Shown here one piece after another: positions 1 through 64,000 of a stretch of 64,000 bases of DNA. A program made the translations under genes and the position numbers. Within the stretch, counting starts at the first letter, position 1; every line of letters starts with the position of its first letter. The notes under the pieces were generated by a model, which had not been told where the DNA came from, did no database searches, and worked only from the letters and a program-made list of their open reading frames with translations. Origin of the DNA: Dryococelus australis (lineage: Eukaryota > Arthropoda > Insecta > Phasmatodea > Phasmatidae); assembly GCA_029891345.1 (NCBI GenBank), contig CM057009.1:287008966-287072965 (forward strand), read 5' to 3'.

Positions 1-163
1 AAAAATTAAGGAAAAAATTAGTTTTGAAGACTAAATTAAAAGATAATGAAAGGAACTAGCTAATTACAGACAGCAGAAGCACACATGCCAAAAAAATCTG
101 ATAAAACCACAGAAGAAATGCTGAGAATAACCATTCAGAGACTCCTAGGTAGAATAAAGGTGA

Positions 164-1760
164 TTGATACCTGTTATTCAAAGAAAATTATTTTTCAGAG
201 AAGTCATGCAAAATTGGATAAATGATCGCTTCAAAAATGAACAGAACAGAAAGAAGAGACGTGCTTTTGTGATGAAAATAAATGGGAAAATAGTAAAGAA
301 GTACAGATTTATTCAAATAATAAAAATGTTGACATTTGGAAAGGCTATGAGCTAAAGACATACAGCATCACATGAAAAGCACATTAAAAAGAAGAAAAAT
401 GTCTCAAATGTTTTTTTAGGAGAGGACATAAATAGCAAGTTAACACCAGAGAAACGGGACACAATTACAAAAATTAAAATCAAGAAACCAAAAATGCTTC
501 TGAATGACACAATGAAGCATCTATACAAACAGTTTAACAAATCGCATCCTAACAAACTTTCTTACACCACCTTTGGCAAGTACCCGCCAATTTGGACAAA
601 ATCAGCTAATCTACACCATGATCCACCGGCAATATGTGAACACTTGCTGCCAGTCATTTATCAGCTGAGAAAACTTATTACTAATCCTAAAGTAGTTCCT
701 TTTTTCAGTGATGGACCAACTACAGAGTGCAGGAATCATTTGATGTTTCAGCTGATAGGGACATTTCTTGCCATGATCCACCAGCAATATGTGCGCACTT
801 GCTGTCAGTCATTGATATACTATTACTAAATGTGAAAAAAGCCATTCACTGGCATTATTCTGAAACGGGCTATGGTAAAGGTGCACAGGATGGCATTGGA
901 GCATGTGTCAAAATAAGAGCAGATAGGCTAGTAGCCACAAGTACAGACATTTCTAATTTTGTGATATTGTGTGAAGTGCTAAGGAAGGAGATTTCTGATA
1001 TTAGGATTATGACCATGAGAAAGCACAAACTAAAAAGGCATTGGAAATGAGCATCTAACAAAATGTATTCCACCTTTTAAGGGAACAATGCGTGTACAAT
1101 GTGATTTGAAATAATGGCTCTTCCAACTTACAAATGCATCGTCCAACTTGTCTACAGTGTACACGAACAAAGTCTTTCCCTCATTATGGGCTGGGCACCA
1201 TTCAGATTACCCACATCCTTTATTGCTGCCCTACAATACCAGATAATTTAATCGAATTTTAGTCTTATTCTCACCTTTAGTGTTTGATACGTTGCTTTGT
1301 TTTATGTGTCAACGTTGATAGATATTCCCTTACTTTTACTATTATTTGAAGGAAAAAAAAGCCTTCCTTAAATAATGTTTCTCAGGCTCTATGCCAAGTA
1401 AACTATGCCTAAATGATGTCTACACGGATTCAACTGGTTCTTCAAAGTCTGAAAAAGATTACAACTTGGGCAAAGTACCACCTACTAAAGCCAAAGTGAT
1501 GATTATGTAATGGTCACAGTGCATAAGCAAAAATATGTCACACCAGTATTTCACGTTTGTTTTGTCAGTTCAGCAAAATTACAAATTCATAGTAACATTT
1601 CTGAAGAGACCTTGTGGGGATAGGTTTGTATTTAAAGAAACCGATGAGACTTACATAATTGACTCCACAAAAATTATGAAAGTGTTGCTCTTTCTAGCTA
1701 TTAATCAACGTGGACCATATTTGTTTGAAAATATAAAGTTAGAATTTCCACAAATAGGCT
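164..1760 (+). pseudogene. decayed transposon-associated protein of an uncharacterised invertebrate family
   Basis: Three fragments in different frames read like one protein. The first (about 494-790) ends in PFFSDGPTTECRNH. The second (about 800-1050) has SETGYGKGAQDGIGACVK followed by a helical stretch. The third (about 1535-1760) has FLKRPCGDRFVFKETDE and ends naturally. The order SDG, then GKGxxDGIG, then a FLKR...FVF tail is that of a large family of uncharacterised, transposon-linked proteins in arthropods and cnidarians; I make this match from memory of the family pattern. Stops and shifts between the pieces show that the gene is dead. Terminal repeats were not found, and the left end may lie outside the window. 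The 61.5-63.4 kb gene appears to be a relative. Confidence 0.5.
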
Positions 1761-1762
1761 AA

Positions 1763-3377
1763 CAGTATCTATGGAGTTTAATTTCTATTTATTCTTTATA
1801 GCTTGTCTAATTATATTGTTATTAAGAGTTCAGTGTGTAGTAGGCCTAGGAGATAATTGGTCAAAATAGGGTAACACTAATTGTGGACTCTACAGTGTTC
1901 TGTTTTGCTATTTACATCTAGTCTGTTATTTTGTGCCTGTATAGTTTGTATGATTTCACTCCATAGTAATTCCACATCAATAGTTTAAAATTAATAATGC
2001 TCTATCGTGTGGCTACTGTGTTTGAGTTTGTTGTAGGTAACCACAACGTTAGGATGTAAAATCAATACGTTAATACTTATGTGTGTATCAGTGACTTGTG
2101 CAGGGCAATGATATGGTACGTGTATGAAAATCAATCTCCTCTCTGATCTCTTCAATACTGTTGTGTCCCGGTAACTGATTGAGTATACCGCAGTGTATGA
2201 GAACAGTACCTTCTGTAGGAAAGTACACAACTTAATAGCATATATGGTTTGATTGTCATTCGGCACCTTTTTAACAAGTATGTTCACATACAAACCTTCA
2301 ATGCTTATGTGATGGGAAACTCAAAATCACACCTTAATGTACACACAATGGAGACACCACTACAACATAGCAGTGGAAAAATTAAACTCTTAGCAATAAT
2401 GCCAAGTAACAGAGATATGTAGGCCTACTTTATTTGGCTGGAAACATACATATTTTGGCAGCAACATACTCCCCATTCCTTGTACTCCAGACAATATTTC
2501 AAGAACAGTGTGTCAGGATATTTAATTGATGATTCTCAAATCAAATATTTGATTGACTTGTATGATACAAATAAATTAGACCTTAAGTTCTGTGAGTTGA
2601 GAAGGAAGATATATTGCCCTTTTACATGAACTGAATTCCATCGACTAACCAGACTTACTAAACTGTAGGATCATGTAAAACTTACTACAATCCAGTGTTA
2701 CAGGTAGGTTAACAGAAAAAAAAACACTAATATTCTAACTGGTTGTTTAATTGAAATTAAATCTCCTTTTAAATATCAACAAAATTAAACACTTCCTTGC
2801 ATTTACAATGAGCCTGCCATCAGTATGTACACTGTCACTAATAAACAATTAAGAAATCTCATTATACAAGTTTTTGCTACAAACTAGTCGGTGGTAAAGT
2901 TTGTTACATGAGACTTTTTTTACAGGGCACACACACACTGGGCAAAATCCTGAGTGATGTCATCTGACGATACTTTCATGTCACACATAAAAAACTTTTA
3001 ATTGTGCCTAAATGTTATTTTTAAAAATGTTGCTTCTGCAGTTAGCCACTTTTAAAAGGTTTTGTAAAAGGATTTCCTATGAAACTTTATTAAACCACCA
3101 CTTTTACTTTAGGTCTGGATACCAGCCACGATCATTATTGATGCATTCAGGGTAGGCATTTACTTATGATCTTGAAAAACATAATTTATGGCATCAGTCA
3201 TATAAAGAAGTTAAATTTGTCCACACCTCCCATGCTTTGACGTGTACCACGTTAACCTCCCAACCCCCTCATCAAAAATAAAAAAACAGCCAACCGCTCA
3301 AAATCACCCACCCCTCTTTAACATCATCGCATTACATATACATACATACACTCGTAATTTGCCTACCCCCCGGTGGC
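1763..3377. other. gene-free AT-rich stretch
   Basis: Only short, low-quality frames occur here and no repeat structure stands out. A minus-strand open frame at 1991-2293 has no recognisable motif and is probably chance. Confidence 0.6.
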
Positions 3378-3716
3378 GAACTCCTCTACCTCTTTTTTCC
3401 TCTCCACCTCCACCTCTCCTATCCTCTCACCTATCTTACTACCCTACTCCCAGTCCTACCCTTACCCTCCTTTCCATCACTCCTATACTTCCTTTACCTC
3501 CATACCTGCCCTCTCCTCTTTCCATCTCTCCTCTATCCCCTTCTTCTGCCTTCCTCACTCTTCACTTTCTCTGTCATCCTTCTCTGCTCCTATGGCCACA
3601 TTTCCATCATCAACATTGGCCTACCCTTGTCCACATTGCTGCCTTTCCACCTTCCGCTGTCCCTTCGCACCCTTCCTCACATATCTTCTATACTACTGTC
3701 TGTCCATTCAACTTTA
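3378..3716. repeat. long polypyrimidine tract
   Basis: About 340 bases of almost pure C and T on the plus strand, built from short CTCCT and CCTAC-like units with scattered A. It opens two overlapping frames of Ser/Pro/Leu-rich peptides, which are by-products of composition. Such tracts can form triplex DNA; that is general knowledge and not shown here. Confidence 0.8.
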
Positions 3717-6699
3717 GACTGTTCTAACCTTTCAACTATCATCTTCATTTTCACTTACAATTCTTCCTAACAACATCCTAACTGCTGAAGCCTTTCAACA
3801 AATCATTATTTTTCCAACAGAATAAAATGAAAGATCTACCTAGAATTACCTCGGAAAGCCTTAACCTAACGTTCAACAATCAGAAACAATTTCCGAATTT
3901 CGCACCTTTCCTACGTAACCAATTCACAGACAATCTTGAAATATTCTATATCTGTCTCATGAAAGGTTTCCAGATTTTGACAGATTGTATGAAAGTAGTA
4001 CCTTGTAAACAAACTGAATACGTATCCTTCCGCCACCATGTGCTTTCCATGTGACTTGTCAAAACATGTTAACATCATGTGAATTTTTGCTTGACATTTC
4101 AAACATGCCAACTATAGGCCTGATTGAGGAAAATATGTGATTACACAGATCTTTTTTTTAATTTCTGATGGTAACATCTACATTGTGTTATCAAAATACT
4201 ATCAATAAAATATATTCATATTCTTACAATTAATAAAACATATATTATTAATTACTATCAAATCAATATCACAAACACAAAAAAAAATATTTTAAATCAA
4301 TAACTTTCATTGGACTTGCAAGTTTGCAATTCCCACAACATGAAAATTTTTGAGACAAGATAGAAACAAATTGATGTTGGTTATAATTAACACTGTAATC
4401 AAAATTAAATCACACATGTTAAACAATTTTAAGTGCTAGTTAAGTCAGCAGTCACGCTTCTTTCTCTACCTAATATCTTTATTTTCGCCCATGCTAACTC
4501 AATCGCGGAGAACATTCAGATCACAACTATACGGTTGTATTCTGAGAAACATGTGACTGGGGCTGCTAATTCTATCTCCTATCCCTAAACCCATGTCATT
4601 AGCCGTTAACTGTAAACAGCAAGGGACACAGCACACTTCCCTGCGACATGCCTGATGTAATCGCTTCATTGGATAACACCTCCGCCACTTTCACCCTCTG
4701 ACTCCCGTCTCCTGAGAAAGTCTCCTACCCAATTCACTACCGACTTGCCTGCTATCAGCATTTTTCTTCATCAAAATCTCGTAGGAGTCTAGACTGTTTC
4801 GGGGGTTTAGCATAATTTGTGCGTGTTCATTGGAAATGAACGAATGGCACGTTACAACAAATTCTTAACCTTTCCTTTTTAAGTATTTAGTAGATCACAG
4901 TGTTACAGTAATTGAATAGGCTGTGGACATCAAAATTTCCATGGCAACTGTAATTTGCATTAAGCCATGTAGTCAGAAATATAATGTGTAATTGAATGTA
5001 TAGAAATCTTTTGAAAACGCACATGTTTTGAAAGAAGTTTTTTGTCTTGTCACCTTTATTTGTAAATCAACATATGGTTGTTTCACTGCAACCATACAAT
5101 GAGTATTTGGGTCAGATTTGCCATACTTCTGTGCATAATGGTCACACTCCTTTCTATTGTGAGATGAGAACTTCAATGTTTTTTTTTGGCAAGTTTAGCA
5201 ACTGTTGTACTCTATTAGGTAATTATTAAGAATCACTGCTTTTCCAAAAACAGAAAAAAGAAAAAAACCTTGAAAATGGTTTGTATAGGAAATAGATCAT
5301 ATGGATGCAATAAAAGACAACAATTAAAACAAATCATTTGAGATATGCAATTTTTGTGAATTGATACCAACAACCACTTAGCACCAGCTGAACTAAATTC
5401 GCACAAAATTTGCACCACTCGGCTTCCCAGAGTGTGAGCAAAGCAAGTGCGGATGACAACACTGATTGACCTGCTTCATACATACCTGGTAAATGAAGCA
5501 GGTAAATTGATGCAGCATTCCACATTATCTTTGCTTGTACTTTGGGCACGTTTGCATTCACTTTTTTAGTATGTACTGTGAATATAACAATGTGTCTATG
5601 TGAATATCTTTCAGCTCAATTAGTAGTGGCAATATGTACCACTTTCCCAATTTTTTTTAGGAAACCCACAACTTTGCAGTTACCTTATTTATAAAAATTT
5701 ATTTTAAATGATCATATTAGTTCTAATGAATTTTTTTAATTGGAACATGCAAGTATACTTGTCTATGGCTACGTCTGAATTCTCTCCTACCTTGTCTGCT
5801 AAGTTACCATGTATGTACTAGTACTGTCAAAACTCTTCATACAGTACACAGATGATCTATACTTTGCAAGTACACAAAGTTGATAGTCTACTTGCTGGGC
5901 ATTATTTCATATCACAGCAGTTGCCATATTGGTTGTTTGTGTTGGTTCTGTTTTTCTTTGTGACTGTTTAGAAGTTATACAGAACAACAAACTGAACATC
6001 TAATGAATATACACAGTCACACAAAATTTTTTTTTCCAATTGTATGTAGGTAAACAATTTTAGGTCATCAATTTTCCTTTGACATGAATAGCTTACATAC
6101 ATAATTAAGGTTAGCAACAGTGCTTCCAGTTATTTGATAATATTGGAGGTATTTTAAAGTGTCTATATCAGTGACAGAAAAACATATAAGAATTAAAAAT
6201 CTACTTTAAATTTTATTTGTTTTAAACATAACTAGGCCTATAGAAATTTTATCCAAGAATCGAAACATGGCTGTGCATATAAGAAATAATTTTTTATTTC
6301 TTCTTCTTGATGCTGCTGCTGCCAGAATGTGTGCAAGTGTAACAGTATGTGGTGAGGGTTATGAACAATAGGAATTGGTTGGGTGAAGGAGAGGTGAGAG
6401 AGCTCGCCACCCTAATTGTGAGTGTATGTATATATGTATGTATGTATATAGCAAGTGTAGGATGAAAAGGCAATGACTCATCTGAATGGTCTGGAAAAGT
6501 ACATCTATGGGCAAATAAGTACATGCACTTACCAAGTATAAATTGACAATTTGGACATGGCCTTAAATTCTTAAAGTATGGGAGTGAATGAAATATACAA
6601 AGCTGTGAGTATTCCAGTACATACCCATGTTCATTAATATGCCAAGTGTGTCACATTCTACATAACTTTGGAGCTCTCATTCATACAATACTTTGTACT
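3717..6699. other. gene-free stretch
   Basis: I see no coding region, RNA gene or clear repeat. The short frames at 3827-4054, 5047-5229, 5334-5561 and 6294-6524 lack motifs and neighbours. A tatg/tata microsatellite-like run sits at about 6423-6450. Confidence 0.55.
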
Positions 6700-7428
6700 T
6701 AAGGCCACGCTACAATTGATTTACCACAATAAAACAGCACAGGCACAAAACACACTCATAGCAAAAACCCACAAGCTACAATTAAATGAGCAGACGCACA
6801 GTCCCGGAACTATATAAGTAGTCATGATTAAAAAGCACACACACGAAAAGACAGAAGTTCATTAAAAAAAATTAAAGGCAGTGTTTTCCAGTAAATCGTG
6901 TTGGTTTGTACGTATTCCCTATTGCAAAAAAAAAATACTGTTGATGTTTTGATAATGTTGTTTCACACCTAACCTATGTTTGTTTTCTAGGAACATGAAA
7001 CAAAACAAAATTTTTACATGCACCTCCAACTCTGAAGTCCATCTGGCTTTTGTCATATGAACTAAGTTTGTTTTCTATTTAAACTACATAAATATCAGAA
7101 TCTAACAAATTTATTGTGCCATTTTACATTCAACAGTACAAACAAAACAACCACTGGCTTGACGCAAATTTTCCACACAGTAGTCAAGTTTGTTTCTTCC
7201 CATAACTTTCATCTATTTACACATGAACTCAGCAGTGTTCTAACGGACTATGCACGGTGCACAGCCCACATGCACAGATAATTTTTCTCAACTTTCTGTG
7301 CATCTCTCCTGTGCTATTTTTCTGTGCATATGCTGAGCGTGATTCAGGCAAGTATAATAACAGCACATTCTTTCTTCTTTCTGTGTGTGTGCTGTTTTCT
7401 GTGCTAAATCAATTTTAACGTGGCCTTA
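6700..7428. mobile_element. MITE-like non-autonomous DNA transposon
   Basis: The left end begins TAAGGCCACG at 6700 and the right end finishes with its inverse at 7428. About 40 bases match as imperfect inverted repeats, including a shared AATTGATTTA block followed by an AACAGCACA block. The 729-base interior has no open frame of note and is rich in CACAC and GTGTG runs. Size, lack of coding and terminal inverted repeats fit a MITE. I could not find a convincing target site duplication, so the family is unassigned. Confidence 0.65.
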
Positions 7429-8164
7429 CGAATTATCAAGACAATCATCTTCGTGAATATTTGAAGATTCTTCCTAAACTATCCAAAGCGGTCACAGCAT
7501 GATAAAGTGGTTTAAGAATTGAATAATACCTACACAACATTTCTTGGAGCACTTGCTGTATAGACTAACAGTTAACCTGACAGTTCTGCCGGTCCTGAAA
7601 ACCAACTGGAGGTCAAGAAATACAAAGAAATATGTGGAGTTCTGTTGCTATGTTAATGTCGAGCGCCATGTTGTATAGTCCTGTAATGCTCTAGAAACAT
7701 AAACAAATGCACATAGACAGTCACTTGTCTGCTGTGGATGTGTAAACGTTTACCATAGTTTAGTTGTCTGTTATATGTTGGACTGTGCACTTCGGTGAGA
7801 GGAGTGCGAGTTGTGACGTCCAAATCCGACCGTATGAAGACTTGTGATTTATGAATGGAGTGTGCAAGTACGAAGGCTTCATAATGATGTTTTGGCCACT
7901 AATGTTTGAATTTTTAGTAGATCATGGTGTGCTGTGGAGTGAGATAAGGTGCAACACATGCGTGACAGCTGAACTGGCCGAGGACAGTGAACATTGAAAC
8001 CCACCAACTGCCTAGGTGAGTAAATGCACATACATTAATTACATTTTATTGTGTGCAGTATATGTATATAAAAATTATTTTGCCTTTCGTAGTATGCTGT
8101 ATGATGATCAAGCATTGCCCCCTCACAGTGAAAAACACTGTTCAAGCGTAGCCAAACATTATGC
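7429..8164. other. gene-free stretch
   Basis: No supported gene. The sequence is less AT-rich than its surroundings but shows no long frame and no motif. Confidence 0.5.
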
Positions 8165-8727
8165 ACCAAGCCAGAATACTCAGCGCCAGCAGGTGAGCAA
8201 ATCCCCAAAATAGTTCAAGGCACGCCAGCTATTATTTTTAGGTAGCAACCGCAAAATGGTCACGCATCCACAAAGTTTGGAGTTTCCCCCCAAATGATTT
8301 TCAAGCGTAGTCCACTCGCAGGGAAGAATACTTCTCACAGCCAAACGTTACACACCGATCCAGGCCCACCAAGTGGAATTCCAGGCCCTTGTGCAATGCA
8401 TGCTATGGGCCTCCATAAACGCTCCCAGCCAAAAATTGACCATTTACAAGAACATAAATAGTCATCATCCATGCAAAAAAAAATGTTAATTTTTGAGTGT
8501 CGAAATTTGATTTTTGCTTAATACTTTGTTTTATAACCAAACATTTGTGTGTCGGGCTGGCCCCTGAGCATTGCACCCCCTTGCCAGTACCCTCTTGACG
8601 GGCCTGCACCGAGCCAGAGTCCTCAGTGCCAGCAGGGGAATAAATTCACAAATCCGTGATTCAAGGTACGCCTATTTTTTTGGGCAGCAACCACGAGTCA
8701 CACATCCACGAAGCTTGGAGTTTACGC
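8165..8727 (+). repeat. direct duplication of about 120 bases with spacer
   Basis: The segment 8165-8285 is repeated with moderate divergence at 8606-8727. Both contain a GCCAG...CTCAG...GCCAGCAGG start and end in CACATCCAC/GCATCCAC followed by GTTTGGAGTTT or GCTTGGAGTTT. Neither is coding. It may be a fragment of an interspersed repeat. Confidence 0.65.
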
Positions 8728-8750
8728 TAAGAAAGTAAAGTTTGGATGTG

Positions 8751-9080
8751 TATGTGTATTGGTGATACTGTCAATTTAGGTATTGTTCAGTTAGGTCGTT
8801 CTGCAAATTTCACATGTTTTCATGATAAAATATTAAGATTATGTACATATTTTCCGCATGTTTTACCTGGCAATTTCCCAGATACTCATAGCACTCCCCA
8901 TTATCGTATCTGAAGCTTGTATTGGTTGTATTGTCAATATGGGTATTGTTCGGTTAGCTATTTTTGAAACTTTAAGTATTTTCGTAATAAAAATTACAAT
9001 TACATACATACTTTACACACATTTTACCATGCAATTTCCCTGATCTTCACAGTCCTCCCCACTATTTTTTGTGGTTTGTA
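8751..9080 (+). repeat. tandem duplication, period about 168 bases
   Basis: Two head-to-tail copies (about 8751-8918 and 8919-9080) each start GTATTGGT and contain GGTATTGTTC, a TTACATA-rich middle and CAATTTCCC near the end. A third copy may begin at 9081 (TGTATTGATAAT) but is quickly lost. Non-coding. Confidence 0.65.
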
Positions 9081-10660
9081 TTGATAATAACTTGATGCCT
9101 TTAGTAAATCTGTGTTCTGTGTAATTAGTAGAGTGGAATTATACCACTTACCCTGATTTTTTTTCGGGAAAAGCCCCTATTCTTAACATTTACACATTCG
9201 AACATTATGGGGTGACTTTGAACACTAAAAATATTAGCTATTGCATAATTTGGTGAAGCACCTAATAGCAAACACGTGACTAGATAAAATTCAAATATAA
9301 AAAACACTCCTCCCATTCACTGTTCCTTTGTCAAATGTACCATTTTGAGTCGTTCGAAGTCACCCCCGCATGTTCACAGTAACCATAGTTTAAGGTACAT
9401 TTTCGGAAAAGCATGTTCAAATACCTGTCGTTACCAAGTGATGAAAATTACATATAGAACCAACTTAGAAAGTTACACATTAATAATCTGTTAGAAATTA
9501 CGGTAGTACAATTACATTATAATTTAAGTGCATCGGCAAATACCGCATCATTAAACAAACGAAAATTTACTCGCGATTCCATTCCAAATCATCAAAATTA
9601 ACTACCACAGAAGTAATTACTAAAATCGAACTTATTAATATCATTCTCAAATCTGTAATTACATTGTTGTTATTTAAACATTTCGAATTGACATTACAGA
9701 ATACCATAGAGTATGTAGTGAAATAAAAAAAATACTTTATAATAGTACAAGTGAAATCGTGTAGAATGCGCAGCTATACCCCTGAGATTTATCAAACAAA
9801 AGCCCTGTTCCGTACGCTGCACTGATGCGACCAGCTGAATAGCGGCAGGTTGTTGCGCACTCCATGCCTTTTATGTAGTGGCAGAGGAACGGAAAAAAAT
9901 TCCATGTTCTATTTTCGGCTCATAATTTGAGTGTTTTATTTATGACTGCCAAAACATTTACATATACGGCGATTGTAAACCCCTGATCCTGTGGTACGAT
10001 TTGATACGATAACTTGTTTACAAATCCAATGCATGTGAACGAAGCATAAAAAAATTTATCAAATTTTAAATATTTTACAGCTAATATGAGTACTAACATA
10101 TTAACCTCAAAGTCGTACACATAGCAGATTAAAATATCAAAGGTTGGAGTTCTAACCTGTTTTAATTTCACATATAGTCCATTTCAGATTGGAAGAATCT
10201 TATTAAAATCAACCTTTCAAAAAACACTCTAAGCATAACATGTGAACCTGTGTTTTTTTTTTAAATAACATATATTCCACAAATATATAACACTGTGTTT
10301 AAATTTAAAGTACTGTATTATTGAATAAATTAAACTTTACCGTAATAGTTTCTATTATTTGTAATATTTAATTATTTTTAAATATGAATTAACAACAGAG
10401 AAAGCAGCAACGTGTTGGCCCCGGCCAGTAAGAAATAGTTCACAGTAAAAATATTATCTTAACACTGTTTTTTAGTATACTACTTGTTAAAAGAAATGCT
10501 GCCTATTGAAATATTGAAATATTTAGGTAGTCCTGATGGCAACATATCTAATTTTTTAAGTTTAAAATACCAGCGGAAAATATCGCGAGTAGGCCGTAAT
10601 GGTATGTTGTGTTTTATCCAGCGAGAAAGTAAGTAGCAACTGTCTGCTGAGCGAGGCTTG

Positions 10661-10663
<3 letters not shown>
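9081..10663. other. gene-free AT-rich stretch
   Basis: No supported coding region or repeat. Minus-strand frames at 9125-9316 and 9920-10171 have no motif. Confidence 0.55.

Positions 10664-10739
<76 letters not shown>
10664..10739. repeat. (TC)n microsatellite
   Basis: About 76 bases of nearly perfect TC dinucleotide repeat. The minus-strand frame running through it gives an Arg-Glu repeat and is not a gene. Confidence 0.97.
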
Positions 10740-10742
<3 letters not shown>

Positions 10743-13048
10743 CTCTTTCACACTCTGGAAGTTTCACTTCGCTAGTAAGCAGGAAATTATACATCTTTTC
10801 AGTTGTAGCATATTTCATACTTATTACAGCAAAATAATGATTATTGAATTTGTAATTTATAACTGAAAAGAGATTTTAATGTTTGAATACTTATTTTAAT
10901 ATATTTAATTTCGTAATGATGATGGAGCAGAAACAAAGTGAAGTTGGCAGACATGGCGAGCTATGACATGGCGTGTTGCTTTTTTACCAATCGAAGTGTA
11001 AATTATATTTACTCCGAAAAAATACTTCAAATTACCACATCAAATGTGTAGACATTGTGTTTTTTAAACTTACCTAAACAAGTTACGATGTTGTGATTAA
11101 TCTGTGTTTCCACAGCGAGAATAAATATATTGTTATGTTGCATTTTGTTAACCACTGCATGTGAAATAGCATGGCATGACTGCGTGGTGATCATTATGCT
11201 GGATCTGTGTGTGTGCATGATTAAAAATATTTGATGTAAACTTTTTATATATTTTAAATGTGAACTGTTTTTATGACAATGATATTTATTTACATCCATG
11301 TGTGTTTATTTATCACAATGTCGTACCTTTGCCCTGGGTGTTTGAAACACAGTTGTGTAATGCGATTTGCAACCAATACCAACAAAATAACCAATACCAG
11401 TCCCAATAAAATTCAATAAACCTAATACACAGTAAATAGGAATACATATAAATATGATCGGAATAAAAGTTACGGTAGGCTTATTTGTGTGCATGTTCAC
11501 TGCTATATTTTAAGTTTCTATTTAAAAAAAAATGAAGCGACACGAGTTGCATGCTTGATTTTAATGTCTTTTTTTGTTTTCATGGTTATTCCCTCGTTAT
11601 TCGAAGTGAGGTCGTCCTTTTAAATAAAAAAAAAACCTACACATATCAATAACAAAACGTAAAATACTATAGTTGATTATCCTGCAGTTTTAACAGTGTT
11701 AAACACAGTCGCAGAAAATATTAACGTGCATTGCCTGTAATGTGGTATTTTGTGGAAAACTAGTATGTTAATGTAACATAACCATAAGAACTATAGTCAG
11801 TTCAGGCATTTTAAAAACGTCATAAAGCTGACCTAAATATTGTAATAGGACTAAACTGTGAATATCCGTATGAAATGATTTTTGAAATAGACCTAGGACA
11901 GAATTCTATGAAATGCTGTAAACAGTAAACAACTCATTTGACAGGTATAAAAGTAGAAGTCTTATTTCAATATTTATGTTTAGGTGTAGCGAGAGTATAC
12001 GAACACATGTACACGCGCAATGACATGTAAGCATTGATTTTGACAGATGCTATATGGGAATAACATGACAACCTTTGTTTACATTTGGCGGAAGGATACG
12101 AAACAGGCCTGCAAGAAGTAATTTAGCAGGGCTCCAAGACAGTTCCTTCCATTGCTCAATGGACTATAGTAACGTTTGCTTGGGTTCTGTTTACCTTTTT
12201 TCTATGGAAATAAACAGTATTATTTACAATCGGGGCGGGGGGGGGGGGGCTTTAGATTAACTTATTTTGTGAGACTGCATTGTTTTGATGTTATGATGGA
12301 GCAGTGGCAAATTTTATTCTTTAGGAAATAACGTTCAAATTATTGTAACTTCGAAAATTTGAATTTCAATGAAAACAAAACCCCCATACATATTTTGTTG
12401 CTCGTATTCATACAGTTGCAGCAGTACACATACCACACACACTCTTTGCCCGGAGTTAACCTTAAACTCTTTGAATTCACAATATAGGCAAGGATACAAA
12501 TATTATTTATACACTACAAAAGTGTTAAAAGTGCGACTTTTTTAGGCCGCGAGTATTTCAATAGTTATGAAACAATTTACAAATACATTATTTTCAAAAC
12601 ACTCAAACATACTGTTAGTTAAATTCGCAACCTCTTGAAAACATGTTTTTCTAATCAAATAATTACAAGTTTACTTCACGAAAACACGTTCGTTCGTCAT
12701 TAGAATTATATAATTTAGTTGCAGAATCATTCAGTAAAATCAACAGTGTGCACATTTCCTAAAATCAACTAACTTGTCCTTGGTCGCCGCCGATGCTAAC
12801 ATTCATAATACCCATGTCTGGAATTTTCCCACCTCTCTGACGTCAGCACATTAATTATTTGTGCTTTTTTTCTCATGCAGGTTATGTGTGAGATTAGCGG
12901 GAATAGACTGACGTATAAGGTGCATCTATGTGTCTGTGAGAAGAGATCGTAATTACTTTGCTGCACATATTTCGCATTGTGAAGGTAACGGAACATAGCC
13001 CGTTTCTCAGAAGTGTAGCGTGATACAGTATTGAGATATGTTTCTATT
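10740..13048. other. gene-free stretch up to the retrotransposon
   Basis: No gene seen. It contains a G-run at about 12232-12250. Frames at 11027-11299, 11306-11500 and 12075-12260 look accidental. Confidence 0.55.
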
Positions 13049-13052
13049 CTTG
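13049..13052. repeat. target site duplication, left copy (CTTG)
   Basis: CTTG abuts the TG start of the left LTR and matches the four bases (20028-20031) that follow the CA end of the right LTR. Four bases is within the usual range for LTR elements; a chance match is about 1 in 256. Confidence 0.65.
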
Positions 13053-14384
13053 TGACATGTACCACGTACCCAGCCCTAAAACCGTTTGTCCGGCCATAGC
13101 CTAAGACACCCACACCAGGGTTGTGCACTCTACTGGCATGTTGAGTGTGCACCCATTCACTGGAGCGACCAGCCACAGAGAAGACACAAGGGTACGCCAG
13201 CGCAGTGCAGTGAGTGGTTGCCATAGCAAACACACGATGCTGCGGATGACAATGAGGCCAGTTATATTGAACTGGGACTTTAATGCCTAATTAAAGACAT
13301 TATTGTGTTTTTCCAATTAAAGTATTTATGATTGTTTTATGTTTATTTTTCCATCATTTCTTTGCAAGGTAATGTGTATTTATTTATTTAATTTTTCCAA
13401 TAAGTGCTTTGTCCAAATCATTTCACCAGGGTTTTATGTTTCAAGTGGGTTTATGGAACTTTTAAGAGGTATATTTATTGTTAACAAGTCACCAGTTTAG
13501 TTTTTGCAAGTCATGCCATCAAGTGGTCCCATTTTGGTGAGAGGGCAAGCCGCTGCAAGCCCCCGGGACGGGCAGGAGAGTCAGTCGGAACAAAACATCC
13601 ATCGCAGGTGGCAGACATCTGGTAGGCTCCAGGGTTTTCCGTGCACACCAGGCAACCATCATCATTTTGCAACTGGACATGTTACTACAATATACTTAAA
13701 TCATCTGGAACATTTTTCTCATCTTGTTGGCCAGTAAGCCACCTCCACTCCCTGGTGGATTATCATTGCCTCGAGATCTTAAAGCCTCACGTAATGATTT
13801 GATTGTCGAAAGATGCTTTTCTGTTTCTCCGCACAGCTGGTCCTAATAGCCAATTTCATAAGTCATATCAAGTGTCCTTATCGAAAGGATGTAGTTACCA
13901 TAGTAAATATGCGTGTATGTAAACTTTCCCTATATTATTTACTTACATCCCAAAATGCATGTCAGGGTACAGGCAAATACAATACCTGCTCATTCCATGT
14001 ACGTAAGTTCCTTTATCCGCAAGTGTTCTGAGTTGGTTACACATTGTGTGGGCATGTGGGAGTCCCTGACAGCCCATGTATACAAGTGTGAAGATTTAAG
14101 CATTTCTCCATAACAATGGTGTATAATCAGCCTACCTGTTATCGCTTAACAAGCACCACTCATCTGGAGTAATTCTCAACGAGGCAGAGGTCAACAGTAA
14201 TCTGTCATCACCATCATTAGGAGATTTGGTCCGGGTGGCCCACAACTTCGAGATCGAGGATGTTGACCATCACTTTGTCGTCGCCTCGCCGAAGTCTGGC
14301 GCCACCGGGTAACCACCATCCAGACCTCACTTTCACTGTCCCTAAAAAAATATTTCAATCATTGTCACCATCCCACAGGCATCA
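13053..14384 (+). repeat. 5' LTR
   Basis: It matches 18690-20027 along its length, from TGACATGT to CCCACAGGCATCA. Short frames inside it are not genes. A TATA-like AT run and an AATTAAAG stretch occur in the first third, but I cannot place a promoter. Confidence 0.9.
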
Positions 14385-14388
14385 TTTA

Positions 14389-14406
14389 AGGTGCCCAATG
14401 TGGGGC
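14389..14406 (+). other. primer binding site, tRNA-Lys type
   Basis: The 18 bases starting AGGTGCCCAATG and ending TGGGGC, four bases after the LTR, match the complement of the tRNA-Lys 3' end used by many retroelements at 15 of 18 positions. Two of the differences are C-to-T changes, as expected from decay. Confidence 0.7.
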
Positions 14407-14759
14407 ATGGAAGCATATGCAAGCAGGAGCAGAAGAGGAGCGGAGCATCAGGGCTAAGTATCAGAGACCACCATATCAAAGTGGAGCAGGTCATAGTAAT
14501 GTGTATCAGCAGAAATGGAATCTAGACTGTCCACCCTGTCGTCCAGGTAGGTATTGTCCAACGCTGCAGTATCATTGGCATAACAAATGCCCAAACAACC
14601 TGCACATGAAATAAATCAGGGTGACGGCAGCACATAAACAACAGGGAAACAGATTGCAAGGATGAAAGGGCCGAAAGCTTCTCGGACAAAACCAAACACA
14701 AAATTAAATTAACAGCAAGCACTCCTACAGAATATTAGCAGCAGTTATGCACTATTTAT

Positions 14760-15006
14760 ATGTATCCTTATTTCCAGTAATGGTGAGCTGTGCCGTGCGT
14801 TAATTGACACAGCAGCCTTGTACAACTTAATACAACCACACTTTGTACGCAAACAGGATGTGATGCCTAAAGACCATGTGATTCGGTTGGCCACGAATGA
14901 GTATTGTAGTACGGCCGTAGGACAGACTGTAGTGAATGTTCAAGTATGCGACATTGAGAATATAACAACTGTCATTGTCACGCCATAGACACATGAGGAA
15001 GCTATT
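14760..15006 (+). pseudogene. retrotransposon aspartic protease
   Basis: The frame around 14780-15000 contains CRALIDTAALYNLI, a pepsin-like active site with DTA in place of the usual DTGA/DSGA. It is followed by a second conserved block (about 14895-14990) ending in a Leu-rich turn (EIPWLTEH), which marks the protease to reverse transcriptase boundary. A TAG stop at about 14986 interrupts it. It would cut the Gag-Pol polyprotein. Confidence 0.7.
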
Positions 15007-15945
15007 TTGGAGATACCTTGGTTAACTGAACATCACACAATAATGGAATCAGCCACAAGAAGTGTACATTTTGGCGCAAATGAAAGATGCACGGAGTACA
15101 ATTTGGATCGCTTCCCAACGTGTAGTCTTGAGGTCAAGTTAGGAGATTTCAACAACTTGGTACCATGCGAGTACCAGGCCGCATTTCCGCATGTACTTGG
15201 CGAACACCATCATGTATTCGAAGTGAATGACACACTGAAACGTGCAACCGTATCCGAACACACGATACCACTTGTAGACGAAAAGCCAATTCACACTAGT
15301 CTGAGAGTCTACTTACTGGACCTAATGTAGATTATCAAAAAGCAAATACAGGATATGCTAGAGGAATGCGTGATTGAGCCGACGGACAGTCCATTCAATT
15401 CTGCAATTATGTTAGCTCCGAAGGACAGAACATGGAGGTTCTGAGTAAATTTCCGACCACAAAATCAAATGACATTCAGTGCACTGCCGCCGTATATAAC
15501 TGTGAAGGATGCACTAAGTGCCTTAGAGCAGGCAAAGATTTGGATATCCTTGGATCTGAAAAGCAGACATTGGCAAGTGCCGGTAAAACAGGAGGATAGG
15601 TGGAAAACAGCTTTCACGGCCCCAGATGGCCTTCACTTTCAAGTTTGCACAATGTCATTCGGACTGAAGTGTGCACCCGTAACATTCCAGGCAATGATGG
15701 TACGTGTGCTGGATGTCATTATTGGAGAGCATACCCTGGCGTATCTCGATGTCATGATTATTTGGTCAAAGAGCTGGGAGGAGAACATACATAATTTAGC
15801 AGTAGTCCTCGAGAAGCTTGCAATCAATGGTCTCATGTGTTCAATTGGGAATTGCCACGTGGGAAAAACCAGTATCGATTTTCTAGGCCACCTAGTTGAT
15901 CAGAAAGGAAACCGGCCTAATCCGGAACAATTGAGGGGGAAATAA
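15007..15945 (+). pseudogene. retrotransposon reverse transcriptase
   Basis: The same frame carries the start of the RT domain (EECVIEPTDSPFNSA at about 15360-15405), then SLDLKSRHWQVPV (first catalytic Asp), FTAPDGLHFQV and TMSFGLKCAPVTFQ. The second catalytic box reads AYLDVMIIW instead of YLDD: the second Asp of the metal-binding pair is Val at about 15751-15753, which should abolish polymerisation. Stops lie at about 15330 and 15443, and the frame ends at 15945. The family assignment (Ty3/gypsy) rests on these boxes and on the integrase lying downstream. Confidence 0.85.
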
Positions 15946-16010
15946 AAACTAACCACAGCCACGAATCCGCAAGCAATTTCGAAACTTTTTCGGAATGATA
16001 AACTGGCTAC

Positions 16011-16578
16011 GTGAACATATTCCAAGGTTCGCAACAATCACTGCAGTATTGGCGAAACTTTTGTCATCGCATAAGAGGTTTCAATGGACAAGCTAGATGG
16101 AAAAAAACATTAACGGAAATTATGCAGGCATTCAGATTGTGTCCGACACTAGCATGTTATGATGCTAGCCAGAATTTGTACCTTCAGACTGACACCAGCC
16201 AGGCAGGAATCAGTGCAGTATTGTACCAGGTCGGCGACAGTGGGGAGAAGTGCATAATCGTCTTCACAAGCACAAAACTAGGGTAGGCTGAAAGACGCTA
16301 TGGCGTGAACGAAAGAGAATGATTACCAGTAATATGGGCAGTAAAGAAGTACCGCGCTTACCTCGAATACCAGCTATTTACACTAAGGACCGATAACCGG
16401 TGCCTTGTTTGCCTCCATAGCATGTGAGCGGCCAGAAGTAAGTTGACATGATGGGTATTACAGTTGCAGGCATATGATTTCATTGTTGACCACGTGCCTG
16501 GGAAGGGGAACCAATTGGCAGATATGTTGTCATGGAAATCTAATAATGGGGGGATTGTCAGAGATGAGACCTGATGGG
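16011..16578 (+). pseudogene. retrotransposon RNase H
   Basis: A frame with DASQNLYLQTDTSQAGISAVL (first catalytic Asp within TDTS), then RRYGVNERE and LRTDNRCL, ending with the typical VDHVPGKGNQLADMLS motif at about 16490-16535. These are the normal landmarks of gypsy RNase H. Stops at about 16287, 16321 and 16424 show decay. It would remove the RNA strand during reverse transcription. Confidence 0.8.
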
Positions 16579-16828
16579 AAAACATCTACCACCAGATGCA
16601 AATGATCCAGTAGCGGAGGTGTATATACAACAAATCACAGCCACCAACAATGAGGGCTTAATCAGCAATGTGTACAAGGGAATCGTCGGGATGCAACAAA
16701 ATATCAGGTTCGCACAGAGGGAAATGCAACAATGAGCACAGCAGGAGGTTGAAGGATGGTGTGTAGTAAACAGTAGATTGGAGACATGTTCGGTTCAGTA
16801 GCCAGGGAAATGGAGTGTTTATGTCCCC

Positions 16829-17581
16829 ATGTGTGCAAGAGATAATGTTTTTCCCTATTTGCACTGTGACTTTGTGGCTGGGTACCCTGGTGTTGAGCAG
16901 ACAGTCAGAAATGTCAGGGACCATTTATTTTGGCCAGGTATCAGCAAAGATGCGAGACATTACATACAACAGTACAAGGAGTGCAACTTATATAAAACAG
17001 TCCGAATAGAGGGGAAGCAGCAACAGCGCCCTCGCATGCCCCAGAAACCATTTGAGATGGTATGTATGGACCTGATGGGTCCATACCCCAGAACAAAGGG
17101 AGGCAAGATGTTTCTCGTTGTGGAAATGGATAATTTCTCACTCTGGACAGAAGCGAGAGTGTTGGAGGAGAGATTTTTCCCACACTGGGGATTTCTGCAT
17201 TATCTAGTAATTGACAAAGGGGTGCAATTTACTGGCAAGAAGTGGAGAAAATTGTGTACAAGATGGAACATTAACCACGTCAAAACAACTATCTATCACC
17301 CAGGGGCCAACCCGACGGAATGGCGAAATCAGGATATCAAAGTGCAGTTACGGCTATGTGTAGGCGACAACCATACCACATGGAGGGATCACATTCCCAC
17401 CATTTTATACACAATGCGAAAGAGATTCGACACATTGACAGGACGGTCACTCATAGAGGAATTTTGGGTAGCAATTTACGCCTTCCAAGAGAGGCAAAAT
17501 GCCCACCGCAAGGAGAAAGAAGAAGGTTACCCAGTACTGATATGCAGAGAAGAAAACAGCAAAGGCATTTGCAATAAATAA
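16829..17581 (+). pseudogene. retrotransposon integrase
   Basis: A 250-codon open frame. It begins in the zinc-binding region (YPGVEQTVRNVRDHLFWPG, with degraded Cys pair at CNLYK) and contains the core: CMDLMGPYP (first D), VIDKGVQFT (second D) and NPTEWRNQ (E). The DDE triad is therefore still visible. The C-terminus has run out of frame beyond about 17500, where two frames overlap. It would join the cDNA to host DNA. Confidence 0.85.
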
Positions 17582-18660
17582 GGCAAATACAAGATCAGTA
17601 TGCTGCAAGGTGGCTGCCGGCCACGAACCCACAACCATCACAATTGCACTTAGGGCAAGTGGAGTATGTGCGGACACATCCACAATCTATGTCAAGAAAA
17701 GATTTCTGCACAGTATTGGCAGCAAGGTGAAGGAGGCTGCATCATGTGATGCAAGTGCACGGGCCGATTAAATGTACGATCCGCATGGGCAGATGAATGG
17801 CGAGGGTGGATCGGGACGACATCCGGCTAACCCCGGGTGCCGTTGACGACCAGGTCGGTCCCAGTTTGCCTCGACCCCATGACGGTGCAGGCCGTGATGA
17901 GCTTGGGGAAGAGCGAGGTGAGATTTGAGGTGTTGCAGCACTTCAGGGGGGAGAGCACGCAGGGTACCCGCCTATGCGTGCCGGCAAGAGTGCACCACTA
18001 AAGGTGCGGTTGAACAGAAACACCACTTACTAGCTCAGTGTAGAGCAATATGAGCAGGAAAGTGCATCAGCACTTCAATAGCAGGCATGAGGAGGGCAGG
18101 AAGGTACACGGAAAGCACCTGGTGTTGAAACACCCAGCAGGGAGCCTGTAATGACTCAAGAACATGGGCAAGTAATTCAGCAAGAAGAGCAAGTTCAAGG
18201 TGCACAAGTAATTCAGCAAGCAGAGCAAGGTGAACATGCGCAAGTACTTTAGCAAGAGGAGCAAGATAAATGTTCGCAGGTGATTCAGCAGGATGATCTT
18301 GTGCACACGCATGATAAGCAAGAGACAGACATTCTTGCAAGTGCAAGTGTTGTTGCAGGGGCTATTCAGCCGGGTCATGCCTGGAGGCAGCAGGTTGATC
18401 AAGAAGACAGCAGGAGCGAGGGAGGTGATAGTGAGGGCAGTCAGTCTGGCAGCTTGCTGTGCCTTCGGCGATCATGCTGGGAGAAACACCAGCCACCACA
18501 ATGTCAACAATACAGGTATCCGTAGTTGCCTAACAGGAAGGGGCAACCACCAGCATTGCATCATACGGCAGGGCCACTGAAGCGGCGGTACCTCCTACGG
18601 TCAAGCAGGCCTGCTCCCATTGGCAGCTTCTGCCAGTGACATCAGACGGCCAACAAACAA
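17582..18660 (+). other. 3' interior of the retrotransposon with a small tandem repeat
   Basis: No clear domain. At about 18160-18300 a repeat of roughly 39-45 bases appears four times; on the plus strand each unit reads QVIQQ followed by Glu/Gln-rich residues, with one stop in the third copy. It could be the tail of a polyprotein or a captured extra frame. The minus strand is also open here because of the repeat. Function unknown. Confidence 0.5.
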
Positions 18661-18664
18661 TCTT

Positions 18665-18685
18665 GAAAGGGGATTGGGGAGGGGG
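18665..18685 (+). other. polypurine tract
   Basis: A G-rich purine run (GAAAGGGGATTGGGGAGGGG) lies five bases before the right LTR, the standard position for plus-strand priming. Confidence 0.75.
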
Positions 18686-18689
18686 CTTT

Positions 18690-20027
18690 TGACATGTGCC
18701 ACATACACCAGCCCTAAGACAGTTTGTTCGGCCATAGCCTAAGACACCCACACCAGGGTTGTGCACTCTACTGGCATGTGGAGTGTGTGCCCAGTCACTG
18801 GAGCGACCAGGCGCAGAGAAGAGACAAGGGCACGCCAGCTCAGTGCAGTGGGTGGTTGCCATAGCAAACGCACAATGCTGTGGATGACAATGAGACCAGT
18901 TATATTGAACTGGGACGTTTAAGGCCTAATTAAAGACATCATTGTGTTCTTCCAATTAAAGTATTTATGATTGTTTTGTGTCTATTGTTCTGTTATTTCA
19001 TTGTATGGTAATGTGTATTTATTTATTTCATTTTCCCACCAAGTGCTTTGTCTACATCATTTCACCAGGGTTTTAGGTTTCAAGTGTGTTTATGGTACTT
19101 TTAAGAGGTCTATTTATTGTTAACAAGTCACCAGTTTAGTTTTTGCAAGTCATGCTATAAAGTAGTCCTGTTTCATAGTGAGGGCAATCTGCAGGAAGTC
19201 CCTGGGTCGAACAAGAGAGTCAGTCAGTGCAAAGCATCAATCGGAGGTGGCAGGCATGTGTTAGGCTCCGGCATCTTCCCACGCACGCCCGGCGACCATC
19301 ATCATTTTGCAACTGTACATGTAACTACAATAGACTTAATCATCTGGAATACTTTTCTCATCTCGTCGCCCAGTAAGCCACCTCTACTTCCTGGTGGATT
19401 AGCATTGCCCCTGGGATCTTAAAGTCTCACATAATGTTTTGAATGTCAAATGAAGCTTTTCTAATTCAATGCACGATCGGTCCTAATAGTCAATGGTGTA
19501 AATCATGTCAAGTGTCCTCATTGAAGGGATCTGGTTACTGTAATAAATACCTGTGTGTGAACTTTCACATCGTTATTTACATATGTCGAAGTATGCGTGT
19601 AAGGGGATGGGCCCTTACAATACCAGCTCAATCAATCCATGTAAGTTCTTTTATCCACAAGTGTTCTGAGTTTGTATCGCACTGTATGGACTTCTGGGAG
19701 TCCGTGACAGCCCACGTACGCGAGTGTTAAGAGTTAGGCATTTCTCCGGCAACAATGGTGTATAGCCGGCCTACCGGCTATCGCTTAACAAGCATCACTC
19801 ATCTGGAGTAATTCTTAATGGGGCAGAGGTCAACAGTCTTCTGTCATCACCATTGACAGGGGATTTGGTCCGGGTTGATGGCCTGCAACCCTGAGATGGA
19901 GGAATTGGACCATCACTTTGACATCTCCTCGCCGATGTCTGGTGCCACCGGGTAACCACCATCCAGACCTCACTTTCACCGCCCCTGAAAAGCTATATCA
20001 ATCAATTCAACCATCCCACAGGCGTCA
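18690..20027 (+). repeat. 3' LTR
   Basis: Counterpart of 13053-14384, beginning TGACATGTGCC and ending CCACAGGCGTCA, followed by the CTTG target repeat. Confidence 0.9.
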
Positions 20028-20031
20028 CTTG

Positions 20032-21171
20032 AGATGCATGCGAATTAATATTAATTTCTCCAGTTTACTCAGCTGAGGGCCATATTAATAGTTGTTTCTC
20101 AGATCTTGTCTTGAGATCGTATCACATGATACAATCGAATAATAAGTAATCAATGATTCAAATAATCGAATGATCACTTGGTATGCCAGCATGCGCTACC
20201 CATAAACAATTAACCAAATTGAAAAACATTTCAGTTTTTTTTTTTAGCAGTTTCTCTTTCATTACATGAAACTACCACAAGCAGAATTTAACAATAGCAA
20301 TTTCTAATTTATTTAAGTTAATTTTACAAGGGCCATACATGCCGACTTAATTTTTTCTTGCTATATTGGATTTCGAAGAAAAATATTTACAAGTTCAAAT
20401 GAAAATTACATTATGTTCTTAAACAGTAATTTCAAGATTTGTGGTTGTTATTATAGCATAAATTATTCTATATTATGTAACCTTAGGCTTTGTTTATAAC
20501 ACAGCCTGCCTGAAGCAATAATTGTGTGACTTAAAATAACGAATGTATATTAAATTATATACATTTGTGTGGGTAAAACTAGTGTTACATTATTTTGAAT
20601 AATTATTGTTCATTATTGCATAATACTTATACTATTATATAATAATAAACTATGTAGCCATAAATTGTCAGGGTGTTGAATATAGTACATCCACTGTTAT
20701 TATTATAGGTATTACAATAATTTTTTTAATTGGAATTATAATGATGATAAGAAACTACTAATAAATAAAATTAATTGCTAGGTCTGAAATAATATATTGG
20801 TATACAAAATAATAACGATGCTTGCTGGAGCTGGGCCATGGAAGGATAGAGGTTATGAGGATATGTTAACTTAAAAACTGAAGTTCTCTGGGAGGTGCCA
20901 GCGCTCAAAAATGGTAGAGCACGATGTTGATGAAACCTTGGTGTTGTTCGGCTGCCGGCCATGTGGCTTACCCCATTGATCAGCGTCTTGCAGGTTATGT
21001 GTAGATGAAACTTACATAACTATATCAATGTATGGTTTGACTAGTGAGGGCTGTCTGCCTCCCTCATATGCCAGTTCACACCTGGGGACTATTATAGAAC
21101 AAATAGAATCACAAAAAATATCAGATATTATTTTTGTCTAAATGTAAGCAACTGACATCATTTCACTCACA
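20032..21171. other. gene-free AT-rich flank
   Basis: Simple AT-rich sequence between the retrotransposon and the viral block. No frame or repeat supports a gene. The host-virus junction must lie here or at the start of the BRO sequence; I see no defined boundary sequence. Confidence 0.5.
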
Positions 21172-22072
21172 ATGTCATTGGTCGAGTGGTCTTTTCCGAA
21201 ATTAAATTTCGAGAATATCAACTGTTGGATTTTCGTGATGATCGACCATAACAGAATCGAACAATTTTAGTTCACGGGGAAAGATATTGCATTGTTTCTT
21301 AAGTACAATAACCCACATAAAGCAATTTTAAAATTTATCAAACCAAAATGGAATAAAACATGGGCAAAATTAAAGGGTACATCTCAATATACCATTGACG
21401 TCCCATCCAACTGGCAATCACATAGAATCTTCATCTCTGAGCCAGGCCTATATGCTCTGGTAACACATTGAAAACTACCAGAAGCTGAAAGATTCACTTA
21501 GTGTGTCTAGGAAGATGTGCTACCTTCCTTGAGAAAGAATGGTCAATACAAAATCGATATGATTAAAAAAGATGAAGAGTTAAAAGAGGTAAACCACAGC
21601 TTACCCGAGTTGATGAAATCATTTATATTAACCAATGAAGAAATTATACTTGCCAGACAAGATTCTGAATAACCTAGACAAGATGCTGTGGTACTTTTTT
21701 CATAGCATCGCCAGCATTGCCAAAGATGTGATCGTCAAACTCAAATCCGATAAATTGTTATACACATTGTCCATGCATGTGCTGGATGAAACAACCAAGA
21801 AATATCATTCACCCAATGTTAACATCGTCCTCGCCCAATCTCTGCAACAGCTCAACAACAAATATCTAAATGCCAGGGAATTGTACAGGAACAGGTACAT
21901 CCCGAGCGACGTGAACATTTTTAATTGCGTGAAAGATTGGCTGAAGGAATCAAAAATACAGTATTCTGCCCGTAATAACATGGTCCACATTTTGGATGCA
22001 ATGGACTCGGAGCATGTTGTATCGTTTGTACGTAACATAATCACATCATCGAAAGTCTTGAATAAAATGTAA
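21172..22072 (+). pseudogene. bro: BRO-family protein (Bro-N domain plus C-terminal part)
   Basis: BRO proteins are DNA-binding proteins repeated in baculoviruses and many other insect DNA viruses. From the ATG at 21172 the frame shows the Bro-N landmarks: FTGKDIALFLKYNNPHKAIL, then RIFISEPGLYALV, KLPEAERF and EDVLPSLRKNGQY. In-frame stops occur at about 21268 (just before FTGKD), after LVTH (TGA), and twice in the segment before EDVLP. A frameshift near 21650 leads into a 145-residue open C-terminal part ending at 22072. Total length of about 300 residues is usual for BRO. It is a dead copy. Confidence 0.85.
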
Positions 22073-22152
22073 TTTGTGCAAAATAAAAAAATACAGTAAA
22101 AATAATAATTACAAAAAAAAAAATTACATAATTTTTTTGCTTATCAGTCATA

Positions 22153-22320
22153 ATGTTGTTGGTCGAACAGCTTTTTCCATTGTCAAACTTCCACAGTTTC
22201 AACTGTTGGATTTTCATACTGGTTAACCATAATGGATTCGAACAATTTGGTTCAAGGGAAAAGTTATAGCATAATTTATTGGATATAAAACTCACATAAA
22301 GTAATTTTAGACCATGTAAA
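22153..22320 (+). pseudogene. partial duplicate of the BRO 5' end
   Basis: This matches 21172-21340 in order and spacing: TTGGTCGA, TTTTCC, TCAACTGTTGGATTTTC, ACCATAA, TTCGAACAATT/ATCGAACAATT and CACATAAAG. It retains the FNCWIFI...NHN.FEQF reading and then stops. It lies about 80 bases after the first copy, so it is a local tandem duplication of the gene start. Confidence 0.75.
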
Positions 22321-22488
22321 ATGTAAATGAATGAAAATGTGGTTTAATTTTGAAGGGAGTGGCTAGATTGTTCCTTTTTCAAAATTCAATTTTGGGTCCC
22401 CAAAATTGACATAATGCCAAAATTCCATTTTTTATATTCCTTTAAAATATCCCTTTAAAATTCAATTTCCCATGAGATTTTGCCAGAA

Positions 22489-22852
22489 GACTCCACAATC
22501 GACATTCCTTTTCCCTCCCCACTCCGACTTTCAACAACCAATCACATTGCAGTATTTCACTTCCCCTCCTTTCAGTCTGGCAAATGTAATGGTGAAATCT
22601 TATATATACATTATAAAAATATATTATTATAGGGTATATTATATCACTATACTTACTCATTATTCCTCTTCTGCTCTTTGAGGAGGATTGATGTTTCCAT
22701 GTTCAGCTCTTGCCTTCTACTGACTTTTTTCCTTCAGATTTTGAGGCCATATAGGCCAAACTGAAAGGAGGGGAAGAGAGGGGAGGTGAAATATTGCAAT
22801 GTGATTGGTTGTTGAAAGTAGGAGTGGGGGGAGAGGGGTTGTGTCGATTACA
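22489..22852. repeat. hr-like long imperfect palindrome, copy A
   Basis: Arms at 22489-22582 and 22755-22852 are inverted copies. Both contain CAACAACCAATCACATTGCA (or its reverse), a TTCACTTCCCC/TTCACCTCCCC block, CTTTCAGT and an ATCGACA end. The spacer of about 165 bases is AT-rich. The same sequence recurs at 36.9-37.4, 37.56 and 48.05 kb, all inside the viral block. Long palindromic repeats spread through a genome are characteristic of viral hrs, which act as replication origins and enhancers in baculoviruses; that role here is inference. A host foldback element is the alternative. Confidence 0.7.
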
Positions 22853-23258
22853 ACACACACAAGTGGATTATCTCTAAACTAATCCATTTTTATAAAAATT
22901 ATTTTTTTATAAATCATTACCTAAGTTACTGATTGGCATGATCGTCGAGTAAACGATTCCTCCAATCACACTCAAAAGGAGAGTAATTTGTTCACTTTCA
23001 ACAACCGTCGCGGCAATATTCGACGACACATGGGGAACGGATTGTTAACATTTTCTGCGAATTTCTCTTTTCGTCCCTGATCCCAACTGCTTGTGACATA
23101 GGTTTTGATTTTTTGCACGATCGGCTCGGAAACATCTCTTGGTAAAAGATTTTTTGAAAACTAATAGTGATAATAAAAGCTTAATTGCAGCTGCAAGTGC
23201 AAGTTTTGTAGTGGCAGGCTAATTGTTTCCATGGGCAAAACGAACTGTGTAGTTCAAA

Positions 23259-23537
23259 TTAATTAATGAATTTAGTTTTGTAGCCGACTTTTATGCCTTT
23301 GGTTTTGTAGAGAACATCGAATCCTTTTAACTGTTTATTGGAGTACTCCGATTCTATCTGGGACTCTGTCACTTGATTATCATAATACCAGTCATTTAAA
23401 ATGAGTTTTGCACCCAAAAATTTTAAACACTTCGAAATCATCCACCCCGATGTATTACCGAGGTCCGAAACAAACAACCAAATAGTGAAATTTATTCTAT
23501 ACAAGTTTGATGGTGATGTAATCATACAATAAGTCAT
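23259..23537 (-). CDS. unrecognised short viral-block protein
   Basis: A 92-residue frame with FVSDLGNTSGWMISKCLKFLGAKL in the middle and a charged tail. Composition is more protein-like than chance frames nearby, and the next gene starts divergently about 200 bases away. No family recognised. It could be the tail of a longer gene whose start was lost in the AT-rich 23540-23700 stretch. Confidence 0.35.
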   Translation of the reverse strand: MTYCMITSPSNLYRINFTIWLFVSDLGNTSGWMISKCLKFLGAKLILNDWYYDNQVTESQIESEYSNKQLKGFDVLYKTKGIKVGYKTKFIN

Positions 23538-23729
23538 TTAGCTAAACATTCCCGTATCACTAATACTTTTTTCATAAGTTTTTTTTGTAATATCTTATAT
23601 ATTACTTGAAATAATATAATGTTTTGTATACATACAAATTTATGCATATATAAAATGACGAAGTCGAAAGCACACTGTTGTTGGGTCACTTGTCGGAAAT
23701 TGTAGAAAGAGAATCCCTCTTTTTTTGCA

Positions 23730-24573
23730 GTGAAATTGCAATTTAAAAAAAAATACATAGATATCCTTCACCTCAATAACATTTTCGACGATTACTCGGA
23801 CGTTGTGTTTGTGAATTGCAATAATGTGGAACTCGAGCCGCATTTGCCCAAAGCATGTTATTACTTGTTTAATTACATTGACAAATCACACTTGGAAATT
23901 CTACTCTCTCCGCACACATCTCGAAACCTGATACTAAACAAGAGTTCGGTTTTACAATTCTGTTTTCTCTTTACAAGTAATTCACACCGTACGTCACCCA
24001 CTGCCATTTCGATTAGATAGTTAATTTCCAAGATATGAAAATACATAATCACGTTTGTTCCCTTTGACGACGACGTGCACGATGCGGAACAAATTATACT
24101 CAAAATGTTGAAAGGTTTTTACCAACGCATCAATATAATGGTCAATTTCGAGTTGAGGAATGATTACTCTGTTCTGCCCCAGATTTCATACTGGTGCTCA
24201 AACAGGGAATTTGAGCACTACCTAAATCTACTCTGTCACGAAGAGGACTTGGTCAACACCCTATTTGAAAATCAACAAAGGAAAAATGCTATTTATTCAC
24301 TCATCTTTACGACAAAACCCCCATTTCTTTACCCAAATATCCATCTTGTCGAAAGGATGCCTACCGATTCCATGCCTCATCGAGAATTAGCTCAGTTGAC
24401 GACAGATCACGATGGTATTCCCACCACCAGCAACTACGACAAGTTGTACCTAAAACGCAATGATCAAATTCCTTCTTTTCTACTAGGAGGGCAAAAAAAA
24501 GTGAAAAAAAAAACCGAAAAATGTATATATATATTATTTTTAATACATACTTGTATTTTAGAAAACATGCAAT
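23730..24573 (+). pseudogene. unrecognised viral gene, two in-frame stops
   Basis: One frame runs from 23730 to 24573, broken only by stops at about 24018 and 24033. The second part (from about 24045) contains PFDDDVHDAEQIILKML and a mostly helical region, ends in a Lys-rich tail and is followed by AT-rich DNA. Unbroken it would be about 280 residues. No domain recognised. The consistent frame across the stops makes a real gene likely. Confidence 0.5.
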
Positions 24574-24641
24574 GACAAACTCCAAAGATTAGTTATCTGT
24601 CGGAAATGTATCTCGATAACTTAGAACAGAAAGTCGTTTAA

Positions 24642-25246
24642 GTGGACCGATGTTTGAGTAAACTACGAAACCTGTTTCTGGAAATTGTAAAAATTGCCAT
24701 ATCGAGAGAGACGACGGCAACCGCATCAGAGACGATCGAGCCAACATCGACTACGAAGGCTACTGCTGAGAAAACGTCTAAAGAGGTTCAAGTGCCAACC
24801 GCCATCGTTGGCGAACCCGTAAAAAAATTAAAAACTAATTACAAATGAAAACGTCCCATAAAAAAAGATGATGGGTCGTCGCCATCAACAACCCAACCAT
24901 CATCACCGGAAGATTCCATCTAGGTCCATCATAGCGGTGAGGAAAATGGTTCCTACAAACAAAAAAGGAAAAAACTTTGAAATATGTGGTTCTGTCCAAA
25001 ACAATCGAGTGAACAGGGAAGCTAGAAAATCAGGATGATCATTTGACTTTTCTCGCAAATGGAACGATCCTGTTGAACGCATCGGAGCGCTCGAGTAAAA
25101 GAAAAGCCATCGATTCGAAATTGGTCAAACAGTTGCTGGCTTCGAAAATTCCTGTAGATTTACATGTCAAGTGTAATGATCAGTACGTAAATGTAGCCAC
25201 TCAAACTGAGAGGGAAGACGAGATTGAAACGAACACACTCGTATGA
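24642..25246 (+). pseudogene. unrecognised Ser/Thr/Lys-rich viral protein, frameshifted
   Basis: The first frame (to about 24930) is rich in Thr, Ser and Glu and ends in basic stretches (KKLK, KRPIKKDDGSS). A shift near 24960 continues in another frame to 25246, with KRKAIDSKLVKQLL and a TQTEREDE motif. Stops at about 24846, 24918 and 25009. The basic, low-complexity makeup suggests a nuclear protein, but nothing more can be said. The next gene starts at 25224 or 25281. Confidence 0.45.
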
Positions 25247-25280
25247 AAATTATGCAATAACCAAAAATAAAAACCAAGCC

Positions 25281-25989
25281 ATGAAATTATCAAAAGTGAA
25301 GACACTCGAACAAAGCGGCCTATTCGTCATCGAATCACTAAAACACACACATTTAATTTCTTGTAAATATCCATACAAAAATAGCGAATCTAGTCTGATT
25401 GAATTCCTTCAGATTCACGAGGATGTGTTGGAAAAAACAGAAAGTTTGTTTTTTGCCGCCTGTCATGAATTTGTCGAGGAAACACACAGTGTTCCGTGTG
25501 GCGAATGCTCGGTCGACTTGAACGGATTCGATCTGTACTGTTACTATAACGGTACTTGTTCGAAATATCACATTTTCGTCATGTTTTCAGACATGGTGAG
25601 ACCCGTGAAGAAAGATTTTTGTTTGACGGCAAATGTCTGTGGTGGGGTGGAAAAATCTGTTCCAAATTCCCTTACTAAATATCCATTTTAAAAATGACAA
25701 TAAAAATCCTCAAAACAATGGCGACGAGAAAGGAAATAAAGATGGTGGCAATCTTACGGATGTAATTAACAATGGTGAAAATAAAACCAACTTGCAATTA
25801 CCAATTTGTCGAGCCAACGAGTTAAGCATCTACACCACCCCACAACTGTTTTTACGAAATTATTTCGAGTGTAACAGAGTGTTGAGGTTATCTGTGAAAG
25901 AGTACGTCAAATGGATTGATTTTCAATTGCACGGATACAAAGAAAATAACAATTACTTTGATGTTTTTGATTATGTACAAAATTTTTGA
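25281..25989 (+). pseudogene. Cys-rich viral protein with a CxxC motif
   Basis: The frame from the ATG at 25281 holds a helix ending in FVEETHSVPCGECSVDLNGF, then several further Cys residues, to about 25680. A frameshift there leads into a second open part (Asn/Gly-rich linker, then a region with FLRNYFECNRVLRL) ending at 25989. A CxxC at the end of a helix is the arrangement in Erv-type sulfhydryl oxidases, including the P33 protein conserved in these viruses, but the rest is too diverged to assign it. Alternative: an envelope protein with structural disulfides. Confidence 0.45.
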
Positions 25990-26433
25990 AAACAGGTTGT
26001 TGTAATTTGACAAAAATTTTTGTAAACTTGCACGAAAATTACTTTGTAGATGAAAATCAAATTAACATTGTCAAGAAAAAAAGAAGGAAATGTAAAAAGA
26101 AAAAATCTATAAATACTGAATTTAAAAAGTATCCACAAAACAAAAGATTTTTTATTTATTGTTTTACCTCATATATTTTAGTAACCTTTATTACTCATAA
26201 CAAAGGGTTAGTTGTGTTTGTAAATATCTTGACTGATATATATATTTATTTATATATTTATATAAGAAGGTATACAAATACCAAAGATGCCCAGGGTAAT
26301 AAATTTCGTATCTCGAGCATTTCATTTTATATTTTCATACTTGTACAAGAATTATGTTTCCATCTGAAATCGTGTGCAAGAGGAGCTTTACTAAAAGCTC
26401 TGCGAACCCGAAATTTTTTAGTTGATGAAAATT
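25990..26433. other. AT-rich stretch with coding fragments
   Basis: Begins with a Lys-rich tail, followed by AT-rich DNA containing tatata runs at about 26237-26265. A peptide starting MPRVINF at 26287 is soon stopped. Probably eroded gene ends. Confidence 0.35.
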
Positions 26434-26721
26434 ATGCTTTCCGATATCGAAGACGGCAGAATATAAGAATTTATCGATAGATTTAACAATAAACCCAAAT
26501 TTGCTTCCCTACATGAATCGCGTAATGAATTTATTTCACAAATGCCTGATTTTCCGCACGACCCTTTAATGAAATTCCTTGAGATTTTCAGCGATCCTGA
26601 TGTTCAGGAAGCACTCAAGACACCTTTTGCAATGATGTTAAAGGTATGCTTGCATCAATTGGAAAATATAAAAATGAATATGAATGGTAATGATGATGCT
26701 GGCGAGTCTCAACTCGAATAG
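26434..26721 (+). pseudogene. short unrecognised viral gene, one in-frame stop
   Basis: From the ATG at 26434 a 95-codon frame has a single TAA (about 26464) and otherwise reads as a helical acidic protein (FLEIFSDPDVQEALKTPFAM) ending with GESQLE at 26721. Family unknown. Confidence 0.45.
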
Positions 26722-26765
26722 AGTATATAAATAAGCTATTTTAAAAAAGAGAGAAATCGCCCAAC

Positions 26766-27674
26766 ATGGACAATCACTTGCTAAATTTATGCAAACTAAT
26801 TTTCATATATCAGTCTAGGGGTAATATCGACGACGTACCCTGTACGAGGTTTATGAAGAATATGGTTTGAAATATTTCGTCACGCGTAATGAGGCCAAAA
26901 CTAAATTTACGAAAATTTTCAACAACTCGATCGTCCAACAAGAGATAAAATCTATCCAATGTTGCCTTGATCGAGAGTAAAATGAGAGGATTTTATAAAT
27001 ATGAAAAGGGATATTCAACACCCCTTCATGCTTGGCAAAAAAAGTTGCTTTGAAGTGCATGTAAATGTCGGTTGCGAAACGATTTGTCTCACACCATGGC
27101 GCTCATGATTCCTGCAGGTCAAAATCAGTTGGTCACGGATATGAAGAAGCGGTATGGTACGACTTGAAGGCGACTATAACATCGAAATTCAACCGGCCAA
27201 GTGGCCAATGTCAGATGTCGGCTCAGTAAAATACCCAAAGGCTATTTCGGTTTTGTTACAGTGCGTTAGAGGCTGGCATTCAAACAACGAATTACGCCTA
27301 TAATGGAAGTTATAGATTCAGTCTACAGAGGAGATATCATTTGGCAGTGGAAAGTCGAGGAAATTCGGCATTCAAAGCAGAAAGAAACTCGTAAAGCTCA
27401 ATACTTATATGCCACATATGATAGTATAGACTGCTTACCGAAAGATAAAAACGATATGGAATTTAGAATTACACGAGGAGCGTCACTGAGATTAGGATTT
27501 CTGCATTCACACCATACAATTCGTACCACTACTACACCACAAAAACATCACAAAATGAAATCGCGGACATTTAGAAGAACCCACCTGGGTGCCATTTTCC
27601 TTTCCCGAACGGCCATCACTTGTCCGCGGCCCAAAAATGCAAGAGTATTTGGTTGGAAATCAAAATCAAAATGA
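26766..27674 (+). pseudogene. unrecognised viral gene broken by several frameshifts
   Basis: Coding-like pieces in all three plus frames follow one another: an N-terminal piece from the ATG at 26766, a piece with EEYGLKYFVTRNEAKTKF (about 26849-26950), one with LEGDYNIEIQPAKWPMSDV (about 27155-27210), and a last open piece of 123 codons to 27674. No family recognised. I treat it as one eroded gene, but two are possible. Confidence 0.4.
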
Positions 27675-27823
27675 ATAAAAATGTGAATGTATTTTATAAA
27701 ATAAAATAAAATAAAGATTAAAAACAAACTATAGTTACTTTGTTTTTTATTCAACCCATTCTGTCTTTATATATAAGGAATTGACCCTTCCAAAATATAA
27801 GAAAATATGGAATATTTAATATA

Positions 27824-28272
27824 TAATGATACAATTTTTTATTTCTTTTAGACAAGGATAATAAACAGTGGTTTAGAGGAAAGTATGCGGCAAAAATTTT
27901 GGAATACAAGGATACTTGCGATGCCGTTCAGAGACACATTCCCATAGATGAACGGACACAGTACAGACAACTCGTATAATCAAATAGTTTACCATCATCG
28001 AGTTATCATGGACATTCGAGAACCATTTTCATCACGGAAATAGGCCTATATAATTTGATTATGAAATCGCGATTGTCGACTGGAAATGATTTTAAGTATT
28101 AAGTAGTGTGCCAGTTTCTACCAACCATTGACAAAACTAGCAACATGTCGGCAGAGGAATCGCAAAAACGATCGCGAACGATTGGAGGGTGAAATCAGAC
28201 GATTGACAAAAGAATTTCAGTTTGAAAAAGAAAAATGTCTGCAATTGGAGAAAACAAAAAAGATAGTATAAT
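27824..28272 (+). pseudogene. bro: BRO-family protein, second locus
   Basis: A second Bro-N domain: QWFRGKYAAKILEYKDTCDA near 27870-27925, then HIPIDERTQYRQL, TIFITEIGLYNLI and SRLSTGNDF. Stops follow RQLV (about 27977) and DFKY (about 28099). The later part becomes a charged coiled-coil-like stretch (QFEKEKCLQLEK) in another frame, ending about 20 bases before the next gene. It is less like the 21.2 kb copy than expected for a recent duplicate, so it is a separate family member. Confidence 0.8.
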
Positions 28273-28292
28273 CATTAGCTCTTTGCAAAATT

Positions 28293-29349
28293 ATGCAAAG
28301 AAAAAATAAATCGGTATTTATAATTTTTTTATTTGCTTTCGCACTATTCATTGTTCAAATTTCCATTCGCATATCGTTGGTGTATAGGCGATCATATTTC
28401 ACGCAAAAAATGCCTAGAATATGGTATGAATTACATTTATGGGTTGACTGGTTTCGAAAAACTACCGACCTTCGTGTTGAAGGAGAATGTGAGTGCAGAT
28501 GACGGTGAAAATGGCGACGAGTTGTTTCTACAAAATAAATGCCGATTCGGCCATTACCTAGGCAATTATGACGATCTGGTATCTTGCACTTCGATTTGTA
28601 ACGACAACAATGGCGAATTCGAATACAAGTTTTTTTTTCGATTGAAATAATCATCAATCACATGTCATATCGAGGTGCCTACTATATGCCTTCGGAAGCA
28701 GCCACTTGTAATCCCCATCTGGGTAAAATAATTTACGTTGATGACTAATACATTTGCCTTCCGCGCCATCCGCACTTGTTTGGAGGGATCGGTTCCAACC
28801 TGATTGTCGGTTGTAATGGATCGATAGCGGATAGAGCGACGGATATAACGTACACCGATATGGTACCCAGCACGTTTAGGATAGAGGATGTGGACGAAAA
28901 ATTAGATAATGGTGATAACCAGATCATGTGCGCTGAGCAATCAGACCCTTTACGAAATCGATTGATGCTGCTGAATAATGGATCGCAGTTCGAGTACATG
29001 TCAAATAAATGTGCTTCGATGATATACAATGTACCTGAAAACATGATGCCCGATTACTCCACCGGTAATTGTGACTGAGGCCCGCACATTTTAAGCTTAA
29101 ATTCCGACACCAAACTTCCATGTGCGAAATGCGTTTCGAAATTGGCTGGGAAGTTACCCGACCATACAAGGAGCCCAATATGCGTTTAGTATAGCACACT
29201 TGTGCATTAATCTAAATACCAGTAATTCATTGTACAAGCAATTAAAAATACCTTGCTCTTTCGACACAATTAAGGACCCTGCAAAAAATTCACGCATACG
29301 TGCAATTTTACTAGCGACTAATGCCTACAGTCCATTAGCTATAAAATAA
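28293..29349 (+). pseudogene. pif-2: per os infectivity factor 2-like protein
   Basis: PIF-2 is an envelope protein of the complex that baculoviruses and relatives use to enter gut cells. Visible here, in order: an N-terminal membrane anchor (residues 8-30 from the ATG at 28293), a Cys block with VSCTSICND, a PRHPHLFGG segment, AEQSDPLRNRL, and a C-terminal block with STGNCD-stop-GPH and PCAKC. The order of Cys blocks and the anchor fit PIF-2. The TGA at about 29076 replaces a residue where a Cys is expected. Other breaks: frameshifts near 28375, near the T-run at 28635 and near 29130, and a TAA at about 28748. About 350 residues is the usual size. Confidence 0.75.
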
Positions 29350-29485
29350 TGTTGAAACAAAAATTAAAAAAAAAATAAACAAAAATATTGAAATGAATAC
29401 ATAAAAAATCATAAAAAGAAAAAAGAAAATATTTAGATTAATAAATATAATTTTTTTTTTTTTAAACTTTGCTCGAGAAAGCAGC

Positions 29486-29522
29486 TATAAAAGAGGAGGT
29501 TTATTGTTGTTACTTTATCAGT
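29486..29522 (+). promoter_or_regulatory. TATA box plus arthropod initiator
   Basis: TATAAAAG at 29486-29493 is followed 32-34 bases later by TCAGT at 29518-29522, the arthropod initiator also used by baculovirus early genes (CAGT). The first ATG of the next gene is at 29545, giving a leader of about 25 bases. Confidence 0.6.
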
Positions 29523-29544
29523 CGCTCAGAAGAAACTCGGCACG

Positions 29545-30171
29545 ATGGATACCTCTAGTAAAACTACTGAACAGCAACAGCAGCAGCCCGAACCACAGCA
29601 GTGTCAACTCGACAATAGCGCTAATACTTTTACTAATCTCATGGCAGAAGATCGCAAATCAGTTAAGTGAAAAAATGACGAATGTTGTGACGATGACGAA
29701 GAAGCTCAAGACATTGAATCATTTATTCAAGCACTAATTCACCAACAACTAGAAGGGAAACCAGTTGTGAAATATCAACGGGTCGAGAACAAAACATGCC
29801 TACCGTGCATTGTCAAGGATAATTCCGAAGTCAAGTTTGTTTCAATGTTGGGTGAAATTGATGGCAACAACTTCAAGTTTTATTGCAATGATCAAATAAA
29901 GCTGAATGCGAGCAATTATCGTTCCGAAGATGATGAAATTACCAACTTTATCCAACTATTGACTAAATACCTTCAGTTGTTCAACCTACTCGGTTCCAAC
30001 ATTAACCTCGTCAATTTTAACGATGTCGATGAGATCAAGATAAGCTCGCAAATTCCGTTTGTTGGAAACAAACCGCTGAGAAAATATGTCTTTTTCACGA
30101 TAGATCACAATTTACTGAAAAAGATTGTTCACAAAAATCACTGTGGGGAAGTTTCAATTCGTGGTACTTGA
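29545..30171 (+). pseudogene. unrecognised viral gene with one in-frame stop
   Basis: A 208-codon frame from the ATG at 29545 has only one stop (TGA at about 29671). The N-terminus is rich in Gln and Pro, then an acidic Cys-Cys-Asp run, and from about residue 60 a well-ordered region with CNDQIKLNASNY and VNFNDVDEIKISSQ. It has its own TATA-initiator promoter just upstream. No family recognised; an early regulatory protein would fit the promoter type, as inference only. Confidence 0.55.
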
Positions 30172-30577
30172 TCACAGACAAGGTGATCCAATGCACTCTT
30201 TCGACCATGGAAGAAGAAAATATGGAATGTGTCGACCAGATGACTGAAATAAAACAAAGATCTCCCTTCCTGCTACTCCAGATTAAAATGGCAAATTTTT
30301 AAATCATAAAATCATGGATCCTGCCGGTTTAGAAACGCTATGTAAGTGCCAGGATGGAATCCCAATAGTATTTGCCATTTTTGTTATCTATAGAAGAGTA
30401 ATATGCAGTATTTAAAATTTGAGCTCGCTGCATTGTGACAAAAAATTATTTTGTTTTAATTTATTTATTTATGTATATTTTTTTGTTATTTATACATAAA
30501 TATTTTTTTTAAATAATATATATCTGTCTGTGTTTATTTTCTGAATGCACTATCTACAAAGGTGATTGCTAACCAAA
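30172..30577. other. AT-rich gap between converging genes
   Basis: Short coding-like remnants occur up to about 30300; after that the sequence is AT-rich, with TTTATTTATTTATG runs. Genes on both sides point into it. Confidence 0.5.
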
Positions 30578-31246
30578 TTAAGACATTTTTCTCCTTCGAG
30601 CACAACTTTTAAATGCGCATTTTAAGAGTGCCATACACAAACCTAGAATTGTACACCAAATAATCAAACACACACTTTGAAAAATAACTTCTATTTTTAT
30701 GCGATCACAAGAGAGAGATGTTTTATTTGTAGCTTCTTTATTTGCCTCTTGAAATTTTTCTACATTTTTTTTTATCGTCTTATGTTCTTCCATTTTCGAC
30801 ATCATATCAGGACCAAAACTGTCGATAAACCACTGGGAAACATAATTTGCATCTGAATCTGTTTCTTTTATTGCCGGTGTAGTTGTTTTCCTAATAACCT
30901 CTTCAATTTTACCGATAATTCCATTACCCCTAATCTCGTTTCGAGTAACAATACTGGCAGCTCCTTCAGTTACATCTTCATTTGTATCACCGACACTTGG
31001 TTTCACGCTAGAATTTGAAACATTTTCATGTTCAATAGAATTGTACGAGTTTGTATTTGCGTTTCGCCCCAATACATCATCATTATAGTCACTTTCCTGA
31101 TTTCCTTCTATCAGTATATTAAAAAGTGTTGAATTTTTCTGTATTATTGGATTTGGGTAATAAAGGTAATGAAAGGCGCGGTTGGTTATCGTGCATAGAA
31201 ATAAAATACAAAATGATTTTTTATCATCTTTTTTCCCAATGTTCAT
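30578..31246 (-). CDS. putative type I membrane protein, copy 2
   Basis: An open frame of about 222 residues from the Met at 31246 (a longer frame starts at 31294). It has an N-terminal hydrophobic stretch that reads as a signal peptide (FCILFLCTITNRAF), a Ser/Thr/Asn-rich acidic middle with many N-glycosylation sites, and a hydrophobic segment near the C-terminus (SVCLIIWCTILGLCMALL) before a short Arg/Lys tail. This is the layout of a small viral envelope glycoprotein. It shares its N-terminal third with the frame at 31310-31597. No stops, in contrast to most neighbours. Confidence 0.6.
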   Translation of the reverse strand: MNIGKKDDKKSFCILFLCTITNRAFHYLYYPNPIIQKNSTLFNILIEGNQESDYNDDVLGRNANTNSYNSIEHENVSNSSVKPSVGDTNEDVTEGAASIVTRNEIRGNGIIGKIEEVIRKTTTPAIKETDSDANYVSQWFIDSFGPDMMSKMEEHKTIKKNVEKFQEANKEATNKTSLSCDRIKIEVIFQSVCLIIWCTILGLCMALLKCAFKSCARRRKMS

Positions 31247-31289
31247 ATATATATAATATATATATTCATTACTCAATTTCCTGTGTAAT

Positions 31290-31345
31290 TTCATAAGATA
31301 TGTATGTTTTCAACAATCTGATAAAAGTGACGACGTAAAAGGTAT
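31290..31345 (-). repeat. duplicated gene-tail fragment
   Basis: About 50 bases here match 31822-31885: TATGTATGTTTTCAACAATCTGATAAAAGTGA against CATGTATGTTTTCAATAATCTGATAAAGGTGA (quoted in part). It is the tail of the upstream minus-strand gene, copied between the two membrane protein genes. Confidence 0.65.
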
Positions 31346-31597
31346 CTGCCGGTGCGGTTGTTTTCCCAATACTGATGTTTCTTCATTAACAACACCTTCA
31401 ATTGTATCACTGACATACGAGTTTGTATCCCATTCTCGTCCCATAAAAGTTGTCGAATTTTCCTGATTTAAACTAGAAAAATCGTAAAGTTCTGTATTAT
31501 TGGATGTGGATAGTAGGGGTGATGACAAGGCACTGTTGGTTACCGTGCATAGAAATAAAATACAACTTAGTTTTTTTACAATCATTTTTTTAAACAT
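31310..31597 (-). pseudogene. truncated paralogue of the membrane protein, copy 1
   Basis: It starts with the same signal-peptide block as its neighbour (SCILFLCTVTNSAL against SFCILFLCTITNRAF) and follows it through NNTELYD, ENSTTF, NSYVSDTIE and GVVNEE. It then runs into a copied fragment of the upstream gene (31290-31345) and stops, lacking the C-terminal membrane segment. It therefore looks like a product of an imperfect tandem duplication. Confidence 0.6.
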
Positions 31598-31812
31598 TCT
31601 TAAATATACATATTAATTTATTAATTTCCATGGTGCAATGTTCGGCTTGGATTCCGTTAGAAATGGGCATGTTTAAATTCGTGGCCAAACCCGATGTATT
31701 TTCTGTCTGAAACTCTCGATTTGTTATACTCGCATCTGCCATGAATTTAATTCCACTTTCGCTGAAGTCATTCACCAGAGGCCCCGAAATTTTTGAAGAT
31801 ATGCGAAATAAA

Positions 31813-32252
31813 TCAGTTTTTTTCGGTAATTTCGCAAGACATGTATGTTTTCAATAATCTGATAAAGGTGATGATGCGAAACGTCTTTTCGTGCAAATAT
31901 TTTGCAAGGCGAATAGTCTCGTAATTTTGCACAAAGAGTAAAGCTAGGTGATTGTACAAGTACAAATCTTTGTGCGAATACAAGAGTTTTGTGTTGCTTG
32001 TGTATATCAACTGAACCTGTGGTCGTTTGGCCCAGACCGATTTCGGATCGGACCACATGGATGGGATTTCCAACCATTTGTGTAGGAACTTGTACAATAT
32101 CGATTCGAGAAAATTCCGTAAGTAAAAATGAACCTAGAAAAAATATTTGCCACTGAAGATAATGGTTGCAACAACAGAGAACTGAAGTTGAATATTTCGA
32201 AAAATGTCCAATAATGCATTTTCCCAAACGACATAATACACATCCTTAACAC
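31813..32252 (-). CDS. unrecognised viral protein
   Basis: Overlapping minus-strand frames cover this interval. The most protein-like (32097-31813, 94 codons) contains SHKDLYLYNHLALLFVQN and ends TYMSCEITEKN. A longer frame (32227-31772) overlaps it and either may be a shadow. Its tail is the source of the fragment duplicated at 31290-31345. No family recognised. Confidence 0.35.
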
Positions 32253-32344
32253 TGTCGTGTTTATAATTATACGTTACGTGGGGCGACCTCGACCTCTTTA
32301 CAGTCGTCGTATTTTCCTATTCATCGACGGATATCTCGTTGGCC

Positions 32345-32464
32345 TTATCTTTTTTTTCGCGTCTCGGACATCTTTTCAAGTAATGCATAATTGCAGTCGC
32401 GGTGTACATAATTCACCGCCGACACCGAACTGGAAGAACGTTTCGAGTCCAATTCGTAGGCCAT
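32345..32464 (-). CDS. very short Ser-rich frame
   Basis: A 39-codon frame with its own ATG (MAYELDSKRSSSSVSAVNYV...), between two genes on the same strand. It may be a fragment. Very low confidence. Confidence 0.2.
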   Translation of the reverse strand: MAYELDSKRSSSSVSAVNYVHRDCNYALLEKMSETRKKR

Positions 32465-32515
32465 TATATATTGTTGATGGAGAAATTAGTCAAATACGTC
32501 GTTGCATATACACAC

Positions 32516-33239
32516 TCAGTATTTGAAACACGTGTACGAAACAGTTGCATTTACGTACATTGCATTGCATGTGAAAACCAAATCGTCAGTCGTCCAGTCA
32601 AACAGTTCAAATCCGTTAGTATTTTCAGAAATTATAATGTTTGAATGTTTAAGGTTGAGCGCTCCCTGTCGCCTCGGCACCAAGTAATTGGCAAGATGAT
32701 GTTTAGAGACGAACTCGGGTCAATATCGGAGATTAAGTAAAACTGGTTGGTAATCCGAACCCAGCTTTCAACCATGTTGGCAAACTTGTCGGCGATTTTG
32801 TTCAAATCTCGCGGGGTTTGTGGTGGATGCGTCAAGAATCGAACACATCCTTCTATCGTAGCTTCGCACTATCGGTCGTACCCCTCGTTGACCTGTTTCG
32901 CCTGTAAATTCTCCCGTATTTTCTCTTTCAAGTTTTCGCCATCGCATTGATTTTCGTACATAGTCTTCAACAGTGTGACAAATTGTTCCGTCAAAATGGG
33001 GCCCAATCCCTTGGACATTAACACTTTAGGGAGACGATGATTCATCAAGTCATAAAATTCAATCTCAAATTAACTTGTCGGGTAATGTACGGACCTTTCC
33101 TTTGCCAGTAAAAATGGAATTTCGAAATTTCCATTAAATTAGTATCCTTTTCAAAAATTGTGGACAAAGAGACGCTTGTTACCAAACGCTTGTATTCAAA
33201 CAAATTATATTCGGGATACCTCGAACCTATATATTCCAC
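32516..33239 (-). pseudogene. unrecognised viral gene, frameshifted
   Basis: Reading down the minus strand, a first piece from the Met at 33239 (EYIGSRYPEYNLFEYKRLV) shifts frame near 33070 into a second with KVLMSKGLGPILTEQFVTLL, a stop at about 32879, SWVRITNQFYLISDIDPSSS, another shift near 32690, and a last piece with RRQGALNLKHSNIIISE, ending at 32516. Roughly 240 residues unbroken. Mixed alpha/beta look, no membrane segment. Follows the LEF-9-like gene on the same strand. No family assigned. Confidence 0.5.
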
Positions 33240-33419
33240 GATACCTGTCTCTTCGAAACACGCCGTTCACAATCCCACAAACACAGATTGCACAGCATTG
33301 GAGGGCCATTGCCCAAGTTCGTGAAATGCATACTCTTAATTAACCATAATTTTTTTCCTCCTCTCTCTATTCCGCCCACTTTTTTCTGTGAGTATCCTTA
33401 CATATATGAAAACAATTCA
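33240..33419. other. short gap between two minus-strand genes
   Basis: No clear frame; a CT-rich patch lies at about 33356-33375. Confidence 0.4.
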
Positions 33420-34938
33420 CTAAGTATGCACAAAGTATTGCATGAATGACTCGGTGAATTGTTGCCTTGGAAATAACAAAGTCTTTGATTTATTTAAAAT
33501 TCTTTTTTCATTTAAATACAATCCATCATCTCTCAAAGTTAAACCATTCCATTCGATAGCCGTACTTGAAATAAACAAAGAGACAAAAATTTTCCAAAAT
33601 ATCCGCTGTTGATTCGACCAAGTCGTAAACGTGGGGCACAATGACAATCAGTTTGTCCAATGCTTCGCGATTCATTTTGTAATCGAACCATTTTAGTGTG
33701 TAACTGTTGCTAAACAATACGTATAATTGGTGAAACGTGTGTGCTTTTGATAAGCTTCGTTTATACATGTATAGAATATGAGTTTCGGTAAATTTCAACC
33801 TCAGTTTATTAAAAGGAATGCAAATACTGTAAATGGGAGACATGTTGATTATCGCTTCCTTTACGGCGACCACATCCAAAACCACTTACAATAATTCCGT
33901 ATCTCAGTCGATGTCGGCATACTGATTCTTTAGGATCAATGGCGAGACAAATAATAACTATGTCGTCGCAAAAGCCACTCAATAGATGACGACGATCGAT
34001 GCGGGATGTATCACTGGATTTCGTTTGAGTAAAATAATGGTATCCCACCTCAAATTGATGAATTTCTCCTTTTGTTCATTCACAATGTTGGTCCGGTCAA
34101 AGAGGACCATTCGAGAGACGTTCAGGTCGATGCCTAGCGATGTCATCCACATGTGAGAAACAATGATCTCGTTTGGTCACAGATCGGCTCGTAAAACGAT
34201 TTGACTGCACAAACATTTTATTCGCGGTGACAGTAAATTCCGGCGCATCTGACTCCTGCTACCGTACAACATTGTCTTTATCGACCCATTACAAAATGGA
34301 ATGTCGAAAAACTTTGAATCTCGACAAATGTTTGCTTGATGCAGCAAAAAATGTGCTCGTCCAAGGCGTAAATAGCTTGTTCGTCAACCGTGCATCGCTC
34401 ACCGACCTTGCACGATTCTAACAAGAGTAAAAATGTATATATTTCCTTCCAGTTGTCATAAATTCTATCTGTACTCCCATGTCTTTATCCTATCTATTTC
34501 CAGGGGATACTGAAAACAATGCAATAAGGGAATCAAACGAATCCAGAATGGAATGTAATTTTTTTTCGAAATGTACTGGTGATTCCCAATCATCTTGAAC
34601 AGGATTACCAATTCGGGCATTTTGTCAGTTTCCAGAATGTTTTTAAATTTGGAGATTTATTCCTTCGAGTGCATTTTCAAGTTGGGAATAACAGTACAGC
34701 ATATATCATCGGAATTGTGTTTTAGTTGTTCCATGGCCCTGCGATTTGACCGATGGCAAATGTATGGAAATTTTGTTTGTACGATGTAAATACCAATATT
34801 TTTTTGCACCTCGACTAAAGCACAATTTTTTTAATTTTTCCTAACCCACCAGCTGTTGAGGATACACCTAATCTGTTTTTTGTGCTAACGATTGGCCAGA
34901 TGTGTTTTTTGCTCATTCCAGGGTAATGTCTGACACAT
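33420..34938 (-). pseudogene. lef-9: LEF-9-like RNA polymerase subunit (beta-prime homologue)
   Basis: LEF-9 is the beta-prime-like subunit of the four-protein RNA polymerase that transcribes late genes of baculoviruses and nudiviruses. From an ATG at 34938 the minus strand gives pieces with GIYIVQTKFPYICHRSNR, then RRNLLSPR near 34213-34250, LGIDLNVSRMVLFDRTN, IILLKRNPVIHPASIV, and the catalytic block ADID-stop-DTE at about 33898-33918. The order and spacing are those of the largest RNA polymerase subunit family (NRQPxLH...ADFDGD). The TGA at 33904-33906 sits where the invariant Gly of the loop is expected. Further stops and shifts occur near 34330, 34200, 33980 and 33540. Length of about 506 codons agrees with LEF-9. 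Confidence 0.8.
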
Positions 34939-35185
34939 TGTACTTCATTTTATTGTGTGTGTCGGTTTCACCTGAGAAACAGACTTATTTACTGAATTAA
35001 TTGTTTTAAATTTTTATTCTAATTTTTTATTGCATGTGTATTTCGCCCGATAAAAAATGCTCATATACTTTATTTTGTTGGCTTTTATATATTTTTTTCC
35101 TATTATTTCAACCATCAAGTGAGACTCTCTCGAGATTCGAAAAAATGTTTCAAACAAAAAATAGCAGCAAGTAAAAAAATTACGG
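34939..35185. other. AT-rich gap
   Basis: No gene. Leads into the inverted-repeat cluster at 35186. Confidence 0.45.
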
Positions 35186-35373
35186 GAGGCAAAGTTGAGG
35201 GTAGTGAAGCATAAGTGTTGGCATAATCTTGAGGCAAACTAGAAAATTGCCTCAACTTTGCCTCAAGATTATCTCATAATTTTTCATTTTATTATGGCAT
35301 AATATTGAGGCAAAGTTGAGGCATTCTCAAGATTGCCTCACTAACCACATGAGGCAAAGTTGAGGTTGCCTCA
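35186..35373. repeat. cluster of inverted and direct 15-mers (hr-like)
   Basis: GAGGCAAAGTTGAGG occurs on the plus strand at 35186, 35307 and 35351 and on the minus strand at 35250. The arms TAATCTTGAGGCAA (35224) and TTGCCTCAAGATTA (35258) form a palindrome, and further TGAGGCA/TGCCTCA half-sites fill the gaps. It is non-coding and lies between genes of opposite orientation. Clusters of short palindromes of this kind are typical of viral origins or enhancers; that role is inference. Confidence 0.75.
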
Positions 35374-35407
35374 TCTTTCCCTTCTCATTTCCTCTGATTA
35401 GACTCAT

Positions 35408-35844
35408 TCACTCACATAGTCTTGTGAACTGACCCGTGATGCGAATTGATGGTGTTGAAGAAAAACATCCGGTATCGTCATCGTTACTCTCTTCATATCC
35501 TAGGGCATCGACCATGAATGTAACATCCGAGGCGATAGCCAGTCCTTTTATAAGAGACCTTGATGAATCTGCATTGAAAATCATCTGGATGTTTATCAGT
35601 TGATGTTGTTTCCATAACGGCACATCTTCAGTTTAAGAAATGGTTCCGAAAAGTCGACCAAGTAGGTAATTTTCCCACGAAATTTGTTTTTAAATGTGCA
35701 ATAATCGCGTAAAATGTATTTGATGTTTATTGTGTTGCCGCAGGTAAAGTCGGTAACTACCCAATGGTGTTTATCGATTTTTTCAACGTCTGCGACACTA
35801 AAACATCCATCGGGAAACGCAAAAACCACGGAGATCTTTTTCAA
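35408..35844 (-). pseudogene. unrecognised viral gene, frameshifted
   Basis: A first frame (35844-35596) with VVFAFPDGCFSVADVEKID and a YLVDFSEPFLKL segment passes by a shift near 35600 into a second (35623-35408) with KGLAIASDVTFMVDALGYE. About 145 residues in all. No clear ATG in frame at the start. Unrecognised. Confidence 0.45.
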
Positions 35845-35886
35845 TGATACTGATTGAATACATGTTGAGAGTAATAAAAAAAATTT

Positions 35887-36256
35887 ATGTTTCGAGACTT
35901 GATGGAATTAATACAACAACGATGTTGTGACAAATGGACCAAGATGGAAGATGTTCGATATTTGCTGATTATACCCTACAATACAATGGTGGTGAATTAA
36001 AATGGGAAACTAGCAATTCTACTCCCGAAAGAAAAATCCAATAAAACCAAAATGAGTCGAGTAGTGGAAATTTACAATAATTGTGAGGGACAAAGATATG
36101 AGAAAAACTATAAACCTTAAACCCTCGAGTCAATTAAAAATACTAAATACCCACAGATGCGAAATTGATTACATGTTTGATGATATAACACCCATGCAGT
36201 ATTTGGCAGTGCAAATCATCAACAGGCTTCTCGAACTGGGTATAATAAGAAACTGA
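35887..36256 (+). pseudogene. unrecognised short viral gene
   Basis: From the ATG at 35887, a helical N-terminus (LMELIQQRCCDKWTKMEDV) continues past a TAA at about 35998 to MSRVVEIYNNCEGQRYEKN. A frameshift at about 36115 then leads into MFDDITPMQYLAVQIINRLL, ending at 36256. About 123 residues. Not recognised. Confidence 0.45.
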
Positions 36257-36892
36257 TTTTGGGTATTTATAGTTTAGTTTTTTTAGGTTTGCAGTAACAA
36301 AAAAAATCTCTTTTTGATAATGCCTTGGTTTAAGTAGAGAAAACACTCGAGTGCTCTACAATCGTCATTCCTCACATAGTGACTTGGTTGTTATGGCGAT
36401 GATACTAACAACGATTATGGTGGCGGCAAAATCAGCTATGGTTATGATGGGAATGTTGGTACTAACAATAATGACAACGATGGCCTTGATGGAGATGACA
36501 ACGACGAATGGAATTTGAAATTTGTTACAAAATTATTTTGCATTAAAAATAAACAAATGAACATGTACATTAAATAAAAATATATTGAAAAAAAGGCATC
36601 TTTTATTGTTAAGTTCCACGAAATTTTATCAGAGTGTTTCCTCATCGACAACCACCCCCCCCCCCCAAATCCCCAGATAATTTCAACACACTCTGGTAAA
36701 GTGTCGCAGAACTAAACAAGGGTAACACAACACATCCAAATTACACTATTATTCACTTCACATTTACAAGACGAATTTTGAATACTAATTACTTGTATAA
36801 GGATCAGACACACTTGCAAGTTTTTCCCAAACAAAACAGACTAAAAAAATTCTAAACAGCCCTCCACTCCTAGCAAGAAAAATGAAGTTGAG
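36257..36892. other. non-coding stretch before the repeat region
   Basis: Contains GATGATACTAACAACGATT-like ATG/GATG runs (36395-36510) and a C-run at about 36653-36666. No supported gene. Confidence 0.5.
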
Positions 36893-37415
36893 TTTCCCCA
36901 TTCTTATTTCAATAACCAATGTTATTGCAGCATTTAATTTCCCCTCACTTCCCCTCCTTAGGTTTGCCTATACGGCGGAGAAATATGGGAAAAAGACTTC
37001 AGTAGATGGCAAGAGCTGGACAGAGTAATATCAACCTTCCTCCTCCCAGAAGAGAAAAGAAATAATGTAAGAACAAAAAGGTAAGTAAATTAATAAATAT
37101 ACCTTATTATATATAGTATATAGTATATTGTATATATAGAGTATATAGTATGTATATAGAATATATATTATAATTACTATATACCATATATATAGTAAAC
37201 AGTATATATATATAGTATATTTAGTATTATTATTATACTTGCCTTATTCCTTTTGCTCTGGAGTGGAGGAAATTTTATGTTTCTATGTCCAGGTCTCGCC
37301 ATCGACTTAAGTATTTTTCTCAGATTTATTTGCCATATAGGCAAACACTGAAGAGGGGCAGGGAGGGGAAATGAAATAGTGCACTCTGATTGGTTGTTGA
37401 TTCTCTCCTACCACT
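36893..37415. repeat. hr-like long imperfect palindrome, copy B
   Basis: The left arm (about 36893-37083) and right arm (about 37242-37415) are inverted copies of each other and of copy A at 22.5 kb. Shared landmarks are AACCAAT, TTCCCCTCAC, GGTTTGCCTAT/ATAGGCAAAC, CAGCTCTTGCCATC-like and CTCCTCCC. Arms are about 175-190 bases, longer than in copy A, so A may be shortened. The loop (37110-37225) is a TATAGTATA microsatellite. Non-coding on both strands. Confidence 0.75.
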
Positions 37416-37555
37416 TTATTCGACAACCATTCAAATTACATAATTATATATCCCATTTTAATTATGGAAAAATCTGTTTGGTTCCAAGAAAAGTAAACTT
37501 GCCCACGGGTGACTGGTTATGTTTTTTTTTTTTTTTTTTTTTTTTTCCATATTTT

Positions 37556-37625
37556 GCTCCTATATAGGCAAACTGAAAGTTGTGGGAAAGAAGGTAATCT
37601 GAAACAGTGCAATCTGATTTATGTT
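37556..37625. repeat. hr-like half-arm, copy C
   Basis: About 70 bases with ATAGGCAAACTGAAAG and CAGTGCAATCTGATTTA match the right arm of copies A and B. It follows a T-run of about 27 bases (37521-37547). No partner arm is visible nearby. Confidence 0.6.
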
Positions 37626-37626
37626 G

Positions 37627-37735
37627 ATGCATCGATGGCTGGGTGTGAATGTGACGATGGCTGGGTGTGAATGCATCGACTGCTGGGTGTGAATGCGTCG
37701 ATGGCAGGGTGTGAATGCGTCGGTTTGCCATTCCG
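37627..37735 (+). repeat. minisatellite, about 27-base unit, four copies
   Basis: Units of the form GATGGCTGGGTGTGAATG plus CGTC or a variant repeat from 37627 to 37735. Each holds a GCATCGA/GCGTCGA-like core. Confidence 0.8.
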
Positions 37736-37873
37736 ATAGATTGTCACTTTTTTAAATTTCGGTAACAAAGTGTGATTGAGTCATCTACTCTATGTATTTT
37801 TTTTAATTTGCCCCTTATATTAGTAACAAATAAAATCTGCAAATATTGCTTAATTAATATTCTTGCAGTGTTT

Positions 37874-38099
37874 CATCGACTTGGGTTATGATGTTACATT
37901 TGTTTGTCGACTTGGGTTATGATGTCACACTCGTTCATAGCAATAATCCTATATCTGTCGACTTAGGTTAGGACATCACACCTTTTCGATGCCTCAAAGT
38001 GTCGTTACATCACACTCATTCGTCGACTTATGTTATGACATCATATTCGTTCATAGGATTAATTTTATATCCATCGACTTGGGTTATGATGTCACACAA
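37874..38099 (+). repeat. tandem array with CRE-like sites
   Basis: At least five copies of TCGACTTGGGTTATGATGTCA-type units start near 37876, 37906, 37958, 38022 and 38074, with a partial copy near 38000. Alternate spacers share TTCATAG. TGATGTCA is one base from the CRE core TGACGTCA; CRE-like sites also occur in baculovirus hrs. Regulatory function is inference. Confidence 0.7.
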
Positions 38100-38199
38100 C
38101 ACTAAGATGACAATAAAAAATATATTTTTACAAATTTAAAATTAAATTTTTTTTTAAAGAATTAAAAAAAAAAAAAATTCAACACATGCCTTTCTAATA

Positions 38200-38877
38200 A
38201 GGAAGATAGGCCAAACAGGAACGTCGGAAAGTAGAACAGGAACAATTAATCGCACTTGAACTTGAAAAAAGAAAGCAGAACAGGAACATCAATGTGCTTA
38301 TGAACGAGAATGCAAGATTGCCAACATTTTACACACCAACAACAGAATTTTGGTCGAAACTGTGGCTCCATTGAATTTACCACGTCCCAAAGCTCCATGT
38401 AAGCTGAATCGTATCGGTGTGTACCGTTTCGATAGCAAATAGGAGGCAAAATACGTGTTCAAATAGACATTACGAATGACTGGTTCAAAAATGAAAACAA
38501 AAAAAAGGCATGTCGACAGTTTGATAAATCGAGTCGTTACTGGTTGGTATTTCATACGGTTTCAAATCGACAGTAACCAAACCAGAGAAAACGTTAAAAA
38601 AAAGATGGCCTGTATTTTGCGGAAATTGAAAGTGTACGACGACTTGGGCAGCAGCATCAACATCACCCACAACATTAAGAATAAACTAAGATCGAAGTAT
38701 AATCATTTCAACAATCGATGCTGCGAATTTGATGTTAGGGGTAACACATGTATGTTGTTGCTCGATCGAGAAGATGGAGTTGGTATCACAGAAACAGAGT
38801 TGATCAATTTCATCGATGCTTGTATTCACGACATTTCCGCGAATCCGGCTTATACTTTTGCTTACAAAAACGAGTAA
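38200..38877 (+). pseudogene. BRO C-terminal-like protein with coiled coil
   Basis: It begins with a Glu/Gln/Lys/Arg coiled coil (VEQEQLIALELEKRK), shifts frame at about 38265, then reads LNLPRPKAPCKLNRIGVYRF and, after stops at about 38440 and 38464, a 133-codon open part with KKRHVDSLINRV, ending at 38877. A coiled coil followed by LPRPK, a short beta region and a Lys/Arg helix is the layout of C-terminal halves of BRO and related viral DNA-binding proteins. The match is by layout, not by a diagnostic motif. Confidence 0.45.
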
Positions 38878-39002
38878 ATGTCGGTCGACTAAAACAAATA
38901 AAAAAAGTCAATGAATAGAAACTAATAAAAAAAGTGGTAATGAATAAAAACAAAAAAAGCAAGACTAGATATTTGTATATATAATAATAAGTCGAGTAAC
39001 TA

Positions 39003-39441
39003 ATGTTATTCAGTATGGATAAACTACCGATCCAAGCATTACCTTACAATGGTTCTCTTTTCTGTTACCAGAAGATTCGTCCAGAAGCAAGAGCTCCAAA
39101 CTATTCAACACTGGGATCAACAGCTTGTGCAGATATCATGCTATCTCTGGAAGAACGATGTGCACTACCTCTAGGTCTTCGATTACTGTATCCCGCTGGT
39201 CATTTTGGGTACATGATTCCTCGTACATCGACTGGAAAACAAGGGCTTCAACTTTACACTGGAGTGTGAGATCCCGATTATCACGGAGAACTACACATCT
39301 GTGTCTGGAACATTGAATATGTTAAAAAATTATTTACAAATTTCAATCAGAAACGGTTGTTACGATTACAAGGATTAATGTACGAACAAAAACTAGGGTT
39401 ATTTTATTTTTGGAAGGATAATGCGAAAAGGGCTGCTTAAA
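39003..39441 (+). pseudogene. dut: dUTPase, stopped and lacking the last motifs
   Basis: dUTPase hydrolyses dUTP to dUMP, keeping uracil out of viral DNA. From the ATG at 39003 the protein shows motif 1 (YSTLGSTACADI, residues 34-45), motif 2 (PRTSTGKQG, residues 73-81; usual form PRSG) and, directly after a TGA at 39267-39269, motif 3 (DPDYHGEL). The frame continues to a TAA near 39441, but motifs 4 and 5 (the Gly-rich C-terminal arm that closes the active site) are absent. Usual length is about 140-150 residues, so the size fits but the tail has been replaced or eroded. Confidence 0.8.
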
Positions 39442-39498
39442 ATGTGGCAATGTAATATGCATATATGATGAAAATTGTAATCACGAATCAACAAGTCG

Positions 39499-39678
39499 AT
39501 GTTGTCGGACGAGACCAACGAACACTTGCTGAATAATCTCGACTGTTTGTATTCTGTATTTCTGGAGAGAGAATACGGCCGAAATTCTTTCCTGTATACC
39601 GCTTCAATCAACATTTTTGTCTTGTTCTTATTTTTAAGTATTCTGATATACGTTTTATTTCGCGAGAAGGATTATTGA
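39499..39678 (+). CDS. small single-pass membrane protein
   Basis: A 59-residue frame from ATG 39499 to TGA 39676-39678. Residues 1-30 are polar (MLSDETNEHLLNNLDC) and residues 34-52 form one hydrophobic helix (INIFVLFLFLSILIYVLF), followed by a short charged end, so it would be tail-anchored. Small proteins of this size and layout occur among envelope proteins of baculoviruses, but I cannot name a family. No stops. The next gene starts 10 bases on. Confidence 0.5.
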   Translation: MLSDETNEHLLNNLDCLYSVFLEREYGRNSFLYTASINIFVLFLFLSILIYVLFREKDY

Positions 39679-39688
39679 CTCGAGTAAA

Positions 39689-40457
39689 ATGGACGAGGAG
39701 CGGGAACATATTGGTAAAATTATCAAACGCATTGAGGAAATTGGCTGAATAACTGTCGATGCGAATCTGGATAGCATAATAATGCAAACTCGTCGGCCGG
39801 TATCACAACAAATACGATCGAAAAAATCATCTCCATTGTCGGATCCAGTGAACCTGGGAAAGTCACCCCGTAGGAAATTTTACCCTTTGGTTACAATCTT
39901 TTGTTAAAGTGTATGTTTACTCATTAGTAGGCAAAAAAAACAATGTGGAGCAAAGTACGATTGTGGCTGAATTTGACGAGAGCGTTACTGCAGCCACATT
40001 CCCATTTTACGTCAAGGGGGATTGTCTCGTGACACATCGGCCGGAAAAAGCAAACTGTCACCTAATTCTACCCGTATTGATGGATTTTGTTAGTGCACAT
40101 GTATTTTTTTGCCATCTTTCTCACATCTACTCGCAATCGAACGAGGGATTGGTATTCAAGTTTGTGTTGGACAATCCAGCACAGTGTTCCTTGCCCACCG
40201 TTCGAGATCACGTTCCCGAATGGCTGAACACGTATGATCATTTCAAAAAACTAAGTCCCATCAATATATGGACTCTAAAGGATGAACTCGTGTCTTTTGT
40301 TCCCTTTTACGATCCCTTCAAGGAGGGGGAAGCCATCGTAGTTTCCATAACTTGCAGTTCATCGCGAGAAGTTTTTTCTTTAAAAACTCTATCGGATAAA
40401 CAAGTTCATCAGACGATACACGTTCATCGATCAGGCAATCAGGCAAATGCGAAATGA
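39689..40457 (+). pseudogene. unrecognised viral gene, one stop and one frameshift
   Basis: A Lys/Arg-rich N-terminus from ATG 39689 (one TAA at about 39746) runs to 39907. A shift there leads into a long open part of over 180 codons without its own ATG, containing FDESVTAATFPFYVKGD and PEWLNTYDHFKKL and ending at 40457. The missing ATG of the second part and the fit of the frames suggest one gene of about 255 residues. No domain recognised. Confidence 0.45.
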
Positions 40458-40722
40458 CGAGGAATTGATAGTGGCAAATGACCGTCGGTTGCTAATGGGA
40501 GACGACGATGGTGGTTATTGCGAGGAAGGTTTGGTAAAGTCATCCATCAGATCGACCGAGTACCGGTTTGGATTTGAATATGTTACTGCGTATTTCGTCG
40601 CGTGTGGTGATGGAGAAATTACTCACAAAATTGAAAATTGCCAAATTAAACTAGTTGTAAAGTCCGACCACGGCCACACAATCCCTCTCGTTGTAAATGA
40701 AAGCCTGCTCCATGCGGTATAA
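40447..40722 (+). CDS. unrecognised frame overlapping the DNA polymerase end
   Basis: A 91-codon frame with its own ATG overlaps the previous gene by 11 bases and the antisense end of the DNA polymerase by about 70 bases. Since that stretch also encodes exonuclease motif III of the polymerase on the other strand, the tail of this frame is probably junction sequence. It may be the continuation of the previous gene after another shift. Confidence 0.3.
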   Translation: MRNDEELIVANDRRLLMGDDDGGYCEEGLVKSSIRSTEYRFGFEYVTAYFVACGDGEITHKIENCQIKLVVKSDHGHTIPLVVNESLLHAV

Positions 40723-42161
40723 AATGATAGAGTCTGCATTTGTTTCACCCGTAAGTTTACACCAAATGCTACCACCAATGTACTCGATGTGGGGCACTTG
40801 CATGTTTGTGTATTGAGCGTTCACTGCATCAAACTTTTCTTTTTTGTAGGACTCGATGTGAAAGATATTTCTCATACGCTCGTGACGAAAGTCATCGTTT
40901 GTGATGGTGTCATCTAGAATATAATAAATTCGCATAAGCACAAAGTTCAAATCGATTTTCTTAAACTTTTGGCTTAGATAGTTTTTAGACAGGTGCCCAA
41001 ACGAAAAATTCCCACTAGCCAATGCATTTTTTTTTTCAAGATTGTCAACATATCGAATATGACACAGTCGTGGTGAAAACGAATGAGTGGAGCTGTGGCT
41101 AATTTTCCGAGGGTTATAAATGCTTTTGTTTCGCGTTGCATATTGAGAACCTGCAAGAGAGTCAATATGAATTTCAAATCGTATTTGATAATGTTATGGC
41201 CGACGAAATAATGTGGGTAATTTTGGTATCCCGTTAGTATTTTCAGCAAGTATCCCTGACTATACCAAAAGAGAAAACTAGTAATGAGATCCTCTTCATG
41301 AGAGAAACCTTGGACCCAAATGCATTTCGAGGGCTGTCCTTCGTATTTCTTCCGCATTTCCACATCGAAATCATTGGGTTTGCCGCGACATTTTAGGTAC
41401 AAAATTATACTAACGTCAACATCCAGATACTCACAATAGAGCACAAACATGAGCAGTTTTTCTGGAGCGAGACACCCAGGGGCAAGTCTTCCAAATTATC
41501 CACACCCGTCTCGATGTCGAAGCTCACGACAGAAATGTACTTGTACAAATGAGTGTAATCGTAAGACGTTTCCAGGATCAGATGCTTAGACTCGGTGACT
41601 GAGTACACGCCATTTGCACGAAATATATTTTCCACCATGAGATTACCGACTCCATGTTTCGGTCTACGAAATCTTAGTTTTGCAAGTTGATTCAATTTGA
41701 TGGATGAATTTTGCAGTATCCCCTCTGAAATTACAGTGTCGATGTACAACTCCATTTGCAACATGAAATGCACATGAGTCAACTGAATGGTAAAGTAATA
41801 TTTTTTTTCACAATTACTTTCCACGAGAAATTTGTAGACTGTAATTTTGCGTCAAAATTTCCAGCAACGAGTTTGAATTAGTTTCCAGAGAGATTGTCGT
41901 GTTGGCGATTGAATCGATATGTTGTTCATATAACTCAATCAGCAGTTGGCACATTTCGTATTTCATGTTTTCAGCAACTAGATAGTATATTGGGAGGGGG
42001 TAAGTCAAAATTTCTTGACGCCTCTTCATCGTTTTGACATCGATACCCACCACATTTAGCTGATTGTTGTAGATGAAAGACCTCGATATAAATATTTTAT
42101 TTTGTAGATTTAAAGAACTTGGAGCGATAAATTTTTTTGTTATATAAGAACCTTTAGTCAT
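40651..42161 (-). pseudogene. dnapol: family B DNA polymerase, N-terminal and exonuclease part only
   Basis: Reading the minus strand from the ATG at 42161, three open pieces joined by shifts near 41815 and 41430, and again near 41000, show the three 3'-5' exonuclease motifs in order: FDIETG (41510-41521), GHNIIKYDL (41178-41201) and YNERDC (40681-40695). This is the replicative polymerase type used by large nuclear DNA viruses. After motif III a TAG (40651) ends it, and the palm with the YGDTDS-type site is missing. I did not find the missing half elsewhere in the window. The gene therefore lost its polymerase domain by rearrangement or truncation. Confidence 0.8.
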
Positions 42162-42594
42162 GGTTAACGAACTAAGTTTTACAATGACCAGAGTATTGAA
42201 AATATTCAAAAATATCTACAACGACCCTAAACTGCAAACTTTGGATGGATTTAAACGGTTTTACACGTATTTTGGCAACGGTCACTTGGAATGCATTTAC
42301 ACTTGTGAAAATAACAATGACAAAAACTCTGACAAAGATTTCGAAGAGTAATTTGATACTAATCTTAATAATAATACTTACATTCCATTAAAGTTTAAAT
42401 ATTTTCGAGCCAAGTTCCCAAACACCACACTCGAAGACTATCTATACGTCAAACAACTGTCGTCCTCTCGCACTTCTGAAATTAACTCGAAAGATCATCT
42501 AGTCTTGCTACAAAAACTGTTACTTTCACAATACACCATCGAGGGAACAGCGACTCTTTATATACCTTGTGGTAAACTAAAACAAAAGAAATAA
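42160..42594 (+). pseudogene. unrecognised viral gene with one in-frame stop
   Basis: One frame from 42160 (or ATG 42184) to 42594 with a single TAA at about 42349, 144 codons. Contains YFGNGHLECIYTC and KFPNTTLEDYLYVKQL. A TATATAAG at 42141-42148 precedes it. It starts within the same CATG as the divergent DNA polymerase and its stop overlaps the next ATG (TAATG). Not recognised. Confidence 0.5.
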
Positions 42595-43220
42595 TGAATC
42601 GTGTTTCCTTTGCAGAAAAAAAAAACGAAATTGACAACCAACATCGGCTTTCACTCACGTGCAAGTACAAAAATGCTATTCATGGTTCATCACAAAGCTG
42701 CTCCCTGATTTATGATTCCAATCAAACTACGATTGAACAACCATATCATACGACGGGAATGACAAGGAACAAGGACGGCACTCCTCTATTCACGAAATCG
42801 AAATTACACAATGTGTTTGTATACGAATGTAATCGCAACTCTATTCGAGGATCGGTTAAAGTCTCAATACCACCTAATGCCCTATCTTTAAACGAACACT
42901 TGACATCAGTATTGAGATTTGTACATTTAGTTGATAGCCTACTCCAATCGGGAGACTACAAATACAACCAGTTTAAAGAGTACATAAGTGAAAAAAATTT
43001 ATCTGATGTATACTTTGTACCTAAATTGGAAAACTTTGATACTCTGTTTTTCAGACCGTTTTTTTTTTTCACTCTCGCTATAGAAGAACATGCCGCTAGT
43101 TGGAGAAGTGTATTCTTTCAATTGCTCGATATTTATGCGGGAAATATGAAAACTGAATTTACAACTTCTGTAAAAACAAAAACTGCTACGTCGTGTGGCA
43201 TAAAACATTTTGTCAAATGA
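42594..43220 (+). CDS. unrecognised 208-residue viral protein, open frame
   Basis: An unbroken frame from ATG 42594 to 43220. The N-terminal half is polar with YHTTGMTRNKDGTPLF; the C-terminal half holds a long helical region (ISEKNLSDVYFVPKLENF) and a hydrophobic stretch (FRPFFFFTLAI). Its start overlaps the previous stop in a TAATG arrangement, typical of compact viral genomes. Family unknown. It is one of the longest intact frames of the block. Confidence 0.6.
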   Translation: MNRVSFAEKKNEIDNQHRLSLTCKYKNAIHGSSQSCSLIYDSNQTTIEQPYHTTGMTRNKDGTPLFTKSKLHNVFVYECNRNSIRGSVKVSIPPNALSLNEHLTSVLRFVHLVDSLLQSGDYKYNQFKEYISEKNLSDVYFVPKLENFDTLFFRPFFFFTLAIEEHAASWRSVFFQLLDIYAGNMKTEFTTSVKTKTATSCGIKHFVK

Positions 43221-43276
43221 CCAACTCATAATCTTGGCATGTTCAATGAAGAGTAACCGTGCACACACTTTACAAA

Positions 43277-43604
43277 ATGCAAGTGACTTTCAATGTGTCG
43301 CGTTACCATAAATTCAGATACAATCGGACAAATAATCACTCAAATAATCACTTCCCAAATTCACGAATCATGAATGCGATTTGCAATCGCGTTTTACAAG
43401 CTCAGATAGAAAATATTGGAGAAAAGGATCTGGCCAAAATATAAGAACATTCTTGTTATTTCGAACCTCATTTGACATGAGCTATTTACAATGTGTTTGG
43501 TCGTTCCAACAAAATGCACACTTTATTTTGCTCGCCAAACATTTTTTTAAATTCAGTTTGGTTAAATGAGTTTAAACACTTTATTCAACTTCAAAGAGTC
43601 AGAT
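43277..43604 (+). pseudogene. short unrecognised viral gene with two stops
   Basis: Same frame from ATG 43277 to about 43604 with stops near 43442 and 43478. The N-terminus is basic and Asn-rich (KFRYNRTNNHSNNHF). About 109 codons. Not recognised. Confidence 0.35.
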
Positions 43605-44630
43605 GATTACTGAAGATAATGTAAAAAATAAAAAATAATTTTTAAAAAATAAATAACATTTATTTTTAAATAATTTAAATATAAAAAGATAAAAAATATA
43701 AAATATAATAATTATATAAAAAGACATTTAATATACATCAAATTAATGAACTCCATACTTTTCAGATTCCCACTCATCAGGACCCTGGCCATCCACCCCG
43801 CAATATATAATTCTTGCATATGGGCTTGCTTTGAAAAATAATCTACACTTTGTGAGTAAATACAATGTAAACACTTATTTTCCCACACCACTTTATCCCC
43901 ACCACAACCTCTATGTGGCTCAAATTTGGTTAAGAGAGGTGGTTGGGGTTATGGTAGGAACTGGTGGTGTGGGGAGTGCGATGGGATCTGCCACTGTTGA
44001 ATGGAAATTAGAGAAGTCTGGATACATGCAAAATATTTGTCTACCCATGCGATCGTCCTTACATTGCATATAATGGATTTTGGGACTTCAGGCTGCTGGG
44101 GCTGTGGTGGTTAGAGTTACTGCATCTGGAACTCCTTCTGGGGTTGTAACTCTTGCTGGAGGTGGAACTCTTGGAACTCCTACTGAGGTTGGAACACTGA
44201 CTCTAGACCAAAGTGCGTGGTGTTTATATACACACCGAGTAAATTTTTTATTTCGTATTTCAGGGTAGTGGGGAAGGAGGATTACTCTGTAAGCGAGTTT
44301 TTATTACTTTACACATTATTATATTAATTTTTTTTTCGCATTGGCGTATCCGATACGCACTCGCTCACTCAAAGTCATGACTAGTGTTTGTATATGGGCC
44401 GGTGAGGCGACTGGCATACATTACTCAACTTGGCCTCATTATTATGCGGGAATTATCTCGCTACAGAAATAATTTTTTTACAATGCAAAAAGGAGGTTTC
44501 TCCTCACGTTTCCCCCTCCCCCAATTCTACCTTCTAACATTTATTTTTTCTTCTAGTGTCCTGGGTAGGAGACAGAGTATGACCTAGTAAGAGCCAGAGT
44601 ATTTTTTCTCCAAGTGTTCCAGCCGAAGTC
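43605..44630. other. AT-rich and repetitive non-coding stretch
   Basis: 43620-43740 is almost pure A/T. From 44090 to 44210 GGAACTCCT and GGTGGAACTC-like units repeat, opening Gly/Thr/Val-rich frames on one strand and Gln/Pro-rich frames on the other; none is a supported gene. A 61-residue frame at 44080-44268 is such a by-product. Confidence 0.5.
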
Positions 44631-44634
44631 AGAG

Positions 44635-44678
44635 TATATAAGCAGTGACCTTTGCGACAAACAACATCAACCATCAGC
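44635..44678 (+). promoter_or_regulatory. TATA box upstream of the repetitive gene
   Basis: TATATAAG at 44635-44642, with CATCA/ATCAG initiator-like sites 28-38 bases downstream (44664-44678). The first downstream ATG is at 44725. Confidence 0.5.
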
Positions 44679-44724
44679 CGATAAACCAACAGTGCATTGT
44701 GTGCAGTGATTGCCAGTGGCCGAG

Positions 44725-45385
44725 ATGCCAATCTTTGATGCTAATGATGCAGTCGTCTATGTCGAGGAGGCTATCAACATCAGTGACGAAGGCGCCATCG
44801 AGGGGGCGAACACCTTCGAGGTTGAAGAGGCAAACGCCTTCGACTTTGAAGAATTTGGCATCTTCAACTTCGAAGATCTCGTCGCCCTTTATGCCGAAGG
44901 CGCCATCTTCTTCAATGCCGAGGATGTCATGCTCTTCGACGCCTAAGAGGCCATCTCCTTCGATGCCGAAGAAGTCATCCCCCTTGATAATGAAGAGGCC
45001 ATCCCCTTCAACGCCGATGATGTCATGCTCTTTGAAATCGAAGAGGTCATCTTTCACGCCGAAGATCTCATCACCTTCGACGTCAAGGATTCCGTCTCCT
45101 TCGATGCTAAGGATGCCATCTCCTTCAACATCAAGGATATCATCTACTTATCAGAGAAGGAGGATGAGGCCATTTAAAAGAAGGAATTTACCTTCAGCAC
45201 CTTCAGCATCTTTGCCACCACCACCCTCTGCTGGTGCGCATGTAATGGGAACGGCACCTCCCGCACCAACTATGATGCTGCCTGGAGGGTTTATGCAGAT
45301 ACCATTACAGGTACCTTTGTCCCTCCAGGTATTTCATTCTGTTTTAAGGCTGCTTATTTCAGTAATAGGACTGTCAATACAGTAA
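44725..45385 (+). CDS. repetitive gene open in two overlapping frames (Ser/Pro/Lys/Arg-rich or acidic)
   Basis: A region of roughly 24-27-base repeats reads in two plus frames. From ATG 44738 it gives an unbroken, very basic Ser/Pro/Lys/Arg protein (RPSPSMPKKSSPL, RRRMRPFKRRNLPS) with a Pro-rich end, to 45385. From ATG 44725, the first after the TATA box, it gives an acidic repeat protein (AEDVMLFDA) with one stop at 44944 and then open to about 45177. The minus strand is open too. The basic product resembles protamine-like DNA-packing proteins of these viruses (P6.9 type) in composition. The acidic frame is favoured by the promoter. I cannot decide which is real. Confidence 0.45.
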
Positions 45386-45632
45386 CAATTACTAATAAAA
45401 ATAAATAATAATTTTTTTCAGTCGTGTTTCATCTCTGTATTCCATAATAAGATGTTTTTAATTCTTTTACAGCTAATGTTATTGATATTGGTTTTAATAA
45501 CAGAAACGTTTTAAATGCACCCAAACATGAACATTTTGTAAAACGTCTAGAAATATTTAATCAGTCTCACCACCCTTGCCATCTCCGTCTCTTCAGTCGT
45601 CGCCGACAACCGAATATAATTCCAACCATTAA

Positions 45633-46079
45633 ATATATTTTTATTTTGGTTTCAAAAATAACTTTGTAATCCATCACTCCGTCAATTTTTGTTTTCATTG
45701 TAATGTGAAGTCTGTTGACAAATTTAAATGGAAAGAGCTTTCGCGAAACTTGTACGTAAATTTTAATTTTACCAGTACGAAACACGACATGCTGTCTTTA
45801 GCATTTGATGATATTTCGGTAAAGATATTCAATTTATACAAAAATGACTACGTTATATATTTCGCCCTAATAAACATCGTCAACGAGTCGAAATGGACTT
45901 TGAATTCTGCCTTTACGATATTTCAAAATATTGCCCAACAACTCGCAATGGATGTGGCTCGAGACACGGAGATTCCTCTCTTCAAGAGCGCGGTGTTTTT
46001 CGCAATGGAAAAACATAAATATATGGATCCTTTGATGGAAATTTTACGATTGAATAACGTGTTTACACATTTCGATTAA
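45633..46079 (+). CDS. unrecognised viral protein, open frame
   Basis: Open from just after a TAA at 45630 to TAA 46077-46079, about 148 codons, but without an early ATG (the first in frame is near 45789), so the true start may be upstream in another frame. Helical, with NIVNESKWTLNSAFTIFQNI and FFAMEKHKYMDP. Not recognised. Confidence 0.45.
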   Translation: MYFYFGFKNNFVIHHSVNFCFHCNVKSVDKFKWKELSRNLYVNFNFTSTKHDMLSLAFDDISVKIFNLYKNDYVIYFALINIVNESKWTLNSAFTIFQNIAQQLAMDVARDTEIPLFKSAVFFAMEKHKYMDPLMEILRLNNVFTHFD

Positions 46080-46093
46080 AAGAAATACGATAG

Positions 46094-46366
46094 CTTCGTG
46101 TGCCTACACTCGACTTTTGGCCACTTTAAAAGATTCCGTCGACGAGAACGGCGTGTTATTTAAGTTTTGCGGCGGTGGCCGAGTCTTGCTGGAAATGGTA
46201 ATCATAAAACCTTCGGCTCCCCTTACGGCGAAAGTGATGAGAGTGGCTATGTGGAGGATGGTACCCTTATTTTATTCGATAATGATACCGAGATTGGCCC
46301 TACAAGACAAAAAACAAACAATGTAATTATTTCTAAGAAACAAAACCCTCTGAGAAGTAATCTTTA
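46094..46366 (+). pseudogene. short unrecognised viral gene, frameshifted
   Basis: One frame gives LATLKDSVDENGVLFKFCGGG (46117-46185) and the next, after a shift near 46190, GSPYGESDESGYVEDGTLIL to 46366. About 90 residues, acidic C-terminus. Not recognised. Confidence 0.4.
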
Positions 46367-46409
46367 ATTTGTAACTAAAGTAGAAAACAAATATATAGAT
46401 AAAATAAAA

Positions 46410-46957
46410 ATGGACAGTGTTGAAAAAATCGCAAAAATGGTAGGCCACGGTCAAAATACTGATATTTCATCAATTTTTTTTTTGGAAATTGAATATTACA
46501 AACAGGTGATGAAAATACTGGATTGTATGAACGAGTCTATAGATTTCGCCTTAAACATCTTGTACTCTCACGAATTTACGAAAAAATATTTAATTAAGAC
46601 GAGTTTACAAAATTGGAAATTGATACCTTTCTAAATCAAGTCCAGCGAAACAAACAATCGTTGCACAAACTCGTCAAACTAAAAACCAAAGTGGAAAACA
46701 AATCATTTCAACTGGTATTTCTTCAGAAATTGTACGAATTGGCTCAAATAGATGCAAGCATTAATCCCGAAGAGTTTTACTTGAAATTACTAAACATTAT
46801 TCACGTAAACAATATACAGGTGGGTATTGCGTCAGAAGTCGTACTCTATAAGATTTTTGCGATGGTTACCTGCATGTCTACGAAAATTCCCTATATACTT
46901 ACTTATACTCTGGCAGACGTTATGCGAATCATCAACAGCATTGCACTGAATGGTTAA
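46410..46957 (+). pseudogene. unrecognised helical viral protein, one frameshift
   Basis: ATG 46410 opens 74 codons; a shift at about 46615 enters a second frame that runs to 46957. Together about 182 residues, strongly helical, with MVGHGQNTDISSIFFLEI and LKTKVENKSFQLVFLQKL. Only one lesion is needed to explain both frames, so decay is slight. Family unknown. Confidence 0.5.
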
Positions 46958-47057
46958 AACAGTCCAACTAAACTCGTGTTTACAGACCACTATATGAATA
47001 TTGATCATAAGAAACAAAAACAAAAAAATACATGTATTACATAGTTTATAACAAAAA

Positions 47058-47174
47058 GGGGGGATTAAACCACCTTCCAAATATAATTTTTTTTAAGGTG
47101 ATTCAGTCCAAGGGAGGTAGTTCCGGTTGCCTCAAAAAAATTCAATTTATTTGGAAGGTGATTTATTCCCCTCC
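47058..47174. repeat. short palindromic element
   Basis: Left arm GGGATTAAACCACCTTCCAAAT (quoted in part; 47058-47083) and right arm ATTTGGAAGGTGATTTATTC (47149-47174) are inverted copies, with AT-rich DNA and a GATTCAGTCCAAGG core between. Non-coding, between two plus-strand genes. Confidence 0.7.
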
Positions 47175-47264
47175 TCCCCTTAAAAAATAAAATGTTGACC
47201 CCCCCTCCCCCTGGTTTCAAAAAATATTTTTGCAACGATTCCTATATATTGAATTGCAAACATT

Positions 47265-47946
47265 ATGCGAAACATCAGTAATACGGTAACCATTGCGTTT
47301 ATAATACGATATTACGACGAAGCTCACAACTTGATCAGTATTTTAACCAAACCTTTCGATCGAAACATTGTAATGTATGGTACGAATGAGGAACATCGAG
47401 AATTGGCTTCGGAACTACCTTGTGGGGTTCCGAATTATTATCGGTGTTGCATAAACTCGTACTATACTCACGAGTCGGAAAATCATGTACAACACTGCAA
47501 CGGAGCTGAACAATTTATGTATTGTAAACATCCAGCGATGCATTTTAGCATTCCCTGCAATGCCAAATGCGAAACGTATTCGAAAACTGTCAAATGGGAA
47601 GAAATACATTATTATAAACTTGATTGGCAAAGTTATCGAAACCATGTACATTAAAATTGACCGAAAGAAAGAATTGCCATGTGGTTATACGTATATGAAT
47701 TGCGACACTCATCGGGATTCGCAAAATTGCGCTGTAGTAATTGAAACCATGTAACGACACGAAAGAGAAGAGCGCGTTACATATTGTGATCAACTTAGGC
47801 ACATTAAGGTATGTAAGGATCCAGTACGTCCCTCCAAATGTTTGTGGAGTGAACATGCAAACTGTCAACACAAACAACAATGTAATTTATCGAGTAATAA
47901 ACACGAGTTGATGAAAACTATAAAATATCACCAATTTAAATTTTAA
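47265..47946 (+). pseudogene. Cys-rich viral protein with an internal repeat
   Basis: ATG 47265 opens 129 codons (ELPCGVPNYYRCCINSYYT, then CKHPAMHFSIPC). The frame at 47652-47946 reads a second, similar block (ELPCGYTYMNCDTHRDSQNC, then CKDPVRPSKCLW) with one TAA at about 47752. The blocks share the order PCG, C, C, C-K-x-P, C, C, so this looks like two copies of a small disulfide-rich module, as in chitin-binding-like or envelope proteins. Lesions: a shift near 47640 and one stop. Not assigned. Confidence 0.5.
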
Positions 47947-48049
47947 AAATGTGTATTTTTTTACCAAAAGAAATTGCCACTTTGTTATGTGTGTTTTTCT
48001 CATTTATCCAATTCTCATTCAGTTTGTTTAGTTTTGGAGACTATTTACC

Positions 48050-48140
48050 AGAGTGCTCCACGATCGACATGACATCCCCCTCTCCTCCAATTTATTCAAC
48101 AACCAATCAGAGTACACCATTTTATTCCCATTTTTTTTCA
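48050..48140. repeat. hr-like half-arm, copy D
   Basis: CTCCACGATCGACAT, CCCTCTCCTCC, TTCAACAACCAATCAGAGTA and a TTTTTTTCAGCTGGTG end match the left arm of copy A in the same order and spacing. No inverted partner is visible. A 129-codon frame (47949-48338) passes through it but is probably chance. Confidence 0.65.
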
Positions 48141-48300
48141 GCTGGTGAATATTGGTATCGAGATTCGAACCCAAATTGCTGCAAAAATATCCAAAAGTTT
48201 GTCACTCGTTACAAAAAAATCAAAACTTTTTATTTTATATGTTTTGTTATAAGTTGGCCTGTTATTATATCGAGCAACTTAATGTTAAACTTTAAATTCT

Positions 48301-49510
48301 TTAGAAAATGTTTCCATAAACTGTTCGTTTTCCTTTAATTGTTCTATGATTACCTCCACTATACAGCCGTGCTCGCGAATTATCGTAAAAGAGTCTTGCA
48401 TAAACGAAAACTAGGTATATTAACTTTTGGAATATGTTCAAACACCGATCTTTTTTTGCGCTTATCGTTCGAAAACCAAAGGCGAGGAAATGACCATAAA
48501 CGATTGCCAGCTTCCGGGACCGGTCGTTTTTCCCACAGAAAATGAACGGGAAAATTCGTTGATTGAAGTCGTCAAATTGGAGTTTTTCGTTGACGGGTTC
48601 GATTAGGAGCGGTAAATAATTTCTGTTTCTATCAAATAGATTTGTGCACAAGCCGTGTACTTGGTCTGTTGTAATTGACATTTTGGCCCGAGGTCCGAAT
48701 AGTTTCCGGTAAACGCCATTGCAGCGTCGGTAAAATAATTTGTTTACGTTTAGTGTGGACGCTTCACCGTCGTCGTGTCTGAGTAGAGGTGAACTGTAAT
48801 GCTCAAAGATGGCGTCAGGTTTGAAGACGTTTTTCACAAATATCAACAAATTGCACAAAACATCGTCCGATCCCGGCGTATTTTGTGCTTCGGGACTCGC
48901 GGGAGAATCGTTTTACTTCTGCACCTCTACGTGTGTATGTTCGGCAAGCGCGAACGCTAGGTAGAAACCCATCACTGGTACAAACAATATATACAAAAGC
49001 GAGCGTACCTGATCAAATGCAGTCATGTAGAATCAGAAAATTAATTTGACCAGGGAAACCATGTTTACTTGTTTGGGTTCTTCCACGAGCCTGAATACAT
49101 CTCGAGTAATGTCTTCGATAATTTTCGGTGATTAGTTCGTCAGGTAATTCGCAATAATTTGGTTTTGTTGGTTTATTATCCCCGAATGTTCGCCCATCCA
49201 TTTTGGAAGAATTTTAGACGTATCGTAAAAACAACTTTTCGTAGAATTGTTTAGATCTTGAACTATGAATAAAATGGAATCGATTTTGAGTTTCGGGTTG
49301 AGTTCCAACAGAGTTTCGTAGTTGATTATACTATCGAGTAGAAACAATTTGATTTTGACAATTTTATAAACGTTTTTACATCGTACGTGAAAATGATATT
49401 GACGTTTGAAAGATTATACTCTCGAATATCCAACAGTTAAATGTATTCGTCGCTCAATTTATCGTATTTTTTACTTACTGAGTTTGAATCGACTGGTTCC
49501 TTCAAATGAA
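48301..49510 (-). pseudogene. unrecognised viral membrane-associated gene, three stops and shifts
   Basis: The minus strand reads one protein from about 49510. A first piece with LSDEYI-stop-LLDIREYNLSNVNII shifts frame near 49350 into a long frame: KIDSILFIVQDLNN, stops at about 49131, 49026 and 48920, a hydrophobic segment RSLLYILFVPVMGFYLAFAL (about 48960-49010), then HYSSPLLRHDDGEAS and LLIEPVNEKLQFDDF. It ends at about 48301, possibly after another shift near 48500. Around 400 residues with one membrane helix in the middle. I could not match it to a core gene. Confidence 0.5.
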
Positions 49511-49560
49511 AAATTTATAAAAATCATTCAAGACAATGTCGATAGTAGGAGCTATTTGGG

Positions 49561-49688
49561 TTCCTGTGTCCAATTACTTAATTGATTATATATATCGCAT
49601 AATTAAATATGTAATATTTTTTATAAACTCGCTGTTTAGTAAAAAAGTGTGGCCGAGTGGAGAGTGGCCGTTTATTTGAAGGGTATTT
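49561..49688. other. right edge of the viral block
   Basis: AT-rich spacer between the last viral-type gene and a Polinton-type ATPase fragment. No boundary repeat seen. Confidence 0.4.
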
Positions 49689-50132
49689 TTAGTTTTTAGA
49701 GAGATATTCAAACACGAATCTCGTGAATCGCTGGCATTTCAGTTGCTGAAGCGATTTTAAATATAGGCACACATTCTCGAACTGACGGCCGTATGTTTCT
49801 TCCAGCAGGCTCAGTAGGACGCATGTCTTGCGGCAACTCGATGGTGCCGCGATGATGTACCTCGCTGTATTCGGAAATAGGCTTCCATGTCACGATTCGT
49901 CGGAGTCAGCTTCTTCCTCAGCATGAATGCATACGGGTAAAGTAACATCTTGCATGATAATACATATGTTACCACTACTATCTTGCGGTGATTGCGGTGA
50001 GTGTGGTGCTGATTGCGGGGCTGATTGCTGTTCTGATAGTGCTGCTGATTGCGGTGCTGATGGTGGTGCTGTTTGTTTTGTTGACTGTAGTTGCAAAGAA
50101 CCAATGCTACAAATTTTAGAAAGTCTCTTCAA
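49689..50132 (-). pseudogene. Polinton-type packaging ATPase, N-terminal fragment
   Basis: A FtsK/HerA-type ATPase pumps DNA into capsids of Polinton-like viruses. The frame reads a Gln/Ser/Pro-rich N-terminus, a TGA at 49890-49892, then YIIAAPSSCRKTCVLLSLLE (Walker A region, 49802-49858) and ENVCLYLKSLQQ, and stops at 49689. The Walker A loop is degraded (GxxxxGKT expected, A...RKT seen), and Walker B and all later motifs are missing. A (GCTGAT)-like repeat on the plus strand at 49990-50090 gives rise to the Ser/Pro/Gln run and to a spurious Cys-rich plus-strand frame. Confidence 0.6.
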
Positions 50133-50403
50133 AATATAATTGCATGTAAACTGTCTGGCAGAAATCGCACTGAAGTGACATTCTTGACATTTTCACCCTG
50201 CAGGCCATTATTTCATGTCGATGCACGTTATACGTTATACAGAGCTGTAAATGATTTACTGCAGATGCGACAGAGCAGAAGCTTCATTGACATTTTACGT
50301 CCGTACTGTTCCAAGTCTAGAATGATACTGAAACGAAAATGTATTAAAGGAGCATATTTATATTTTGGCGAAATCGCAAACGCAGAATTGGTACTGGCGA
50401 CAA

Positions 50404-50539
50404 CCAGTTAGCGAAGATGTATATCGTGGCTCCATGATCGTCGAGGCCAAACGCAGGCCTTCGTATATGCAATTCATCTTCAGGGTATGGGAGCACTCAG
50501 AGAAATGTCAACTACTCGTTAGCCCCAGAAGACACCTGC
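50404..50539. repeat. inverted pair, left copy
   Basis: About 135-140 bases starting ACCAGTTAGC recur in inverse orientation at 53504-53652. Shared landmarks are ATGTATATCGTGGCTCCAT, CGTCGAGGCCAAACGCAGG, CAATTCATCTTCA and CCCCAGAAGACAC/CCCAGAAGACAC. It lies just upstream of the ATPase fragment. Possible terminal repeats of a 3.2 kb element, or two copies of a Polinton flank. Confidence 0.75.
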
Positions 50540-50602
50540 AGCTACTATCATATATAGAAATGATAGGAATATACATATATCATAAGAATATACATAATAA
50601 AT

Positions 50603-50725
50603 TAATATACATAATTATGTATAGAATTATTATGTATATATGATAGAATTATACATAATTATGTACATATTATAGGCATATAAAAGATAGGAAAATACAT
50701 AATTATGTATAGAATACATGTTATA
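50603..50725. repeat. AT-rich palindromic minisatellite
   Basis: ATACATAATTATGTATAGAAT-like units, themselves palindromic, repeat three to four times. Confidence 0.7.
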
Positions 50726-53503
50726 CCTACATGTTGTAGTGGAGAATAAGGGGTGATGAAATAAAAAATTATTGTGATGTAAAATTATGATAGTGTGAAA
50801 ACATAACTCAAAGATGAATGTACAACTAAATTAAATTATAGCAAATTAAATTATGTTATGGGAGCCTTTACAGATGAATAGATGGAGAATATTAAAATCA
50901 GTAACATTTTCAAGCAAAAATAAGTAATCATAAGGACTCGTGTAAAACAACATCTTTAAAACTAGAGATCAATCAATCGTATTATTCTGAAGAATTAGTA
51001 TATCTCAACTAAACACTCTACATACAAAGGATATCAGACAATTCAAATATTCTACTATTTTTATTAAGACGAAACAAACTATTTCTATGGAAAAATGACA
51101 GGTTCCACATTAAAATAATATTCTATGATTAAACGAGCAAAGCGATGATTATAACTGCTGCCAGTTGTGTAAAATAAATTAAATGAGTTTAGTTTTAATG
51201 GTTTGAAAAACAAGTCCTATTTTCCCCAAACATTTTCATCGGTATACTACAGTAACGGCCGGTGATGTCAAATAATAGGTGTTCACACACACATTCACAT
51301 ACACCTACTCACCTTCCCCTTCACATGATTGTGTAGCGGCTAGAGCGCTCGCCTCTCACTACGACGAACCAGATTCAATTTTCGGTGGGATCACTCCAGA
51401 TTTTCACAAGTGAAAAATCGTTTATTGTTACCAAGCGTCTCTTTCACGTGGTCGTAGGTTCGATCTTGACCGATTGCATCGAAAATATATATTTTTTCTG
51501 ATAATTTTCTGTCCTAATTCCAGGCATATGTTGATGCAATTTTTAAATAAACTCGTTTCAGAATCTCTGCCCATCTGAGTACGATTAAACCGCTCGCATA
51601 AAAATATTAATATTATTATTCTGAAGTCATGCAATTTTCGTTTATTTTTACATACAAATAAAGTGCATATTAATTACAAGAAAAATATAGGTGTAATTTC
51701 TGCTGAGGTAATGAGTGACTACAAACAAATGCTAGTAATTCACTCCATAATTGTTTTAGCTCGTCAAATATGTAAAAATATATGTGTGGACAGCATACGA
51801 CATGTAAAAGAATACTGTTTATTGTAAAACCAAGTTGATTGAACGGAATTCATTTCGAAGCTTGAAAAAACAACTAACGCCACTCAGTCGTGCCGACTGC
51901 AAGTAGTACCATGACACAAATACGTTAGCGTTTGTTTGAAAATAAACTTACAACGTACGGCACCTCAGTAAAAGCATGTCTTGCTCAGAGTAGTGTCCAG
52001 CGAAACAGAAAAACGCACACGCGCGCATACTAATTTATTGAAAATTGTTGCACTTCCACTTGATAAATTACACAAATTAATATTAAAAACTCCTCGTCAG
52101 CTCAGTACAATAAACAAGGTCTTGTTTACTTTTTCTACGATAATTTCGTTTGATGTTTATATCGCACTTTCAACTCTGCTGGCATCTAGTGGTGAGTTCT
52201 GGTGGTGAAATCTTGTTTCTTCAGTCAGTGCTGCTACCAAGCGGCAAACGTTGGAACCACCTCCGTATGTTACAGATATGAAGGAAAGAGCACAGCCAGC
52301 GTTGTGCACTTACCCAATGTTAAAACTCCTATAAGGGGTAATGTCACTTCGATGTGCTCATGCGCAGATAGTGTAAGATCGGAGCACAAATCCGCTGTGC
52401 ACTTCACAGCGTTGCAACACCGCAGATAACTAAATAAAAATACCAGACTTTCGTGATTGATGCAACGAACTCTGATAACTATGCCAGGGTCACAAAATAT
52501 CCAAAAATTATATAAAATTTCACGAAAAAAGTATTTGGCAGAAAACTGGGTGTGCACATGCACATGTGCTCTTTAATACCGGCCACTACTGGGTATACAT
52601 GATTGTGAACTCATATGCAATCGTCATTTTAATAATCTTGCACTGTTTCTTGGAAATTGCTAATAAATTAAATATGTAAGTGTCTGACCAGTTATAGCTC
52701 AGTCCTATTTATATTCACGATATCTTGTCCCAAGTCTCAAGCCTCCGGTTATCTGATTAGCTTGCTACTCTACTTTGTAACGTATTCTTATCTTTAAGCT
52801 GATACAGCATGCAAAATAGGATATTGCAATATTACATTAATTTGCGATGACTAGTAGACAAGAGGTTCTCGATGCCTTCGAAGAGCAGGGAACCAGAGCT
52901 GTTCTGAATAGGATTCAGGCGGACTCCCCGGTCCATCTCGTCGCCATCTAAGAAGAAGCAGTTTTCAGCAGTTGAACGGAACTCCATGCCGATGAGACAT
53001 CATCATTTCAATCAGTTTGTGGCTCTCCTTCTCTGTCGTGGAAACTACCTCGTCCAGTCGTGCAGCCATCATCTCCAGAACATAATAACGTTTTTACTTC
53101 TCCAGCCAAAACGTTCTACTCAAAATGTTCCAGACCATCTCAATGAGAAATCTCCACTTAGCAACCATTCGTGAGATCGGCATTTTATATGGTCATTAAA
53201 TTGTTCTTCATGTCGATGCGTAGTGTATGAGAAATTTAATAGGTATTAATCAGCTTATAGGTGCGTTGAAAACAAATCTAACATTTAGTTAAAAACACAC
53301 GGTAGAGTGTGGATAAACTCTGCAGTTTCACATAAACATCTTACAACGAAGTTCCATTCGTGACATAGCCTTAATAAAATCATGTTTTGAATAGAAAACA
53401 TACATGGATGGACATTTTAATGATACGTTAAGTTATGATGAAACAAGTAAGATAAATTAATAATGAGTGAGATGATAAGTGAGGAACAACTGTAAGGGAA
53501 CTC
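50726..53503. other. gene-free interior between the inverted pair
   Basis: AT-rich DNA with a SINE-like sequence at 51331. Short frames at 51981-52208 and 52202-52429 have no motif. Confidence 0.5.
51331..51400 (+). mobile_element. tRNA-derived SINE head
   Basis: GTGTAGCGGCTAGAGCGCTCGCCTC resembles the A-box half of a tRNA (quoted here as start only: TAGCGGCTAGAGCGCTCGCC), followed 20 bases on by a degraded B box (GATTCAATTTTCGG). It cannot fold as a functional tRNA. Confidence 0.55.
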
Positions 53504-53652
53504 TTTACAATGTGTCTTCTGGGGCTATCGAGTAATTACATTTTCTCAGAGTGCCCATATCGTGAAGATGAATTGCAAGTACAAAGGCCTGCGTTTGGCC
53601 TCGACGATATGGAGCCACGATATACATAATTGCTAACTGGTTTATAAACCTT
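53504..53652. repeat. inverted pair, right copy
   Basis: Inverse copy of 50404-50539, diverged at a few percent to ten percent of positions by eye. Confidence 0.75.
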
Positions 53653-53699
53653 TTATACACCCCCTTTTAAAGCCTATTTTCAGAAGGAAAGATAGTATT

Positions 53700-55440
53700 A
53701 TACAATCACCCGAATGTCTGCCTGGAATATATGCCCCACTAATGACTTTACAACCCCAGAACAGAATTTTACCAAACTACATCTACATATTATATTTAGT
53801 AGTACTTATTTTCAAAATGGCGGCCATTTTTTAAATTTAGCGGACTATTTTATATTTTGGGATCTATTAAAAAAAATTTCAAACAAATTTGGTTTATTGA
53901 CATTACATTATAACCGATTTAAAGAAACTGTTATAATTTGATAGTGCATAATGTAAGCATTGGATGTAGAATGTGATAATGATATTAATCTGCCATTTTG
54001 GAAGATCGTGCAACACGAAAACAAAGCTTTTGGGTTATTTTTGGTAACTACACAACCGATTCCTGCCACATTTGGCATATAAGTATTAGATTTGTAGTTA
54101 ATTGTCATATTTTAGATTTATTTGCATTATCTACAAAACCGCTTCACCAGCTTCGCCCATAATCCTTATTCTAAAAGAAATTTGAACCATTAAATGTGTC
54201 AAAAAATAAGTTCTTTTGTCCGCCATTTCGTGTGATAGTGTTACACGAAAAATTAAAGGTTTTAATGTCATATCTAGGGAAACAATAAACCGACTCCTAC
54301 TAAATGTGTCACTCAAGTAATACTGAAATGCATCAAGAAAACATACATGTTTAAGTAAGTCAGGCTCTTATTTTCAAAATGATGGCCTCATATAAATTAT
54401 AGACTGTTATTCCATATCTATGATACCGTATAACCAGATTGAACTTAAATTTGTATACCAGCAGTATATATGCAATTATCGAATAAGCTAGACTATAAAA
54501 TTATTTTTCAGCCTTTTTGGAAGATAGAACTACATGCAAGTTTAAGCTTTTGTGATACCCACCATATTCCGACTACAAGTTATTGTCTTATAGTCCATCT
54601 AAATTTTTATAACTTAAGGAAAAGTAGTCGTATATTTTCAAAATAACAGCCATGTAAATATTTAAGTTAAGTAAACAATATGTCCTAACAATTTCAACCG
54701 ACTTTAACATGTAGCAGTATCTATGACAAACATAGAATGTGCCAATATAGTAATGAAGACAACACCACATGAACAACTGGAGTTTTTATCTCATATGTCC
54801 GGGACCAACTGATCGAGTCTAACAGAACTTTGCACATAAGTAGTGATACAGCAAGCCATGTTTTAAGATTGTTTGGCTTTATTTACAGAATGGCAAACAT
54901 GCGAACAATTTAGATAAGTTTTCATAACAATTGAACAATTTAACTGCTTTCAATTAAACTAAGTGTGATTAGAACAGCCATTAGAAGTACCAAATATGCT
55001 TATAGAAATAATCTTTTGCCATTTTTTGTAAGATAGTGCCAGGAGATAATATGCATCATTTATGCCATAGTTCATAAACCAGTTTTCGAATTCCCACCAA
55101 ATTTTCCACCTAGGTAGTATAACAGTAGGCTTTTAAAAATTACAAAATTTGAATGGGTCAGATTTTTTTTTCAAAAAGGTGCAATAAAAATTATTTTGAT
55201 AATTTTATAATATCTGTTAAATAATCTGACAAATTTCAAATAAGTCTTTTGTAATGACAATATCTGTTAGACGTATCAGATATTCTAAACATGTCTTGAT
55301 TTTAGGCCTTTTTTCTACGATAGCATAAGATGAGAATTGAAACCTTTTTTGCCAATCTCAACCAATCAAATTCTGCACAAAAGTAGTGTTATTGTAGGCC
55401 ATATAAACTTTCCCTATTTTCACATTCAGGATACATTTAT
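53700..55440. repeat. old tandem array, period roughly 250-290 bases
   Basis: A GCCATTTT...GATAGTG...AAGCTTTT-type block recurs at about 53990, 54215, 54510, 55012 and 55303, and TATTTTCAAAATGGCGG-type blocks at 53806, 54368 and 54633. Spacing is near multiples of 250-290. Copies are strongly diverged. Non-coding. Confidence 0.55.
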
Positions 55441-55664
55441 TTAGTTTTAATATGGATATTTTTGTCGTTGTTAAGCACACACTATTTTGATGAACACAAT
55501 TACAAAGGGGGATGGAGGAGGTGAGTGACCATTATTTGAAGAAATAGTTAGAATTTCCGAGGCGGAGTCGTGATGTATTCTTGGGCTGAAACTTCCAAGG
55601 CATGAAGTAGTCTGGAACGTCCCTCGCTGTGCAATAAACAAATTGCAGTGACTTTTTAGATTGC

Positions 55665-56130
55665 AGTCCATGTTGTGTAAGAAGTTTCCTATACCCCCTG
55701 CAGATAGATACACAGCCAGGCAGTGGTGGGCGGCGAGCTGTATAGGTAGACAGGCACGCAGAGGACCACAGAAGGTATTGAAGGGGACACAAATGGAGAT
55801 GTATTGTTGATTCGATGCTATTGCTTGTGCATCAGATGTTGTAGATTGGCGATATGCCTTCATAGAAACAGTCGTATATTGCTGAAACCTGACAGCAATT
55901 GATGAAGACAGGTAGCAATATTTTTGCAGTTGTTTGTACACCTTCCAGCCAGACAAGCAGGTAGTAGCAGACTGCAGGCAGGTGGTCCCCGGTAGAAAGG
56001 CACAGGGTGCACCGAGCGATCCACTAGGTATTGAAGCAAACACGAACAGAGAGAGGTTGTTGGTTCGATACTGGCGAGGGACACTTATGAAACAGATGCT
56101 GCAGAGTGACGATACACCTTTGCAGAATCT
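55665..56130. repeat. tandem duplication, period about 253 bases
   Basis: GGTATTGAAG at 55774 and 56027 anchor two copies that share CAGCCAGG/CAGCCAGA, AGGCACGCAGAG/AGGCACAGGGTG, GTTGTTGGTTCGAT-like and CAGATGTTG/CAGATGCTG blocks. An open minus-strand frame of 224 codons (55471-56145) spans both and is probably a by-product. Confidence 0.65.
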
Positions 56131-56962
56131 TGTAGAATGATGCATTGATGACAGGTACTCATGTTGCAGACAGCTGTGATACAGTCTGTTCTTGGAATGA
56201 TTTGACGCCCTCGCTTAGCCCTTCAACTTAGAACAAAGCAAGGACCTTTCTCCCTAAGACAAACGAACGACCTAAGTCGTAACTACACAGATTCAAAATC
56301 CCAAAGGGTAGATGGCTTTAAAAAGGTAAACAGTACTAACTACACAGACAAACATACATGAGTTATGAAAACCAACCATATGCAAATTCTCAATACCCGC
56401 ATTACATATTTCTACAAGCAAAATAATACTGCTACGGAAATCTACCATATCTACAACGTGGCTATGGAATTTCCTTGTGTACATGAATTAAAAGATTATA
56501 CATTTGAAAAATTCCCTAAAATAAGAAAATTTACAATGTTTTATTATTTTCTTCAAGCTAAAATGACTACAAATAACTGTGAACATATCAGAGGTAGGCA
56601 GGCTCATAGAGCTGGCTGACAGTAAAATTAGAACATCATGTGGGCGAAAATTTGCAGATCTTGAGATGCCATGTCTCAAGGTGGTGTTGCTCACTCATTG
56701 TATGGCTGCCAGTTGATATTGGTGTGTCTTACTGGTTGTGTGGCGGTCAGTTGGTGTTGGTGTGGCAGGTTGGCAGTTGTGGCAGGTTGTTGTTGCAGTG
56801 AGTTAAGGGCTGGGGAAATTATTTATTTCACGATTCTGTAGTGCCCCAAGGTAAAGTCGCTAAGGCATCCGGGTCAATGAAATCTTTGTTGTCTAAACCT
56901 GACAAGACCACATTGGTCATGCATTCGATGTAGATATCGTAACCATGCGAACTAAACTGAAA
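56131..56962. other. gene-free stretch
   Basis: No supported gene. Contains a GTTGGTGTGG-like GT-rich patch at about 56720-56800. Confidence 0.5.
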
Positions 56963-59900
56963 TTAAATTCCCAGTACCCTTGAACTACAGGCAAGATATT
57001 CCCGATCATCCATGTAACAGAGTGATTGCAACATGTTAGGTTTTTTGCCTTTAGACTTATATGTACACTGTTCTATCGCAAAAGTATATGCATAAAGTTT
57101 GGGACATAAACCTACAAAGTATGTGATTATACAGCTGGTGCATTCGTCCTTCATCACTCCAGTTATGCATTTGTTCTCACAAGAGAATTTTCGTTGATTA
57201 TCGAGCGCATAGTTAGATGTATCAAACCACACTTTCAAATATGGAGCTATTGGCTATTACAAGCAATGTCATACAAGAACGAATCCGTCTCTAAATAGAG
57301 CAGGCGCAAGGTTGGTGGAGGAAATTCTTTACATGTATATTAGTAGTGAAACTCATAAAGGGTTAATTTGGACAGGTCTAGAATGGCAACACCAGTGTAC
57401 AAATGCTTGTTTAACGTAACACAGCTCTTTGACATCTTGATCAGGACAAGATACTCGATGAGGATTTGTCGTGCTTTGGATGTAGGACTTCAGATCAATT
57501 ATGCCATCCTGTAAATTGTGTCATACCACGAGACGACTCTTATGTCCTCTTCCTGGTGGACGATCTAAAAGTTTCTTCATATAAAGAATTATTCATTTAT
57601 TTACAAAATGATTTCTCAAAGTTGTTTGCAGCTTGGGCACATTTCTTAATATTAAATTCGATGTATGGAGCCATCTACACACCCTGTTTAAAGTGCAGAA
57701 TGCAATGAACATCATCAAATTTGACTGCAAACATCAAATAATGCCTTTGTTTTTCACTGTGTACGACAATTTTTTCTGTGATGCGAATGTCAAAGGTATT
57801 TTTTTCATGCGAGCCATTCGGAGGTATGCCAGTTTCTGGGGCAAGAGGCAGATCTGTTAGTGCATTGTGGCATTTATCTGGAAAATACAAATCGACTTCC
57901 AAAAAAAAACATGTGTCCCCATCATTGACCGTGTTAACAAAAGACCATGATGAAAACATGTCAGAATCAACCCACTCAAAAAGGCCAATCGGAAACTTGC
58001 ATTTCATTGTGTGACTGTACAAGCCATTTTCATCGAAATAGCAGATGTAGTTTGTTGCCACATTGGGGTCGTAATCTTCACCCATGTAAATATTATTGGC
58101 TTATGCATGCCTTTTGGAAACCTGGGTAATACCACCAATAACCTTGTGTTATACAAAATATACATGTCGGAATCAGTCAACAACTCTAGTCGTGCACCTG
58201 TCTTTGCAAACAAAGTGTCCTATGAAAGGGATGGAGCTATGTAGTACATGGTGGGATCAAGACCATAATTAGCCAAACATATGGTCCTCAAATTCTCATA
58301 AATATCTGTCAGTAAACATGTGTCCACACATTAATACTGAATGGCATACTGCAGCAAGTTTATGCAGTTAAACGCATCTCAGGTGGCTTGGGCATGAGAA
58401 TAATCTTCATCACTAATGCTTTCGCCTTTCATAACATTATGAAATGCAATCTTTGGTGGGAGTGATGTACACATAAGTCTATCTATCGACTTAACAAAGT
58501 CATTAGGAATTACGCCTTTCCTGTTTGCTAATTCAAACTGGGCACTGTCTATAAATATTGAGCAGGTGATTCTCAACTGCACAGGTATCAAATTACCTGC
58601 CAAAGTCTCCAGAGATGCACTAATGAACTGAAATGAGTTAATTGAATGCAATTTCGACTTGTGTGTGTTCTTTCAAGTCAGTCCTAATGGGAATGTGTTT
58701 GGTAGTGGATTTATAATTTTCTAGGGTAATTCCAAGAACTGAAATATCACCCATGTTTTCGATTATCACAGTTTTGTCAGGTTGTGTTACGTGGTATTTA
58801 TCCAAAGGCTTTATAAGACATTGAAAATCATAATTCTGTAGGTTATTGAAAATAGCTACAAGTGGTTTTTTGGGTAGTCTGAAATTAAAGCTGCTTTTTT
58901 ATGTGCATAATCTAATGTCACCCAACCTACAAACTCAAAGTAGTTAGATAAAACTGGATTGAATGGACATACCAACAAAACGCTACAAGCATATGGAATA
59001 TGTTGGTTTGTGGTAGTTTTACTTGTCTCATTATTGGGCAGGCAAGTGTACAAGGGTTTCAAAAACTTTCTACATCGCAATAGGTAATGAAACCCAATCT
59101 TTGGCGTTTGCTATGATTTTTAAATTCCATGTACTTATCATTCCCAGTAAGTAAAGTACAGGGAACAGCATTATGCAGCTGGCAGCGAATTGTGTGATTT
59201 GTGAGTTTCTACTCACTGACAAATTATTGTAGACAATGATCACAAAACAAACTTTCTTACAGTTCTTAGTCAACTGACTGTAAAGCAGATTTGTTAGGTT
59301 TTTGATATCAACATACTGCAAATGTGCGATATGACCACTAGCACGAATGGCGAATACATGTTTATGGTGGGCATGTCATACAGGAGAAATAGGCATCTGT
59401 ATAATAACCCCTTCCTTATCGAAAGTTTCGCCAATTATATTGCTATCTTTATCTACAACATAGTAGACTTTGATAGACATGCAGTATAATTGGTCTCTTC
59501 GAACTTACAAATGTCCTATACTACTACAGGGGCCGACATACCTTTAATATTAAAAACCTCATGAGCTTTTGGATAAAAAGAAGTTCTGTCAACATGTTCT
59601 ATGGCAGGAAATAAAACCGATACAACAGATAATGGAAACATAATCCCTCAGGGCATTGTATATTAATGCAGGCTTTCCTATTGGCAATAAACTTGGCAAC
59701 TTATTATGCATGGCACCAATGGCAAATGCCATATTAAGCTAAATATGGACATCCATATGCAATATTAGTTGCAAATCCCAGCCTCTACCTTGCACACTAA
59801 ACTCCTCAAGTATATTAGTTAGGTAAGACATTATTGTTTTATCACAAATTTCGCCAACATTGGTCGAATGCAAGATGGGAAGAGCTTAACTCTAAAAATG

Positions 59901-60293
59901 AAAAGTTTCCATAGCATCTTCTTCCACCGCAAAGTAATTCAAATATTTACATGCTATGTTGATGCTAAGCTTAATAGGATGGTGTGTTGGCATAAAAAAA
60001 GTCAAAAGAGGAACCCTACTAAGCATTAAAAAAATAGAATGATCTGCATCTGAATTTGCCCTGTCATTTGAAATTCACACTTCAGTTAATCTGGTACCAA
60101 ATGCCATGTCCAAAAAGACATATCGCAGATCGGGCAACAAACTCTCCACTAATGAGAAAAAAGTGGGAAAATTAATAGTTTCCGACTCCCTAGGCGAGAT
60201 CTCTCTACCCGACACAGAACTATTTTCTGAAGCAGATTCATCTGAATCAGAACTAGTTTGAAGAACTTTCTGTGCCACATAAAAAAAGTTCAT
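56963..60293 (-). pseudogene. Polinton/Maverick DNA polymerase B, decayed
   Basis: Protein-primed PolB of Polintons, about 1,100 residues. Minus-strand pieces in order: an acidic N-terminus (60293-60075), a piece around 59321-58856, SLETLAGNLI...RKGVIPNDFVKS...SLPPKIAF...SISDEDYSHAQ (58651-58379), FFLEVDLYFPDKCHNALTDLPLAPE (57915-57840), NKHLYTGVAILDLSKLTLYEFHY (partly quoted; about 57350-57420), the catalytic YLETDS at 57281-57297 (usual form YTDTDS, first Asp now Glu), and VMKDECTSCIITYFVGLCPK at the end (57160-57090). Stops and shifts separate the pieces. The order agrees with the family along the whole length. Confidence 0.85.
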
Positions 60294-60724
60294 CTAACAG
60301 AATATATTGTCGACTGTGTGTGGGGGAAGCTATCATGTTCAGTCATTTTATGCCAGAACACCTTTCCATGTGTGACCCGGAATCTGAATTGTTCATCTAA
60401 AGATTTTCCATTAAAATAAAATGCTGACACTTAGAGGAAACTACCTCACATTGACAGTTTGCAGGACAACTCTACCTATCCGATGCAGAAGCTGTACCAC
60501 TCACGAAAAAATCTTCCAGCAAATTATCAAGCTTCTGATGTTTTCGATTACTCATATCATGTAAAATATCCCGCTTCTTAACTCGCATACATAACAATCT
60601 TTAAAAAACCATGCTCTGAAACAACACAGAGTGAACAAACATTAAAACACCTATAACAATAAAATGTTACCTGAAAGTTAACAGAGATTAGTCACACACA
60701 AAACTATTTATAAAATAGTAAGTG
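60294..60724. other. gap between the Polinton remnant and the next transposon
   Basis: AT-rich with no gene. Any Polinton terminal repeat was not found here. Confidence 0.45.
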
Positions 60725-63629
60725 GTAATTGAGGTGATAGCAAGAATAAGGGCCTATGGCTCAAAACAGCATTCTGAGATATAGAGGTGTAAAGTTTTCA
60801 CATATATGTACAAATTAATATACGACTATTACAATATTGTGCACATGCTGTTGTTAATTGTTGTCTCATACAGATGGCATATATGTCCTCTCATTTTACA
60901 GAATTGGTTAAAAAAAACCAATCGAGTTGTTATTTTATGCATGTCATGTTATAAGCCCTTTTTAAATAGAATAGTTCTAAATGACAATTAGAATTCTGTT
61001 AAAAAAGGGCCTTCAAGAAGTAAGTGTATAGTTATCATAACATATGCCTATGTATAGTATTTTACCTTCATGAGAATATGAGAGAGTTAGTTAGAAAAAT
61101 TAGTGCGATTACTCATGCATTTACATAAGGCGAAATTGAACACATCTGCTATATGATTTTAACCTTTTTACTATTTCAACCAAAATATGTTTGTCACATG
61201 TTAGTACACATACTATTTTGACCTCACTTCTCTTCCATCACATTCAATAGTTGTATGTAAGTATAAAAATAAACAGTGAACGTATCTGTACCACTATGTT
61301 AACCTAAATGACACATTAGCAGTAGCCTGAAAATGTTTTATAACTGTCTGGATGTCAGTATATTAGTAGACCTCAGTATTCATCCATCACATTAAGTAGT
61401 TGTATGTATTACATAAACAATCAACCTAAATGTAATACTAGCCTTATAACTTTTGCTATACTGCATTACAAGAAGTATATTATTTCACACATTTGCTGTA
61501 TTGATGATATTGTTGTATAACACTGTCCTAATGTAGGTATATTACACTTCAGTCTTCTTCCATCGCTTCATCTTCGTCCAAATCGAAGTCTGCATCACTA
61601 TTTTCAGCTTCAGTAGGCCGACGAGAAACTGTGGACAGCTGAGTATCAAATATATCATGATAAAAACCTCTGTTTTCTTCTGATAGGTATGATAATAGAT
61701 CATTGATGTCTTTTATTTTAGCTTCATTAAACTTCTTGGGAGGAACAGGTTGAAGTGATAGACTTGTACTTCAGGAGAGCATAAACTTATAAGGCTCAAA
61801 TATCAGAGAACTGTAGTTCTTGGATACAAAAATAATACCACAAGTCTTATATTTGATTATGCAGTACTGCTGGATTCTAAATGTATTTCCTTTTTGTTAA
61901 GGGGTTTTCTCAAAGTATGGTGTCAAAGCCTGATCCCAATCCAGAAGCAGAGATTCATCATGTGCAAGTGCAAATGGTTTTGGTTTGTCCCAACAAATTG
62001 ATATATTTTCCAAATATGGCTCACGGGTCTCAATAGATTCTTACTTTTTTACATTTGATTTCATTATCCCAAAGTTGTGGTCACACTGGCCAAATGAATG
62101 GCCTCTTATGGGATAAAGATGTGTTATAGGGACTCCCAAAGTTTTAAATAGCCATGAACAAAATCTCAGTATTTTAGCATTTTTGTTTTGAACACCTGCT
62201 GCATCTGAAAGTAGAACAATCTTTCTGATGTTTGCATTCTTTTCCACTTTTTCAGAAATGAAATTGAAAAGAAATGATGCATCTGTGTTAGGACTTTTTC
62301 TTGAAATATATTCAAGAAATGTGTAGAAGCTAGATGAGTTATCATTGTGACAGTGGACATTAAAACAAAAAGCCACAACAACCTCTTGTAGAACTGTTTT
62401 GTTATGTTGATCTTTGGAAGAGGTATATTCTGTGCATAGTCAAATTCAAGAGTTAGGATGTGATATTTCTCTTTGCATTTGTCAATGTAATCTTTTTTAT
62501 TGACAAGTACCTTTCAGACATGGATGATTGGGATCATTTTCCAGATTTTTCTCGCATTCCATGCAAAAGTCACTCACATCTGTTTTCGGCCTTCTGACAA
62601 AGTAATTAGTTTCATGTTAAAACTTAAAGTAGGATTTGTAGGCCATTGTAAGAAGTTTGCTAGTGTGTTCTTCATTGTAATATTGAAACATACTATAAAG
62701 TCCCTTACCGTCAAATCTGGATTGTCAAAATATAGCCGATTTGTGTCGGATGTGTAATGACTCCCACAGTGTGGAATACCTTTCAAATGTTCCATTGCCA
62801 TCTGCCATACACAATTTTCGGGTTTCTTTTGCTTTACATGTTCACCCCGTTTTTCTTCAATCAAAATGTTTTGTAATATTTTTGTTTGCACTACTCTCAC
62901 CCTTTTTACACTTACCTTGTGAACATCAATAACAAACACCCTACAAACTGTTACATATGTACCATTCTTCTTCATTTGGAGGTTCCGTGTATTCTCTCTT
63001 ATTACTTTAAGGTCAACAGTCACCTTACTATACTCAGATAGTTTACAATTCATGTATCCAGCAAGATATGTATCTTGGGCCTCCTTGCTTTGACCACTGT
63101 AAAAATTATTAAAGATGTCTTTTTGCTCAGACTTTTCAAAGTTTTTAAAGCACTCTTTTTTACAACAGTTGTTTACTATGGTAAAACCTTTCCTTCTACT
63201 TATAACTTACTTTTCTTTGATACCTAACCAGGACCACTTTGTTTGTTCCTTTTTCTCACATTGTCCTTCCATTTATGTATGTCAATACTTTTACGTTTTG
63301 CACCTTTCTTGACACGAGTGTTAAGGACACCTTCCCTATCATTATTTCTTATTGTTTCGCTCATAATCAATTTAAATCAAGCACGTAAATAAGTCACAAC
63401 TCACGAACATATAGATAACACACCCAGCACAGCTGAATTAACAATGGTCTATGATAAAAGGGTTCATAACACCAGGTCGCTCAAGCAGCTCTATCATCCT
63501 CACCAAATTAAGTATCCTGATCAAAGATAGTCAGCAGACAGTTTAAACTATGGTGGATTCTTTTTCGAGTTCTCCCAAAAAAGGGCCTTTAGCACTATAG
63601 GCCCTTATTCCAGCTACCACCTCAATTAC
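60725..63629. mobile_element. DNA transposon with 33-base inverted repeats and one gene
   Basis: GTAATTGAGGTGATAGC...AATAAGGGCCTAT at 60725-60757 is matched inversely at 63597-63629 with 3 mismatches in 33. AAGGGCCTT-type palindromic motifs recur just inside both ends. The 2.9 kb interior holds one minus-strand gene (61549-63364). No target duplication was identified, so exact ends are uncertain. The family of this element is unknown to me. Confidence 0.65.
61549..63364 (-). pseudogene. transposon-borne uncharacterised protein (SDAAGxQNKN type)
   Basis: From ATG 63364: a basic start (KKGAKRKSIDIHKWKDNVRK), a piece ending TLSEGRKQM with MEHLKGIPHCGSHYTSDTNR, then IRKIVLLSDAAGVQNKN, RFCSWLFKTLGVPITHLYPI and RGHSFGQCDHNFG (62250-62070), then FRIQQYCIIKY and a VPPKKFNEAKIKDINDLLSYL tail with an acidic end at 61549. 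The SD-A-GxQNKN and RGHSF-QCD-NFG pair marks a widespread uncharacterised invertebrate family often in transposons; an Asp-rich RNase H-like fold is suspected. Stops near 63238, 62038, 61897 and 61780 and at least one shift (about 62400-62570). About 600 codons. Confidence 0.65.
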
Positions 63630-64000
63630 AAACTAAATATTATTTTATATTTGTTATTTAGGGAAATCACTGACGAAATTCATACCTCAGTACGAAGCAG
63701 TGTTTTAACTAACGATGAAAATACTTAGCCAACTTACAACCTACTTCATAACAAAATATAATAATTGCTAAAAAAAAAAGAAAATTAATAATTTGAGCTA
63801 ATTATATTATAATAAAATGTCGAGATTATCAAACTAAAATCCCACCCTCTCACACATACACACAATCAAGCAATAAAAATCCATATAAATCTATTCATGC
63901 TAAACATACACCTTCAATCACAACAATGGCTAAGGGAGAAACAAAGGCTATTTATCTTCCCTCACTACATTCAAAGAATGGCGGTAGTTCTTCTCTTTTT
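63630..64000. other. AT-rich end of the window
   Basis: No gene or clear repeat. Confidence 0.5.

What the first reader, a model, noticed from the sequence alone, without database searches (positions are those of the whole stretch)
21172..49560. A 28 kb endogenous large DNA virus of the baculovirus/nudivirus group in an animal chromosome
Seen: dense intronless genes, BRO, PIF-2, LEF-9, PolB exonuclease and dUTPase signatures, with stops and frameshifts. Known: PIF and LEF proteins belong to arthropod nuclear DNA viruses. Inferred: an integration, possibly of an undescribed lineage, because most of the roughly 25 genes match no family I recognise.
Basis: partly seen in the sequence, partly recalled or inferred. 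Interest (0 to 1): 0.95.

Follow-up and report, generated by a model that had tools for sequence, protein, structure and literature searches.

The report
Insect genome littered with ancient virus
A 28-kb stretch of a large insect chromosome is one decayed copy of a big DNA virus related to baculoviruses, and the same genome holds over a hundred scattered places with the same viral genes, which seem to have spread in one ancient burst.

Summary
The block at about 21.2-49.72 kb is a decayed, partly deleted copy of a large arthropod DNA virus of class Naldaviricetes in an animal chromosome. In the window Pfam finds BRO clearly, PIF-2 and the PolB exonuclease just below their cut-offs, and a weak dUTPase; LEF-9 was not found. 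The block is not a lone integration. The host assembly (3.415 Gb, 17 large contigs) rings for PIF-2 at 39 places and for P74 at 145. Copies compared are about 79-92% alike in DNA, and two trees (9 and 10 copies) are stars, 97-98% of length in terminal branches. Twelve of 67 PIF-2 places have P74 within 60 kb (0.34 expected), all upstream and on the other strand: one virus with a fixed gene order integrated repeatedly. Other copies carry parts the window lacks: P74, LEF-4, ODV-E66, IAP, PIF-1, the polymerase part of PolB. One copy has terminal direct repeats and another joins the two 'ends', as permuted integration of a circle would give. LEF-4 and ODV-E66 point to order Lefavirales; the family could not be placed. 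Size and chromosome number fit the stick insect Dryococelus australis (inference). How it spread stays open: independent germline integrations or a self-spreading element.

The parts
21212..49724 (.). endogenous naldavirus copy (truncated, internally deleted)
   Evidence: 25,436 of 28,525 bases of 21200-49724 match L011-L044 at 1e-20; 39 of 39 other places found with 49200-50300 stop matching at 49722-49725 (40 of 4354 candidates scored); left edge by a 166-bp, 75% match
21271..21468 (+). BRO N-terminal domain piece
   Evidence: Bro-N 6.7e-13, 49.5 bits
21632..22069 (+). BRO C-terminal-like (DUF3627) piece, weak
   Evidence: DUF3627 0.023, below cut-off
28324..28647 (+). probable N-terminal part of PIF-2 in another frame (inferred from position)
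   Evidence: adjacent to the PIF2 piece; no Pfam match itself; third-codon-position excess between copies
28749..29075 (+). PIF-2 middle part
   Evidence: PIF2 PF04631 2.6e-5, 23.7 bits, cut-off 25, model 195-266
29671..30168 (+). unknown viral ORF piece, 166 aa
   Evidence: mismatches 107/102/171 on codon positions 1/2/3 over 7 copies; no Pfam match
30581..31850 (-). tandem ORF pieces with similar N-termini, one with a C-terminal hydrophobic stretch
   Evidence: translations, likeness by eye
33178..33194 (.). likely internal deletion point: the three other copies read hold about 2.1-2.4 kb here (Polinton not counted)
   Evidence: L026:3250-5632; L020:4691-6748; L013:4286-5782 plus L012:435-1258
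39000..39266 (+). dUTPase-like piece, weak
   Evidence: PF00692 0.011, below cut-off
40654..42215 (-). N-terminal half of a family-B DNA polymerase in overlapping frames; polymerase part missing
   Evidence: DNA_pol_B_exo1 1.1e-3, below cut-off, at 40977-41495; two exonuclease motifs; the collinear X copy goes on into L040:2628-3503, DNA_pol_B 5e-5, 22.7 bits, cut-off 23
42576..43217 (+). unknown viral ORF piece (214 aa; a 305-aa open frame in copy L039:9026-9940)
   Evidence: no convincing Pfam match
48304..48912 (-). unknown viral ORF piece (203 aa; a 464-aa open frame in copy L039:1830-3221)
   Evidence: no Pfam match
49724..49725 (.). right virus/host junction
   Evidence: the C1 and X copies continue with shared sequence past this point (L022:8710-9999 = L039:1915-601)
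13070..20037 (+). LTR retrotransposon left of the block (not viral)
   Evidence: LTRs 83% identical over 1,333 aligned positions; RVT_1 1.5e-17 and Integrase_H2C2 5.3e-11

Best explanation
The block is one fossil copy of a large circular DNA virus of class Naldaviricetes, most likely order Lefavirales. In the germ line of an ancestor of this insect, closely similar genomes of this virus entered the chromosomes over a hundred times in a short period. Shown: many dispersed copies, one gene order where PIF-2 and P74 lie together, star-like trees, decay by stops, frameshifts, deletions and nested transposons. Inferred: the virus replicated as circles in germ-line nuclei, and circles or concatemers opened at different points were built into chromosomes, which gives permuted copies with unfixed ends and terminal redundancy. 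After the burst the copies drifted mostly neutrally. The window's copy was cut at about 21.2 and 49.72 kb and lost internal pieces, including the polymerase part of PolB. It is not expected to make virus today.
For: Viral genes in the window. PIF-2 at 39 places (104 candidates scored), P74 at 145 (150 of 380 candidates scored), 0 of 14 control genomes each. A 951-bp PIF-2 stretch: 39 other places among 40 scored of 284 candidates, 85-88% alike to the window. X and C2 copies collinear with the window in the main; the C1 copy matches too but with inverted blocks. P74 within 60 kb of 12 of 67 PIF-2 places, 0.34 expected; all 12 upstream at 11-41 kb and on the opposite strand. Terminal branches hold 97% (9 PIF-2 copies) and 98% (10 P74 copies) of tree length. 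No shared right flank: 39 of 39 other places stop at 49722-49725. Permutation: the C1 copy runs past the window's right edge into sequence matching the opposite end of the X copy (L042:506-2003 = L016:5181-3667); the X copy has direct terminal repeats (L043:3645-5000 / L016:3667-5097, 81.6%), about as diverged as the same stretch in the unlinked C1 copy (79.7-80.4%). Lefaviral genes in other copies: LEF-4 4.3e-6, above cut-off; ODV-E66 1.6e-20 to PDB 3vsm; P74 7.8e-18.
Against: LEF-8 and LEF-9 were not found, though the same tool also missed LEF-4, which is there. Four of eight ORF pieces tested show a third-position excess (28324-28647 p 6e-5; 29671-30168 p 8e-6; the 464-aa ORF p 8.5e-3; the 305-aa ORF p 0.048; p-values overstate, since copies share one query), so part of the divergence may have arisen under selection, which fits a less simple burst. 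15 of 39 PIF-2 matches hold no stop in the matched stretch. Only three copies were read at length, so circularity rests on two junctions, and L016:3148-3667 at the X copy's right end shows no clean match to the other copies. No target-site duplication is known for the virus; beyond a look at the window's edges none was sought. Two P74 places can belong to one integration, so 145 is not a count of events. No phylogeny against known families was possible.
Confidence: 0.62

Rival explanations
1. The virus was a giant transposable element: an endogenous lefavirus copied itself from chromosome to chromosome with its own recombinase, as proposed for endogenous nimaviruses of crustaceans.
For: High copy number and star trees. 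A possible tyrosine recombinase in other copies: Phage_integrase 0.047 at L028:8003-8527, and an ALGHSKKMSTLNY motif at L022:259-636 read by eye against a recalled pattern. Endogenous nimaviruses reach hundreds of copies and carry integrases (PMC10871703, passages).
Against: The recombinase match is below cut-off and L022:259-636 gives no Pfam match. The copies read so far have different ends. Integrase genes occur in lefaviruses other than baculoviruses and serve excision in bracoviruses (PMC12548425, passage), so one here would not prove transposition.
Confidence: 0.25
2. One integration was multiplied by segmental duplication or by host transposons.
For: Many copies of near-equal divergence; large repeat-rich genome.
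Against: 39 of 39 other places lose the match at the window's right junction (40 of 4354 candidates scored); copies have different extents and rearrangements. The left-junction search did not complete.
Confidence: 0.08
3. Assembly artefact: free virus contigs joined into host scaffolds.
For: None found; no reads were available.
Against: Diverged copies on 16 of the large contigs, and two Polinton insertions into viral copies with 6-bp target duplications, each with its empty site in one other copy.
Confidence: 0.01
4. The family is a nimavirus relative, not a lefavirus.
For: High-copy endogenous naldaviruses are known from nimaviruses (PMC10871703, passages); PIFs and PolB occur in both; LEF-8 and LEF-9 not found.
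Against: LEF-4 at 26.3 bits against a cut-off of 20.2; LEF-4, -8 and -9 homologs are not found in nimaviruses (PMC10271883, passage). ODV-E66 matches the baculovirus protein.
Confidence: 0.08

Closest known systems
Order Lefavirales (Baculoviridae, Nudiviridae, Hytrosaviridae, Filamentoviridae)
   Same: P74, PIF-1, PIF-2, PolB, LEF-4; ODV-E66, IAP and BRO also occur in baculoviruses (recalled); a NIF-type phosphatase that may be 38K (recalled link)
   Different: integrated at over a hundred places; LEF-8 and LEF-9 not detected; no relatives found in IMG/VR for three query proteins by a search that reaches close relatives only
Endogenous nimaviruses of crustaceans (PMC10871703, passages)
   Different: those insert into telomere repeats, microsatellites or 28S rDNA with an integrase, and nimaviruses lack LEF genes; here LEF-4 is present and ends look unfixed
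PoFV-related elements of Platygaster orseoliae (PMC10259472, passages)
   Same: naldavirus-derived elements in an insect genome, 139 EVEs of which 104 are putative paralogs
   Different: wasp, filamentous-virus lineage, possibly domesticated; here many copies of long stretches, often broken, in a likely stick insect
Labial gland disease virus EVEs in ants (PMC12548425, passages)
   Same: a new lefaviral lineage with relatives in insect genomes
   Different: 1 to 37 viral homologs per scaffold over many ant species; no burst of long copies in the passages seen
Polinton/Maverick elements
   Same: present nested inside two of the copies
   Different: a separate element with its own inverted repeats and 6-bp target duplication

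Membership tests
Naldaviricetes | pif genes (pif-0/p74, pif-1, pif-2) | tested here: met
   PIF2 2.6e-5 in the window, just below cut-off, over cut-off at 39 genome places; P74 7.8e-18 in L029; PIF (PIF-1) 2.9e-8 in one of 146 pieces of other copies, place not resolved
Naldaviricetes | DNA polymerase B | tested here: met
   exonuclease part 1.1e-3 in the window (below cut-off) with two motifs; polymerase part 5e-5 in L040 (22.7 bits, cut-off 23)
Naldaviricetes | circular genome | tested here: inconclusive
   end-to-end join in one copy and terminal repeats in another; three copies only
Naldaviricetes | p33 sulfhydryl oxidase, pif-3, pif-5 | tested here: inconclusive
   no match shown among pieces scanned (5 of 30 families were not shown); viral map not fully covered
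Lefavirales | lef-4 | tested here: met
   26.3 bits, cut-off 20.2, L016:1013-1429; one piece of another copy, not the window
Lefavirales | lef-8 and lef-9 | tested here: inconclusive
   0 matches in the genome, but the tool also returned 0 for LEF-4; no positive control
Baculoviridae or Nudiviridae | 38k, vp39, p6.9, vlf-1, phylogenetic position | tested here: inconclusive
   NIF 3.5e-5 at L024:7628-8233 could be 38K (recalled link); no references for a tree, protein database switched off
Nimaviridae | PIFs and PolB without lef genes | tested here: not met
   LEF-4 piece present
Domesticated viral element (bracovirus type) | viral genes kept intact by selection in the host | tested here: inconclusive
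   24 of 39 PIF-2 matches hold a stop in the matched stretch; substitutions near-equal over codon positions, 2053/2067/2315, but excess at position 3 in four of eight pieces; expression not testable
Polinton/Maverick | terminal inverted repeats, 6-bp target duplication, DJR capsid in the block | tested here: not met
   no DJR or other Polinton Pfam match in the window block; found as nested elements in two other copies

The most novel reading that the evidence does not exclude
An insect lefavirus became a giant selfish element: it persisted as circles in the germ line, inserted itself hundreds of times in one episode, and left tens of kilobases per copy, with a surplus on the X chromosome, so that a measurable part of a giant insect genome is dead virus.
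Probability: 0.3. Interest if true: 0.92.

Novelty: new variant of a known kind. Interest (0 to 1): 0.8.

Why it matters
Reported lefavirus-derived elements in insect genomes are mostly one or a few copies per gene (from the passages seen and recall). Here one lefavirus-like genome has left 145 P74 places in one genome with the signature of a single burst. That gives a dense fossil record of one virus at one time, makes it testable whether such viruses integrate by chance or by their own machinery, and offers a source for part of the unclassified repeats reported for the likely host. It also suggests that high-copy endogenous naldaviruses are not confined to crustacean nimaviruses.

Tried and rejected
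LEF-9 in the window: Pfam on 281 pieces and a motif scan, nothing. LEF-8, LEF-9 and LEF-4 in the whole genome: 0 each; since a LEF-4 piece does exist, these zeros carry little weight. Relatives in IMG/VR: PIF-2 piece, P74 and ODV-E66 gave none; a LEF-9 motif scan gave two contigs, judged chance from their translated context. PDB: PIF-2 piece two chance-level matches (0.65, 0.67); P74, NIF piece and PolB piece none at 0.1. Cornifin, HemeBinding_Shp and similar weak Pfam matches were taken as chance or composition. Double jelly roll, PLA2, A32 and endonuclease VII matches were set aside as Polinton genes; only the endonuclease piece (L028:2042-4192) is placed by a call, the rest is inferred. Host first guessed as a cockroach from recall; dropped for Dryococelus after PMC10268593 passages. 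Never answered: left junction, the search past the right edge with L022:8300-9500, PIF-1 in the genome. No structure prediction was run.

Rows dropped or not looked at: L014 was left out of the tree because it overlaps L004. PIF-2 places within 2 kb were merged, 79 to 67. Blast rows under 80 or 150 bases were not shown. Of 202 pieces listed, 146 were scanned; of 107 listed. In one search some copies count twice, because L004/L013-14, L008/L019-20 and L009/L025-26 overlap.
Full report
What was checked. The window is G000:C17:287008966-287072965 in an assembly of 3,415,067,245 bases and 646 contigs. In 20.5-50.5 kb I scanned all 281 stop-to-stop pieces of at least 47 aa against Pfam and 30 pieces one by one. 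The block holds a BRO N-domain (21271-21468 +, 6.7e-13), PIF-2 (28749-29075 +, 2.6e-5), a PolB exonuclease domain (40977-41495 -, 1.1e-3, with two exonuclease motifs) and a weak dUTPase match (39000-39266 +, 0.011). Only the BRO match is over its curated cut-off. LEF-9 is not there by these tests. Left of the block lies an LTR retrotransposon with LTRs 83% alike.

It is a repeat family. PIF2 rings at 39 places of the genome, all over the cut-off, and in 0 of 14 control genomes. P74 rings at 145 places, with 150 of 380 first-look candidates scored, again 0 of 14 controls. A 951-bp stretch around PIF-2 was found at 39 other places among 40 scored of 284 candidates, 85-88% alike to the window. 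Eight PIF-2 loci (L003-L010) align with the window over 1.8-3.8 kb at about 82-84%. Three copies were read in pieces of at most 10 kb (X: L011-L016, L039, L040, L043; C1: L017-L022, L042, L044; C2: L023-L028, L041). The X and C2 copies are collinear with the window in the main; the C1 copy matches it with two inverted blocks (L019:2462-1474 and L020:4685-1247). Blocks of 1 kb or more are mostly 79-87% alike, one in a repetitive stretch 71%. Of 28,525 bases in 21200-49724, 25,436 match L011-L044; right of the block 0 of 14,276 do.

One virus, one gene order. Merging the PIF-2 places gives 67. Twelve have a P74 place within 60 kb, where 0.34 is expected if P74 places were spread evenly; in all 12 P74 lies 11-41 kb upstream of PIF-2 on the other strand. 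So P74 belongs to the same viral genome, in a part that the window's copy has lost: its left edge is about 7.5 kb upstream of PIF-2. The window has probably also lost about 2.1-2.4 kb at 33178/33194 and the polymerase part of PolB, which the X copy still holds (L040:2628-3503, DNA_pol_B 5e-5).

Gene content of the other copies (146 of the 202 pieces of at least 90 aa listed, scanned; 10 of 107 pieces listed, scanned; single checks): PIF-1 2.9e-8 (one piece, place not resolved), LEF-4 4.3e-6 (L016:1013-1429), ODV-E66/lyase (L023:3533-4696; 1.6e-20 to the solved E66 protein, PDB 3vsm), two BIR stretches (L012:291-971, 5.8e-21), an AAA ATPase (L015:2566-3081, 8.3e-13), a PD-(D/E)XK nuclease (L015:3712-4260, 1e-6), a NIF-type phosphatase (L024:7628-8233, 3.5e-5) and P74 (L029:1375-2331, 7.8e-18). 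A tyrosine recombinase is only a lead: 0.047 at L028:8003-8527 and a motif seen by eye at L022:259-636, which Pfam does not support. Double jelly roll, A32, PLA2 and endonuclease VII matches most likely belong to Polintons of 13.0 and 14.4 kb nested in the X and C2 copies. The X one is flanked by AAGGTT and the C2 one by GTATTG; the empty site of the first is seen in the C2 copy and that of the second, with one mismatch, in the X copy.

Tempo. Trees of 9 PIF-2 and 10 P74 copies have 97% and 98% of their length in terminal branches of 0.05-0.10 substitutions per site. Between window ORF pieces and loci L003-L028, mismatches fall 2053, 2067 and 2315 on codon positions 1, 2 and 3 (overlapping loci and overlapping frames counted). 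In eight single tests P74 (p 0.22), the PIF-2 middle piece (p 0.10), E66 (p 0.6) and the LEF-4 piece (p 0.41) show no significant excess, while 28324-28647 (p 6e-5), 29671-30168 (p 8e-6), a 464-aa ORF (p 8.5e-3) and a 305-aa ORF (p 0.048) do; these p-values overstate, since each copy is compared with the same query. Most divergence therefore seems to have arisen after integration, with some earlier or continued selection. With an insect rate near 3e-9 per site per year (recalled, not from a call) the branches would mean roughly 16-34 million years.

Structure of integration. The C1 copy continues past the window's right edge and into sequence matching the far end of the X copy (L042:506-2003 = L016:5181-3667). 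The X copy carries this stretch at both ends in the same orientation, 81.6% alike; the same stretch in the unlinked C1 copy is 80.4% and 79.7% alike to them. This is what permuted integration of a circle or concatemer would leave. In one search, 40 of 4354 candidates were scored, and all 39 places other than the window stop at 49722-49725, so none of them shares the window's right flank; this speaks against segmental duplication, at least for this copy. Left junction and past-edge searches did not complete.

Host. C1 403.5, C2 376.2, C3 373.0 and C17 326.6 Mb; all matches listed lie on contigs 1-17. The published Dryococelus australis assembly is 3.42 Gb with 17 major scaffolds, N50 262 Mb, L50 5, and Scaffold_4 as X (PMC10268593, passages). 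In that paper 1.56 Gb of repeats were unclassified; 'viral' occurs once in its text, in a passage I did not see. The authors mention indel errors from long reads, so some frameshifts may be assembly errors if this is that genome.

Literature. Ten searches showed no paper on endogenous naldaviruses of stick insects among the rows listed, which in several searches were a small part of the hits; the library holds open-licence PMC papers only. Passages seen: PMC10271883 (core gene table: LEF-4, -8, -9 in Lefavirales, not in Nimaviridae), PMC10871703 (endogenous nimaviruses as giant transposable elements, sometimes hundreds of copies), PMC12548425 (ant viruses and EVEs), PMC10259472 (wasp EVEs), PMC13108252, PMC10268593. 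No paper was read whole.

Verdict. Membership in Naldaviricetes is well supported, Lefavirales probable, family open.

Noticed in passing
G000:C17 (whole genome): Viral places are over-represented on contig C17 (likely the X): 38 of 145 P74 and 20 of 67 PIF-2 places against 9.6% of the bases (binomial p 7e-9 and 3e-6). Cause unknown: preference, retention or assembly.
   Followed up: partly
L012:1259-L013:4285 and L027:1783-L028:6218: Two Polinton/Maverick-like elements (13.0 and 14.4 kb) nested in viral copies, inverted repeats beginning AGTAGTATA, 6-bp target duplications AAGGTT and GTATTG; one holds a 717-aa open frame with an endonuclease VII match (L028:2042-4192).
   Followed up: partly
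G000, P74 matches: Many weaker P74 matches stop near model position 165 instead of 195, often in open frames; possibly a second lineage or a shared frameshift.
   Followed up: no
36887-37400 and 22618-22860: AT-rich repeated stretch found many times within and between copies, with an inverted repeat at 22497-22849; could be a viral repeat region or a small host transposon.
   Followed up: no
13070-20037: LTR retrotransposon with RT and integrase domains and LTRs 83% alike, so of an age perhaps similar to the viral copies.
   Followed up: partly
30581-31850 -: Tandem ORF pieces with similar N-termini.
   Followed up: no
L022:8930-9622 -: A 231-aa frame with a GHYLGG motif that looks like a lipase (LCAT 0.041, below cut-off), just past the window's right edge in the C1 copy.
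   Followed up: no
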